From: Antedon mediterranea
Lineage: Eukaryota > Echinodermata > Crinoidea > Comatulida > Antedonidae
NCBI RefSeq assembly: GCF_964355755.1
Contig: NC_092674.1
Location: forward strand, 15,691,001-15,755,000
Direction: 5' to 3'
DNA length: 64,000 bases
In this document: positions 1-64,000 of the stretch, in pieces
How positions within the stretch are numbered: the first letter of the stretch is position 1
Layout: the number at the start of each line of letters is the position of its first letter
Translations under genes and position numbers: made by a program
The notes under the pieces: model-generated
What the model was told of the DNA's origin: nothing
Databases searched by the model: none
The model's input: the letters and a program-made list of their open reading frames with translations, nothing else

Positions 1-78
1 CCTTGCGATTCCCCCAAACGTGGGGAACTCGGGTGTATAATTTATGGTAGCGGGGGACTGCGTTCGCGCTAACCCCCA
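1..78 (+). ncRNA. U1: U1 snRNA, 3' part (cut by window start)
   Basis: Matches U1 nt 90-167 of the complete copies: stem-loop 3, the Sm site and the UUCG stem-loop 4. The 5' half lies outside the window, so it is truncated by the window edge rather than by mutation. Confidence 0.95.
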
Positions 79-426
79 CCCCAATTCGACATTAATATTA
101 GATAAGCCTATGCAGTTCACGATAATCGTTAGTTTAATTAAGAACACTTGATATATAACTATTTATGGTTACATTATCTGTTTTGAAACTTTGTTGGTTT
201 GTAACTATTTATTTTCCCTTAACAACTATTGGTATAGCATATTGACAGGCGTTGAACGCTTCATAATTATTTCGAAGCGTACGAAGAATAATATCAAACT
301 CTAGATTAAACTAAATCAAGTAGTCTATTATAGAACTTAGGTATTTAAATAATTTTATTACTTTCTGTTAAACGATAATTATATTTCACTTACAATATGT
401 ATTAAATGCTATTTATTTATAGATAT
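79..426. other. Convergent 3' spacer of the monomer
   Basis: AT-rich spacer between the U1 3' end and the 3' end of the - strand gene; repeated in every monomer. No conserved open frame is seen. It holds the U1 3' box candidate (91-102), an 11-bp inverted repeat GCGTTGAACGC (249-259), and a hairpin with arms ACGCTTC (256-262) and GAAGCGT (274-280). A second set of AATAAA-type signals lies near 405-420 on the - strand. Confidence 0.7.
249..280. repeat. Overlapping inverted repeats in the 3' spacer
   Basis: GCGTT-G-AACGC at 249-259 is a perfect inverted repeat with a one-base centre. It overlaps a 7-bp hairpin: ACGCTTC at 256-262 pairs with GAAGCGT at 274-280 around an 11-nt AT-rich loop. It is kept in all monomers inspected. 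The role is unknown; it could be a protein-binding site or a 3'-end structure of the opposing transcript. Confidence 0.55.
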
Positions 427-436
427 TTTATTTATT
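427..436 (-). terminator. Polyadenylation signals abutting the stop codon
   Basis: On the - strand the TAA stop (438-436) runs straight into overlapping AATAAA hexamers (436-431 and 432-427). The 3' UTR is therefore probably only a few tens of bases. The arrangement recurs in each monomer except the four 1,697-bp ones, where it is deleted. Confidence 0.65.
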
Positions 437-1287
437 TACATGTCATATTGTTCTTTTCGAAGAAGTTTGGCGATAGAAAACCTTTGACATTTTAGACTCA
501 ATGATGAAGACGTAGTATGTACAGCGTTTAATTGTTCTGTTTCAGTTTGTAAGCAATGCTGTTTTTCTTTGCCATTTCTATCGCTGCAATTCAAGTGGTT
601 TATGGATTGGAGATCTAGCTCCATCGGTGCATTGCGTGATATCGTATACAGGTATGCCACCCACTCGTTGTAAGTGTTGGATGTTACGTGGTACTTCGTT
701 CCATTCACTATAATGATATATGGCAGATAGTATTGCCAACCGTCTGTCAATCGATACCTATAACAAGAAAACAACATTATTTATTAATAACGATGATCAT
801 GTAAATAAATAATAAGGATAATCAATGGTATTTCTGTTAAAATTACAAATGTAAGGAGCATTACTAGTAAAATGACAAAAGTACTGTAACCGAATAAGAA
901 ATGTAAGTAAGTTGCAGGCAGTGAGTTTTATTTAAGAAAAGGTTATTACAAATAATGTGGTAGAAAGAAGTTTCGTATCGATCAGTAAATTACCTCTAAA
1001 GGCCAACATTGTTATTGCAATGAATAAGTTGGTTTAATAATGTAAATCACATACCTGTGTCTGTCAACCTTTTCGATATACGGAGATTCACTGAAGATCT
1101 GTCGAACACATTCTCTGACATTCCTCATATTATACTTCTCCGGACAAATTTTATCAATAATGTGCAGCACGTTTAGAGAACCGCTGGTAGTATCTGGACA
1201 ACGGAGAAGAGCCGCCACAACAAGTTCTTGAAATGAGAGAGGCATCATCAATGTATCGGTGAGATCGGAGAACATCATGCAAGACAT
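436..1287 (-). CDS. Two-exon gene of the U1 repeat, 184 aa, possible winged-helix protein (copy 1)
   Basis: Spliced on the - strand: exon 1 coding part 1055-1287, intron 758-1054 (donor CACAG|GTATGT, acceptor TTGTTATAG|G), exon 2 436-757. The junction codon AG|G encodes Arg78, giving 184 residues. The first ATG is used; an in-frame TAA lies upstream. Residues about 17-82 (from LSFQELVVAALL through RNVRECVRQIF to KVDRHRYRL) have a helix-helix-helix-strand pattern like a winged-helix DNA-binding domain, and the intron falls at the putative wing. Residues about 85-184 match no family I recognise. No signal peptide or membrane span is evident. This copy has Lys in NGKEK where all others have Glu. 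The spliced model is well supported by its splice sites, TATA box and polyA signal; the fold is a guess, and expression is not shown. Confidence 0.72.
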
Positions 1288-1362
1288 ATTTAGGTTATTC
1301 GTCGTTCGGATAATAGTCGAATGGTAGCTTTTCAGATAATTCAGTTGACTTTAATAGTTGAA

Positions 1363-1394
1363 TGCCGTAGAAATCAAAGGCACACCATTTTATA
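1363..1394 (-). promoter_or_regulatory. TATA box and initiator of the - strand gene
   Basis: On the - strand TATAAAA occupies 1394-1388 and an initiator-like CATTC puts its A at 1363, exactly 31 bp downstream of the first T, the usual RNA polymerase II spacing. This predicts a 5' UTR of about 75 nt before the ATG at 1287. The element recurs in each complete monomer; it is broken by insertions at 53,402 and 55,524 and absent from the 978-bp monomer. Confidence 0.65.
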
Positions 1395-1708
1395 AATGTC
1401 TTTGTCGGTTAGATATTAATGAAAGAACAAGAAAAACACAATAGAAACAATGGCTGCGTTGAGTAACGCGGGCGCAATCGCAACAATAAACAATTTTAAA
1501 ACAATAGAAACGGTAAAGCAAAGAAAGCAGATGACACTTTAATGATTTGTCGGTATGAAATTACAACTTCCAATACTATTAAAAACAACTAGCATTTAAA
1601 TTTAGTTGATATGAAAATATGTTTGAGAATAGACTACAGTTAATGTAAGTTACAGAAGAGTATATTACTATTTACATTATGACACTGTAACTGAATATAA
1701 ATACCAGA
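1395..1708. promoter_or_regulatory. Shared divergent upstream region
   Basis: About 310 bp separate the TATA box of the - strand gene from the proximal U1 promoter. The stretch is AT-rich except for a GC-rich island at about 1453-1485 that includes GCGTT-GAGT-AACGC (1456-1469) followed by GCGGGCGCA. U1 genes usually have a distal enhancer 200 or more bp upstream, so this island is a candidate for that element or for a bidirectional one. No TATA lies at -30 of U1, as expected for a polymerase II snRNA gene. Confidence 0.4.
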
Positions 1709-1730
1709 ATGACACTTGTACAACGATACC
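1709..1730 (+). promoter_or_regulatory. Candidate proximal sequence element of U1
   Basis: This lies at -63 to -42 of the U1 start, where animal snRNA genes carry the SNAPc-bound PSE. It begins ATGACACTTGTAC; the TGAC start is shared with vertebrate U1 PSEs, but the rest is weakly similar and the motif differs between phyla. The call rests mainly on position and on conservation in all complete monomers. Confidence 0.35.
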
Positions 1731-1771
1731 AAGCCAATATGTCAGCTAAGAAGGTGGTATGGCGTTTAAGC

Positions 1772-1938
1772 ATACTTACCTGGCACAGGAGCGACTTTGA
1801 TCAGGAAGGAATGTCCTCCCAAGATGAGGCCTCAGCATTGCACACACGGCTGCGGTTGACCCTTGCGATTCCCCCAAACGTGGGGAACTCGGGTGTATAA
1901 TTTATGGTAGCGGGGGACTGCGTTCGCGCTAACCCCCA
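1772..1938 (+). ncRNA. U1: U1 spliceosomal snRNA (copy 1, reference)
   Basis: U1 pairs its 5' end with intron 5' splice sites as the core of the U1 snRNP in the nucleus. Visible features in order: AUACUUACCUG at nt 1-11; stem-loop 1 with the U1-70K loop GAUCAGGAAG (nt 28-37); stem-loop 2 with the U1A loop AUUGCAC (nt 66-72); stem-loop 3 (about nt 89-120); Sm site AAUUUAUGG (nt 128-136); stem-loop 4, GGGGG..CUGCG-UUCG-CGC..CCCCC (nt 141-166). Length about 166-167 nt, against 164 in human. The 5' end is set by the canonical start; the 3' end is approximate. A 3' box candidate follows 12 nt downstream. In this annotation U1 variants are numbered from this copy. Confidence 0.97.
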
Positions 1939-1950
1939 CCCCAATTCGAC

Positions 1951-1962
1951 ATTAATATTAGA
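1951..1962 (+). terminator. Candidate U1 3' box
   Basis: ATTAATATTAGA lies 12 nt past the U1 3' end. It fits the second half of the metazoan snRNA 3' box (AAARNNAGA) at eight of nine positions. The 3' box directs Integrator cleavage of pre-snRNA. It is conserved at the same offset in all complete copies. Confidence 0.5.
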
Positions 1963-2295
1963 TAAGCCTATGCAGTTCACGATAATCGTTAGTTTAATTA
2001 AGAACACTTGATATATAACTATTTATGGTTACATTATCTGTTTTGAAACTTTGTTGGTTTGTAACTATTTATTTTCCCTTAACAACTATTGGTATAGCAT
2101 ATTGACAGGCGTTGAACGCTTCATAATTATTTCGAAGCGTACGAAGAATAATATCAAACTCTAGATTAAACAAAATCAAGTAGTCTATTATAGAACTTAG
2201 GTATTTAAATAATTTTATTACTTTCTGTTAAACGATAATTATATTTCACTTACAATATGTATTAAATGCTATTTATTTATAGATATTTTATTTAT

Positions 2296-3147
2296 TTACA
2301 TGTCATATTGTTCTTTTCGAAGAAGTTTGGCGATAGAAAACCTTTGACATTTTAGACTCAATGATGAAGACGTAGTATGTACAGCGTTTAATTGTTCTGT
2401 TTCAGTTTGTAAGCAATGCTGTTTTTCTTCGCCATTTCTATCGCTGCAATTCAAGTGGTTTATGGATTGGAGATCTAGCTCCATCGGTGCATTGCGTGAT
2501 ATCGTATACAGGTATGCCACCCACTCGTTGTAAGTGTTGGATGTTACGTGGTACTTCGTTCCATTCACTATAATGATATATGGCAGATAGTATTGCCAAC
2601 CGTCTGTCAATCGATACCTATAACAAGAAAACAACATTATTTATTAATAACGATGATCATGTAAATAAATAATAAGGATAATCAATGGTATTTTTGTTAA
2701 AATTACAAATGTAAGGAGCATTACTAGTAAAATGACAAAAGTACTGTAACCGAATAAGTAATGTAAGTAAGTTGCAGGCAGTGAGTTTTATTTAAGAAAA
2801 GGTTATTACAAATAATGTGGTAGAAAGAAGTTTCGTATCGATCAGTAAATTACCTCTAAAGGCCAACATTGTTATTGCAATGAATAAGTTGGTTTAATAA
2901 TGTAAATCACATACCTGTGTCTGTCAACCTTTTCGATATACGGAGATTCACTGAAGATCTGTCGAACACATTCTCTGACATTCCTCATATTATACTTCTC
3001 CGGACAAATTTTATCAATAATGTGCAGCACGTTTAGAGAACCGCTGGTAGTATCTGGACAACGGAGAAGAGCCGCCACAACAAGTTCTTGAAATGAGAGA
3101 GGCATCATCAATGTATCGGTGAGATCGGAGAACATCATGCAAGACAT
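2296..3147 (-). CDS. Two-exon repeat gene, 184 aa (copy 2)
   Basis: Exons 2915-3147 and 2296-2617, both open with canonical splice sites. Carries the majority sequence (NGEEK, IFSESP, RKEQYDM at the C-terminus) and serves as the consensus form. Confidence 0.7.
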
Positions 3148-3631
3148 ATTTAGGTTATTCGTCGTTCGGATAATAGTCGAATGGTAGCTTTTCAGATAAT
3201 TCAGTTGACTTTAATAGTTGAATGCCGTAGAAATCAAAGGCACACCATTTTATAAATGTCTTTGTCGGTTAGATATTAATGAAAGAACAAGAAAAACACA
3301 ATAGAAACAATGGCTGCGTTGAGTAACGCGGGCGCAATCGCAACAATAAACAATTTTAAAACAATAGAAACGGTAAAGCAAAGAAAGCAGATGACACTTT
3401 AATGATTTGTCGGTATGAAATTACAACTTCCAATACTATTAAAAACAACTAGCATTTAAATTTAGTTGATATGAAAATATGTTTGAGAATAGACTACAGT
3501 TAATGTAAGTTACAGAAGAGTATATTACTATTTACATTATGACACTGTAACTGAATATAAATACCAGAATGACACTTGTACAACGATACCAAGCCAATAT
3601 GTCAGCTAAGAAGGTGGTATGGCGTTTAAGC

Positions 3632-3798
3632 ATACTTACCTGGCACAGGAGCGACTTTGATCAGGAAGGAATGTCCTCCCAAGATGAGGCCTCAGCATTG
3701 CACACACGGCTGCGGTTGACCCTTGCGATTCCCCCAAACGTGGGGAACTCGGGTGTATAATTTATGGTAGCGGGGGACTGCGTTCGCGCTAACCCCCA
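3632..3798 (+). ncRNA. U1: U1 snRNA (copy 2)
   Basis: Identical to the reference copy in all domains. Confidence 0.96.
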
Positions 3799-4155
3799 CC
3801 CCAATTCGACATTAATATTAGATAAGCCTATGCAGTTCACGATAATCGTTAGTTTAATTAAGAACACTTGATATATAACTATTTATGGTTACATTATCTG
3901 TTTTGAAACTTTGTTGGTTTGTAACTATTTATTTTCCCTTAACAACTATTGGTATAGCATATTGACAGGCGTTGAACGCTTCATAATTATTTCGAAGCGT
4001 ACGAAGAATAATATCAAACTCTAGATTAAACAAAATCAAGTAGTCTATTATAGAACTTAGGTATTTAAATAATTTTATTACTTTCTGTTAAACGATAATT
4101 ATATTTCACTTACAATATGTATTAAATGCTATTTATTTATAGATATTTTATTTAT

Positions 4156-4994
4156 TTACATGTCATATTGTTCTTTTCGAAGAAGTTTGGTGATAGAAAA
4201 CCTTTGACATTTTAGACTCAATGATGAAGACGTAGTATGTACAGCGTTTAATTGTTCTGTTTCAGTTTGTAAGCAATGCTGTTTTTCTTCGCCATTTCTA
4301 TCGCTGCAATTCAAGTGGTTTATGGATTGGAGATCTAGCTCCGTGATATCGTATACAGGTATGCCACCCACTCGTTGTAAGTGTTGGATGTTACGTGGTA
4401 CTTCGTTCCATTCACTATAATGATATATGGCAGATAGTATTGCCAACCGTCTGTCAATCGATACCTATAACAAGAAAACAACATTATTTATTAATAACGA
4501 TGATCATGTAAATAAATAATAAGGATAATCAATGGTATTTCTGTTAAAATTACAAATGTAAGGAGCATTACTAGTAAAATGACAGAAGTACTGTAACCGA
4601 ATAAGAAATGTAAGTAAGTTGCAGGCAGTGAGTTTTATTTAAGAAAAGGTTATTACAAATAATGTGGTAGAAAGAAGTTTCGTATCGATCAGTAAATTAC
4701 CTCTAAAGGCCAACATTGTTATTGCAATGAATAAGTTGGTTTAATAATGTAAATCACATACCTGTGTCTGTCAACCTTTTCGATATACGGAGATTCACTG
4801 AAGATCTGTCGAACACATTCTCTGACATTCCTCATATTATACTTCTCAGGACAAATTTTATCAATAATGTGCAGCACGTTTAGAGAACCGCTGGTAGTAT
4901 CTGGACAACGGAGAAGAGCCGCCACAACAAGTTCTTGAAATGAGAGAGGCATCATCAATGTATCGGTGAGATCGGAGAACATCATGCAAGACAT
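4156..4994 (-). pseudogene. Repeat gene with 13-bp exon 2 deletion
   Basis: Exon 1 (4762-4994) is intact. Exon 2 lacks 13 bp just left of the CTAGCTCC end near 4342, so the spliced frame runs ..YTISRS and stops at about residue 120. The C-terminal third is lost, although a frame for it survives out of phase. Confidence 0.75.
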
Positions 4995-5478
4995 ATTTAG
5001 GTTATTCGTCGTTCGGATAATAGTCGAATGGTAGCTTTTCAGATAATTCAGTTGACTTTAATAGTTGAATGCCGTAGAAATCAAAGGCACACCATTTTAT
5101 AAATGTCTTTGTCGGTTAGATATTAATGAAAGAACAAGAAAAACACAATAGAAACAATGGCTGCGTTGAGTAACGCGGGCGCAATCGCAACAATAAACAA
5201 TTTTAAAACAATAGAAACGGTAAAGCAAAGAAAGCAGATGACACTTTAATGATTTATCGGTATGAAATTACAACTTCCAATACTATTAAAAACAACTAGC
5301 ATTTAAATTTAGTTGATATGAAAATATGTTTGAGAATAGACTACAGTTAATGTAAGTTACAGAAGAGTATATTACTATTTACATTATGACACTGTAACTG
5401 AATATAAATACCAGAATGACACTTGTACAACGATACCAAGCCAATATGTCAGCTAAGAAGGTGGTATGGCGTTTAAGC

Positions 5479-5645
5479 ATACTTACCTGGCACAGGAGCG
5501 ACTTTGATCAGGAAGGAATGTCCTCCCAAGATGAGGCCTCAGCATTGCACACACGGCTGCGGTTGACCCTTGCGATTCCCCCAAACGTGGGGAACTCGGG
5601 TGTATAATTTATGGTAGCGGGGGACTGCGTTCGCGCTAACCCCCA
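5479..5645 (+). ncRNA. U1: U1 snRNA (copy 3)
   Basis: Identical to the reference. Confidence 0.96.
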
Positions 5646-5911
5646 CCCCAATTCGACATTAATATTAGATAAGCCTATGCAGTTCACGATAATCGTTAGT
5701 TTAATTAAGAACACTTGATATATAACTATTTATGGTTACATTATCTGTTTTGAAACTTTGTTGGTTTGTAACTATTTATTTTCCCTTAACAACTATTGGT
5801 ATAGCATATTGACAGGCGTTGAACGCTTCATAATTATTTCGAAGCGTACGAAGAATAATATCAAACTCTAGATTAAACAAAATCAAGTAGTCTATTATAG
5901 AACTTACGTAT

Positions 5912-6691
5912 TTAAATAGTATGTACAGCGTTTAATTGTTCTGTTTCAGTTTGTAAGCAATGCTGTTTTTCTTCGCCATTTCTATCGCGGCAATTCAAGT
6001 GGTTTATGGATTGGAGATCTAGCTCCATCGGTGCATTGCGTGATATCGTATACAGGTATGCCACCCACTCGTTGTAAGTGTTGGATGTTACGTGGTACTT
6101 CGTTCCATTCACTATAATGATATATGGCAGATAGTATTGCCAACCGTCTGTCAATCGATACCTATAACAAGAAAACAACATTATTTATTAATAACGATGA
6201 TCATGTAAATAAATAATAAGGATAATCAATGGTATTTCTGTTAAAATTACAAATGTAAGGAGCATTACTAGTAAAATGACAAAAGTACTGTAACCGAATA
6301 AGAAATGTAAGTAAGTTGCAGGCAGTGAGTTTTATTTAAGAAAAGGTTATTACAAATAATGTGGTAGAAAGAAGTTTCGTATCGATCAGTAAATTACCTC
6401 TAAAGGCCAACATTGTTATTGCAATGAATAAGTTGGTTTAATAATGTAAATCACATACCTGTGTCTGTCAACCTTTTCGATATACGGAGATTCACTGAAG
6501 ATCTGTCGAACACATTCTCTGACATTCCTCATATTATACTTCTCCGGACAAATTTTATCAATAATGTGCAGCACGTTTAGAGAACCGCTGGTAGTATCTG
6601 GACAACGGAGAAGAGCCGCCACAACAAGTTCTTGAAATGAGAGAGGCATCATCAATGTATCGGTGAGATCGGAGAACATCATGCAAGACAT
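5912..6691 (-). pseudogene. Repeat gene truncated by 163-bp deletion
   Basis: Exon 1 (6459-6691) is intact. A deletion of 163 bp removes the last part of exon 2, the normal stop and the polyA signals, so the protein ends ..NAVHTI at about 160 residues. Ser-to-Arg change in NCRDRN. Either a shortened allele or a dead copy; loss of the polyA signal favours dead. Confidence 0.7.
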
Positions 6692-7175
6692 ATTTAGGTT
6701 ATTCGTCGTTCGGATAATAGTCGAATGGTAGCTTTTCAGATAATTCAGTTGACTTTAATAGTTGAATGCCGTAGAAATCAAAGGCACACCATTTTATAAA
6801 TGTCTTTGTCGGTTAGATATTAATGAAAGAACAAGAAAAACACAATAGAAACAATGGCTGCGTTGAGTAACGCGGGCGCAAACGCAACAATAAACAATTT
6901 TAAAACAATAGAAACGGTAAAGCAAAGAAAGCAGATGACACTTTAATGATTTGTCGGTATGAAATTACAACTTCCAATACTATTAAAAACAACTAGCATT
7001 TAAATTTAGTTGATATGAAAATATGTTTGAGAATAGACTACAGTTAATGTAAGTTACAGAAGAGTATATTACTATTTACATTATGACACTGTAACTGAAT
7101 ATAAATACCAGAATGACACTTGTACAACGATACCAAGCCAATATGTCAGCTAAGAAGGTGGTATGGCGTTTAAGC

Positions 7176-7342
7176 ATACTTACCTGGCACAGGAGCGACT
7201 TTGGTCAGGAAGGAATGTCCTCTCAAGATGAGGCCTCAGCATTGCACACACGGCTGCGGTTGACCCTTGCGATTCCCCCAAACGTGGGGAACTCGGGTGT
7301 ATAATTTATGGTAGCGGGGGACTGCGTTCGCGCTAACCCCCA
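7176..7342 (+). ncRNA. U1: U1 snRNA variant A29G, C48U (copy 4)
   Basis: A29G changes the U1-70K loop from GAUCA to GGUCA, inside a near-invariant motif. C48U lies in the 3' side of stem 1 and probably turns a G-C pair into G-U. Confidence 0.93.
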
Positions 7343-7699
7343 CCCCAATTCGACATTAATATTAGATAAGCCTATGCAGTTCACGATAATCGTTAGTTTA
7401 ATTAAGAACACTTGATATATAACTATTTATGGTTACATTATCTGTTTTGAAACTTTGTTGGTTTGTAACTATTTATTTTCCCTTAACAACTATTGGTATA
7501 GCATATTGACAGGCGTTGAACGCTTCATAATTATTTCGAAGCGTACGAAGAATAATATCAAACTCTAGATTAAACAAAATCAAGTAGTCTATTATAGAAC
7601 TTAGGTATTTAAATAATTTTATTACTTTCTGTTAAACGATAATTATATTTCACTTACAATATGTATTAAATGCTATTTATTTATAGATATTTTATTTAT

Positions 7700-8551
7700 T
7701 TACATGTCATATTGTTCTTTTCGAAGAAGTTTGGCGATAGAAAACCTTTGACATTTTAGACTCAATGATGAAGACGTAGTATGTACAGCGTTTAATTGTT
7801 CTGTTTCAGTTTGTAAGCAATGCTGTTTTTCTTCGCCATTTCTATCGCTGCAATTCAAGTGGTTTATGGATTGGAGATCTAGCTCCATCGGTGCATTGCG
7901 TGATATCGTATACAGGTATGCCACCCACTCGTTGTAAGTGTTGGATGTTACGTGGTACTTCGTTCCATTCACTATAATGATATATGGCAGATAGTATTGC
8001 CAACCGTCTGTCAATCGATACCTATAACAAGAAAACAACATTATTTATTAATAACGATGATCATGTAAATAAATAATAAGGATAATCAATGGTATTTCTG
8101 TTAAAATTACAAATGTAAGGAGCATTACTAGTAAAATGACAAAAGTATTGTAACCGAATAAGTAATGTAAGTAAGTTGCAGGCAGTGAGTTTTATTTAAG
8201 AAAAGGTTATTACAAATAATGTGGTAGAAAGAAGTTTCGTATCGATCATTAAATTACCTGTAAAGGCCAACATTGTTATTGCAATGAATAAGTTGGTTTA
8301 ATAATGTAAATCACATACCTGTGTCTGTCAACCTTTTCGATATACGGAGATTCATTGAAGATCTGTCGAACACATTCTCTGACATTCCTCATATTATACT
8401 TCTCCGGACAAATTTTATCAATAATGTGCAGCACGTTTAGAGAACCGCTGGTAGTATCTGGACAACGGAGAAGAGCCGCCACAACAAGTTCTTGAAATGA
8501 GAGAGGCATCATCAATGTATCGGTGAGATCGGAGAACATCATGCAAGACAT
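7700..8551 (-). CDS. Two-exon repeat gene, 184 aa, S-to-N variant (copy 3)
   Basis: Exons 8319-8551 and 7700-8021. Ser-to-Asn in IFNESPY. Its intron and flank carry private changes (AAAGTATTG, GATCATTAAATTACCTG in + sense) that are shared with the copies at 11,418, 16,822 and 24,099. Confidence 0.68.
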
Positions 8552-9035
8552 ATTTAGGTTATTCGTCGTTCGGATAATAGTCGAATGGTAGCTTTTCAGA
8601 TAATTCAGTTGACTTTAATAGTTGAATGCCGTAGAAATCAAAGGCACACCATTTTATAAATGTCTTTGTCGGTTAGATATTAATGAAAGAACAAGAAAAA
8701 CACAATAGAAACAATGGCTGCGTTGAGTAACGCGGGCGCAATCGCAACAATAAACAATTTTAAAACAATAGAAACGGTAAAGCAAAGAAAGCAGATGACA
8801 CTTTAATGATTTGTCGGTATGAAATTACAACTTCCAATACTATTAAAAACAACTAGCATTTAAATTTAGTTGATATGAAAATATGTTTGAGAATAGACTA
8901 CAGTTAATGTAAGTTACAGAAGAGTATATTACTATTTACATTATGACACTGTAACTGAATATAAATACCAGAATGACACTTGTACAACGATACCAAGCCA
9001 ATATGTCAGCTAAGAAGGTGGTATGGCGTTTAAGC

Positions 9036-9200
9036 ATACTTACCTGGCACAGGAGCGACTTTGATCAGGAAGGAATGTCCTCCCAAGATGAGGCCTCAGC
9101 ATTGCACACACGGCTGCGGTTGACCCTTGCGATTCCCCCAAACGTGGGGAACTCGGGTATAATTTATGGTAGCGGGGGACTGCGTTCGCGCTAACCCCCA
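9036..9200 (+). ncRNA. U1: U1 snRNA with 2-nt deletion before the Sm site (copy 5)
   Basis: Two bases (GU) are missing at about nt 122-125, between stem-loop 3 and the Sm site; the Sm sequence AAUUUAUGG is intact. Shortening the single-stranded linker could affect Sm ring loading or be neutral. Confidence 0.92.
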
Positions 9201-9557
9201 CCCCAATTCGACATTAATATTAGATAAGCCTATGCAGTTCACGATAATCGTTAGTTTAATTAAGAACACTTGATATATAACTATTTATGGTTACATTATC
9301 TGTTTTGAAACTTTGTTGGTTTGTAACTATTTATTTTCCCTTAACAACTATTGGTATAGCATATTGACAGGCGTTGAACGCTTCATAATTATTTCGAAGC
9401 GTACGAAGAATAATATCAAACTCTAGATTAAACAAAATCAAGTAGTCTATTATAGAACTTAGGTATTTAAATAATTTTATTACTTTCTGTTAAACGATAA
9501 TTATATTTCACTTACAATATGTATTAAATGCTATTTATTTATAGATATTTTATTTAT

Positions 9558-10409
9558 TTACATGTCATATTGTTCTTTTCGAAGAAGTTTGGCGATAGAA
9601 AACCTTTGACATTTTAGACTCAATGATGAAGACGTAGTATGTACAGCGTTTAATTGTTCTGTTTCAGTTTGTAAGCAATGCTGTTTTTCTTCGCCATTTC
9701 TATCGCTGCAATTCAAGTGGTTTATGGATTGGAGATCTAGCTCCATCGGTGCATTGCGTGATATCGTATACAGGTATGCCACCCACTCGTTGTAAGTGTT
9801 GGATGTTACGTGGTACTTCGTTCCATTCACTATAATGATATATGGCAGATAGTATTGCCAACCGTCTGTCAATCGATACCTATAACAAGAAAACAACATT
9901 ATTTATTAATAACGATGATCATGTAAATAAATAATAAGGATAATCAATGGTATTTCTGTTAAAATTACAAATGTAAGGAGCATTACTAGTAAAATGACAA
10001 AAGTACTGTAACCGAATAAGAAATGTAAGTAAGTTGCAGGCAGTGAGTTTTATTTAAGAAAAGGTTATTACAAATAATGTGGTAGAAAGAAGTTTCGTAT
10101 CGATCAGTAAATTACCTCTAAAGGCCAACATTGTTATTGCAATGAATAAGTTGGTTTAATAATGTAAATCACATACCTGTGTCTGTCAACCTTTTCGATA
10201 TACGGAGATTCACTGAAGATCTGTCGAACACATTCTCTGACATTCCTCATATTATACTTCTCCGGACAAATTTTATCAATAATGTGCAGCACGTTTAGAG
10301 AACCGCTGGTAGTATCTGGACAACGGAGAAGAGCCGCCACAACAAGTTCTTGAAATGAGAGAGGCATCATCAATGTATCGGTGAGATCGGAGAACATCAT
10401 GCAAGACAT
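9558..10409 (-). CDS. Two-exon repeat gene, 184 aa (copy 4)
   Basis: Exons 10177-10409 and 9558-9879; consensus protein. Confidence 0.7.
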
Positions 10410-10893
10410 ATTTAGGTTATTCGTCGTTCGGATAATAGTCGAATGGTAGCTTTTCAGATAATTCAGTTGACTTTAATAGTTGAATGCCGTAGAAATCAAA
10501 GGCACACCATTTTATAAATGTCTTTGTCGGTTAGATATTAATGAAAGAACAAGAAAAACACAATAGAAACAATGGCTGCGTTGAGTAACGCGGGCGCAAA
10601 CGCAACAATAAACAATTTTAAAACAATAGAAACGGTAAAGCAAAGAAAGCAGATGACACTTTAATGATTTGTCGGTATGAAATTACAACTTCCAATACTA
10701 TTAAAAACAACTAGCATTTAAATTTAGTTGATATGAAAATATGTTTGAGAATAGACTACAGTTAATGTAAGTTACAGAAGAGTATATTACTATTTACATT
10801 ATGACACTGTAACTGAATATAAATACCAGAATGACACTTGTACAACGATACCAAGCCAATATGTCAGCTAAGAAGGTGGTATGGCGTTTAAGC

Positions 10894-11060
10894 ATACTTA
10901 CCTGGCACAGGAGCGACTTTGATCAGGAAGGAATGTCCTCTCAAGATGAGGCCTCAGCATTGCACACACGGCTGCGGTTGACCCTTGCGATTCCCCCAAA
11001 CGTGGGGAACTCGGGTGTATAATTTATGGTAGCGGGGGACTGCGTTCGCGCTAACCCCCA
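10894..11060 (+). ncRNA. U1: U1 snRNA variant C48U (copy 6)
   Basis: Differs from the reference only by C48U in stem 1. Confidence 0.95.
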
Positions 11061-11417
11061 CCCCAATTCGACATTAATATTAGATAAGCCTATGCAGTTC
11101 ACGATAATCGTTAGTTTAATTAAGAACACTTGATATATAACTATTTATGGTTACATTATCTGTTTTGAAACTTTGTTGGTTTGTAACTATTTATTTTCCC
11201 TTAACAACTATTGGTATAGCATATTGACAGGCGTTGAACGCTTCATAATTATTTCGAAGCGTACGAAGAATAATATCAAACTCTAGATTAAACAAAATCA
11301 AGTAGTCTATTATAGAACTTAGGTATTTAAATAATTTTATTACTTTCTGTTAAACGATAATTATATTTCACTTACAATATGTATTAAATGCTATTTATTT
11401 ATAGATATTTTATTTAT

Positions 11418-12256
11418 TTACATGTCATATTGTTCTTTTCGAAGAAGTTTGGCGATAGAAAACCTTTGACATTTTAGACTCAATGATGAAGACGTAGTAT
11501 GTACAGCGTTTAATTGTTCTGTTTCAGTTTGTAAGCAATGCTGTTTTTCTTCGCCATTTCTATCGCTGCAATTCAAGTGGTTTATGGATTGGAGATCTAG
11601 CTCCGTGATATCGTATACAGGTATGCCACCCACTCGTTGTAAGTGTTGGATGTTACGTGGTACTTCGTTCCATTCACTATAATGATATATGGCAGATAGT
11701 ATTGCCAACCGTCTGTCAATCGATACCTATAACAAGAAAACAACATTATTTATTAATAACGATGATCATGTAAATAAATAATAAGGATAATCAATGGTAT
11801 TTCTGTTAAAATTACAAATGTAAGGAGCATTACTAGTAAAATGACAAAAGTATTGTAACCGAATAAGTAATGTAAGTAAGTTGCAGGCAGTGAGTTTTAT
11901 TTAAGAAAAGGTTATTACAAATAATGTGGTAGAAAGAAGTTTCGTATCGATCATTAAATTACCTGTAAAGGCCAACATTGTTATTGCAATGAATAAGTTG
12001 GTTTAATAATGTAAATCACATACCTGTGTCTGTCAACCTTTTCGATATACGGAGATTCATTGAAGATCTGTCGAACACATTCTCTGACATTCCTCATATT
12101 ATACTTCTCCGGACAAATTTTATCAATAATGTGCAGCACGTTTAGAGAACCGCTGGTAGTATCTGGACAACGGAGAAGAGCCGCCACAACAAGTTCTTGA
12201 AATGAGAGAGGCATCATCAATGTATCGGTGAGATCGGAGAACATCATGCAAGACAT
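11418..12256 (-). pseudogene. Repeat gene with 13-bp exon 2 deletion (S-to-N background)
   Basis: Same 13-bp deletion as the copy at 4,156, but here on the IFNESPY background (exon 1 12024-12256). The deletion therefore moved between monomer lineages by gene conversion or exchange, or recurred. Confidence 0.75.
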
Positions 12257-12740
12257 ATTTAGGTTATTCGTCGTTCGGATAATAGTCGAATGGTAGCTTT
12301 TCAGATAATTCAGTTGACTTTAATAGTTGAATGCCGTAGAAATCAAAGGCACACCATTTTATAAATGTCTTTGTCGGTTAGATATTAATGAAAGAACAAG
12401 AAAAACACAATAGAAACAATGGCTGCGTTGAGTAACGCGGGCGCAATCGCAACAATAAACAATTTTAAAACAATAGAAACGGTAAAGCAAAGAAAGCAGA
12501 TGACACTTTAATGATTTGTCGGTATGAAATTACAACTTCCAATACTATTAAAAACAACTAGCATTTAAATTTAGTTGATATGAAAATATGTTTGAGAATA
12601 GACTACAGTTAATGTAAGTTACAGAAGAGTATATTACTATTTACATTATGACACTGTAACTGAATATAAATACCAGAATGACACTTGTACAACGATACCA
12701 AGCCAATATGTCAGCTAAGAAGGTGGTATGGCGTTTAAGC

Positions 12741-12907
12741 ATACTTACCTGGCACAGGAGCGACTTTGATCAGGAAGGAATGTCCTCCCAAGATGAGGCC
12801 TCAGCATTGCACACACGGCTGCGGTTGACCCTTGCGATTCCCCCAAACGTGGGGAACTCGGGTGTATAATTTATGGTAGCGGGGGACTGCGTTCGCGCTA
12901 ACCCCCA
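12741..12907 (+). ncRNA. U1: U1 snRNA (copy 7)
   Basis: Identical to the reference. Confidence 0.96.
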
Positions 12908-13264
12908 CCCCAATTCGACATTAATATTAGATAAGCCTATGCAGTTCACGATAATCGTTAGTTTAATTAAGAACACTTGATATATAACTATTTATGGTTA
13001 CATTATCTGTTTTGAAACTTTGTTGGTTTGTAACTATTTATTTTCCCTTAACAACTATTGGTATAGCATATTGACAGGCGTTGAACGCTTCATAATTATT
13101 TCGAAGCGTACGAAGAATAATATCAAACTCTAGATTAAACAAAATCAAGTAGTCTATTATAGAACTTAGGTATTTAAATAATTTTATTACTTTCTGTTAA
13201 ACGATAATTATATTTCACTTACAATATGTATTAAATGCTATTTATTTATAGATATTTTATTTAT

Positions 13265-14116
13265 TTACATGTCATTTTGTTCTTTTCGAAGAAGTTTGGC
13301 GATAGAAAACCTTTGACATTTTAGACTCAATGATGAAGACGTAGTATGTACAGCGTTTAATTGTTCTGTTTCAGTTTGTAAGCAATGCTGTTTTTCTTCG
13401 CCATTTCTATCGCTGCAATTCAAGTGGTTTATGGATTGGAGATCTAGCTCCATCGGTGCATTGCGTGATATCGTATACAGGTATGCCACCCACTCGTTGT
13501 AAGTGTTGGATGTTACGTGGTACTTCGTTCCATTCACTATAATGATATATGGCAGATAGTATTGCCAACCGTCTGTCAATCGATACCTATAACAAGAAAA
13601 CAACATTATTTATTAATAACGATGATCATGTAAATAAATAATAAGGAAAATCAATGGTATTTCTGTTAAAATTACAAATGTAAGGAGCATTACTAGTAAA
13701 ATGACAAAAGTACTGTAACCGAATAAGAAATGTAAGTAAGTTGCAGGCAGTGAGTTTTATTTAAGAAAAGGTTATTACAAATAATGTGGTAGAAAGAAGT
13801 TTCGTATCGATCAGTAAATTACCTCTAAAGGCCAACATTGTTATTGCAATGAATAAGTTGGTTTAATAATGTAAATCACATACCTGTGTCTGTCAACCTT
13901 TTCGATATACGGAGATTCACTGAAGATCTGTCGAACACATTCTCTGACATTCCTCATATTATACTTCTCCGGAAAAATTTTATCAATAATGTGCAGCACG
14001 TTTAGAGAACCGCTGGTAGTATCTGGACAACGGAGAAGAGCCGCCACAACAAGTTCTTGAAATGAGAGAGGCATCATCAATGTATCGGTGAGATCGGAGA
14101 ACATCATGCAAGACAT
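13265..14116 (-). CDS. Two-exon repeat gene, 184 aa, C-to-F variant (copy 5)
   Basis: Exons 13884-14116 and 13265-13586. Cys-to-Phe in KIFPEK and Tyr-to-Asn near the C-terminus (EQNDM). An in-frame extension upstream of the ATG begins at a TTG and is not counted. Confidence 0.68.
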
Positions 14117-14600
14117 ATTTAGGTTATTCGTCGTTCGGATAATAGTCGAATGGTAGCTTTTCAAATAATTCAGTTGACTTTAATAGTTGAATGCCGTAGA
14201 AATCAAAGGCACACCATTTTATAAATGTCTTTGTCGGTTAGATATTAATGAAAGAACAAGAAAAACACAATAGAAACAATGGCTGCGTTGAGTAACGCGG
14301 GCGCAATCGCAACAATAAACAATTTTAAAACAATAGAAACGGTAAAGCAAAGAAAGCAGATGACACTTTAATGATTTGTCGGTATGAAATTACAACTTCC
14401 AATACTATTAAAAACAACTAGCATTTAAATTTAGTTGATATGAAAATATGTTTGAGAATAGACTACAGTTAATGTAAGTTACAGAAGAGTATATTACTAT
14501 TTACATTATGACACTGTAACTGAATATAAATACCAGAATGACACTTGTACAACGATACCAAGCCAATATGTCAGCTAAGAAGGTGGTATGGCGTTTAAGC

Positions 14601-14767
14601 ATACTTACCTGGCACAGGAGCGACTTTGATCAGGAAGGAATGTCCTCCCAAGATGAGGCCTCAGCATTGCACACACGGCTGCGGTTGACCCTTGCGATTC
14701 CCCCAAACGTGGGGAACTCGGGTGTATAATTTATGGTAGCGGGGGACTGCGTTCGCGCTAACCCCCA
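14601..14767 (+). ncRNA. U1: U1 snRNA (copy 8)
   Basis: Identical to the reference. Confidence 0.96.
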
Positions 14768-15033
14768 CCCCAATTCGACATTAATATTAGATAAGCCTAT
14801 GCAGTTCACGATAATCGTTAGTTTAATTAAGAACACTTGATATATAACTATTTATGGTTACATTATCTGTTTTGAAACTTTGTTGGTTTGTAACTATTTA
14901 TTTTCCCTTAACAACTATTGGTATAGCATATTGACAGGCGTTGAACGCTTCATAATTATTTCGAAGCGTACGAAGAATAATATCAAACTCTAGATTAAAC
15001 AAAATCAAGTAGTCTATTATAGAACTTACGTAT

Positions 15034-15813
15034 TTAAATAGTATGTACAGCGTTTAATTGTTCTGTTTCAGTTTGTAAGCAATGCTGTTTTTCTTCGCCA
15101 TTTCTATCGCGGCAATTCAAGTGGTTTATGGATTGGAGATCTAGCTCCATCGGTGCATTGCGTGATATCGTATACAGGTATGCCACCCACTCGTTGTAAG
15201 TGTTGGATGTTACGTGGTACTTCGTTCCATTCACTATAATGATATATGGCAGATAGTATTGCCAACCGTCTGTCAATCGATACCTATAACAAGAAAACAA
15301 CATTATTTATTAATAACGATGATCATGTAAATAAATAATAAGGATAATCAATGGTATTTCTGTTAAAATTACAAATGTAAGGAGCATTACTAGTAAAATG
15401 ACAAAAGTACTGTAACCGAATAAGAAATGTAAGTAAGTTGCAGGCAGTGAGTTTTATTTAAGAAAAGGTTATTACAAATAATGTGGTAGAAAGAAGTTTC
15501 GTATCGATCAGTAAATTACCTCTAAAGGCCAACATTGTTATTGCAATGAATAAGTTGGTTTAATAATGTAAATCACATACCTGTGTCTGTCAACCTTTTC
15601 GATATACGGAGATTCACTGAAGATCTGTCGAACACATTCTCTGACATTCCTCATATTATACTTCTCCGGACAAATTTTATCAATAATGTGCAGCACGTTT
15701 AGAGAACCGCTGGTAGTATCTGGACAACGGAGAAGAGCCGCCACAACAAGTTCTTGAAATGAGAGAGGCATCATCAATGTATCGGTGAGATCGGAGAACA
15801 TCATGCAAGACAT
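15034..15813 (-). pseudogene. Repeat gene truncated by 163-bp deletion (second case)
   Basis: Same deletion junction and NCRDRN change as the copy at 5,912; about 160 residues, no polyA signal at the normal place. Exon 1 15581-15813. Confidence 0.7.
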
Positions 15814-16297
15814 ATTTAGGTTATTCGTCGTTCGGATAATAGTCGAATGGTAGCTTTTCAGATAATTCAGTTGACTTTAATAGTTGAATGCCGTAGAAAT
15901 CAAAGGCACACCATTTTATAAATGTCTTTGTCGGTTAGATATTAATGAAAGAACAAGAAAAACACAATAGAAACAATGGCTGCGTTGAGTAACGCGGGCG
16001 CAAACGCAACAATAAACAATTTTAAAACAATAGAAACGGTAAAGCAAAGAAAGCAGATGACACTTTAATGATTTGTCGGTATGAAATTACAACTTCCAAT
16101 ACTATTAAAAACAACTAGCATTTAAATTTAGTTGATATGAAAATATGTTTGAGAATAGACTACAGTTAATGTAAGTTACAGAAGAGTATATTACTATTTA
16201 CATTATGACACTGTAACTGAATATAAATACCAGAATGACACTTGTACAACGATACCAAGCCAATATGTCAGCTAAGAAGGTGGTATGGCGTTTAAGC

Positions 16298-16464
16298 ATA
16301 CTTACCTGGCACAGGAGCGACTTTGATCAGGAAGGAATGTCCTCTCAAGATGAGGCCTCAGCATTGCACACACGGCTGCGGTTGACCCTTGCGATTCCCC
16401 CAAACGTGGGGAACTCGGGTGTATAATTTATGGTAGCGGGGGACTGCGTTCGCGCTAACCCCCA
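16298..16464 (+). ncRNA. U1: U1 snRNA variant C48U (copy 9)
   Basis: C48U only. In the left part of the array this variant repeatedly ends a 1,697-bp monomer, so the two markers travel together. Confidence 0.95.
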
Positions 16465-16821
16465 CCCCAATTCGACATTAATATTAGATAAGCCTATGCA
16501 GTTCACGATAATCGTTAGTTTAATTAAGAACACTTGATATATAACTATTTATGGTTACATTATCTGTTTTGAAACTTTGTTGGTTTGTAACTATTTATTT
16601 TCCCTTAACAACTATTGGTATAGCATATTGACAGGCGTTGAACGCTTCATAATTATTTCGAAGCGTACGAAGAATAATATCAAACTCTAGATTAAACAAA
16701 ATCAAGTAGTCTATTATAGAACTTAGGTATTTAAATAATTTTATTACTTTCTGTTAAACGATAATTATATTTCACTTACAATATGTATTAAATGCTATTT
16801 ATTTATAGATATTTTATTTAT

Positions 16822-17673
16822 TTACATGTCATATTGTTCTTTTCGAAGAAGTTTGGCGATAGAAAACCTTTGACATTTTAGACTCAATGATGAAGACGTA
16901 GTATGTACAGCGTTTAATTGTTCTGTTTCAGTTTGTAAGCAATGCTGTTTTTCTTCGCCATTTCTATCGCTGCAATTCAAGTGGTTTATGGATTGGAGAT
17001 CTAGCTCCATCGGTGCATTGCGTGATATCGTATACAGGTATGCCACCCACTCGTTGTAAGTGTTGGATGTTACGTGGTACTTCGTTCCATTCACTATAAT
17101 GATATATGGCAGATAGTATTGCCAACCGTCTGTCAATCGATACCTATAACAAGAAAACAACATTATTTATTAATAACGATGATCATGTAAATAAATAATA
17201 AGGATAATCAATGGTATTTCTGTTAAAATTACAAATGTAAGGAGCATTACTAGTAAAATGACAAAAGTATTGTAACCGAATAAGTAATGTAAGTAAGTTG
17301 CAGGCAGTGAGTTTTATTTAAGAAAAGGTTATTACAAATAATGTGGTAGAAAGAAGTTTCGTATCGATCATTAAATTACCTGTAAAGGCCAACATTGTTA
17401 TTGCAATGAATAAGTTGGTTTAATAATGTAAATCACATACCTGTGTCTGTCAACCTTTTCGATATACGGAGATTCATTGAAGATCTGTCGAACACATTCT
17501 CTGACATTCCTCATATTATACTTCTCCGGACAAATTTTATCAATAATGTGCAGCACGTTTAGAGAACCGCTGGTAGTATCTGGACAACGGAGAAGAGCCG
17601 CCACAACAAGTTCTTGAAATGAGAGAGGCATCATCAATGTATCGGTGAGATCGGAGAACATCATGCAAGACAT
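16822..17673 (-). CDS. Two-exon repeat gene, 184 aa, S-to-N variant (copy 6)
   Basis: Exons 17441-17673 and 16822-17143; IFNESPY, otherwise consensus. Confidence 0.68.
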
Positions 17674-18157
17674 ATTTAGGTTATTCGTCGTTCGGATAAT
17701 AGTCGAATGGTAGCTTTTCAGATAATTCAGTTGACTTTAATAGTTGAATGCCGTAGAAATCAAAGGCACACCATTTTATAAATGTCTTTGTCGGTTAGAT
17801 ATTAATGAAAGAACAAGAAAAACACAATAGAAACAATGGCTGCGTTGAGTAACGCGGGCGCAATCGCAACAATAAACAATTTTAAAACAATAGAAACGGT
17901 AAAGCAAAGAAAGCAGATGACACTTTAATGATTTGTCGGTATGAAATTACAACTTCCAATACTATTAAAAACAACTAGCATTTAAATTTAGTTGATATGA
18001 AAATATGTTTGAGAATAGACTACAGTTAATGTAAGTTACAGAAGAGTATATTACTATTTACATTATGACACTGTAACTGAATATAAATACCAGAATGACA
18101 CTTGTACAACGATACCAAGCCAATATGTCAGCTAAGAAGGTGGTATGGCGTTTAAGC

Positions 18158-18324
18158 ATACTTACCTGGCACAGGAGCGACTTTGATCAGGAAGGAATGT
18201 CCTCCCAAGATGAGGCCTCAGCATTGCACACACGGCTGCGGTTGACCCTTGCGATTCCCCCAAACGTGGGGAACTCGGGTGTATAATTTATGGTAGCGGG
18301 GGACTGCGTTCGCGCTAACCCCCA
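18158..18324 (+). ncRNA. U1: U1 snRNA (copy 10)
   Basis: Identical to the reference. Confidence 0.96.
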
Positions 18325-18681
18325 CCCCAATTCGACATTAATATTAGATAAGCCTATGCAGTTCACGATAATCGTTAGTTTAATTAAGAACACTTGATAT
18401 ATAACTATTTATGGTTACATTATCTGTTTTGAAACTTTGTTGGTTTGTAACTATTTATTTTCCCTTAACAACTATTGGTATAGCATATTGACAGGCGTTG
18501 AACGCTTCATAATTATTTCGAAGCGTACGAAGAATAATATCAAACTCTAGATTAAACAAAATCAAGTAGTCTATTATAGAACTTAGGTATTTAAATAATT
18601 TTATTACTTTCTGTTAAACGATAATTATATTTCACTTACAATATGTATTAAATGCTATTTATTTATAGATATTTTATTTAT

Positions 18682-19533
18682 TTACATGTCATATTGTTCT
18701 TTTCGAAGAAGTTTGGCGATAGAAAACCTTTGACATTTTAGACTCAATGATGAAGACGTAGTATGTACAGCGTTTAATTGTTCTGTTTCAGTTTGTAAGC
18801 AATGCTGTTTTTCTTCGCCATTTCTATCGCTGCAATTCAAGTGGTTTATGGATTGGAGATCTAGCTCCATCGGTGCATTGCGTGATATCGTATACAGGTA
18901 TGCCACCCACTCGTTGTAAGTGTTGGATGTTACGTGGTACTTCGTTCCATTCACTATAATGATATATGGCAGATAGTATTGCCAACCGTCTGTCAATCGA
19001 TACCTATAACAAGAAAACAACATTATTTATTAATAACGATGATCATGTAAATAAATAATAAGGATAATCAATGGTATTTTTGTTAAAATTACGAATGTAA
19101 GGAGCATTACTAGTAAAATGACAAAAGTACTGTAACCGAATAAGTAATGTAAGTAAGTTGCAGGCAGTGAGTTTTATTTAAGAAAAGGTTATTACAAATA
19201 ATGTGGTAGAAAGAAGTTTCGTATCGATCAGTAAATTACCTCTAAAGGCCAACATTGTTATTGCAATGAATAAGTTGGTTTAATAATGTAAATCACATAC
19301 CTGTGTCTGTCAACCTTTTCGATATACGGAGATTCACTGAAGATCTGTCGAACACATTCTCTGACATTCCTCATATTATACTTCTCCGGACAAATTTTAT
19401 CAATAATGTGCAGCACGTTTAGAGAACCGCTGGTAGTATCTGGACAACGGAGAAGAGCCGCCACAACAAGTTCTTGAAATGAGAGAGGCATCATCAATGT
19501 ATCGGTGAGATCGGAGAACATCATGCAAGACAT
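18682..19533 (-). CDS. Two-exon repeat gene, 184 aa (copy 7)
   Basis: Exons 19301-19533 and 18682-19003; consensus protein, one private intron base (ACGAATG in + sense near 19,091). Confidence 0.7.
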
Positions 19534-20017
19534 ATTTAGGTTATTCGTCGTTCGGATAATAGTCGAATGGTAGCTTTTCAGATAATTCAGTTGACTTTAA
19601 TAGTTGAATGCCGTAGAAATCAAAGGCACACCATTTTATAAATGTCTTTGTCGGTTAGATATTAATGAAAGAACAAGAAAAACACAATAGAAACAATGGC
19701 TGCGTTGAGTAACGCGGGCGCAATCGCAACAATAAACAATTTTAAAACAATAGAAACGGTAAAGCAAAGAAAGCAGATGACACTTTAATGATTTGTCGGT
19801 ATGAAATTACAACTTCCAATACTATTAAAAACAACTAGCATTTAAATTTAGTTGATATGAAAATATGTTTGAGAATAGACTACAGTTAATGTAAGTTACA
19901 GAAGAGTATATTACTATTTACATTATGACACTGTAACTGAATATAAATACCAGAATGACACTTGTACAACGATACCAAGCCAATATGTCAGCTAAGAAGG
20001 TGGTATGGCGTTTAAGC

Positions 20018-20184
20018 ATACTTACCTGGCACAGGAGCGATTTTGATCAGGAAGGAATGTCCTCCCAAGATGAGGCCTCAGCATTGCACACACGGCTGCG
20101 GTTGACCCTTGCGATTCCCCCAAACGTGGGGAACTCGGGTGTATAATTTATGGTAGCGGGGGACTGCGTTCGCGCTAACCCCCA
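20018..20184 (+). ncRNA. U1: U1 snRNA variant C24U (copy 11)
   Basis: One change, C24U, on the 5' side of stem 1 just before the U1-70K loop; it may weaken a G-C pair to G-U. Confidence 0.94.
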
Positions 20185-20541
20185 CCCCAATTCGACATTA
20201 ATATTAGATAAGCCTATGCAGTTCACGATAATCGTTAGTTTAATTAAGAACACTTGATATATAACTATTTATGGTTACATTATCTGTTTTGAAACTTTGT
20301 TGGTTTGTAACTATTTATTTTCCCTTAACAACTATTGGTATAGCATATTGACAGGCGTTGAACGCTTCATAATTATTTCGAAGCGTACGAAGAATAATAT
20401 CAAACTCTAGATTAAACAAAATCAAGTAGTCTATTATAGAACTTAGGTATTTAAATAATTTTATTACTTTCTGTTAAACGATAATTATATTTCACTTACA
20501 ATATGTATTAAATGCTATTTATTTATAGATATTTTATTTAT

Positions 20542-21393
20542 TTACATGTCATATTGTTCTTTTCGAAGAAGTTTGGCGATAGAAAACCTTTGACATTTTA
20601 GACTCAATGATGAAGACGTAGTATGTACAGCGTTTAATTGTTCTGTTTCAGTTTGTAAGCAATGCTGTTTTTCTTCGCCATTTCTATCGCTGCAATTCAA
20701 GTGGTTTATGGATTGGAGATCTAGCTCCATCGGTGCATTGCGTGATATCGTATACAGGTATGCCACCCACTCGTTGTAAGTGTTGGATGTTACGTGGTAC
20801 TTCGTTCCATTCACTATAATGATATATGGCAGATAGTATTGCCAACCGTCTGTCAATCGATACCTATAACAAGAAAACAACATTATTTATTAATAACGAT
20901 GATCATGTAAATAAATAATAAGGAAAATCAATGGTATTTCTGTTAAAATTACAAATGTAAGGAGCATTACTAGTAAAATGACAAAAGTACTGTAACCGAA
21001 TAAGAAATGTAAGTAAGTTGCAGGCAGTGAGTTTTATTTAAGAAAAGGTTATTACAAATAATGTGGTAGAAAGAAGTTTCGTATCGATCAGTAAATTACC
21101 TCTAAAGGCCAACATTGTTATTGCAATGAATAAGTTGGTTTAATAATGTAAATCACATACCTGTGTCTGTCAACCTTTTCGATATACGGAGATTCACTGA
21201 AGATCTGTCGAACACATTCTCTGACATTCCTCATATTATACTTCTCCGGAAAAATTTTATCAATAATGTGCAGCACGTTTAGAGAACCGCTGGTAGTATC
21301 TGGACAACGGAGAAGAGCCGCCACAACAAGTTCTTGAAATGAGAGAGGCATCATCAATGTATCGGTGAGATCGGAGAACATCATGCAAGACAT
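20542..21393 (-). CDS. Two-exon repeat gene, 184 aa, C-to-F variant (copy 8)
   Basis: Exons 21161-21393 and 20542-20863. KIFPEK as in the copy at 13,265, but with the usual EQYDM end. Confidence 0.68.
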
Positions 21394-21877
21394 ATTTAGG
21401 TTATTCGTCGTTCGGATAATAGTCGAATGGTAGCTTTTCAAATAATTCAGTTGACTTTAATAGTTGAATGCCGTAGAAATCAAAGGCACACCATTTTATA
21501 AATGTCTTTGTCGGTTAGATATTAATGAAAGAACAAGAAAAACACAATAGAAACAATGGCTGCGTTGAGTAACGCGGGCGCAATCGCAACAATAAACAAT
21601 TTTAAAACAATAGAAACGGTAAAGCAAAGAAAGCAGATGACACTTTAATGATTTGTCGGTATGAAATTACAACTTCCAATACTATTAAAAACAACTAGCA
21701 TTTAAATTTAGTTGATATGAAAATATGTTTGAGAATAGACTACAGTTAATGTAAGTTACAGAAGAGTATATTACTATTTACATTATGACACTGTAACTGA
21801 ATATAAATACCAGAATGACACTTGTACAACGATACCAAGCCAATATGTCAGCTAAGAAGGTGGTATGGCGTTTAAGC

Positions 21878-22044
21878 ATACTTACCTGGCACAGGAGCGA
21901 CTTTGATCAGGAAGGAATGTCCTCCCAAGATGAGGCCTCAGCATTGCACACACGGCTGCGGTTGACCCTTGCGATTCCCCCAAACGTGGGGAACTCGGGT
22001 GTATAATTTATGGTAGCGGGGGACTGCGTTCGCGCTAACCCCCA
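21878..22044 (+). ncRNA. U1: U1 snRNA (copy 12)
   Basis: Identical to the reference. Confidence 0.96.
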
Positions 22045-22310
22045 CCCCAATTCGACATTAATATTAGATAAGCCTATGCAGTTCACGATAATCGTTAGTT
22101 TAATTAAGAACACTTGATATATAACTATTTATGGTTACATTATCTGTTTTGAAACTTTGTTGGTTTGTAACTATTTATTTTCCCTTAACAACTATTGGTA
22201 TAGCATATTGACAGGCGTTGAACGCTTCATAATTATTTCGAAGCGTACGAAGAATAATATCAAACTCTAGATTAAACAAAATCAAGTAGTCTATTATAGA
22301 ACTTACGTAT

Positions 22311-23090
22311 TTAAATAGTATGTACAGCGTTTAATTGTTCTGTTTCAGTTTGTAAGCAATGCTGTTTTTCTTCGCCATTTCTATCGCGGCAATTCAAGTG
22401 GTTTATGGATTGGAGATCTAGCTCCATCGGTGCATTGCGTGATATCGTATACAGGTATGCCACCCACTCGTTGTAAGTGTTGGATGTTACGTGGTACTTC
22501 GTTCCATTCACTATAATGATATATGGCAGATAGTATTGCCAACCGTCTGTCAATCGATACCTATAACAAGAAAACAACATTATTTATTAATAACGATGAT
22601 CATGTAAATAAATAATAAGGATAATCAATGGTATTTCTGTTAAAATTACAAATGTAAGGAGCATTACTAGTAAAATGACAAAAGTACTGTAACCGAATAA
22701 GAAATGTAAGTAAGTTGCAGGCAGTGAGTTTTATTTAAGAAAAGGTTATTACAAATAATGTGGTAGAAAGAAGTTTCGTATCGATCAGTAAATTACCTCT
22801 AAAGGCCAACATTGTTATTGCAATGAATAAGTTGGTTTAATAATGTAAATCACATACCTGTGTCTGTCAACCTTTTCGATATACGGAGATTCACTGAAGA
22901 TCTGTCGAACACATTCTCTGACATTCCTCATATTATACTTCTCCGGACAAATTTTATCAATAATGTGCAGCACGTTTAGAGAACCGCTGGTAGTATCTGG
23001 ACAACGGAGAAGAGCCGCCACAACAAGTTCTTGAAATGAGAGAGGCATCATCAATGTATCGGTGAGATCGGAGAACATCATGCAAGACAT
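22311..23090 (-). pseudogene. Repeat gene truncated by 163-bp deletion (third case)
   Basis: Same deletion and NCRDRN change; counterpart of the copy at 15,034 in the duplicated block. Exon 1 22858-23090. Confidence 0.7.
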
Positions 23091-23574
23091 ATTTAGGTTA
23101 TTCGTCGTTCGGATAATAGTCGAATGGTAGCTTTTCAGATAATTCAGTTGACTTTAATAGTTGAATGCCGTAGAAATCAAAGGCACACCATTTTATAAAT
23201 GTCTTTGTCGGTTAGATATTAATGAAAGAACAAGAAAAACACAATAGAAACAATGGCTGCGTTGAGTAACGCGGGCGCAAACGCAACAATAAACAATTTT
23301 AAAACAATAGAAACGGTAAAGCAAAGAAAGCAGATGACACTTTAATGATTTGTCGGTATGAAATTACAACTTCCAATACTATTAAAAACAACTAGCATTT
23401 AAATTTAGTTGATATGAAAATATGTTTGAGAATAGACTACAGTTAATGTAAGTTACAGAAGAGTATATTACTATTTACATTATGACACTGTAACTGAATA
23501 TAAATACCAGAATGACACTTGTACAACGATACCAAGCCAATATGTCAGCTAAGAAGGTGGTATGGCGTTTAAGC

Positions 23575-23741
23575 ATACTTACCTGGCACAGGAGCGACTT
23601 TGATCAGGAAGGAATGTCCTCTCAAGATGAGGCCTCAGCATTGCACACACGGCTGCGGTTGACCCTTGCGATTCCCCCAAACGTGGGGAACTCGGGTGTA
23701 TAATTTATGGTAGCGGGGGACTGCGTTCGCGCTAACCCCCA
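23575..23741 (+). ncRNA. U1: U1 snRNA variant C48U (copy 13)
   Basis: C48U only; block counterpart of copy 9. Confidence 0.95.
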
Positions 23742-24098
23742 CCCCAATTCGACATTAATATTAGATAAGCCTATGCAGTTCACGATAATCGTTAGTTTAA
23801 TTAAGAACACTTGATATATAACTATTTATGGTTACATTATCTGTTTTGAAACTTTGTTGGTTTGTAACTATTTATTTTCCCTTAACAACTATTGGTATAG
23901 CATATTGACAGGCGTTGAACGCTTCATAATTATTTCGAAGCGTACGAAGAATAATATCAAACTCTAGATTAAACAAAATCAAGTAGTCTATTATAGAACT
24001 TAGGTATTTAAATAATTTTATTACTTTCTGTTAAACGATAATTATATTTCACTTACAATATGTATTAAATGCTATTTATTTATAGATATTTTATTTAT

Positions 24099-24950
24099 TT
24101 ACATGTCATATTGTTCTTTTCGAAGAAGTTTGGCGATAGAAAACCTTTGACATTTTAGACTCAATGATGAAGACGTAGTATGTACAGCGTTTAATTGTTC
24201 TGTTTCAGTTTGTAAGCAATGCTGTTTTTCTTCGCCATTTCTATCGCTGCAATTCAAGTGGTTTATGGATTGGAGATCTAGCTCCATCGGTGCATTGCGT
24301 GATATCGTATACAGGTATGCCACCCACTCGTTGTAAGTGTTGGATGTTACGTGGTACTTCGTTCCATTCACTATAATGATATATGGCAGATAGTATTGCC
24401 AACCGTCTGTCAATCGATACCTATAACAAGAAAACAACATTATTTATTAATAACGATGATCATGTAAATAAATAATAAGGATAATCAATGGTATTTCTGT
24501 TAAAATTACAAATGTAAGGAGCATTACTAGTAAAATGACAAAAGTATTGTAACCGAATAAGTAATGTAAGTAAGTTGCAGGCAGTGAGTTTTATTTAAGA
24601 AAAGGTTATTACAAATAATGTGGTAGAAAGAAGTTTCGTATCGATCATTAAATTACCTGTAAAGGCCAACATTGTTATTGCAATGAATAAGTTGGTTTAA
24701 TAATGTAAATCACATACCTGTGTCTGTCAACCTTTTCGATATACGGAGATTCATTGAAGATCTGTCGAACACATTCTCTGACATTCCTCATATTATACTT
24801 CTCCGGACAAATTTTATCAATAATGTGCAGCACGTTTAGAGAACCGCTGGTAGTATCTGGACAACGGAGAAGAGCCGCCACAACAAGTTCTTGAAATGAG
24901 AGAGGCATCATCAATGTATCGGTGAGATCGGAGAACATCATGCAAGACAT
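24099..24950 (-). CDS. Two-exon repeat gene, 184 aa, S-to-N variant (copy 9)
   Basis: Exons 24718-24950 and 24099-24420; IFNESPY. Confidence 0.68.
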
Positions 24951-25434
24951 ATTTAGGTTATTCGTCGTTCGGATAATAGTCGAATGGTAGCTTTTCAGAT
25001 AATTCAGTTGACTTTAATAGTTGAATGCCGTAGAAATCAAAGGCACACCATTTTATAAATGTCTTTGTCGGTTAGATATTAATGAAAGAACAAGAAAAAC
25101 ACAATAGAAACAATGGCTGCGTTGAGTAACGCGGGCGCAATCGCAACAATAAACAATTTTAAAACAATAGAAACGGTAAAGCAAAGAAAGCAGATGACAC
25201 TTTAATGATTTGTCGGTATGAAATTACAACTTCCAATACTATTAAAAACAACTAGCATTTAAATTTAGTTGATATGAAAATATGTTTGAGAATAGACTAC
25301 AGTTAATGTAAGTTACAGAAGAGTATATTACTATTTACATTATGACACTGTAACTGAATATAAATACCAGAATGACACTTGTACAACGATACCAAGCCAA
25401 TATGTCAGCTAAGAAGGTGGTATGGCGTTTAAGC

Positions 25435-25601
25435 ATACTTACCTGGCACAGGAGCGACTTTGATCAGGAAGGAATGTCCTCCCAAGATGAGGCCTCAGCA
25501 TTGCACACACGGCTGCGGTTGACCCTTGCGATTCCCCCAAACGTGGGGAACTCGGGTGTATAATTTATGGTAGCGGGGGACTGCGTTCGCGCTAACCCCC
25601 A
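25435..25601 (+). ncRNA. U1: U1 snRNA (copy 14)
   Basis: Identical to the reference. Confidence 0.96.
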
Positions 25602-25958
25602 CCCCAATTCGACATTAATATTAGATAAGCCTATGCAGTTCACGATAATCGTTAGTTTAATTAAGAACACTTGATATATAACTATTTATGGTTACATTAT
25701 CTGTTTTGAAACTTTGTTGGTTTGTAACTATTTATTTTCCCTTAACAACTATTGGTATAGCATATTGACAGGCGTTGAACGCTTCATAATTATTTCGAAG
25801 CGTACGAAGAATAATATCAAACTCTAGATTAAACAAAATCAAGTAGTCTATTATAGAACTTAGGTATTTAAATAATTTTATTACTTTCTGTTAAACGATA
25901 ATTATATTTCACTTACAATATGTATTAAATGCTATTTATTTATAGATATTTTATTTAT

Positions 25959-26810
25959 TTACATGTCATATTGTTCTTTTCGAAGAAGTTTGGCGATAGA
26001 AAACCTTTGACATTTTAGACTCAATGATGAAGACGTAGTATGTACAGCGTTTAATTGTTCTGTTTCAGTTTGTAAGCAATGCTGTTTTTCTTCGCCATTT
26101 CTATCGCTGCAATTCAAGTGGTTTATGGATTGGAGATCTAGCTCCATCGGTGCATTGCGTGATATCGTATACAGGTATGCCACCCACTCGTTGTAAGTGT
26201 TGGATGTTACGTGGTACTTCGTTCCATTCACTATAATGATATATGGCAGATAGTATTGCCAACCGTCTGTCAATCGATACCTATAACAAGAAAACAACAT
26301 TATTTATTAATAACGATGATCATGTAAATAAATAATAAGGATAATCAATGGTATTTCTGTTAAAATTACAAATGTAAGGAGCATTACTAGTAAAATGACA
26401 AAAGTACTGTAACCGAATAAGAAATGTAAGTAAGTTGCAGGCAGTGAGTTTTATTTAAGAAAAGGTTATTACAAATAATGTGGTAGAAAGAAGTTTCGTA
26501 TCGATCAGTAAATTACCTCTAAAGGCCAACATTGTTATTGCAATGAATAAGTTGGTTTAATAATGTAAATCACATACCTGTGTCTGTCAACCTTTTCGAT
26601 ATACGGAGATTCACTGAAGATCTGTCGAACACATTCTCTGACATTCCTCATATTATACTTCTCCGGACAAATTTTATCAATAATGTGCAGCACGTTTAGA
26701 GAACCGCTGGTAGTATCTGGACAACGGAGAAGAGCCGCCACAACAAGTTCTTGAAATGAGAGAGGCATCATCAATGTATCGGTGAGATCGGAGAACATCA
26801 TGCAAGACAT
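25959..26810 (-). CDS. Two-exon repeat gene, 184 aa (copy 10)
   Basis: Exons 26578-26810 and 25959-26280; consensus protein. Confidence 0.7.
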
Positions 26811-27294
26811 ATTTAGGTTATTCGTCGTTCGGATAATAGTCGAATGGTAGCTTTTCAGATAATTCAGTTGACTTTAATAGTTGAATGCCGTAGAAATCAA
26901 AGGCACACCATTTTATAAATGTCTTTGTCGGTTAGATATTAATGAAAGAACAAGAAAAACACAATAGAAACAATGGCTGCGTTGAGTAACGCGGGCGCAA
27001 TCGCAACAATAAACAATTTTAAAACAATAGAAACGGTAAAGCAAAGAAAGCAGATGACACTTTAATGATTTGTCGGTATGAAATTACAACTTCCAATACT
27101 ATTAAAAACAACTAGCATTTAAATTTAGTTGATATGAAAATATGTTTGAGAATAGACTACAGTTAATGTAAGTTACAGAAGAGTATATTACTATTTACAT
27201 TATGACACTGTAACTGAATATAAATACCAGAATGACACTTGTACAACGATACCAAGCCAATATGTCAGCTAAGAAGGTGGTATGGCGTTTAAGC

Positions 27295-27461
27295 ATACTT
27301 ACCTGGCACAGGAGCGACTTTGATCAGGAAGGAATGTCCTCCCAAGATGAGGCCTCAGCATTGCACACACGGCTGCGGTTGACCCTTGCGATTCCCCCAA
27401 ACGTGGGGAACTCGGGTGTATAATTTATGGTAGCGGGGGACTGCGTTCGCGCTAACCCCCA
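27295..27461 (+). ncRNA. U1: U1 snRNA (copy 15)
   Basis: RNA identical to the reference; one C-to-T change in the flank at about 27,470, before the 3' box. Confidence 0.96.
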
Positions 27462-27818
27462 CCCCAATTTGACATTAATATTAGATAAGCCTATGCAGTT
27501 CACGATAATCGTTAGTTTAATTAAGAACACTTGATATATAACTATTTATGGTTACATTATCTGTTTTGAAACTTTGTTGGTTTGTAACTATTTATTTTCC
27601 CTTAACAACTATTGGTATAGCATATTGACAGGCGTTGAACGCTTCATAATTATTTCGAAGCGTACGAAGAATAATATCAAACTCTAGATTAAACAAAATC
27701 AAGTAGTCTATTATAGAACTTAGGTATTTAAATAATTTTATTACTTTCTGTTAAACGATAATTATATTTCACTTACAATATGTATTAAATGCTATTTATT
27801 TATAGATATTTTATTTAT

Positions 27819-28670
27819 TTACATGTCATAGTGTTCTTTTCGAAGAAGTTTGGCGATAGAAAACCTTTGACATTTTAGACTCAATGATGAAGACGTAGTA
27901 TGTACAGCGTTTAATTGTTCTGTTTCAGTTTGTAAGCAATGCTGTTTTTCTTCGCCATTTCTATCGCTGCAATTCAAGTGGTTTATGGATTGGAGATCTA
28001 GCTCCATCGGTGCATTGCGTGATATCGTATACAGGTATGCCACCCACTCGTTGTAAGTGTTGGATGTTACGTGGTACTTCGTTCCATTCACTATAATGAT
28101 ATATGGCAGATAGTATTGCCAACCGTCTGTCAATCGATACCTATAACAAGAAAACAACATTATTTATTAATAACGATGATCATGTAAATAAATAATAAGG
28201 ATAATCAATGGTATTTCTGTTAAAATTACAAATGTAAGGAGCATTACTAGTAAAATGACAAAAGTACTGTAACCGAATAAGAAATGTAAGTAAGTTGCAG
28301 GCAGTGAGTTTTATTTAAGAAAAGGTTATTACAAATAATGTGGTAGAAAGAAGTTTCGTATCGATCAGTAAATTACCTCTAAAGGCCAACATTGTTATTG
28401 CAATAAATAAGTTGGTTTAATAATGTAAATCACATACCTGTGTCTGTCAACCTTTTCGATATACGGAGATTCACTGAAGATCTGTCGAACACATTCTCTG
28501 ACATTCCTCATATTATACTTCTCCGGACAAATTTTATCAATAATGTGCAGCACGTTTAGAGAACCGCTGGTAGTATCTGGACAACGGAGAAGAGCCGCCA
28601 CAACAAGTTCTTGAAATGAGAGAGGCATCATCAATGTATCGGTGAGATCGGAGAACATCATGCAAGACAT
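27819..28670 (-). CDS. Two-exon repeat gene, 184 aa, Q-to-H variant (copy 11)
   Basis: Exons 28438-28670 and 27819-28140. C-terminal EHYDM instead of EQYDM. Shares the TCAAATAATT leader base with the block monomers but keeps Cys in KICPEK, suggesting a conversion boundary inside the gene. Confidence 0.68.
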
Positions 28671-29154
28671 ATTTAGGTTATTCGTCGTTCGGATAATAGT
28701 CGAATGGTAGCTTTTCAAATAATTCAGTTGACTTTAATAGTTGAATGCCGTAGAAATCAAAGGCACACCATTTTATAAATGTCTTTGTCGGTTAGATATT
28801 AATGAAAGAACAAGAAAAACACAATAGAAACAATGGCTGCGTTGAGTAACGCGGGCGCAATCGCAACAATAAACAATTTTAAAACAATAGAAACGGTAAA
28901 GCAAAGAAAGCAGATGACACTTTAATGATTTGTCGGTATGAAATTACAACTTCCAATACTATTAAAAACAACTAGCATTTAAATTTAGTTGATATGAAAA
29001 TATGTTTGAGAATAGACTACAGTTAATGTAAGTTACAGAAGAGTATATTACTATTTACATTATGACACTGTAACTGAATATAAATACCAGAATGACACTT
29101 GTACAACGATACCAAGCCAATATGTCAGCTAAGAAGGTGGTATGGCGTTTAAGC

Positions 29155-29321
29155 ATACTTACCTGGCACAGGAGCGACTTTGATCAGGAAGGAATGTCCT
29201 CCCAAGATGAGGCCTCAGCATTGCACACACGGCTGCGGTTGACCCTTGCGATTCCCCCAAACGTGGGGAACTCGGGTGTATAATTTATGGTAGCGGGGGA
29301 CTGCGTTCGCGCTAACCCCCA
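29155..29321 (+). ncRNA. U1: U1 snRNA (copy 16)
   Basis: Identical to the reference. Confidence 0.96.
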
Positions 29322-29678
29322 CCCCAATTCGACATTAATATTAGATAAGCCTATGCAGTTCACGATAATCGTTAGTTTAATTAAGAACACTTGATATATA
29401 ACTATTTATGGTTACATTATCTGTTTTGAAACTTTGTTGGTTTGTAACTATTTATTTTCCCTTAACAACTATTGGTATAGCATATTGACAGGCGTTGAAC
29501 GCTTCATAATTATTTCGAAGCGTACGAAGAATAATATCAAACTCTAGATTAAACAAAATCAAGTAGTCTATTATAGAACTTAGGTATTTAAATAATTTTA
29601 TTACTTTCTGTTAAACGATAATTATATTTCACTTACAATATGTATTAAATGCTATTTATTTATAGATATTTTATTTAT

Positions 29679-30530
29679 TTACATGTCATATTGTTCTTTT
29701 CGAAGAAGTTTGGCGATAGAAAACCTTTGACATTTTAGACTCAATGATGAAGACGTAGTATGTACAGCGTTTAATTGTTCTGTTTCAGTTTGTAAGCAAT
29801 GCTGTTTTTCTTCGCCATTTCTATCGCTGCAATTCAAGTGGTTTATGGATTGGAGATCTAGCTCCATCGGTGCATTGCGTGATATCGTATACAGGTATGC
29901 CACCCACTCGTTGTAAGTGTTGGATGTTACGTGGTACTTCGTTCCATTCACTATAATGATATATGGCAGATAGTATTGCCAACCGTCTGTCAATCGATAC
30001 CTATAACAAGAAAACAACATTATTTATTAATAACGATGATCATGTAAATAAATAATAAGGATAATCAATGGTATTTCTGTTAAAATTACAAATGTAAGGA
30101 GCATTACTAGTAAAATGACAAAAGTACTGTAACCGAATAAGTAATGTAAGTAAGTTGCAGGCAGTGAGTTTTATTTAAGAAAAGGTTATTACAAATAATG
30201 TGGTAGAAAGAAGTTTCGTATCGATCAGTAAATTACCTGTAAAGGCCAACATTGTTATTGCAATGAATAAGTTGGTTTAATAATGTAAATCACATACCTG
30301 TGTCTGTCAACCTTTTCGATATACGGAGATTCACTGAAGATCTGTCGAACACATTCTCTGACATTCCTCATATTATACTTCTCCGGACAAATTTTATCAA
30401 TAATGTGCAGCACGTTTAGAGAACCGCTGGTAGTATCTGGACAACGGAGAAGAGCCGCCACAACAAGTTCTTGAAATGAGAGAGGCATCATCAATGTATC
30501 GGTGAGATCGGAGAACATCATGCAAGACAT
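29679..30530 (-). CDS. Two-exon repeat gene, 184 aa (copy 12)
   Basis: Exons 30298-30530 and 29679-30000; consensus protein. Confidence 0.7.
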
Positions 30531-31014
30531 ATTTAGGTTATTCGTCGTTCGGATAATAGTCGAATGGTAGCTTTTCAGATAATTCAGTTGACTTTAATAG
30601 TTGAATGCCGTAGAAATCAAAGGCACACCATTTTATAAATGTCTTTGTCGGTTAGATATTAATGAAAGAACAAGAAAAACACAATAGAAACAATGGCTGC
30701 GTTGAGTAACGCGGGCGCAATCGCAACAATAAACAATTTTAAAACAATAGAAACGGTAAAGCAAAGAAAGCAGATGACACTTTAATGATTTGTCGGTATG
30801 AAATTACAACTTCCAATACTATTAAAAACAACTAGCATTTAAATTTAGTTGATATGAAAATATGTTTGAGAATAGACTACAGTTAATGTAAGTTACAGAA
30901 GAGTATATTACTATTTACATTATGACACTGTAACTGAATATAAATACCAGAATGACACTTGTACAACGATACCAAGCCAATATGTCAGCTAAGAAGGTGG
31001 TATGGCGTTTAAGC

Positions 31015-31181
31015 ATACTTACCTGGCACAGGAGCGACTTTGATCAGGAAGGAATGTCCTCCCAAGATGAGGCCTCAGCATTGCACACACGGCTGCGGTT
31101 GACCCTTGCGATTCCCCCAAACGTGGGGAACTCGGGTGTATAATTTATGGTAGCGGGGGACTGCGTTCGCGCTAACCCCCA
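31015..31181 (+). ncRNA. U1: U1 snRNA (copy 17)
   Basis: Identical to the reference. Confidence 0.96.
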
Positions 31182-31538
31182 CCCCAATTCGACATTAATA
31201 TTAGATAAGCCTATGCAGTTCACGATAATCGTTAGTTTAATTAAGAACACTTGATATATAACTATTTATGGTTACATTATCTGTTTTGAAACTTTGTTGG
31301 TTTGTAACTATTTATTTTTCCTTAACAACTATTGGTATAGCATATTGACAGGCGTTGAACGCTTCATAATTATTTCGAAGCGTACGAAGAATAATATCAA
31401 ACTCTAGATTAAACAAAATCAAGTAGTCTATTATAGAACTTAGGTATTTAAATAATTTTATTACTTTCTGTTAAACGATAATTATATTTCACTTACAATA
31501 TGTATTAAATGCTATTTATTTATAGATATTTTATTTAT

Positions 31539-32390
31539 TTACATGTCATATTGTTCTTTTCGAAGAAGTTTGGCGATAGAAAACCTTTGACATTTTAGAC
31601 TCAATGATGAAGACGTAGTATGTACAGCGTTTAATTGTTCTGTTTCAGTTTGTAAGCAATGCTGTTTTTCTTCGCCATTTCTATCGCTGCAATTCAAGTG
31701 GTTTATGGATTGGAGATCTAGCTCCATCGGTGCATTGCGTGATATCGTATACAGGTATGCCACCCACTCGTTGTAAGTGTTGGATGTTACGTGGTACTTC
31801 GTTCCATTCACTATAATGATATATGGCAGATAGTATTGCCAACCGTCTGTCAATCGATACCTATAACAAGAAAACAACATTATTTATTAATAACGATGAT
31901 CATGTAAATAAATAATAAGGATAATCAATGGTATTTCTGTTAAAATTACAAATGTAAGGAGCATTACTAGTAAAATGACAAAAGTACTGTAACCGAATAA
32001 GAAATGTAAGTAAGTTGCAGGCAGTGAGTTTTATTTAAGAAAAGGTTATTACAAATAATGTGGTAGAAAGAAGTTTCGTATCGATCAGTAAATTACCTCT
32101 AAAGGCCAACATTGTTATTGCAATGAATAAGTTGGTTTAATAATGTAAATCACATACCTGTGTCTGTCAACCTTTTCGATATACGGAGATTCACTGAAGA
32201 TCTGTCGAACACATTCTCTGACATTCCTCATATTATACTTCTCCGGACAAATTTTATCAATAATGTGCAGCACGTTTAGAGAACCGCTGGTAGTATCTGG
32301 ACAACGGAGAAGAGCCGCCACAACAAGTTCTTGAAATGAGAGAGGCATCATTAATGTATCGGTGAGATCGGAGAACATCATGCAAGACAT
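31539..32390 (-). CDS. Two-exon repeat gene, 184 aa (copy 13)
   Basis: Exons 32158-32390 and 31539-31860; consensus protein with one silent change in exon 1 (near 32,352) and two changes in the 5' leader. Confidence 0.7.
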
Positions 32391-32874
32391 ATTTAGGTTA
32401 TTTGTCGTTCGGATAATAGTCGAATGGTAGCTTTTTAGATAATTCAGTTGACTTTAATAGTTGAATGCCGTAGAAATCAAAGGCACACCATTTTATAAAT
32501 GTCTTTGTCGGTTAGATATTAATGAAAGAACAAGAAAAACACAATAGAAACAATGGCTGCGTTGAGTAACGCGGGCGCAATCGCAACAATAAACAATTTT
32601 AAAACAATAGAAACGGTAAAGCAAAGAAAGCAGATGACACTTTAATGATTTGTCGGTATGAAATTACAACTTCCAATACTATTAAAAACAACTAGCATTT
32701 AAATTTAGTTGATATGAAAATATGTTTGAGAATAGACTACAGTTAATGTAAGTTACAGAAGAGTATATTACTATTTACATTATGACACTGTAACTGAATA
32801 TAAATACCAGAATGACACTTGTACAACGATACCAAGCCAATATGTCAGCTAAGAAGGTGGTATGGCGTTTAAGC

Positions 32875-33041
32875 ATACTTACCTGGCACAGGAGCGACTT
32901 TGACCAGGAAGGAATGTCCTCTCAAGATGAGGCCTCAGCATTGCACACACGGCTGCGGTTGACCCTTGCGATTCCCCCAAACGTGGGGAACTCGGGTGTA
33001 TAATTTATGGTAGCGGGGGACTGCGTTCGCGCTAACCCCCA
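32875..33041 (+). ncRNA. U1: U1 snRNA variant U30C, C48U (copy 18)
   Basis: U30C alters the U1-70K loop from GAUCA to GACCA; C48U as in other copies. Confidence 0.93.
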
Positions 33042-33398
33042 CCCCAATTCGACATTAATATTAGATAAGCCTATGCAGTTCACGATAATCGTTAGTTTAA
33101 TTAAGAACACTTGATATATAACTATTTATGGTTACATTATCTGTTTTGAAACTTTGTTGGTTTGTAACTATTTATTTTCCCTTAACAACTATTGGTATAG
33201 CATATTGACAGGCGTTGAACGCTTCATAATTATTTCGAAGCGTACGAAGAATAATATCAAACTCTAGATTAAACAAAATCAAGTAGTCTATTATAGAACT
33301 TAGGTATTTAAATAATTTTATTACTTTCTGTTAAACGATAATTATATTTCACTTACAATATGTATTAAATGCTATTTATTTATAGATACTTTATTTAT

Positions 33399-33720
33399 TT
33401 ACATGTCATATTGTTCTTTTCGAAGAAGTTTGGCGATAGAAAACCTTTGACATTTTAGACTCAATGATGAAGACGTAGTATGTACAGCGTTTAATTGTTC
33501 TGTTTCAGTTTGTAAGCAATGCTGTTTTTCTTCGCCATTTCTATCGCTGCAATTCAAGTGGTTTATGGATTGGAGATCTAGCTCCATCGGTGCATTGCGT
33601 GATATCGTATACAGGTATGCCACCCACTCGTTGTAAGTGTTGGATGTTACGTGGTACTTCGTTCCATTCACTATAATGATATATGGCAGATAGTATTGCC
33701 AACCGTCTGTCAATCGATAC
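33399..33720 (-). pseudogene. Orphan exon 2 of the repeat gene
   Basis: Exon 2 and its acceptor are intact, but an 882-bp deletion with its junction at about 33,990 has removed exon 1, the promoter and the shared upstream region. No transcript of the normal kind can start here. Confidence 0.85.
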
Positions 33721-33990
33721 CTATAACAAGAAAACAACATTATTTATTAATAACGATGATCATGTAAATAAATAATAAGGATAATCAATGGTATTTCTGT
33801 TAAAATTACAAATGTAAGGAGCATTACTAGTAAAATGACAAAAGTACTGTAACCGAATAAGAAATGTAAGTAAGTTGCAGGCAGTGAGTTTTATTTAAGA
33901 AAAGGTTATTACAAATAATGTGGTAGAAAGAAGTTTCGTATCGATCAGTAAATTACCTCTAAAGGACAACATTGTTATTGCAATGAATAA

Positions 33991-34019
33991 GCGGGGGACT
34001 GCGTTCGCGCTAACCCCCA
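33991..34019 (+). pseudogene. U1: U1 snRNA remnant (stem-loop 4 only)
   Basis: Only U1 nt 139-167 remain, joined directly to the intron of the neighbouring - strand gene. The two parents share AG at the joint (AATAAG and GGTAGC), so end joining with microhomology or slippage is likely. The monomer is 978 bp long. Confidence 0.92.
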
Positions 34020-34376
34020 CCCCAATTCGACATTAATATTAGATAAGCCTATGCAGTTCACGATAATCGTTAGTTTAATTAAGAACACTTGATATATAAC
34101 TATTTATGGTTACATTATCTGTTTTGAAACTTTGTTGGTTTGTAACTATTTATTTTCCCTTAACAACTATTGGTATAGCATATTGACAGGCGTTGAACGC
34201 TTCATAATTATTTCGAAGCGTACGAAGAATAATATCAAACTCTAGATTAAACAAAATCAAGTAGTCTATTATAGAACTTAGGTATTTAAATAATTTTATT
34301 ACTTTCTGTTAAACGATAATTATATTTCACTTACAATATGTATTAAATGCTATTTATTTATAGATACTTTATTTAT

Positions 34377-35228
34377 TTACATGTCATATTGTTCTTTTCG
34401 AAGAAGTTTGGCGATAGAAAACCTTTGACATTTTAGACTCAATGATGAAGACGTAGTATGTACAGCGTTTAATTGTTCTGTTTCAGTTTGTAAGCAATGC
34501 TGTTTTTCTTCGCCATTTCTATCGCTGCAATTCAAGTGGTTTATGGATTGGAGATCTAGCTCCATCGGTGCATTGCGTGATATCGTATACAGGTATGCCA
34601 CCCACTCGTTGTAAGTGTTGGATGTTACGTGGTACTTCGTTCCATTCACTATAATGATATATGGCAGATAGTATTGCCAACCGTCTGTCAATCGATACCT
34701 ATAACAAGAAAACAACATTATTTATTAATAACGATGATCATGTAAATAAATAATAAGGATAATCAATGGTATTTCTGTTAAAATTACAAATGTAAGGAGC
34801 ATTACTAGTAAAATGACAAAAGTACTGTAACCGAATAAGAAATGTAAGTAAGTTGCAGGCAGTGAGTTTTATTTAAGAAAAGGTTATTACAAATAATGTG
34901 GTAGAAAGAAGTTTCGTATCGATCAGTAAATTACCTCTAAAGGCCAACATTGTTATTGCAATGAATAAGTTGGTTTAATAATGTAAATCACATACCTGTG
35001 TCTGTCAACCTTTTCGATATACGGAGATTCACTGAAGATCTGTCGAACACATTCTCTGACATTCCTCATATTATACTTCTCCGGACAAATTTTATCAATA
35101 ATGTGCAGCACGTTTAGAGAACCGCTGGTAGTATCTGGACAACGGAGAAGAGCCGCCACAACAAGTTCTTGAAATGAGAGAGGCATCATCAATGTATCGG
35201 TGAGATCGGAGAACATCATGCAAGACAT
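34377..35228 (-). CDS. Two-exon repeat gene, 184 aa (copy 14)
   Basis: Exons 34996-35228 and 34377-34698; consensus protein. Has GATACTTT instead of GATATTTT past the stop, shared with the copies at 33,399 and 36,237. Confidence 0.7.
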
Positions 35229-35712
35229 ATTTAGGTTATTCGTCGTTCGGATAATAGTCGAATGGTAGCTTTTCAGATAATTCAGTTGACTTTAATAGTT
35301 GAATGCCGTAGAAATCAAAGGCACACCATTTTATAAATGTCTTTGTCGGTTAGATATTAATGAAAGAACAAGAAAAACACAATAGAAACAATGGCTGCGT
35401 TGAGTAACGCGGGCGCAATCGCAACAATAAACAATTTTAAAACAATAGAAACGGTAAAGCAAAGAAAGCAGATGACACTTTAATGATTTGTCGGTATGAA
35501 ATTACAACTTCCAATACTATTAAAAACAACTAGCATTTAAATTTAGTTGATATGAAAATATGTTTGAGAATAGACTACAGTTAATGTAAGTTACAGAAGA
35601 GTATATTACTATTTACATTATGACACTGTAACTGAATATAAATACCAGAATGACACTTGTACAACGATACCAAGCCAATATGTCAGCTAAGAAGGTGGTA
35701 TGGCGTTTAAGC

Positions 35713-35879
35713 ATACTTACCTGGCACAGGAGCGACTTTGATCAGGAAGGAATGTCCTCCCAAGATGAGGCCTCAGCATTGCACACACGGCTGCGGTTGA
35801 CCCTTGCGATTCCCCCAAACGTGGGGAACTCGGGTGTATAATTTATGGTAGCGGGGGACTGCGTTCGCGCTAACCCCCA
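35713..35879 (+). ncRNA. U1: U1 snRNA (copy 19)
   Basis: Identical to the reference. Confidence 0.96.
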
Positions 35880-36236
35880 CCCCAATTCGACATTAATATT
35901 AGATAAGCCTATGCAGTTCACGATAATCGTTAGTTTAATTAAGAACACTTGATATATAACTATTTATGGTTACATTATCTGTTTTGAAACTTTGTTGGTT
36001 TGTAACTATTTATTTTCCCTTAACAACTATTGGTATAGCATATTGACAGGCGTTGAACGCTTCATAATTATTTCGAAGCGTACGAAGAATAATATCAAAC
36101 TCTAGATTAAACAAAATCAAGTAGTCTATTATAGAACTTAGGTATTTAAATAATTTTATTACTTTCTGTTAAACGATAATTATATTTCACTTACAATATG
36201 TATTAAATGCTATTTATTTATAGATACTTTATTTAT

Positions 36237-37088
36237 TTACATGTCATATTGTTCTTTTCGAAGAAGTTTGGCGATAGAAAACCTTTGACATTTTAGACTC
36301 AATGATGAAGACGTAGTATGTACAGCGTTTAATTGTTCTGTTTCAGTTTGTAAGCAATGCTGTTTTTCTTCGCCATTTCTATCGCTGCAATTCAAGTGGT
36401 TTATGGATTGGAGATCTAGCTCCATCGGTGCATTGCGTGATATCGTATACAGGTATGCCACCCACTCGTTGTAAGTGTTGGATGTTACGTGGTACTTCGT
36501 TCCATTCACTATAATGATATATGGCAGATAGTATTGCCAACCGTCTGTCAATCGATACCTATAACAAGAAAACAACATTATTTATTAATAACGATGATCA
36601 TGTAAATAAATAATAAGGATAATCAATGGTATTTCTGTTAAAATTACAAATGTAAGGAGCATTACTAGTAAAATGACAAAAGTACTGTAACCGAATAAGA
36701 AATGTAAGTAAGTTGCAGGCAGTGAGTTTTATTTAAGAAAAGGTTATTACAAATAATGTGGTAGAAAGAAGTTTCGTATCGATCAGTAAATTACCTCTAA
36801 AGGCCAACATTGTTATTGCAATGAATAAGTTGGTTTAATAATGTAAATCACATACCTGTGTCTGTCAACCTTTTCGATATACGGAGATTCACTGAAGATC
36901 TGTCGAACACATTCTCTGACATTCCTCATATTATACTTCTCCGGACAAATTTTATCAATAATGTGCAGCACGTTTAGAGAACCGCTGGTAGTATCTGGAC
37001 AACGGAGAAGAGCCGCCACAACAAGTTCTTGAAATGAGAGAGGCATCATCAATGTATCGGTGAGATCGGAGAACATCATGCAAGACAT
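36237..37088 (-). CDS. Two-exon repeat gene, 184 aa (copy 15)
   Basis: Exons 36856-37088 and 36237-36558; consensus protein. Confidence 0.7.
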
Positions 37089-37572
37089 ATTTAGGTTATT
37101 CGTCGTTCGGATAATAGTCGAATGGTAGCTTTTCAGATAATTCAGTTGACTTTAATAGTTGAATGCCGTAGAAATCAAAGGCACACCATTTTATAAATGT
37201 CTTTGTCGGTTAGATATTAATGAAAGAACAAGAAAAACACAATAGAAACAATGGCTGCGTTGAGTAACGCGGGCGCAATCGCAACAATAAACAATTTTAA
37301 AACAATAGAAACGGTAAAGCAAAGAAAGCAGATGACACTTTAATGATTTGTCGGTATGAAATTACAACTTCCAATACTATTAAAAACAACTAGCATTTAA
37401 ATTTAGTTGATATGAAAATATGTTTGAGAATAGACTACAGTTAATGTAAGTTACAGAAGAGTATATTACTATTTACATTATGACACTGTAACTGAATATA
37501 AATACCAGAATGACACTTGTACAACGATACCAAGCCAATATGTCAGCTAAGAAGGTGGTATGGCGTTTAAGC

Positions 37573-37739
37573 ATACTTACCTGGCACAGGAGCGACTTTG
37601 ATCAGGAAGGAATGTCCTCCCAAGATGAGGCCTCAGCATTGCACACACGGCTGCGGTTGACCCTTGCGATTCCCCCAAACGTGGGGAACTCGGGTGTATA
37701 ATTTATGGTAGCGGGGGACTGCGTTCGCGCTAACCCCCA
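37573..37739 (+). ncRNA. U1: U1 snRNA (copy 20)
   Basis: Identical to the reference. Confidence 0.96.
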
Positions 37740-38096
37740 CCCCAATTCGACATTAATATTAGATAAGCCTATGCAGTTCACGATAATCGTTAGTTTAATT
37801 AAGAACACTTGATATATAACTATTTATGGTTAAATTATCTGTTTTGAAACTTTGTTGGTTTGTAACTATTTATTTTCCCTTAACAACTATTGGTATAGCA
37901 TATTGACAGGCGTTGAACGCTTCATAATTATTTCGAAGCGTACGAAGAATAATATCAAACTCTAGATTAAACAAAATCAAGTAGTCTATTATAGAACTTA
38001 GGTATTTAAATAATTTTATTACTTTCTGTTAAACGATAATTATATTTCACTTACAATATGTATTAAATGCTATTTATTTATAGATATTTTATTTAT

Positions 38097-38945
38097 TTAC
38101 ATGTCATATTGTTCTTTTCGAAGAAGTTTGGCGATAGAAAACCTTTGACATTTTAGACTCAATGATGAAGACGTAGTATGTACAGCGTTTAATTGTTCTG
38201 TTTCAGTTTGTAAGCAATGCTGTTTTTCTTCGCCATTTCTATCGCTGCAATTCAAGTGGTTTATGGATTGGAGATCTAGCTCCATCGGTGCATTGCGTGA
38301 TATCGTATACAGGTATGCCACCCACTCGTTGTAAGTGTTGGATGTTACGTGGTACTTCGTTCCATTCACTATAATGATATATGGCAGATAGTATTGCCAA
38401 CCGTCTGTCAATCGATACCTATAACAAGAAAACAACATTATTTATTAATAACGATGATCATGTAAATAAATAATGATAATCAATGGTATTTCTGTTAAAA
38501 TTACAAATGTAAGGAGCATTACTAGTAAAATGACAAAAGTACTGTAACCGAATAAGAAATGTAAGTAAGTTGCAGGCAGTGAGTTTTATTTAAGAAAAGG
38601 TTATTACAAATAATGTGGTAGAAAGAAGTTTCGTATCGATCAGTAAATTACCTCTAAAGGCCAACATTGTTATTGCAATGAATAAGTTGGTTTAATAATG
38701 TAAATCACATACCTGTGTCTGTCAACCTTTTCGATATACGGAGATTCACTGAAGATCTGTCGAACACATTCTCTGACATTCCTCATATTATACTTCTCCG
38801 GACAAATTTTATCAATAATGTGCAGCACGTTTAGAGAACCGCTGGTAGTATCTGGACAACGGAGAAGAGCCGCCACAACAAGTTCTTGAAATGAGAGAGG
38901 CATCATCAATGTATCGGTGAGATCGGAGAACATCATGCAAGACAT
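38097..38945 (-). CDS. Two-exon repeat gene, 184 aa (copy 16)
   Basis: Exons 38713-38945 and 38097-38418; consensus protein. The intron is 3 bp shorter (loss near 38,474), giving the 1,857-bp monomer. Confidence 0.7.
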
Positions 38946-39429
38946 ATTTAGGTTATTTGTCGTTCGGATAATAGTCGAATGGTAGCTTTTCAGATAATTC
39001 AGTTGACTTTAATAGTTGAATGCCGTAGAAATCAAAGGCACACCATTTTATAAATGTCTTTGTCGGTTAGATATTAATGAAAGAACAAGAAAAACACAAT
39101 AGAAACAATGGCTGCGTTGAGTAACGCGGGCGCAATCGCAACAATAAACAATTTTAAAACAATAGAAACGGTAAAGCAAAGAAAGCAGATGACACTTTAA
39201 TGATTTGTCGGTATGAAATTACAACTTCCAATACTATTAAAAACAACTAGCATTTAAATTTAGTTGATATGAAAATATGTTTGAGAATAGACTACAGTTA
39301 ATGTAAGTTACAGAAGAGTATATTACTATTTACATTATGACACTGTAACTGAATATAAATACCAGAATGACACTTGTACAACGATACCAAGCCAATATGT
39401 CAGCTAAGAAGGTGGTATGGCGTTTAAGC

Positions 39430-39596
39430 ATACTTACCTGGCACAGGAGCGACTTTGATCAGGAAGGAATGTCCTCTCAAGATGAGGCCTCAGCATTGCA
39501 CACACGGCTGCGGTTGACCCTTGCGATTCCCCCAAACGTGGGGAACTCGGGTGTATAATTTATGGTAGCGGGGGACTGCGTTCGCGCTAACCCCCA
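39430..39596 (+). ncRNA. U1: U1 snRNA variant C48U (copy 21)
   Basis: C48U only. Confidence 0.95.
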
Positions 39597-39862
39597 CCCC
39601 AATTCGACATTAATATTAGATAAGCCTATGCAGTTCACGATAATCGTTAGTTTAATTAAGAACACTTGATATATAACTATTTATGGTTACATTATCTGTT
39701 TTGAAACTTTGTTGGTTTGTAACTATTTATTTTCCGTTAACAACTATTGGTATAGCATATTGACAGGCGTTGAACGCTTCATAATTATTTCGAAGCGTAC
39801 GAAGAATAATATCAAACTCTAGATTAAACAAAATCAAGTAGTCTATTATAGAACTTACGTAT

Positions 39863-40642
39863 TTAAATAGTATGTACAGCGTTTAATTGTTCTGTTTCAG
39901 TTTGTAAGCAATGCTGTTTTTCTTCGCCATTTCTATCGCTGCAATTCAAGTGGTTTATGGATTGGAGATCTAGCTCCATCGGTGCATTGCGTGATATCGT
40001 ATACAGGTATGCCACCCACTCGTTGTAAGTGTTGGATGTTACGTGGTACTTCGTTCCATTCACTATAATGATATATGGCAGATAGTATTGCCAACCGTCT
40101 GTCAATCGATACCTATAACAAGAAAACAACATTATTTATTAATAACGATGATCATGTAAATAAATAATAAGGATAATCAATGGTATTTCTGTTAAAATTA
40201 CAAATGTAAGGAGCATTACTAGTAAAATGACAAAAGTACTGTAACCGAATAAGAAATGTAAGTAAGTTGCAGGCAGTGAGTTTTATTTAAGAAAAGGTTA
40301 TTACAAATAATGTGGTAGAAAGAAGTTTCGTATCGATCAGTAAATTACCTCTAAAGGCCAACATTGTTATTGCAATGAATAAGTTGGTTTAATAATGTAA
40401 ATCACATACCTGTGTCTGTCAACCTTTTCGATATACGGAGATTCACTGAAGATCTGTCGAACACATTCTCTGACATTCCTCATATTATACTTCTCCGGAC
40501 AAATTTTATCAATAATGTGCAGCACGTTTAGAGAACCGCTGGTAGTATCTGGACAACGGAGAAGAGCCGCCACAACAAGTTCTTGAAATGAGAGAGGCAT
40601 CATCAATGTATCGGTGAGATCGGAGAACATCATGCAAGACAT
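39863..40642 (-). pseudogene. Repeat gene truncated by 163-bp deletion (fourth case)
   Basis: Same 163-bp deletion but with Ser restored in NCSDRN, unlike the other three. The deletion and the Arg marker have been separated by recombination within about 100 bp. Exon 1 40410-40642. Confidence 0.7.
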
Positions 40643-41126
40643 ATTTAGGTTATTCGTCGTTCGGATAATAGTCGAATGGTAGCTTTTTAGATAATTCAGT
40701 TGACTTTAATAGTTGAATGCCGTAGAAATCAAAGGCACACCATTTTATAAATGTCTTTGTCGGTTAGATATTAATGAAAGAACAAGAAAAACACAATAGA
40801 AACAATGGCTGCGTTGAGTAACGCGGGCGCAAACGCAACAATAAACAATTTTAAAACAATAGAAACGGTAAAGGAAAGAAAGCAGATGACACTTTAATGA
40901 TTTGTCGGTATGAAATTACAACTTCCAATACTATTAAAAACAACTAGCATTTAAATTTAGTTGATATGAAAATATGTTTGAGAATAGACTACAGTTAATG
41001 TAAGTTACAGAAGAGTATATTACTATTTACATTATGACACTGTAACTGAATATAAATACCAGAATGACACTTGTACAACGATACCAAGCCAATATGTCAG
41101 CTAAGAAGGTGGTATGGCGTTTAAGC

Positions 41127-41293
41127 ATACTTACCTGGCACAGGAGCGACTTTGATCAGGAAGGAATGTCCTCTCAAGATGAGGCCTCAGCATTGCACAC
41201 ACGGCTGCGGTTGACCCTTGCGATTCCCCCAAACGTGGGGAACTCGGGTGTATAATTTATGGTAGCGGGGGACTGCGTTCGCGCTAACCCCCA
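41127..41293 (+). ncRNA. U1: U1 snRNA variant C48U (copy 22)
   Basis: C48U only. Confidence 0.95.
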
Positions 41294-41650
41294 CCCCAAT
41301 TCGACATTAATATTAGATAAGCCTATGCAGTTCACGATAATCGTTAGTTTAATTAAGAACACTTGATATATAACTATTTATGGTTACATTATCTGTTTTG
41401 AAACTTTGTTGGTTTGTAACTATTTATTTTCCCTTAACAACTATTGGTATAGCATATTGACAGGCGTTGAACGCTTCATAATTATTTCGAAGCGTACGAA
41501 GAATAATATCAAACTCTAGATTAAACAAAATCAAGTAGTCTATTATAGAACTTAGGTATTTAAATAATTTTATTACTTTCTGTTAAACGATAATTATATT
41601 TCACTTACAATATGTATTAAATGCTATTTATTTATAGATATTTTATTTAT

Positions 41651-42489
41651 TTACATGTCATATTGTTCTTTTCGAAGAAGTTTGGCGATAGAAAACCTTT
41701 GACATTTTAGACTCAATGATGAAGACGTAGTATGTACAGCGTTTAATTGTTCTGTTTCAGTTTGTAAGCAATGCTGTTTTTCTTCGCCATTTCTATCGCT
41801 GCAATTCAAGTGGTTTATGGATTGGAGATCTAGCTCCGTGATATCGTATACAGGTATGCCACCCACTCGTTGTAAGTGTTGGATGTTACGTGGTACTTCG
41901 TTCCATTCACTATAATGATATATGGCAGATAGTATTGCCAACCGTCTGTCAATCGATACCTATAACAAGAAAACAACATTATTTATTAATAACGATGATC
42001 ATGTAAATAAATAATAAGGATAATCAATGGTATTTCTGTTAAAATTACAAATGTAAGGAGCATTACTAGTAAAATGACAAAAGTACTGTAACCGAATAAG
42101 TAATGTAAGTAAGTTGCAGGCAGTGAGTTTTATTTAAGAAAAGGTTATTACAAATAATGTGGTAGAAAGAAGTTTCGTATCGATCAGTAAATTACCTCTA
42201 AAGGCCAACATTGTTATTGCAATGAATAAGTTGGTTTAATAATGTAAATCACATACCTGTGTCTGTCAACCTTTTCGATATACGGAGATTCACTGAAGAT
42301 CTGTCGAACACATTCTCTGACATTCCTCATATTATACTTCTCCGGACAAATTTTATCAATAATGTGCAGCACGTTTAGAGAACCGCTGGTAGTATCTGGA
42401 CAACGGAGAAGAGCCGCCACAACAAGTTCTTGAAATGAGAGAGGCATCATCAATGTATCGGTGAGATCGGAGAACATCATGCAAGACAT
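41651..42489 (-). pseudogene. Repeat gene with 13-bp exon 2 deletion (third case)
   Basis: Same 13-bp deletion, here with Ser in IFSESP; predicted stop at about residue 120. Exon 1 42257-42489. Confidence 0.75.
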
Positions 42490-42973
42490 ATTTAGGTTAT
42501 TCGTCGTTCGGATAATAGTCGAATGGTAGCTTTTCAGATAATTCAGTTGACTTTAATAGTTGAATGCCGTAGAAATCAAAGGCACACCATTTTATAAATG
42601 TCTTTGTCGGTTAGATATTAATGAAAGAACAAGAAAAACACAATAGAAACAATGGCTGCGTTGAGTAACGCGGGCGCAATCGCAACAATAAACAATTTTA
42701 AAACAATAGAAACGGTAAAGCAAAGAAAGCAGATGACACTTTAATGATTTGTCGGTATGAAATTACAACTTCCAATACTATTAAAAACAACTAGCATTTA
42801 AATTTAGTTGATATGAAAATATGTTTGAGAATAGACTACAGTTAATGTAAGTTACAGAAGAGTATATTACTATTTACATTATGACACTGTAACTGAATAT
42901 AAATACCAGAATGACACTTGTACAACGATACCAAGCCAATATGTCAGCTAAGAAGGTGGTATGGCGTTTAAGC

Positions 42974-43140
42974 ATACTTACCTGGCACAGGAGCGACTTT
43001 GATCAGGAAGGAATGTCCTCTCAAGATGAGGCCTCAGCATTGCACACACGGCTGCGGTTGACCCTTGCGATTCCCCCAAACGTGGGGAACTCGGGTGTAT
43101 AATTTATGGTAGCGGGGGACTGCGTTCGCGCTAACCCCCA
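42974..43140 (+). ncRNA. U1: U1 snRNA variant C48U (copy 23)
   Basis: C48U only. Confidence 0.95.
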
Positions 43141-43497
43141 CCCCAATTCGACATTAATATTAGATAAGCCTATGCAGTTCACGATAATCGTTAGTTTAAT
43201 TAAGAACACTTGATATATAACTATTTATGGTTACATTATCTGTTTTGAAACTTTGTTGGTTTGTAACTATATATTTTCCCTTAACAACTATTGGTATAGC
43301 ATATTGACAGGCGTTGAACGCTTCATAATTATTTCGAAGCGTACGAAGAATAATATCAAACTCTAGATTAAACAAAATCAAGTAGTCTATTATAGAACTT
43401 AGGTATTTAAATAATTTTATTACTTTCTGTTAAACGATAATTATATTTCACTTACAATATGTATTAAATGCTATTTATTTATAGATATTTTATTTAT

Positions 43498-44349
43498 TTA
43501 CATGTCATATTGTTCTTTTCGAAGAAGTTTGGCGATAGAAAACCTTTGACATTTTAGACTCAATGATGAAGACGTAGTATGTACAGCGTTTAATTGTTCT
43601 GTTTCAGTTTGTAAGCAATGCTGTTTTTCTTCGCCATTTCTATCGCTGCAATTCAAGTGGTTTATGGATTGGAGATCTAGCTCCATCGGTGCATTGCGTG
43701 ATATCGTATACAGGTATGCCACCCACTCGTTGTAAGTGTTGGATGTTACGTGGTACTTCGTTCCATTCACTATAATGATATATGGCAGATAGTATTGCCA
43801 ACCGTCTGTCAATCGATACCTATAACAAGAAAACAACATTATTTATTAATAACGATGATCATGTAAATAAATAATAAGGATAATCAATGGTATTTCTGTT
43901 AAAATTACAAATGTAAGGAGCATTACTAGTAAAATGACAAAAGTACTGTAACCGAATAAGAAATGTAAGTAAGTTGCAGGCAGTGAGTTTTATTTAAGAA
44001 AAGGTTATTACAAATAATGTGGTAGAAAGAAGTTTCGTATCGATCAGTAAATTACCTCTAAAGGCCAACATTGTTATTGCAATGAATAAGTTGGTTTAAT
44101 AATGTAAATCACATACCTGTGTCTGTCAACCTTTTCGATATACGGAGATTCACTGAAGATCTGTCGAACACATTCTCTGACATTCCTCATATTATACTTC
44201 TCCGGACAAATTTTATCAATAATGTGCAGCACGTTTAGAGAACCGCTGGTAGTATCTGGACAACGGAGAAGAGCCGCCACAACAAGTTCTTGAAATGAGA
44301 GAGGCATCATCAATGTATCGGTGAGATCGGAGAACATCATGCAAGACAT
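43498..44349 (-). CDS. Two-exon repeat gene, 184 aa (copy 17)
   Basis: Exons 44117-44349 and 43498-43819; consensus protein. Confidence 0.7.
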
Positions 44350-44961
44350 ATTTAGGTTATTCGTCGTTCGGATAATAGTCGAATGGTAGCTTTTCAGATA
44401 ATTCAGTTGACTTTAATAGTTGAATGCCGTAGAAATCAAAGGCACACCATTTTATAAATGTCTTTGTCGGTTAGATATTAATGAAAGAACAAGAAAAACA
44501 CAATAGAAACAATGGCTGCGTTGAGTAACGCGGGCGCAATCGCAACAATAAACAATTTTAAAACAATAGAAACGGTAAAGCAAAGAAAGCAGATGACACT
44601 TTAATGATTTGTCGGTATGAAATTACAACTTCCAATACTATTAAAAACAACTAGCATTTAAATTTAGTTGATATGAAAATATGTTTGAGAATAGACTACA
44701 GTTAATGTAAGTTACAGAAGAGTATATTACTATTTACATTATGACACTGTAACTGAATATAAATACCAGAATGACACTTGTACAACGATACCAAGCCAAT
44801 ATGTCAGCTAAGAAGGTGGTATGGCGTTTAAGCATACTTACCTGGCACAGGAGCGACTTTGATCAGGAAGGAATGTCCTCCCAAGATGAGGCCTCAGCAT
44901 TGCACACACGGCTGCGGTTGACCCTTGCGATTCCCCCAAACGTGGGGAACTCGGGTGTATA

Positions 44962-46459
44962 TTTATTTATTTATTTATTTGGAATTACACCTTTAGATCG
45001 GTGGCACACTTAGCACAAAGGTGCATCCTTCACAATATAAAATATAACAATTAACAGAAAAGTAAAAAAAGGCAAAAGCAACTATCAACCCCTATCCTAC
45101 CCCCCCCCCCCCCCAATTTACATCGATACATACAGTAGATCATTACTTTACACAATGAATACAAAACAAGATATAGTAAAAGTGTATAAAATAAAATAAA
45201 ATCAGCTGATAAACACAGCTTATTACGAAAAACCCCCAACTCCTCCCCCCTCCCACTTTTTTTTCAATTTACTTAATGTAGCAATGTAGATAACATAGTT
45301 ATTGAGTCATGGAATTCAGTGAATCATTTCGAAATTGCCATGCTTGTTTTAGGTATCTTTTACAAAAACTATCTAAAATATGTTCACACTCTTCATCAAT
45401 TAAATTATCTGAGTATCCCAAAATATATTTAAGTTTGTCATTTTCAAGAGAAGTATAAAAAGTATCAAACATATCTTTGCTGCCATTTCTATACATATCC
45501 ACATATAAATTAAATAATTCCTGATTACGTATATTATTTAAAGCTGGACAATTAAGGATGAAATGATGGATGTCTTCGTCCGAATTTGTACCGCACAATT
45601 TACATTTTTTATTATTATCAATATTCCAATTTGCAGTTCTATCATACAAAGGTAGAGTATTTGAACGAGCTTTAAATTTTAATGCAGCACCTTCAAAATT
45701 AGTTTTATCAATTAAGTAATTTTCAAGTCCAGGTTTTGATTTTAATGTTTCATAGATGTGGAGACTTGATTTATTTTGTAATTCAATTCTCCATTCATCT
45801 ATCATTATATAGTTAAGTTTTCTTAAGATTTCAGAAATTGGAAAGTAGACTTCTTTATAATTTGAGAGAGTGGTGAAAATATTTTTGGATTCACAATTAC
45901 ACTTCAAGAGAATATCGTTTATACAAGATAGAAACTTATACCTTAAGTCTTTAAATTCACAATTAAGTTGTAGCATTCCAATAAACATAATTTTTGGCCA
46001 TCGATAGTTTTCCATCTTTATAATTCTATGGAAGTATTTCATACGAAGAGCGTTATGAATCTCGTTAATTGGAGACCAGCCAAGCTCTCCATATAAGGCG
46101 GCACAAGGTGTATTTCGAGGTGCTTTTAAGATATAACGTGCCATTTGGAGCTGGAGACGCTCTAGTTTATCTATATCTATTCTACTTAAAGAGCACCATA
46201 CTGAACAACCATAGTTGATAGATGGGAGAACTATCGATCTCCACAGAGTATCCCCATAATATACTCTGTTAAAGTTATCAAAGCTACTGATAATTGATTT
46301 AACGTACGCTATTAATCTTTGACCTTTTTTTATAACATTCTCAATTTGTATATGGTCATTTAATTTACGAGAAATATGTACACCGAGATATTTATATGAT
46401 TCAGTTTCAGATATAAAGCCATTACCTAATTTCCATTGTCTTACTTTATCAACATCAAC
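44962..46459 (-). mobile_element. 5'-truncated non-LTR retrotransposon (LINE) in U1
   Basis: The element lies antisense to U1. Its 3' end is a (AAAT)n tail next to base 44,962, and its 5' end is truncated at 46,459. GTATA flanks it (44957-44961 and 46460-46464), the expected short target-site duplication. It holds the C-terminal part of a reverse transcriptase plus about 340 bp of 3' UTR containing a C-rich tract near 45,102-45,114. The catalytic reverse transcriptase core is absent, so it cannot move itself. Confidence 0.92.
45299..46459 (-). pseudogene. C-terminal fragment of LINE reverse transcriptase
   Basis: About 386 residues remain, starting just before the YKYLGVHIS segment that follows the palm of LINE reverse transcriptases; the catalytic DD box is missing. 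Then come NYGCSVW and the thumb-like region (LERLQLQMARYIL), and near the C-terminus a zinc-binding pattern C-x2-C-x8-H-x5-C (CKLCG..HHFILNC) typical of several LINE clades. The frame is open into antisense U1 upstream but has no AUG there, only a GTG. Clade not assigned. The frame is otherwise undamaged, so the insertion is probably young. Confidence 0.88.
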
Positions 46460-46860
46460 GTATAATTTATGGTAGCGGGGGACTGCGTTCGCGCTAACCC
46501 CCACCCCAATTCGACATTAATATTAGATAAGCCTATGCAGTTCACGATAATCGTTAGTTTAATTAAGAACACTTGATATATAACTATTTATGGTTACATT
46601 ATCTGTTTTGAAACTTTGTTGGTTTGTAACTATTTATTTTCCCTTAACAACTATTGGTATAGCATATTGACAGGCGTTGAACGCTTCATAATTATTTCGA
46701 AGCGTACGAAGAATAATATCAAACTCTAGATTAAACAAAATCAAGTAGTCTATTATAGAACTTACGTATTTAAATAATTTTATTACTTTCTGTTAAACGA
46801 TAATTATATTTCACTTACAATATGTATTAAATGCTATTTATTTATAGATATTTTATTTAT

Positions 46861-47712
46861 TTACATGTCATATTGTTCTTTTCGAAGAAGTTTGGCGATA
46901 GAAAACCTTTGACATTTTAGACTCAATGATGAAGACGTAGTATGTACAGCGTTTAATTGTTCTGTTTCAGTTTGTAAGCAATGCTGTTTTTCTTCGCCAT
47001 TTCTATCGCTGCAATTCAAGTGGTTTATGGATTGGAGATCTAGCTCCATCGGTGCATTGCGTGATATCGTATACAGGTATGCCACCCACTCGTTGTAAGT
47101 GTTGGATGTTACGTGGTACTTCGTTCCATTCACTATAATGATATATGGCAGATAGTATTGCCAACCGTCTGTCAATCGATACCTATAACAAGAAAAGAAC
47201 ATTATTTATTAATAACGATGATCATGTAAATAAATAATAAGGATAATCAATGGTATTTCTGTTAAAATTACAAATGTAAAGAGCATTACTAGTAAAATGA
47301 CAAAAGTACTGTAACCGAATAAGTAATGTAAGTAAGTTGCAGGCAGTGAGTTTTATTTAAGAAAAGGTTATTACAAATAATGTGGTAGAAAGAAGTTTCG
47401 TATCGATCAGTAAATTACCTCTAAAGGCCAACATTGTTATTGCAATGAATAAGTTGGTTTAATAATGTAAATCACATACCTGTGTCTGTCAACCTTTTCG
47501 ATATACGGAGATTCACTGAAGATCTGTCGAACACATTCTCTGACATTCCTCATATTATACTTCTCCGGACAAATTTTATCAATAATGTGCAGCACGTTTA
47601 GAGAACCGCTGGTAGTATCTGGACAACGGAGAAGAGCCGCCACAACAAGTTCTTGAAATGAGAGAGGCATCATCAATGTATCGGTGAGATCGGAGAACAT
47701 CATGCAAGACAT
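46861..47712 (-). CDS. Two-exon repeat gene, 184 aa (copy 18)
   Basis: Exons 47480-47712 and 46861-47182; consensus protein. One intron base near the acceptor differs (GAAAAGAAC in + sense), shared with the copy at 48,721. First monomer of the more divergent right part. Confidence 0.7.
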
Positions 47713-48196
47713 ATTTAGGTTATTCGTCGTTCGGATAATAGTCGAATGGTAGCTTTTCAGATAATTCAGTTGACTTTAATAGTTGAATGCCGTAGAAATC
47801 AAAGGCACACCATTTTATAAATGTCTTTGTCGGTTAGATATTAATGAAAGAACAAGAAAAACACAATAGAAACAATGGCTGCGTTGAGTAACGCGGGCGC
47901 AATCGCAACAATAAACAATTTTAAAACAATAGAAACGGTAAAGCAAAGAAAGCAGATGACACTTTAATGATTTGTCGGTATGAAATTACAACTTCCAATA
48001 CTATTAAAAACAACTAGCATTTAAATTTAGTTGATATGAAAATATGTTTGAGAATAGACTACAGTTAATGTAAGTTACAGAAGAGTATATTACTATTTAC
48101 ATTATGACACTGTAACTGAATATAAATACCAGAATGACACTTGTACAACGATACCAAGCCAATATGTCAGCTAAGAAGGTGGTATGGCGTTTAAGC

Positions 48197-48363
48197 ATAC
48201 TTACCTGGCACAGGAGCGACTTTGATCAGGAAGGAATGTCCTCCCAAGATGAGGCCTCAGCATTGCACACACGGCTGCGGTTGACCCTTGCGATTCCCCC
48301 AAACGTGGGGAACTCGGGTGTATAATTTATGGTAGCGGGGGACTGCGTTCGCGCTAACCCCAA
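48197..48363 (+). ncRNA. U1: U1 snRNA variant C166A (copy 24)
   Basis: C166A (CCCCCA to CCCCAA) shortens the C-run of stem-loop 4 and removes its outermost G-C pair. Confidence 0.94.
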
Positions 48364-48720
48364 CCCCAATTCGACATTAATATTAGATAAGCCTATGCAG
48401 TTCACGATAATCGTTAGTTTAATTAAGAACACTTGATATATAACTATTTATGGTTACATTATCTGTTTTGAAACTTTGTTGGTTTGTAACTATTTATTTT
48501 CCCTTAACAACTATTGGTATAGCATATTGACAGGCGTTGAACGCTTCATAATTATTTCGAAGCGTACGAAGAATAATATCAAACTCTAGATTAAACAAAA
48601 TCAAGTAGTCTATTATAGAACTTACGTATTTAAATAATTTTATTACTTTCTGTTAAACGATAATTATATTTCACTTACAATATGTATTAAATGCTATTTA
48701 TTTATAGATATTTTATTTAT

Positions 48721-49572
48721 TTACATGTCATATTGTTCTTGTCGAAGAAGTTTGGCGATAGAAAACCTTTGACATTTTAGACTCAATGATGAAGACGTAG
48801 TATGTACAGCGTTTAATTGTTCTGTTTCAGTTTGTAAGCAATGCTGTTTTTCTTCGCCATTTCTATCGCTGCAATTCAAGTGGTTTATGGATTGGAGATC
48901 TAGCTCCATCGGTGCATTGCGTGATATCGTATACAGGTATGCCACCCACTCGTTGTAAGTGTTGGATGTTACGTGGTACTTCGTTCCATTCACTATAATG
49001 ATATATGGCAGATAGTATTGCCAACCGTCTGTCAATCGATACCTATAACAAGAAAAGAACATTATTTATTAATAACGATGATCATGTAAATAAATAATAA
49101 GGATAATCAATGGTATTTCTGTTAAAATTACAAATGTAAGGAGCATTACTAGTAAAATGACAAAAGTACTGTAACCGAATAAGTAATGTAAGTAAGTTGC
49201 AGGCAGTGAGTTTTATTTAAGAAAAGGTTATTACAAATAATGTGGTAGAAAGAAGTTTCGTATCGATCAGTAAATTACCTGTAAAGGCCAACATTGTTAT
49301 TGCAATGAATAAGTTGGTTTAATAATGTAAATCACATACCTGTGTCTGTCAACCTTTTCGATATACGGAGATTCACTGAAGATCTGACGAACACATTCTC
49401 TGACATTCCTCATATTATACTTCTCCGGACAAATTGTATCAATAATGTGTAGCACGTTTATAGAACCGCTGGTAGTATCTGGACAACGGAGAAGAGCCGC
49501 CACAACAAGTTCTTGAAATGAGAGAGGCATCATCAATGTATCGGTGAGATCGGAGAACATCATGCAAGACAT
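48721..49572 (-). CDS. Two-exon repeat gene, 184 aa, right-end type (copy 19)
   Basis: Exons 49340-49572 and 48721-49042. Changes: L-to-I (GSINV), K-to-T (IIDTI), K-to-Q (LRQEQ). The Q at the C-terminus marks the copies from here to the right edge. Confidence 0.67.
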
Positions 49573-50056
49573 ATTTAGGTTATTCGTCGTTCGGATAATA
49601 GTCGAATGGTAGCTTTTCAGATAATTCAGTTGACTTTAATAGTTGAATGCCGTAGAAATCAAAGGCACACCATTTTATAAATGTCTTTGTCGGTTAGATA
49701 TTAATGAAAGAACAAGAAAAACACAATAGAAACAATGGCTGCGTTGAGTAACGCGGGCGCAATCGCAACAATAAACAATTTTAAAACAATAGAAACGGTA
49801 AAGCAAAGAAAGCAGATGACACTTTAATGATTTGTCGGTATGAAATTACAACTTCCAATACTATTAAAAACAACTAGCATTTAAATTTAGTTGATATGAA
49901 AATATGTTTGAGAATAGACTACAGTTAATGTAAGTTACAGAAGAGTATATTACTATTTACATTATGACACTGTAACTGAATATAAATACCAGAATGACAC
50001 TTGTACAACGATACCAAGCCAATATGTCAGCTAAGAAGGTGGTATGGCGTTTAAGC

Positions 50057-50223
50057 ATACTTACCTGGCACAGGAGCGACTTTGATCAGGAAGGAATGTC
50101 CTCCCAAGATGAGGCCTCAGCATTGCACACACGGCTGCGGTTGACCCTTGCGATTCCCCCAAACGTGGGGAACTCGGGTGTATAATTTATGGTAGCGGGG
50201 GACTGCGTTCGCGCTAACCCCAA
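50057..50223 (+). ncRNA. U1: U1 snRNA variant C166A (copy 25)
   Basis: C166A only. Confidence 0.94.
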
Positions 50224-50580
50224 CCCCAATTCGACATTAATATTAGATAAGCCTATGCAGTTCACGATAATCGTTAGTTTAATTAAGAACACTTGATATA
50301 TAACTATTTATGGTTACATTATCTGTTTTGAAACTTTGTTGGTTTGTAACTATTTATTTTCCCTTAACAACTATTGGTATAGCATATTGACAGGCGTTGA
50401 ACGCTTCATAATTATTTCGAAGCGTACGAAGAATAATATCAAACTCTAGATTAAACAAAATCAAGTAGTCTATTATAGAACTTACGTATTTAAATAATTT
50501 TATTACTTTCTGTTAAACGATAATTATATTTCACTTACAATATGTATTAAATGCTATTTATTTATAGATATTTTATTTAT

Positions 50581-51436
50581 TTACATGTCATATTGTTCTT
50601 GTCGAAGAAGTTTGGCGATAGAAAACCTTTGACATTTTAGACTCAATGATGAAGACGTAGTATGTACAGCGTTTAATTGTTCTGTTTCAGTTTGTAAGCA
50701 ATGCTGTTTTTCTTCGCCATTTCTATCGCTGCAATTCAAGTGGTTTATGGATTGGAGATCTAGCTCCATCGGTGCATTGCGTGATATCGTATACAGGTAT
50801 GCCACCCACTCGTTGTAAGTGTTGGATGTTACGTGGTACTTCGTTCCATTCATTCACTATAATGATATATGGCAGATAGTATTGCCAACCGTCTGTCAAT
50901 CGATACCTATAACAAGAAAACAACATTATTTATTAATAACGATGATCATGTAAATAAATAATAAGGATAATCAATGGTATTTCTGTTAAAATTACAAATG
51001 TAAGGAGCATTAATAGTAAAATGACAAAAGTACTGTAACCGAATAAGTAATGTAAGTAAGTTGCAGGCAGTGAGTTTTATTTAAGAAAAGGTTATTACAA
51101 ATAATGTGGTAGAAAGAAGTTTCGTATCGATCAGTAAATTACCTGTAAAGGCCAACATTGTTATTGCAATGAATAAGTTGGTTTAATAATGTAAATCACA
51201 TACCTGTGTCTGTCAACCTTTTCGATATACGGAGATTCACTGAAGATCTGACGAACACATTCTCTGACATTCCTCATATTATACTTCTCCGGACAAATTG
51301 TATCAATAATGTGCAGCACGTTTAGAGAACCGCTGGTAGTATCTGGACAACGGAGAAGAGCCGCCACAACAAGTTCTTGAAATGAGAGAGGCATCATCAA
51401 TGTATCGGTGAGATCGGAGAACATCATGCAAGACAT
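50581..51436 (-). pseudogene. Repeat gene with 4-bp duplication in exon 2
   Basis: ATTC is duplicated near 50,850 (CCATTCATTCAC), shifting the frame after YIIIVNE. The predicted product is about 138 residues with a foreign C-terminus. Exon 1 51204-51436 is open and carries IIDT. Confidence 0.8.
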
Positions 51437-51920
51437 ATTTAGGTTATTCGTCGTTCGGATAATAGTCGAATGGTAGCTTTTCAGATAATTCAGTTGACTT
51501 TAATAGTTGAATGCCGTAGAAATCAAAGGCACACCATTTTATAAATGTCTTTGTCGGTTAGATATTAATGAAAGAACAAGAAAAACACAATAGAAACAAT
51601 GGCTGCGTTGAGTAACGCGGGCGCAATCGCAACAATAAACAATTTTAAAACAATAGAAACGGTAAAGCAAAGAAAGCAGATGACACTTTAATGATTTGTC
51701 GGTATGAAATTACAACTTCCAATACTATTAAAAACAACTAGCATTTAAATTTAGTTGATATGAAAATATGTTTGAGAATAGACTACAGTTAATGTAAGTT
51801 ACAGAAGAGTATATTACTATTTACATTATGACACTGTAACTGAATATAAATACCAGAATGACACTTGTACAACGATACCAAGCCAATATGTCAGCTAAGA
51901 AGGTGGTATGGCGTTTAAGC

Positions 51921-52087
51921 ATACTTACCTGGCACAGGAGCGACTTTGATCAGGAAGGAATGTCCTCCCAAGATGAGGCCTCAGCATTGCACACACGGCT
52001 ACGGTTGACCCTTGCGATTCCCCCAAACGTGGGGAACTCGGGTGTATAATTTATGGTAGCGGGGGACTGCGTTCGCGCTAACCCCCA
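51921..52087 (+). ncRNA. U1: U1 snRNA variant G81A (copy 26)
   Basis: G81A lies on the 3' side of stem 2, below the U1A loop; stem-loop 4 is of the reference type. Confidence 0.94.
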
Positions 52088-52444
52088 CCCCAATTCGACA
52101 TTAATATTAGATAAGCCTATGCAGTTCACGATAATCGTTAGTTTAATTAAGAACACTTGATATATAACTATTTATGGTTACATTATCTGTTTTGAAACTT
52201 TGTTGGTTTGTAACTATTTATTTTCCCTTAACAACTATTGGTATAGCATATTGACAGGCGTTGAACGCTTCATAATTATTTCGAAGCGTACGAAGAATAA
52301 TATCAAACTCTAGATTAAACAAAATCAAGTAGTCTATTATAGAACTTACGTATTTAAATAATTTTATTACTTTCTGTTAAACGATAATTATATTTCACTT
52401 ACAATATGTATTAAATGCTATTTATTTATAGATATTTTATTTAT

Positions 52445-53296
52445 TTACATGTCATATTGTTCTTGTCGAAGAAGTTTGGCGATAGAAAACCTTTGACATT
52501 TTAGACTCAATGATGAAGACGTAGTATGTACAGCGTTTAATTGTTCTGTTTCAGTTTGTAAGCAATGCTGTTTTTCTTCGCCATTTCTATCGCTGCAATT
52601 CAAGTGGTTTATGGATTGGAGATCTAGCTCCATCGGTGCATTGCGTGATATCGTATACAGGTATGCCACCCACTCGTTGTAAGTGTTGGATGTTACGTGG
52701 TACTTCGTTCCATTCACTATAATGATATATGGCAGATAGTATTGCCAACCGTCTGTCAATCGATACCTATAACAAGAAAACAACATTATTTATTAATAAC
52801 GATGATCATGTAAATAAATAATAAGGATAATCAATGGTATTTCTGTTAAAATTATAAATGTAAGGAGCATTACTAGTAAAATGACAAAAGTACTGTAACC
52901 GAATAAGTAATGTAAGTAAGTTGCAGGCAGTGAGATTTATTTAAGAAAAGGTTATTACAAATAATGTGGTAGAAAGAAGTTTCGTATCGATCAGTAAATT
53001 ACCTGTAAAGGCCAACATAGTTATTGCAATGAATAAGTTGGTTTAATAATGTAAATCACATACCTGTGTCTGTCAACCTTTTCGATATACGGAGATTCAC
53101 TGAAGATCGGACGAACACATTCTCTGACATTCCCCATATTATACTTCTCCGGACAAATTTTATCAATAATGTGCAGCACGTATAGAGAACCGCTGGTAGT
53201 ATCTGGACAACGGAGAAGAGCCGCCACAACAAGTTCTTGAAATGAGAGAGGCATAATCAATGTATCGGTGAGATCGGAGAACATCATGCAAGACAT
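52445..53296 (-). CDS. Two-exon repeat gene, 184 aa, promoter interrupted (copy 20)
   Basis: Exons 53064-53296 and 52445-52766. Changes in the putative winged helix: M-to-I (LIMPL), N-to-Y (SLYV), R-to-G (MGNV) and Q-to-P (VRPIF); also RQEQ. The TATA box upstream is broken by the insertion at 53,403, so expression is doubtful. Confidence 0.55.
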
Positions 53297-53402
53297 ATTT
53301 AGGTTATTCGTCGTTCGGATAATAGTCGAATGGTAGCTTTTCAGATAATTCAGTTGACTTTAATAGTTGAATGCCGTAGAAATCAAAGGCACACCATTTT
53401 AT

Positions 53403-53664
53403 TATTATTATTATTATTGTTATTATTTATTGCCAAAAACCAGTTACAAACAAACAAAACACAGAAACTAAGGGAGTAGGCAGGAACCTAAAAGTGAACC
53501 TAATCACTATAACAAGAGTTCAGGTTCCGTACTCCCAAAGTAACAACAATGATATAAAATAAACTATATAAAAATATTTAAAAAACAAATAGACGAATCA
53601 ACAGTGTCAATATAAAATAAACGGATAAAGTACATAATAGTAAAAGTACATTATAGTAAACAAT
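53403..53664. mobile_element. 262-bp retroelement-like insertion in the TATA box
   Basis: The normal ..CATTTTAT|AAATG.. is split. The insert begins with a (TTA)n run, as expected for the tail of a - strand retroelement, and ends AAACAAT; at least AT is shared at both joints. It contains a strong inverted repeat: GGGAGTA (53472-53478) with TACTCCC (53530-53536), and GGAACCT (53483-53489) with AGGTTCC (53522-53528). The insertion turns TATAAAA into AATAAAA on the - strand. No coding capacity; a SINE or a short LINE 3' end are both possible. Confidence 0.7.
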
Positions 53665-54042
53665 AAATGTCTTTGTCGGTTAGATATTAATGAAAGAACA
53701 AGAAAAACACAATAGAAACAATGGCTGCGTTGAGTAACGCGGGCGCAATCGCAACAATAAACAATTTTAAAACAATAGAAACGGTAAAGCAAAGAAAGCA
53801 GATGACACTTTAATGATTTGTCGGTATGAAATTACAACTTCCAATACTATTAAAAACAACTAGCATTTAAATTTAGTTGATATGAAAATATGTTTGAGAA
53901 TAGACTACAGTTAATGTAAGTTACAGAAGAGTATATTACTATTTACATTATGACACTGTAACTGAATATAAATACCAGAATGACACTTGTACAACGATAC
54001 CAAGCCAATATGTCAGCTAAGAAGGTGGTATGGCGTTTAAGC

Positions 54043-54209
54043 ATACTTACCTGGCACAGGAGCGACTTTGATCAGAAAGGAATGTCCTCCCAAGATGAGG
54101 CCTCAGCATTGCACACACGGCTGCGGTTGACCTTTGCGATTCCCCCAAACGTGGGGAACTCGGGTGTATAATTTATGGTAGCGGGGGACTGCGTTCGCGC
54201 TAACCCCAA
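54043..54209 (+). ncRNA. U1: U1 snRNA variant G34A, C91U, C166A (copy 27)
   Basis: G34A changes the U1-70K loop from GAUCAGGAAG to GAUCAGAAAG; C91U lies in stem-loop 3; C166A in stem-loop 4. The most divergent U1 of the window. Confidence 0.92.
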
Positions 54210-54566
54210 CCCCAATTCGACATTAATATTAGATAAGCCTATGCAGTTCACGATAATCGTTAGTTTAATTAAGAACACTTGATATATAACTATTTATGGT
54301 TACATTATCTGTTTTGAAACTTTGTTGGTTTGTAACTATTTATTTTCTCTTAACAACTATTGGTATAGCATATTGACAGGCGTTGAACGCTTCATAATTA
54401 TTTCGAAGCGTACGAAGAATAATATCAAACTCTAGATTAAACAAAATCAAGTAGTCTATTATAGAACTTACGTATTTAAATAATTTTATTACTTTCTGTT
54501 AAACGATAATTATATTTCACTTACAATATGTATTAAATGCTATTTATTTATAGATATTTTATTTAT

Positions 54567-55418
54567 TTACATGTCATATTGTTCTTGTCGAAGAAGTTTG
54601 GCGATAGAAAACCTTTGACATTTTAGACTCAATGATGAAGACGTAGTATGTACAGCGTTTAATTGTTCTGTTTCAGTTTGTAAGCAATGCTGTTTTTCTT
54701 CGCCATTTCTATCGCTGCAATTCAAGTGGTTTATGGATTGGAGATCTAGCTCCATCGGTGCATTGCGTGATATCGTATACAGGTATGCCACCCACTCGTT
54801 GTAAGTGTTGGATGTTACGTGGTACTTCGTTCCATTCACTATAATGATATATGGCAGATAGTATTGCCAACCGTCTGTCAATCGATACCTATAACAAGAA
54901 AACAACATTATTTATTAATAACGATGATCATGTAAATAAATAATAAGGATAATCAATGGTATTTCTGTTAAAATTATAAATGTAAGGAGCATTACTAGTA
55001 AAATGACAAAAGTACTGTAACCGAATAAGTAATGTAAGTAAGTTGCAGGCAGTGAGTTTTATTTAAGAAAAAATTATTACAAATAATGTGGTAGAAAGAA
55101 GTTTCGTATCGATCAGTAAATTACCTGTAAAGGCCAACATAGTTATTGCAATGAATAAGTTGGTTTAATAATGTAAATCACATACCTGTGTCTGTCAACC
55201 TTTTCGATATACGGAGATTCACTGAAGATCGGACGAACACATTCTCTGACATTCCCCATATTATACTTCTCCGGACAAATTTTATCAATAATGTGCAGCA
55301 CGTTTAGAGAACCGCTGGTAGTATCTGGACAACGGAGAAGAGCCGCCACAACAAGTTCTTGAAATGAGAGAGGCATAATCAATGTATCGGTGAGATCGGA
55401 GAACATCATGCAAGACAT
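54567..55418 (-). CDS. Two-exon repeat gene, 184 aa, promoter interrupted (copy 21)
   Basis: Exons 55186-55418 and 54567-54888. Shares LIMPL, MGNV, VRPIF and RQEQ with the left neighbour, but has the usual Asn in SLNV. TATA box broken by the insertion at 55,525. Confidence 0.55.
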
Positions 55419-55524
55419 ATTTAGGTTATTCGTCGTTCGGATAATAGTCGAATGGTAGCTTTTCAGATAATTCAGTTGACTTTAATAGTTGAATGCCGTA
55501 GAAATCAAAGGCACACCATTTTAT

Positions 55525-55785
55525 TATTATTATTATTATTGTTATTATTTATTGCCAAAAACCAGTTACAAACAAACAAACACAGAAACTAAGGGAGTAG
55601 GCAGGAACCTAAAAGTGAACCTAATCACTATAACAAGAGTTCAGGTTCCGTACTCCCAAAGTAACAACAATGATATAAAATAAACTATATAAAAATATTT
55701 AAAAAACAAATAGACGAATCAACAGTGTCAATATAAAATAAACGGATAAAGTACATAATAGTAAAAGTACATTATAGTAAACAAT
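55525..55785. mobile_element. 261-bp copy of the TATA-box insertion
   Basis: Same insertion at the same base of the monomer as 53,403-53,664, one A shorter (AAACAAACAC). Identical position and neighbouring substitutions show that the insertion was copied with its monomer by unequal exchange, not inserted twice. Confidence 0.72.
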
Positions 55786-56163
55786 AAATGTCTTTGTCGG
55801 TTAGATATTAATGAAAGAACAAGAAAAACACAATAGAAACAATGGCTGCGTTGAGTAACGCGGGCGCAATCGCAACAATAAACAATTTTAAAACAATAGA
55901 AACGGTAAAGCAAAGAAAGCAGATGACACTTTAATGATTTGTCGGTATGAAATTACAACTTCCAATACTATTAAAAACAACTAGCATTTAAATTTAGTTG
56001 ATATGAAAATATGTTTGAGAATAGACTACAGTTAATGTAAGTTACAGAAGAGTATATTACTATTTACATTATGACACTGTAACTGAATATAAATACCAGA
56101 ATGACACTTGTACAACGATACCAAGCCAATATGTCAGCTAAGAAGGTGGTATGGCGTTTAAGC

Positions 56164-56330
56164 ATACTTACCTGGCACAGGAGCGACTTTGATCAGAAAG
56201 GAATGTCCTCCCAAGATGAGGCCTCAGCATTGCACACACGGCTGCGGTTGACCCTTGCGATTCCCCCAAACGTGGGGAACTCGGGTGTATAATTTATGGT
56301 AGCGGGGGACTGCGTTCGCGCTAACCCCAA
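56164..56330 (+). ncRNA. U1: U1 snRNA variant G34A, C166A (copy 28)
   Basis: G34A in the U1-70K loop and C166A in stem-loop 4. Confidence 0.93.
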
Positions 56331-56687
56331 CCCCAATTCGACATTAATATTAGATAAGCCTATGCAGTTCACGATAATCGTTAGTTTAATTAAGAACACT
56401 TGATATATAACTATTTATGGTTACATTATCTGTTTTGAAACTTTGTTGGTTTGTAACTATTTATTTTCCCTTAACAACTATTGGTATAGCATATTGACAG
56501 GCGTTGAACGCTTCATAATTATTTCGAAGCGTACGAAGAATAATATCAAACTCTAGATTAAACAAAATCAAGTAGTCTATTATAGAACTTACGTATTTAA
56601 ATAATTTTATTACTTTCTGTTAAACGATAATTATATTTCACTTACAATATGTATTAAATGCTATTTATTTATAGATATTTTATTTAT

Positions 56688-57539
56688 TTACATGTCATAT
56701 TGTTCTTGTCGAAGAAGTTTGGCGATAGAAAACCTTTGACATTTTAGACTCAATGATGAAGACGTAGTATGTACAGCGTTTAATTGTTCTGTTTCAGTTT
56801 GTAAGCAATGCTGTTTTTCTTCGCCATTTCTATCGCTGCAATTCAAGTGGTTTATGGATTGGAGATCTAGCTCCATCGGTGCATTGCGTGATATCGTATA
56901 CAGGTATGCCACCCACTCGTTGTAAGTGTTGGATGTTACGTGGTACTTCGTTCCATTCACTATAATGATATATGGCAGATAGTATTGCCAACCGTCTGTC
57001 AATCGATACCTATAACAAGAAAACAACATTATTTATTAATAACGATGATCATGTAAATAAATAATAAGGATAATCAATGGTATTTCTGTTAAAATTACAA
57101 ATGTAAGGAGCATTACTAGTAAAATGACAAAAGTACTGTAACCGAATAAGTAATGTAAGTAAGTTGCAGGCAGTGAGTTTTATTTAAGAAAAGGTTATTA
57201 CAAATAATGTGGTAGAAAGAAGTTTCGTATCGATCAGTAAATTACCTGTAAAGGCCAACATTGTTATTGCAATGAATAAGTTGGTTTAATAATGTAAATC
57301 ACATACCTGTGTCTGTCAACCTTTTCGATATACGGAGATTCACTGAAGATCTGACGAACACATTCTCTGACATTCCTCATATTATACTTCTCCGGACAAA
57401 TTGTATCAATAATGTGCAGCACGTTTAGAGAACCGCTGGTAGTATCTGGACAACGGAGAAGAGCCGCCACAACAAGTTCTTGAAATGAGAGAGGCATCAT
57501 CAATGTATCGGTGAGATCGGAGAACATCATGCAAGACAT
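56688..57539 (-). CDS. Two-exon repeat gene, 184 aa, right-end type (copy 22)
   Basis: Exons 57307-57539 and 56688-57009. K-to-T (IIDTI) and RQEQ; TATA box intact. Confidence 0.68.
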
Positions 57540-58023
57540 ATTTAGGTTATTCGTCGTTCGGATAATAGTCGAATGGTAGCTTTTCAGATAATTCAGTTGA
57601 CTTTAATAGTTGAATGCCGTAGAAATCAAAGACACACCATTTTATAAATGTCTTTGTCGGTTAGATATTAATGAAAGAACAAGAAAAACACAATAGAAAC
57701 AATGGCTGCGTTGAGTAACGCGGGCGCAATCGCAACAATAAACAATTTTAAAACAATAGAAACGGTAAAGCAAAGAAAGCAGATAACACTTTAATGATTT
57801 GTCGGTATGAAATTACAACTTCCAATACTATTAAAAACAACTAGCATTTAAATTTAGTTGATATGAAAATATGTTTGAGAATAGACTACAGTTAATGTAA
57901 GTTACAGAAGAGTATATTACTATTTACATTATGACACTGTAACTGAATATAAATACCAGAATGACACTTGTACAACGATACCAAGCCAATATGTCAGCTA
58001 AGAAGGTGGTATGGCGTTTAAGC

Positions 58024-58190
58024 ATACTTACCTGGCACAGGAGCGACTTTGATCAGAAAGGAATGTCCTCCCAAGATGAGGCCTCAGCATTGCACACACG
58101 GCTGCGGTTGACCCTTGCGATTCCCCCAAACGTGGGGAACTCGGGTGTATAATTTATGGTAGCGGGGGACTGCGTTCGCGCTAACCCCAA
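58024..58190 (+). ncRNA. U1: U1 snRNA variant G34A, C166A (copy 29)
   Basis: Same two changes as copy 28. Confidence 0.93.
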
Positions 58191-58547
58191 CCCCAATTCG
58201 ACATTAATATTAGATAAGCCTATGCAGTTCACGATAATCGTTAGTTTAATTAAGAACACTTGATATATAACTATTTATGGTTACATTATCTGTTTTGAAA
58301 CTTTGTTGGTTTGTAACTATTTATTTTCTCTTAACAACTATTGGTATAGCATATTGACAGGCGTTGAACGCTTCATAATTATTTCGAAGCGTACGAAGAA
58401 TAATATCAAACTCTAGATTAAACAAAATCAAGTAGTCTATTATAGAACTTACGTATTTAAATAATTTTATTACTTTCTGTTAAACGATAATTATATTTCA
58501 CTTACAATATGTATTAAATGCTATTTATTTATAGATATTTTATTTAT

Positions 58548-59400
58548 TTACATGTCATATTGTTCTTGTCGAAGAAGTTTGGCGATAGAAAACCTTTGAC
58601 ATTTTAGACTCAATGATGAAGACGTAGTATGTACAGCGTTTAATTGTTCTGTTTCAGTTTGTAAGCAATGTTGTTTTTCTTCGCCATTTCTATCGCTGCA
58701 ATTCAAGTGGTTTATGGATTGGAGATCTAGCTCCATCGGTGCATTGCGTGATATCGTATACAGGTATGCCACCCACTCGTTGTAAGTGTTGGATGTTACG
58801 TGGTACTTCGTTCCATTCACTATAATGATATATGGCAGATAGTATTGCCAACCGTCCTGTCAATCGATACCTATAACAAGAAAACAACATTATTTATTAA
58901 TAACGATGATCATGTAAATAAATAATAAGGATAATCAATGGTATTTCTGTTAAAATTACAAATGTAAGGAGCATTACTAGTAAAATGACAAAAGTACTGT
59001 AACCGAATAAGTAATGTAAGTAAGTTGCAGGCAGTGAGTTTTATTTAAGAAAAGGTTATTACAAATAATGTGGTAGAAAGAAGTTTCGTATCGATCAGTA
59101 AATTACCTGTAAAGGCCAACATTGTTATTGCAATGAATAAGTTGGTTTAATAATGTAAATCACATACCTGTGTCTGTCAACCTTTTCGATATACGGAGAT
59201 TCACTGAAGATCTGACGAACACATTCTCTGACATTCCTCATATTATACTTCTCCGGACAAATTTTATCAATAATGTGCAGCACGTTTAGAGAACCGCTGG
59301 TAGTATCTGGACAACGGAGAAGAGCCGCCACAACAAGTTCTTGAAATGAGAGAGGCATCATCAATGTATCGGTGAGATCGGAGAACATCATGCAAGACAT
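58548..59400 (-). pseudogene. Repeat gene with 1-bp insertion in exon 2
   Basis: An extra C near 58,856 (CCGTCCTGTC) shifts the frame just after the splice junction (YRLTG..). The predicted product is about 137 residues. Exon 1 59168-59400 is open. Confidence 0.8.
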
Positions 59401-59884
59401 ATTTAGGTTATTCGTCGTTCGGATAATAGTCGAATTGTAGCTTTTCAGATAATTCAGTTGACTTTAATAGTTGAATGCCGTAGAAATCAAAGGCACACCA
59501 TTTTATAAATGTCTTTGTCGGTTAGATATTAATGAAAGAACAAGAAAAACACAATAGAAACAATGGCTGCGTTGAGTAACGCGGGCGCAATCGCAACAAT
59601 AAACAATTTTAAAACAATAGAAACGGTAAAGCAAAGAAAGCAGATGACACTTTAATGATTTGTCGGTATGAAATTACAACTTCCAATACTATTAAAAACA
59701 ACTAGCATTTAAATTTAGTTGATATGAAAATATGTTTGAGAATAGACTACAGTTAATGTAAGTTACAGAAGAGTATATTACTATTTACATTATGACACTG
59801 TAACTGAATATAAATACCAGAATGACACTTGTACAACGATACCAAGCCAATATGTCAGCTAAGAAGGTGGTATGGCGTTTAAGC

Positions 59885-60051
59885 ATACTTACCTGGCACA
59901 GGAGCGACTTTGATCAGGAAGGAATGTCCTCCCAAGATGAGGCCTCAGCATTGCACACACGGCTGCGGTTGACCCTTGCGATTCCCCCAAACGTGGGGAA
60001 CTCGGGTGTATAATTTATGGTAGCGGGGGACTGCGTTCGCGCTAACCCCCA
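59885..60051 (+). ncRNA. U1: U1 snRNA (copy 30)
   Basis: Identical to the reference, although its neighbours on the left are variants. Confidence 0.96.
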
Positions 60052-60408
60052 CCCCAATTCGACATTAATATTAGATAAGCCTATGCAGTTCACGATAATC
60101 GTTAGTTTAATTAAGAACACTTGATATATAACTATTTATGGTTACATTATCTGTTTTGAAACTTTGTTGGTTTGTAACTATTTATTTTCCCTTAACAACT
60201 ATTGGTATAGCATATTGACAGGCGTTGAACGCTTCATAATTATTTCGAAGCGTACGAAGAATAATATCAAACTCTAGATTAAACAAAATCAAGTAGTCTA
60301 TTATAGAACTTACGTATTTAAATAATTTTATTACTTTCTGTTAAACGATAATTATATTTCACTTACAATATGTATTAAATGCTATTTATTTATAGATATT
60401 TTATTTAT

Positions 60409-61258
60409 TTACATGTCATATTGTTCTTGTCGAAGAAGTTTGGCGATAGAAAACCTTTGACATTTTAGACTCAATGATGAAGACGTAGTATGTACAGCGT
60501 TTAATTGTTCTGTTTCAGTTTGTAAGCAATGCTGTTTTTCTTCGCCATTTCTATCGCTGCAATTCAAGTGGTTTATGGATTGGAGATCTAGCTCCATCGG
60601 TGCATTGCGTGATATCGTATACAGGTATGCCACCCACTCGTTGTAAGTGTTGGATGTTACGTGGTACTTCGTTCCATTCACTATAATGATATATGGCAGA
60701 TAGTATTACCAACCGTCTGTCAATCGATACCTATAACAAGAAAACAACATTATTTATTAATAACGATGATCATGTAAATAAATAATAAGGATAATCAATG
60801 GTATTTCTGTTAAAATTACAAATGTAAGGAGCATTACTAGTAAAATGACAAAGTACTGTAACCGAATAAGTAATGTAAGTAAGTTGCAGGCAGTGAGTTT
60901 TATTTAAGAAAAGGTTATTACAAATAATGTGGTAGAAAGAAGTTTCGTATCGATCAGTAAATTACCTGTAAAAACCAACATTGTTATTGCAATGAATAAG
61001 TTGGTTTAATAATGTAAATCACATACCTGTGTCTGTCAACCTTTTCGATATACGGAGATTCACTGAAGATCTGACGAACACATTCTCTGACATTCCTCAT
61101 ATTATACTTCTCCGGACAAATTGTATCAATAATGTGCAGCACGTTTAGAGAACCGCTGGTAGTATCTGGACAACGGAGAAGAGCCGCCACAACAAGTTCT
61201 TGAAATGAGAGAGGCATCATCAATGTATCGGTGAGATCGGAGAACTCATGCAAGACAT
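60409..61258 (-). pseudogene. Repeat gene with stop and exon 1 frameshift
   Basis: Two independent lesions. A CAA-to-TAA change (60706-60708) ends the protein after the DGW of exon 2. One base is missing in exon 1 near 61,246 (AGAACTCATGC), so the normal ATG is out of frame. Dead copy. Confidence 0.85.
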
Positions 61259-61742
61259 ATTTAGGTTATTCGTCGTTCGGATAATAGTCGAATGGTAGCT
61301 TTTCAGATAATTCAGTTGACTTTAATAGTTGAATGCCGTAGAAATCAAAAGCACACCATTTTATAAATGTCTTTGTCGGTTAGATATTAATGAAAGAACA
61401 AGAAAAACACAATAGAAACAATGGCTGCGTTGAGTAACGCGGGCGCAATCGCAACAATAAACAATTTTAAAACAATAGAAACGGTAAAGCAAAGAAAGCA
61501 GATGACACTTTAATGATTTGTCGGTATGAAATTACAACTTCCAATACTATTAAAAACAACTAGCATTTAAATTTAGTTGATATGAAAATATGTTTGAGAA
61601 TAGACTACAGTTAATGTAAGTTACAGAAGAGTATATTACTATTTACATTATGACACTGTAACTGAATATAAATACCAGAATGACACTTGTACAACGATAC
61701 CAAGCCAATATGTCAGCTAAGAAGGTGGTATGGCGTTTAAGC

Positions 61743-61909
61743 ATACTTACCTGGCACAGGAGCGACTTTGATCAGGAAGGAATGTCCTCCCAAGATGAGG
61801 CCTCAGCATTGCACGCACGGCTGCGGTTGACCCTTGCGATTCCCCCAAACGTGGGGAACTCGGGTGTATAATTTATGGTAGCGGGGGACTGCGTTCGCGC
61901 TAACCCCCA
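61743..61909 (+). ncRNA. U1: U1 snRNA variant A73G (copy 31, last)
   Basis: A73G directly follows the AUUGCAC loop of stem-loop 2. It is the last U1 of the array; its upstream region is complete. Confidence 0.94.
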
Positions 61910-62266
61910 CCCCAATTCGACATTAATATTAGATAAGCCTATGCAGTTCACGATAATCGTTAGTTTAATTAAGAACACTTGATATATAACTATTTATGGT
62001 TACATTATCTGTTTTGAAACTTTGTTGGTTTGTAACTATTTATTTTCCCTTAACAACTATTGGTATAGCATATTGACAGGCGTTGAACGCTTCATAATTA
62101 TTTCGAAGCGTACGAAGAATAATATCAAACTCTAGATTAAACAAAATCAAGTAGTCTATTATAGAACTTACGTATTTAAATAATTTTATTACTTTCTGTT
62201 AAACGATAATTATATTTCACTTACAATATGTATTAAATGCTATTTATTTATAGATATTTTATTTAT

Positions 62267-62352
62267 TTACATGTCATATTGTTCTTGTCGAAGAAGTTTG
62301 GCGATAGAAAACCTTTGGCATTTTAGACTCAATAAAGAAGACGTAGTATGTA
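62267..62352 (-). pseudogene. Terminal exon 2 remnant at the array edge
   Basis: The last 86 bp of exon 2 with the stop and polyA signals remain, with extra substitutions (TTTGGCATT, CAATAAAGAAG in + sense). Homology stops at GTATGTA, 62,352, where unique sequence with a short (TA)n begins. This is the array boundary. Confidence 0.85.
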
Positions 62353-62371
62353 TATATATTAATCAAGGTTT

Positions 62372-62860
62372 ATTTATTTTAATTGTTCTTTTAAGATCAG
62401 AACTTATATGTTGGCCTAGAATTTTTTTACGGAGTCAACCACATTGATAATTTCGTTATTAATACTGAATGGATCAATATTAAGTACTCTTTCATAATTG
62501 ACATTCATAGAAGCACATTTACTTTGATTAATTTCCATAATATATTAATGTGCCCAAACTGTTAACTAGTCCAGTTCAATCTGCATATTGCGTCTATGGA
62601 TATCGTTTCTAAATGTGGACTCGATAATCGTCATATCATCAACAAATTTTGTTCGATATGTCAACATCGTTATTCATGCAAAGGAATCCCAAAGGTTCTA
62701 ATTTAGTTCCTTGTGGGATACCTGCGCGGAGGGTGACAACTTTAAAGTTAACACCTTGGTAGGAGACGTATTGTGTGATCTACTTGTTAAGAAGTCACAT
62801 ACCCATGGCATGATTTCTGGTCTAGCACCAAGTTAAAGCACTCAATTGCTTCTATGAATG
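62372..62860 (-). pseudogene. Decayed LINE reverse transcriptase
   Basis: Translating the - strand in shifting frames gives an ordered series of reverse transcriptase segments: RPEIMPWVCDFL, then GIPQGTKLEPLGF (the PQG motif), then KFVDDMTIIES (catalytic F-x-DD box), then a KCASMNV stretch and KKILGQHIS (the KxLG motif). At least two frameshifts and several stops separate them, so the copy is dead. It resembles invertebrate LINEs but is not part of the same fragment as the LINE in U1, which starts after the DD box. Confidence 0.8.
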
Positions 62861-62870
62861 GTATTAACCC

Positions 62871-62908
62871 TGGGCTTCTTTTCAAGATAGTATGGGCTTC
62901 TTTTCGAG
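62871..62908 (-). repeat. 16-bp motif, two copies (reverse orientation)
   Basis: TGGGCTTCTTTTCAAG at 62871-62886 and TGGGCTTCTTTTCGAG at 62893-62908. The second is the exact reverse complement of the motif copies at 63,371-63,420. Confidence 0.75.
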
Positions 62909-63332
62909 ATAGACTACTATACTGTATTAAGAATGAGGTTTATTAACTGAACGTCAAAGGAACAGAAATAAACAATACAAACACGTGATTAAGAGTTAGG
63001 ATAATTTAATGCCAGATACTTGTGATGCAGACTGATGATAATAATTAATATGTATGATCGCGTTTATCATACATTTATTGTACAGTTTATTGTCGTCCAA
63101 ATGGTGCTTTGATCGCATCTTGTATCTTTTTCTTGTCTGCTTCGTTGGAAAATATGTAAAATCGGCAGGGAATTTCCACAAATGATTGTATTACGGTGAA
63201 TCATAGGACTGTTTTTTTTTTGCTTTTTATATTGTTTTTTTAATTGGTATATTAAACATAATTTCATGATTAAAAAAATGTCTCAAAAGTCATATTATTG
63301 TAGTAGAAATTCACAAAATTTACAGCATGCAT
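62909..63332. other. AT-rich unique sequence
   Basis: Short A/T runs and scattered stops; no gene, RNA or repeat recognised. It lies between inverted copies of the 16-bp motif. Confidence 0.6.
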
Positions 63333-63466
63333 CTCGAAAAGAAGCCCCCTCTACAGTTTGCAAAAGTACTCTCGAAAAGAAGCCCATCTCGAAAAGAAGC
63401 CCATCTCGAAAAGAAGCCCACCCAAGAGCACTAAAAAAGGAAGAAGCCCATGGGCTTCTTTTCGAG
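63333..63466. repeat. Cluster of the 16-bp motif with a 20-bp palindrome
   Basis: CTCGAAAAGAAGCCCA occurs at 63371-63386, 63388-63403 and 63405-63420 with a 17-bp period, and with one change at 63333-63348. The reverse copy at 63451-63466 joins a forward half to make a perfect 20-bp palindrome at 63441-63460, centred on CCATGG. Confidence 0.85.
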
Positions 63467-63494
63467 GTTTTACGGTATACGACGAGGGTCTACG

Positions 63495-63755
63495 ACAACT
63501 ACCCCCTGGACAACTACCACCCGGACAACTACCACCCAGACAATAACCCCCTGGAAAATCACCCTCCTAGGACAAATACCCCCCGGACAACTACCCTCTT
63601 AGGACAACTACCCCCTAGGCCAATTATCCCCTAGGACAACTACCCCCTAGGACAACTACCCTCTAGGACAACTACCTCCTAGGACAACTACCCTCTAGGA
63701 CAACTACCCCTAGGACAATTACCCCCTAGGAAAACTACCCTCTAGCTACCCACTA
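63495..63755. repeat. Minisatellite, ~16-bp unit
   Basis: Imperfect tandem copies of a unit close to CTAGGACAACTACCCC, more regular from about 63,570 onward and degenerate on the left (GGACAACTACCAC). The open frames across it are proline/asparagine-rich artefacts of the repeat. Confidence 0.85.
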
Positions 63756-64000
63756 GGAACAACTACAGCTTACGATTGGTAACCAAATTAACAAGCTGCT
63801 TCTTTTGGTGCTAATTTTATTGTAAAATCAAATGGTGTGTAAAGAGGGGACTACGAGGGCGTTGTACCACACTATAAATACATATAACAATATTTGAGGT
63901 GAAATTATTAAAATATCCTAACATTTTTAGTATATTTTGTAATAACTGTAGCGATATTTATTTTTTTTTTAACTTCTAGGACAAACTATGAAAAACGATT
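63756..64000. other. Unique flank, nothing recognised
   Basis: AT-rich sequence without an open frame, RNA motif or repeat that I can support. Confidence 0.6.

Follow-up and report, generated by a model that had tools for sequence, protein, structure and literature searches.

A tandem U1 snRNA gene array in a feather star whose repeat unit also carries a predicted spliced protein-coding gene

The usual view of tandem snRNA and rRNA units is that they consist of spacer and RNA genes, or else include partners from classic multicopy families. This study considered a locus of the feather star Antedon mediterranea at which U1 genes alternate with a protein-coding gene, and which raises the question of whether that gene is real and, if so, whether it was amplified as a by-product of U1 or serves U1 function. 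The window, that is, the whole stretch of DNA analysed, comprises 64,000 nucleotides of contig NC_092674.1 (C5 below).

A search with Rfam model RF00003 detected 32 U1 matches in the window, all on the forward strand and scoring 87-130 bits; 31 were uninterrupted, and one (at 44834) was split by a 1,493-bp insertion. The left edge of the window falls within another U1 copy, and the array extends 28 kb further left. The whole array (G000:C5:15,662,746-15,753,352) contained 47 U1 5' ends, of which 24 were identical over 167 nt, 20 carried 1-3 substitutions, and 3 carried an indel or insertion. The usual repeat unit is 1,860 bp long and holds one U1 gene and one divergent two-exon protein gene, the latter present in 46 whole copies in the complete array, and non-unit sequence borders the array on both sides. 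These head-to-tail U1 genes above the Rfam threshold agree with the original prediction of a U1 array with at least 31 full-length genes, and its proposed limits in the window were recovered as well, as unit homology ends at 62352. Because each U1 copy is accompanied by the spliced gene, U1 and an unrelated protein gene are amplified by one repeat unit. The window is probably part of the genome's main array of U1 snRNA genes. U1 and U2 genes were covered by family searches that list the best 42 and the best 46 candidates, respectively, and U1 also by a pattern search restricted to 5' ends with at most 2 mismatches; further U1 or U2 genes may exist.

Two insertions split U1 near nt 124-134, one in the window (at 44967) and one in a U1 copy on contig C11. 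A U1-specific transposon was considered and rejected. By its translated frame, the window element looks like a 5'-truncated LINE, and the C11 element has inverted repeats; since the two are unlike, the shared insertion site is more likely due to chance.

The protein gene is oriented divergently from U1, with 484 bp between its ATG and U1. All 46 copies possess a GTATGT donor together with its matching acceptor, AGGTAT stands at both splice sites, and the intron measures 297 nt in 44 copies and 294 or 296 nt in the other two. TATAAAA lies 107 nt upstream of the ATG in 43 of the 46 copies, and the exact stop/poly(A) stretch is present at 38 places of the array. The 184-residue frame is intact in 22 of the 32 copies in the window and in 33 of the 46 in the array, where the remaining 13 are truncated. 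A 304-aa open frame with the intron retained had been scored for many copies; this candidate was rejected, as direct translation of the reference copy revealed stops in every frame of the intron. The frame is thus open only when spliced, and related proteins align collinearly across the splice junction, at which the genomic DNA of the paralogues F1 and F2 is uninterrupted. By this sequence evidence the protein gene is real, and its transcription and splicing are predicted. The two-exon structure, the TATA and poly(A) signals, and the count of 22 intact window copies had all been proposed from the first reading of this DNA and were reproduced by our recount.

Table 1. Positions of the array, its reference unit, the individual units, and the U2 array of the same genome (window coordinates unless a contig is named)
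Feature	Position	Strand	Remarks
U1/protein-gene tandem array, part within window	1..62352	.	one unit vs window and both flanks, blastn
U1 snRNA gene, reference copy	1772..1938	+	RF00003, 130.4 bits
ATGACACT, proximal-sequence-element-like box, -63 of U1	1709..1716	+	position common to other U1/U2 loci
SNP-free 214 bp upstream of U1	1558..1771	+	46 unit rows
TATAAAA of protein gene, -107 from ATG	1388..1394	-	43/46 copies
Exon 1 CDS, reference gene copy (unit u0)	1055..1287	-	
297-bp GT-AG intron, AGGTAT at both splice sites	758..1054	-	stops in every frame
Exon 2 CDS with stop, 184-residue product	436..757	-	
AATAAA directly past stop	427..432	-	read directly; stop/poly(A) stretch exact at 38 array places
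Unit u1	1772..3631	.	U1 1772-1938; gene 3147..2296; 184 aa
Unit u2	3632..5478	.	gene from 4994; 13-bp deletion; 120 aa
Unit u3	5479..7175	.	gene from 6691; 163-bp deletion; 160 aa
Unit u4	7176..9035	.	gene from 8551; 184 aa
Unit u5	9036..10893	.	2-bp deletion in U1; gene from 10409; 184 aa
Unit u6	10894..12740	.	gene from 12256; 120 aa
Unit u7	12741..14600	.	gene from 14116; 184 aa
Unit u8	14601..16297	.	gene from 15813; 160 aa
Unit u9	16298..18157	.	gene from 17673; 184 aa
Unit u10	18158..20017	.	gene from 19533; 184 aa
Unit u11	20018..21877	.	gene from 21393; 184 aa
Unit u12	21878..23574	.	gene from 23090; 160 aa
Unit u13	23575..25434	.	gene from 24950; 184 aa
Unit u14	25435..27294	.	gene from 26810; 184 aa
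Unit u15	27295..29154	.	gene from 28670; 184 aa
Unit u16	29155..31014	.	gene from 30530; 184 aa
Unit u17	31015..32874	.	gene from 32390; 184 aa
Unit u18	32875..35712	.	fusion with partial unit (junction 33990/33991); gene from 35228; 184 aa; blastn
Unit u19	35713..37572	.	gene from 37088; 184 aa
Unit u20	37573..39429	.	gene from 38945; intron 294 bp; 184 aa
Unit u21	39430..41126	.	gene from 40642; 160 aa
Unit u22	41127..42973	.	gene from 42489; 120 aa
Unit u23	42974..44833	.	gene from 44349; 184 aa
Unit u24	44834..48196	.	U1 split by LINE-like fragment 44967-46459; gene from 47712; 184 aa; blastn
Unit u25	48197..50056	.	gene from 49572; 184 aa
Unit u26	50057..51920	.	gene from 51436; frameshift; 138 aa
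Unit u27	51921..54042	.	260-bp insertion; gene from 53296; 184 aa; blastn
Unit u28	54043..56163	.	259-bp insertion, same place as in u27; gene from 55418; 184 aa; blastn
Unit u29	56164..58023	.	gene from 57539; 184 aa
Unit u30	58024..59884	.	gene from 59400; frameshift; 137 aa
Unit u31	59885..61742	.	gene from 61258; frameshift past 12 aa
Last unit, partial	61743..62352	.	U1 61743-61909 and 3' part of exon 2
U2 array of same genome	C3:13.66-13.71 Mb		tandem U2, like promoter box at -62

Homologue searches identified two database proteins in total. Anneissia japonica LOC117100230, from another feather star, showed significant full-length similarity (E 1.8e-49 when searched with the A3 profile, at 46% identity across 98% of the query; 71 of 118 residues identical to the array protein within the first 122 alignment columns), and P0001, a relative on an ENA contig, matched at E 5.5e-40. 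The absence of any homologue or fold match had been named beforehand as one half of the evidence that would count against the gene; homologues exist in these two proteins and in F1 and F2. Both paralogues are intronless and lie on C5 elsewhere than the array, and no U1 match was found in the 10 kb surrounding each. Retroposition was rejected as their origin: weak similarity to the array gene persists upstream of both, where TATA-like boxes also occur, which makes plain duplication as likely. Loss of the intron in F1 and F2 could be an alternative to intron gain in the array gene.

Selection was analysed with one array copy, F1, and F2 (120 codons), F3 and the C11 copy being left out. The estimated omega, an average over the three genes, was about 0.30 (lnL -1188.2, vs -1208.4 at omega 1), which we count as purifying selection on the protein family. 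The array protein is not fast-evolving, with a branch of 0.31 vs 0.24, 0.42, 0.64, and 0.68 for others. Inside the array, coding SNPs numbered 8 synonymous to 17 nonsynonymous, vs 346 to 1310 possible, so that purifying selection was not significant there (Fisher p 0.21); a nonsense SNP and replacement SNPs at high frequency were also present.

An AF2 model of the Anneissia relative exhibited the winged-helix order of elements, with a mean pLDDT of 50, values of 65-86 at residues 21-90, and four alignment rows as input. Forkhead proteins made up 44 of the 50 matches listed by VIA-align with this model and 47 of the 50 listed by Foldseek, in which every E-value was 0.06 or worse; the AF2 model of P0001 reached a pLDDT of 32. 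Pfam, PDB-sequence, and profile searches with the array protein returned chance-level rows only, and the forkhead family PF00250 was absent from the Pfam families matched by the five protein-family members scanned, among which one member other than the array protein matched PMG at 0.0032. In hhalign, alignment of the family with eight forkhead domains, all of which match PF00250, gave a probability of 0.5%, and comparison with linker-histone profiles gave no match. Such profile comparison is insensitive, because the control, forkhead against linker histone (H1), reached only 16%. The protein is set apart from forkhead (PF00250) and other winged-helix proteins by the lack of a Pfam, PDB-sequence, or hhalign match; membership in the forkhead family is unconfirmed by sequence profiles, and the winged-helix resemblance comes from a modest model. 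Judged from the model, the product is most likely a DNA-binding protein of the nucleus with a forkhead-like winged helix, and the earlier suggestion that it may bind DNA stands as a predicted lead.

The U1 side of the unit was supported by its upstream region. The box ATGACACT occurs in further copies at -93 and -241 of the reference U1. Its best match fell at -61 to -64 in all 12 upstream stretches, taken from 10 U1/U2 loci; 11 were within 2 mismatches, and the twelfth, of a U2 gene on C1, had 3 mismatches and tied with another place. The C11 U1 was excluded, since array sequence lies upstream of it. In a shuffle control, restricted to six U1 loci, the box score was reached in 0-1.2% at four and 17-19% at two. 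These findings suggest a promoter element of the snRNA type at constant spacing, weak at some loci. The 214 bp before U1 were SNP-free over 46 unit rows (permutation p 0.0024; the first, rearranged unit was left out), and the U1 RNA region itself, with 9 SNP sites over 167 bp, was not poor in SNPs. U1 function is thus supported by the box near -62 that U1 and U2 loci have in common and by the SNP-free stretch.

At least three dispersed U1 genes, one on C3 and two on C9, have one common sequence that is 88% identical to array U1, and their Rfam alignments contain 3 vs 6 non-canonical pairs; the two types thus differ in sequence, as early and late U1 do in the sea urchin. C11 carries a mutated copy of the array unit, with U1 and the gene together. 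In the U2 array, the 780-bp unit as read contained no such protein gene, and no ATG frame above 45 aa was found in 1,660 bp.

On the basis of these findings, we propose, with a probability of roughly 0.65, that a gene of an orphan family was captured by the U1 repeat and co-amplified with it, and that it is a working passenger whose truncated copies are tolerated. The captured gene would belong to a small family that is otherwise represented here by single genes on C5 that lack introns; after capture, the gene would have acquired, or alone retained, a single intron of 297 bp. U1 and the gene would then have been amplified together, about 46-fold, and homogenised through unequal crossing-over and conversion. 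U1 would be transcribed one way from an snRNA-type promoter with its proximal box at about -62, and the protein gene the opposite way from its own TATA promoter, to be spliced and translated into 184 residues. Its copy number would most likely be a by-product of U1 amplification.

If the captured gene no longer made protein, its frames staying open only thanks to a young and homogenised array, the 13 truncated copies, the nonsense and high-frequency replacement SNPs, and the non-significant selection inside the array would all be expected. However, the splice sites are kept in all copies, TATAAAA in 43 of 46, and the stop/poly(A) stretch at 38 places, the branch of the array protein is short compared with most relatives, and its identity to the Anneissia protein (71/118) is too high for long neutrality; we regard decay as rather unlikely. 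Collapsed or misjoined repeats are extremely improbable: near-identical long tandem repeats are difficult to assemble, but scattered deletions, insertions, and SNPs distinguish the units, non-unit sequence bounds the array, and a mutated copy of U1 and gene together exists on C11.

Alternatively, the protein could be a DNA-binding factor acting on snRNA genes or in cells with high U1 demand (oocytes, early embryos), so that copy numbers of factor and U1 rise together. The divergent layout, in which 484 bp separate ATG and U1, the forkhead-like predicted fold, and the 33 intact copies are consistent with such dosage coupling, and the divergence between array and dispersed U1 recalls the switch between U1 genes in the sea urchin (PMC4291461). 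Against it stand paralogues without a linked U1, a U2 array that as read lacks such a gene, common truncated copies, and undetectable selection inside the array. The 13 truncated copies, the unlinked paralogues, and the gene-free U2 array are explained by a co-amplified passenger no less well than by a selected regulator, which is unlikely; the same three observations leave the originally proposed link of the protein to U1 function so far unsupported. Bolder and distinctly doubtful is the idea that the unit is a self-dosing module, in which a crinoid winged-helix protein, expressed in oocytes or early embryos from the shared divergent intergenic region, controls the snRNA (or chromatin) output of its own array; U1 supply and its regulator would then be amplified together.

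The array provides a natural test of the fate of a protein gene whose dose is tied to a splicing RNA, and of how introns change directly next to the RNA by which introns are recognised. Binding of the protein to snRNA promoters, if it occurs, would make it an unusual built-in regulator. A literature search on snRNA genes and arrays and on crinoid genomes, in which older work is thinly covered, found no protein gene in a U1 repeat, and to our knowledge none has been described in the tandem U1 repeats of sea urchin and Xenopus. Those arrays, composed of repeated embryonic-type U1 genes, resemble the present one in that near-identical head-to-tail U1 genes exist next to a small number of dispersed U1 genes whose sequence is of a different type, but differ in that the feather-star unit contains a spliced protein gene. 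The U2 array of the same genome likewise consists of tandem snRNA genes with a similar box at -62, whereas its 780-bp unit, where read, lacks a protein gene. Composite repeats of 5S and histone genes exist. Further composite units are 5S-U1 in a crustacean (by a reference title in PMC3123226) and U1-U2 in fishes, among them hake (PMC4696792). Like these composite repeats, the feather-star unit unites two unrelated gene types; their partners are classic multicopy families, whereas the feather-star partner is a spliced orphan-family gene, most copies of which are intact and homogenised.

The genome holding the window (C5:15691001-15755000) comprises 354 Mb in 18 contigs. The Rfam search identified 32 U1 genes in the window, every one of them on the plus strand, and the array, followed into both flanks, spanned C5:15662746-15753352 on the contig that carries the window. 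The whole array contained 47 U1 5' ends, of which 24 were identical over 167 nt and 20 carried one to three substitutions; the remaining three contained an indel or an insertion. Measured between successive U1 starts, the array fell into 47 segments, including a partial final one; 24 were 1,860 bp long, seven 1,697 bp, and three 1,847 bp. The two shorter lengths result from deletions of 163 bp and 13 bp, respectively, in or beside exon 2 of the protein gene.

Several irregularities were observed along the array. At window 32875-33991, a unit was fused out of register, with unit position 1117 in the intron joined to position 138 in U1. Apparently the same 260-bp insertion was found in adjoining units at window 53403-53662 and 55525-55783, suggesting that a unit was duplicated after the insertion. 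Another insertion lay inside a U1 gene, where an 11-bp stretch of U1 (nt 124-134) was repeated; it carried a TTTA-rich tail on its left and a minus-strand frame of 386 aa, which we take to resemble a terminal portion of the reverse transcriptase of a LINE. The minus-strand frame in the left flank presumably resembles a Penelope-like element. Short satellite-like repeats with 16-bp and 17-bp units lay a short distance to the right of the array (window 63490-63745 and 63370-63420).

Coordinates and structure of the features discussed in the text (C3, C5, and C11 are contigs of the same genome)
Feature	Position	Description
Exon 1 of the protein gene		233 nt
Intron of the protein gene		297 nt; GTATGT donor, TTATAG acceptor
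Exon 2 of the protein gene		includes the stop; AATAAA
Insertion inside a U1 gene	window 44967-46459	1,493 bp
Left flank of the array	C5:15652001-15662745	436-aa minus-strand frame and nested tandem repeat
F1, paralogue of the array gene	C5:4970708	134-aa frame
F2, paralogue of the array gene	C5:5881613	214 aa
F3, paralogue of the array gene	near C5:4977012-4981563	copy of F2, interrupted and shifted
Mutated C11 copy, covering much of a unit with U1 and gene	C11:8940574-8951817	several insertions
Tandem U2 snRNA array	C3:13659899-13714335	780-bp units

The two-exon protein gene in the unit lies on the strand opposite to U1; a 484-bp spacer separates the ATG of this gene from the next U1. Both exons and the splice sites were present in 46 copies across the array, and the predicted product comprised 184 residues in 33 of these, 160 in seven, and 120 in three; the other three were frameshifted and yielded 138, 137, and 12 residues. 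Within the window, 22 of 32 copies kept the 184-residue frame. TATAAAA was located 107 nt upstream of the ATG in 43 of the 46 copies, and the stretch containing the stop and poly(A) signal was matched exactly at 38 places. Direct translation of the reference copy revealed that the frame closes when the intron is retained.

Two database relatives of the protein were identified, and a third protein search returned no further ones. P0001, a 250-aa protein from an ENA contig of 2,283 bp, showed 51% identity in a search of 5.8 billion proteins (E 5.5e-40), and P0002, an uncharacterised 204-aa protein of Anneissia japonica (Crinoidea, Comatulida), showed 46% identity over 98% by using a four-row profile (E 1.8e-49). 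The genome search found no identical copy of P0002; outside the array and the C11 copy, significant relatives in the genome were no more than 42-56% identical to the array protein. Taken with the match to P0002, this suggests that the genome probably belongs to a crinoid other than A. japonica. In the C11 copy, an insertion in U1 near nt 124-131 and another in exon 2 shared an inverted-repeat element in opposite orientation, 97% alike over about 2 kb. No U1 was detected by Rfam in the 10 kb around F1 or F2.

F1 and F2 are continuous in genomic DNA over the position of the array intron, which provides independent support for the predicted splice. The hexamer AGGTAT occurs at both intron ends (AG|GTATGT and AG|GTATCG). 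This repeat and the intronless paralogues would fit an intron insertion in which a six-base target duplication supplied a splice site. The hexamer may instead be a chance repeat, and F1 and F2 may have lost the intron rather than the array gene gaining it.

Selection was assessed with the GY codon model on 120 codons from F1, F2, and a single array copy. The estimated omega was 0.30, and fixing omega at 1 cost 20 log units (lnL -1208.4 vs -1188.2). Pairwise dN from the array copy to F2 and F1 was 0.376-0.377, lower than the 0.436 between F1 and F2, indicating that the array gene is not the fast-evolving member. In the protein tree, whose forks were weakly supported, the array branch was 0.31 and the others 0.24, 0.42, 0.64, and 0.68. 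Inside the array, the signal was weaker: the coding SNP types numbered 8 synonymous and 17 nonsynonymous, including a stop, compared with 346 synonymous and 1310 nonsynonymous possible changes (Fisher p 0.21), which does not show present-day selection on single copies.

The 214 bp upstream of U1 contained no SNP over 46 unit rows (permutation p 0.0024). Of the 82 variable sites in the 1,860-bp unit, nine fell in the U1 RNA region itself, which weighs against a simple reading of the SNP-free stretch. Across the 12 stretches read upstream of U1 and U2 genes (10 loci), the proximal-sequence-element-like box ATGACACT always had its best match between -61 and -64, within two mismatches in 11; the U2 on C1 had three, a score equalled elsewhere in that stretch. 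In a shuffle control at the six U1 loci, the match was reached in 0 to 1.2% of shuffles at four and 17-19% at two. In the array, the box occurs a further two times (-93 and -241).

Dispersed U2 genes were located on C1, C3, and C8. Over the 1,660 bp of the tandem U2 array that were read, none of the ATG frames exceeded 45 residues. The lack of a protein gene in the U2 unit read here indicates that snRNA arrays in this animal do not generally carry one.

In the most likely scenario, the U1 repeat took in a working gene belonging to a small crinoid family, and U1 and the protein gene would then have been amplified jointly through unequal exchange. The array protein is probably still made, and it may bind DNA. 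The high copy number of its gene was more likely a by-product of U1 amplification than the end that this amplification served; a bolder, possible reading is that a regulator would have been amplified together with its target. The literature searched on snRNA genes and arrays, which covered little of the older work, offered no account of a U1 unit with a protein gene.

Dispersed U1 genes were detected outside the array: one on C3, two on C9, two on C5, of which one is degenerate, and the broken copy on C11. Those on C3 and C9 had one common U1 sequence, 88% identical to array U1, and the array and dispersed genes thus represent different types. The two types recall sea urchins, in which U1 genes are described as undergoing a developmental switch (PMC4291461).
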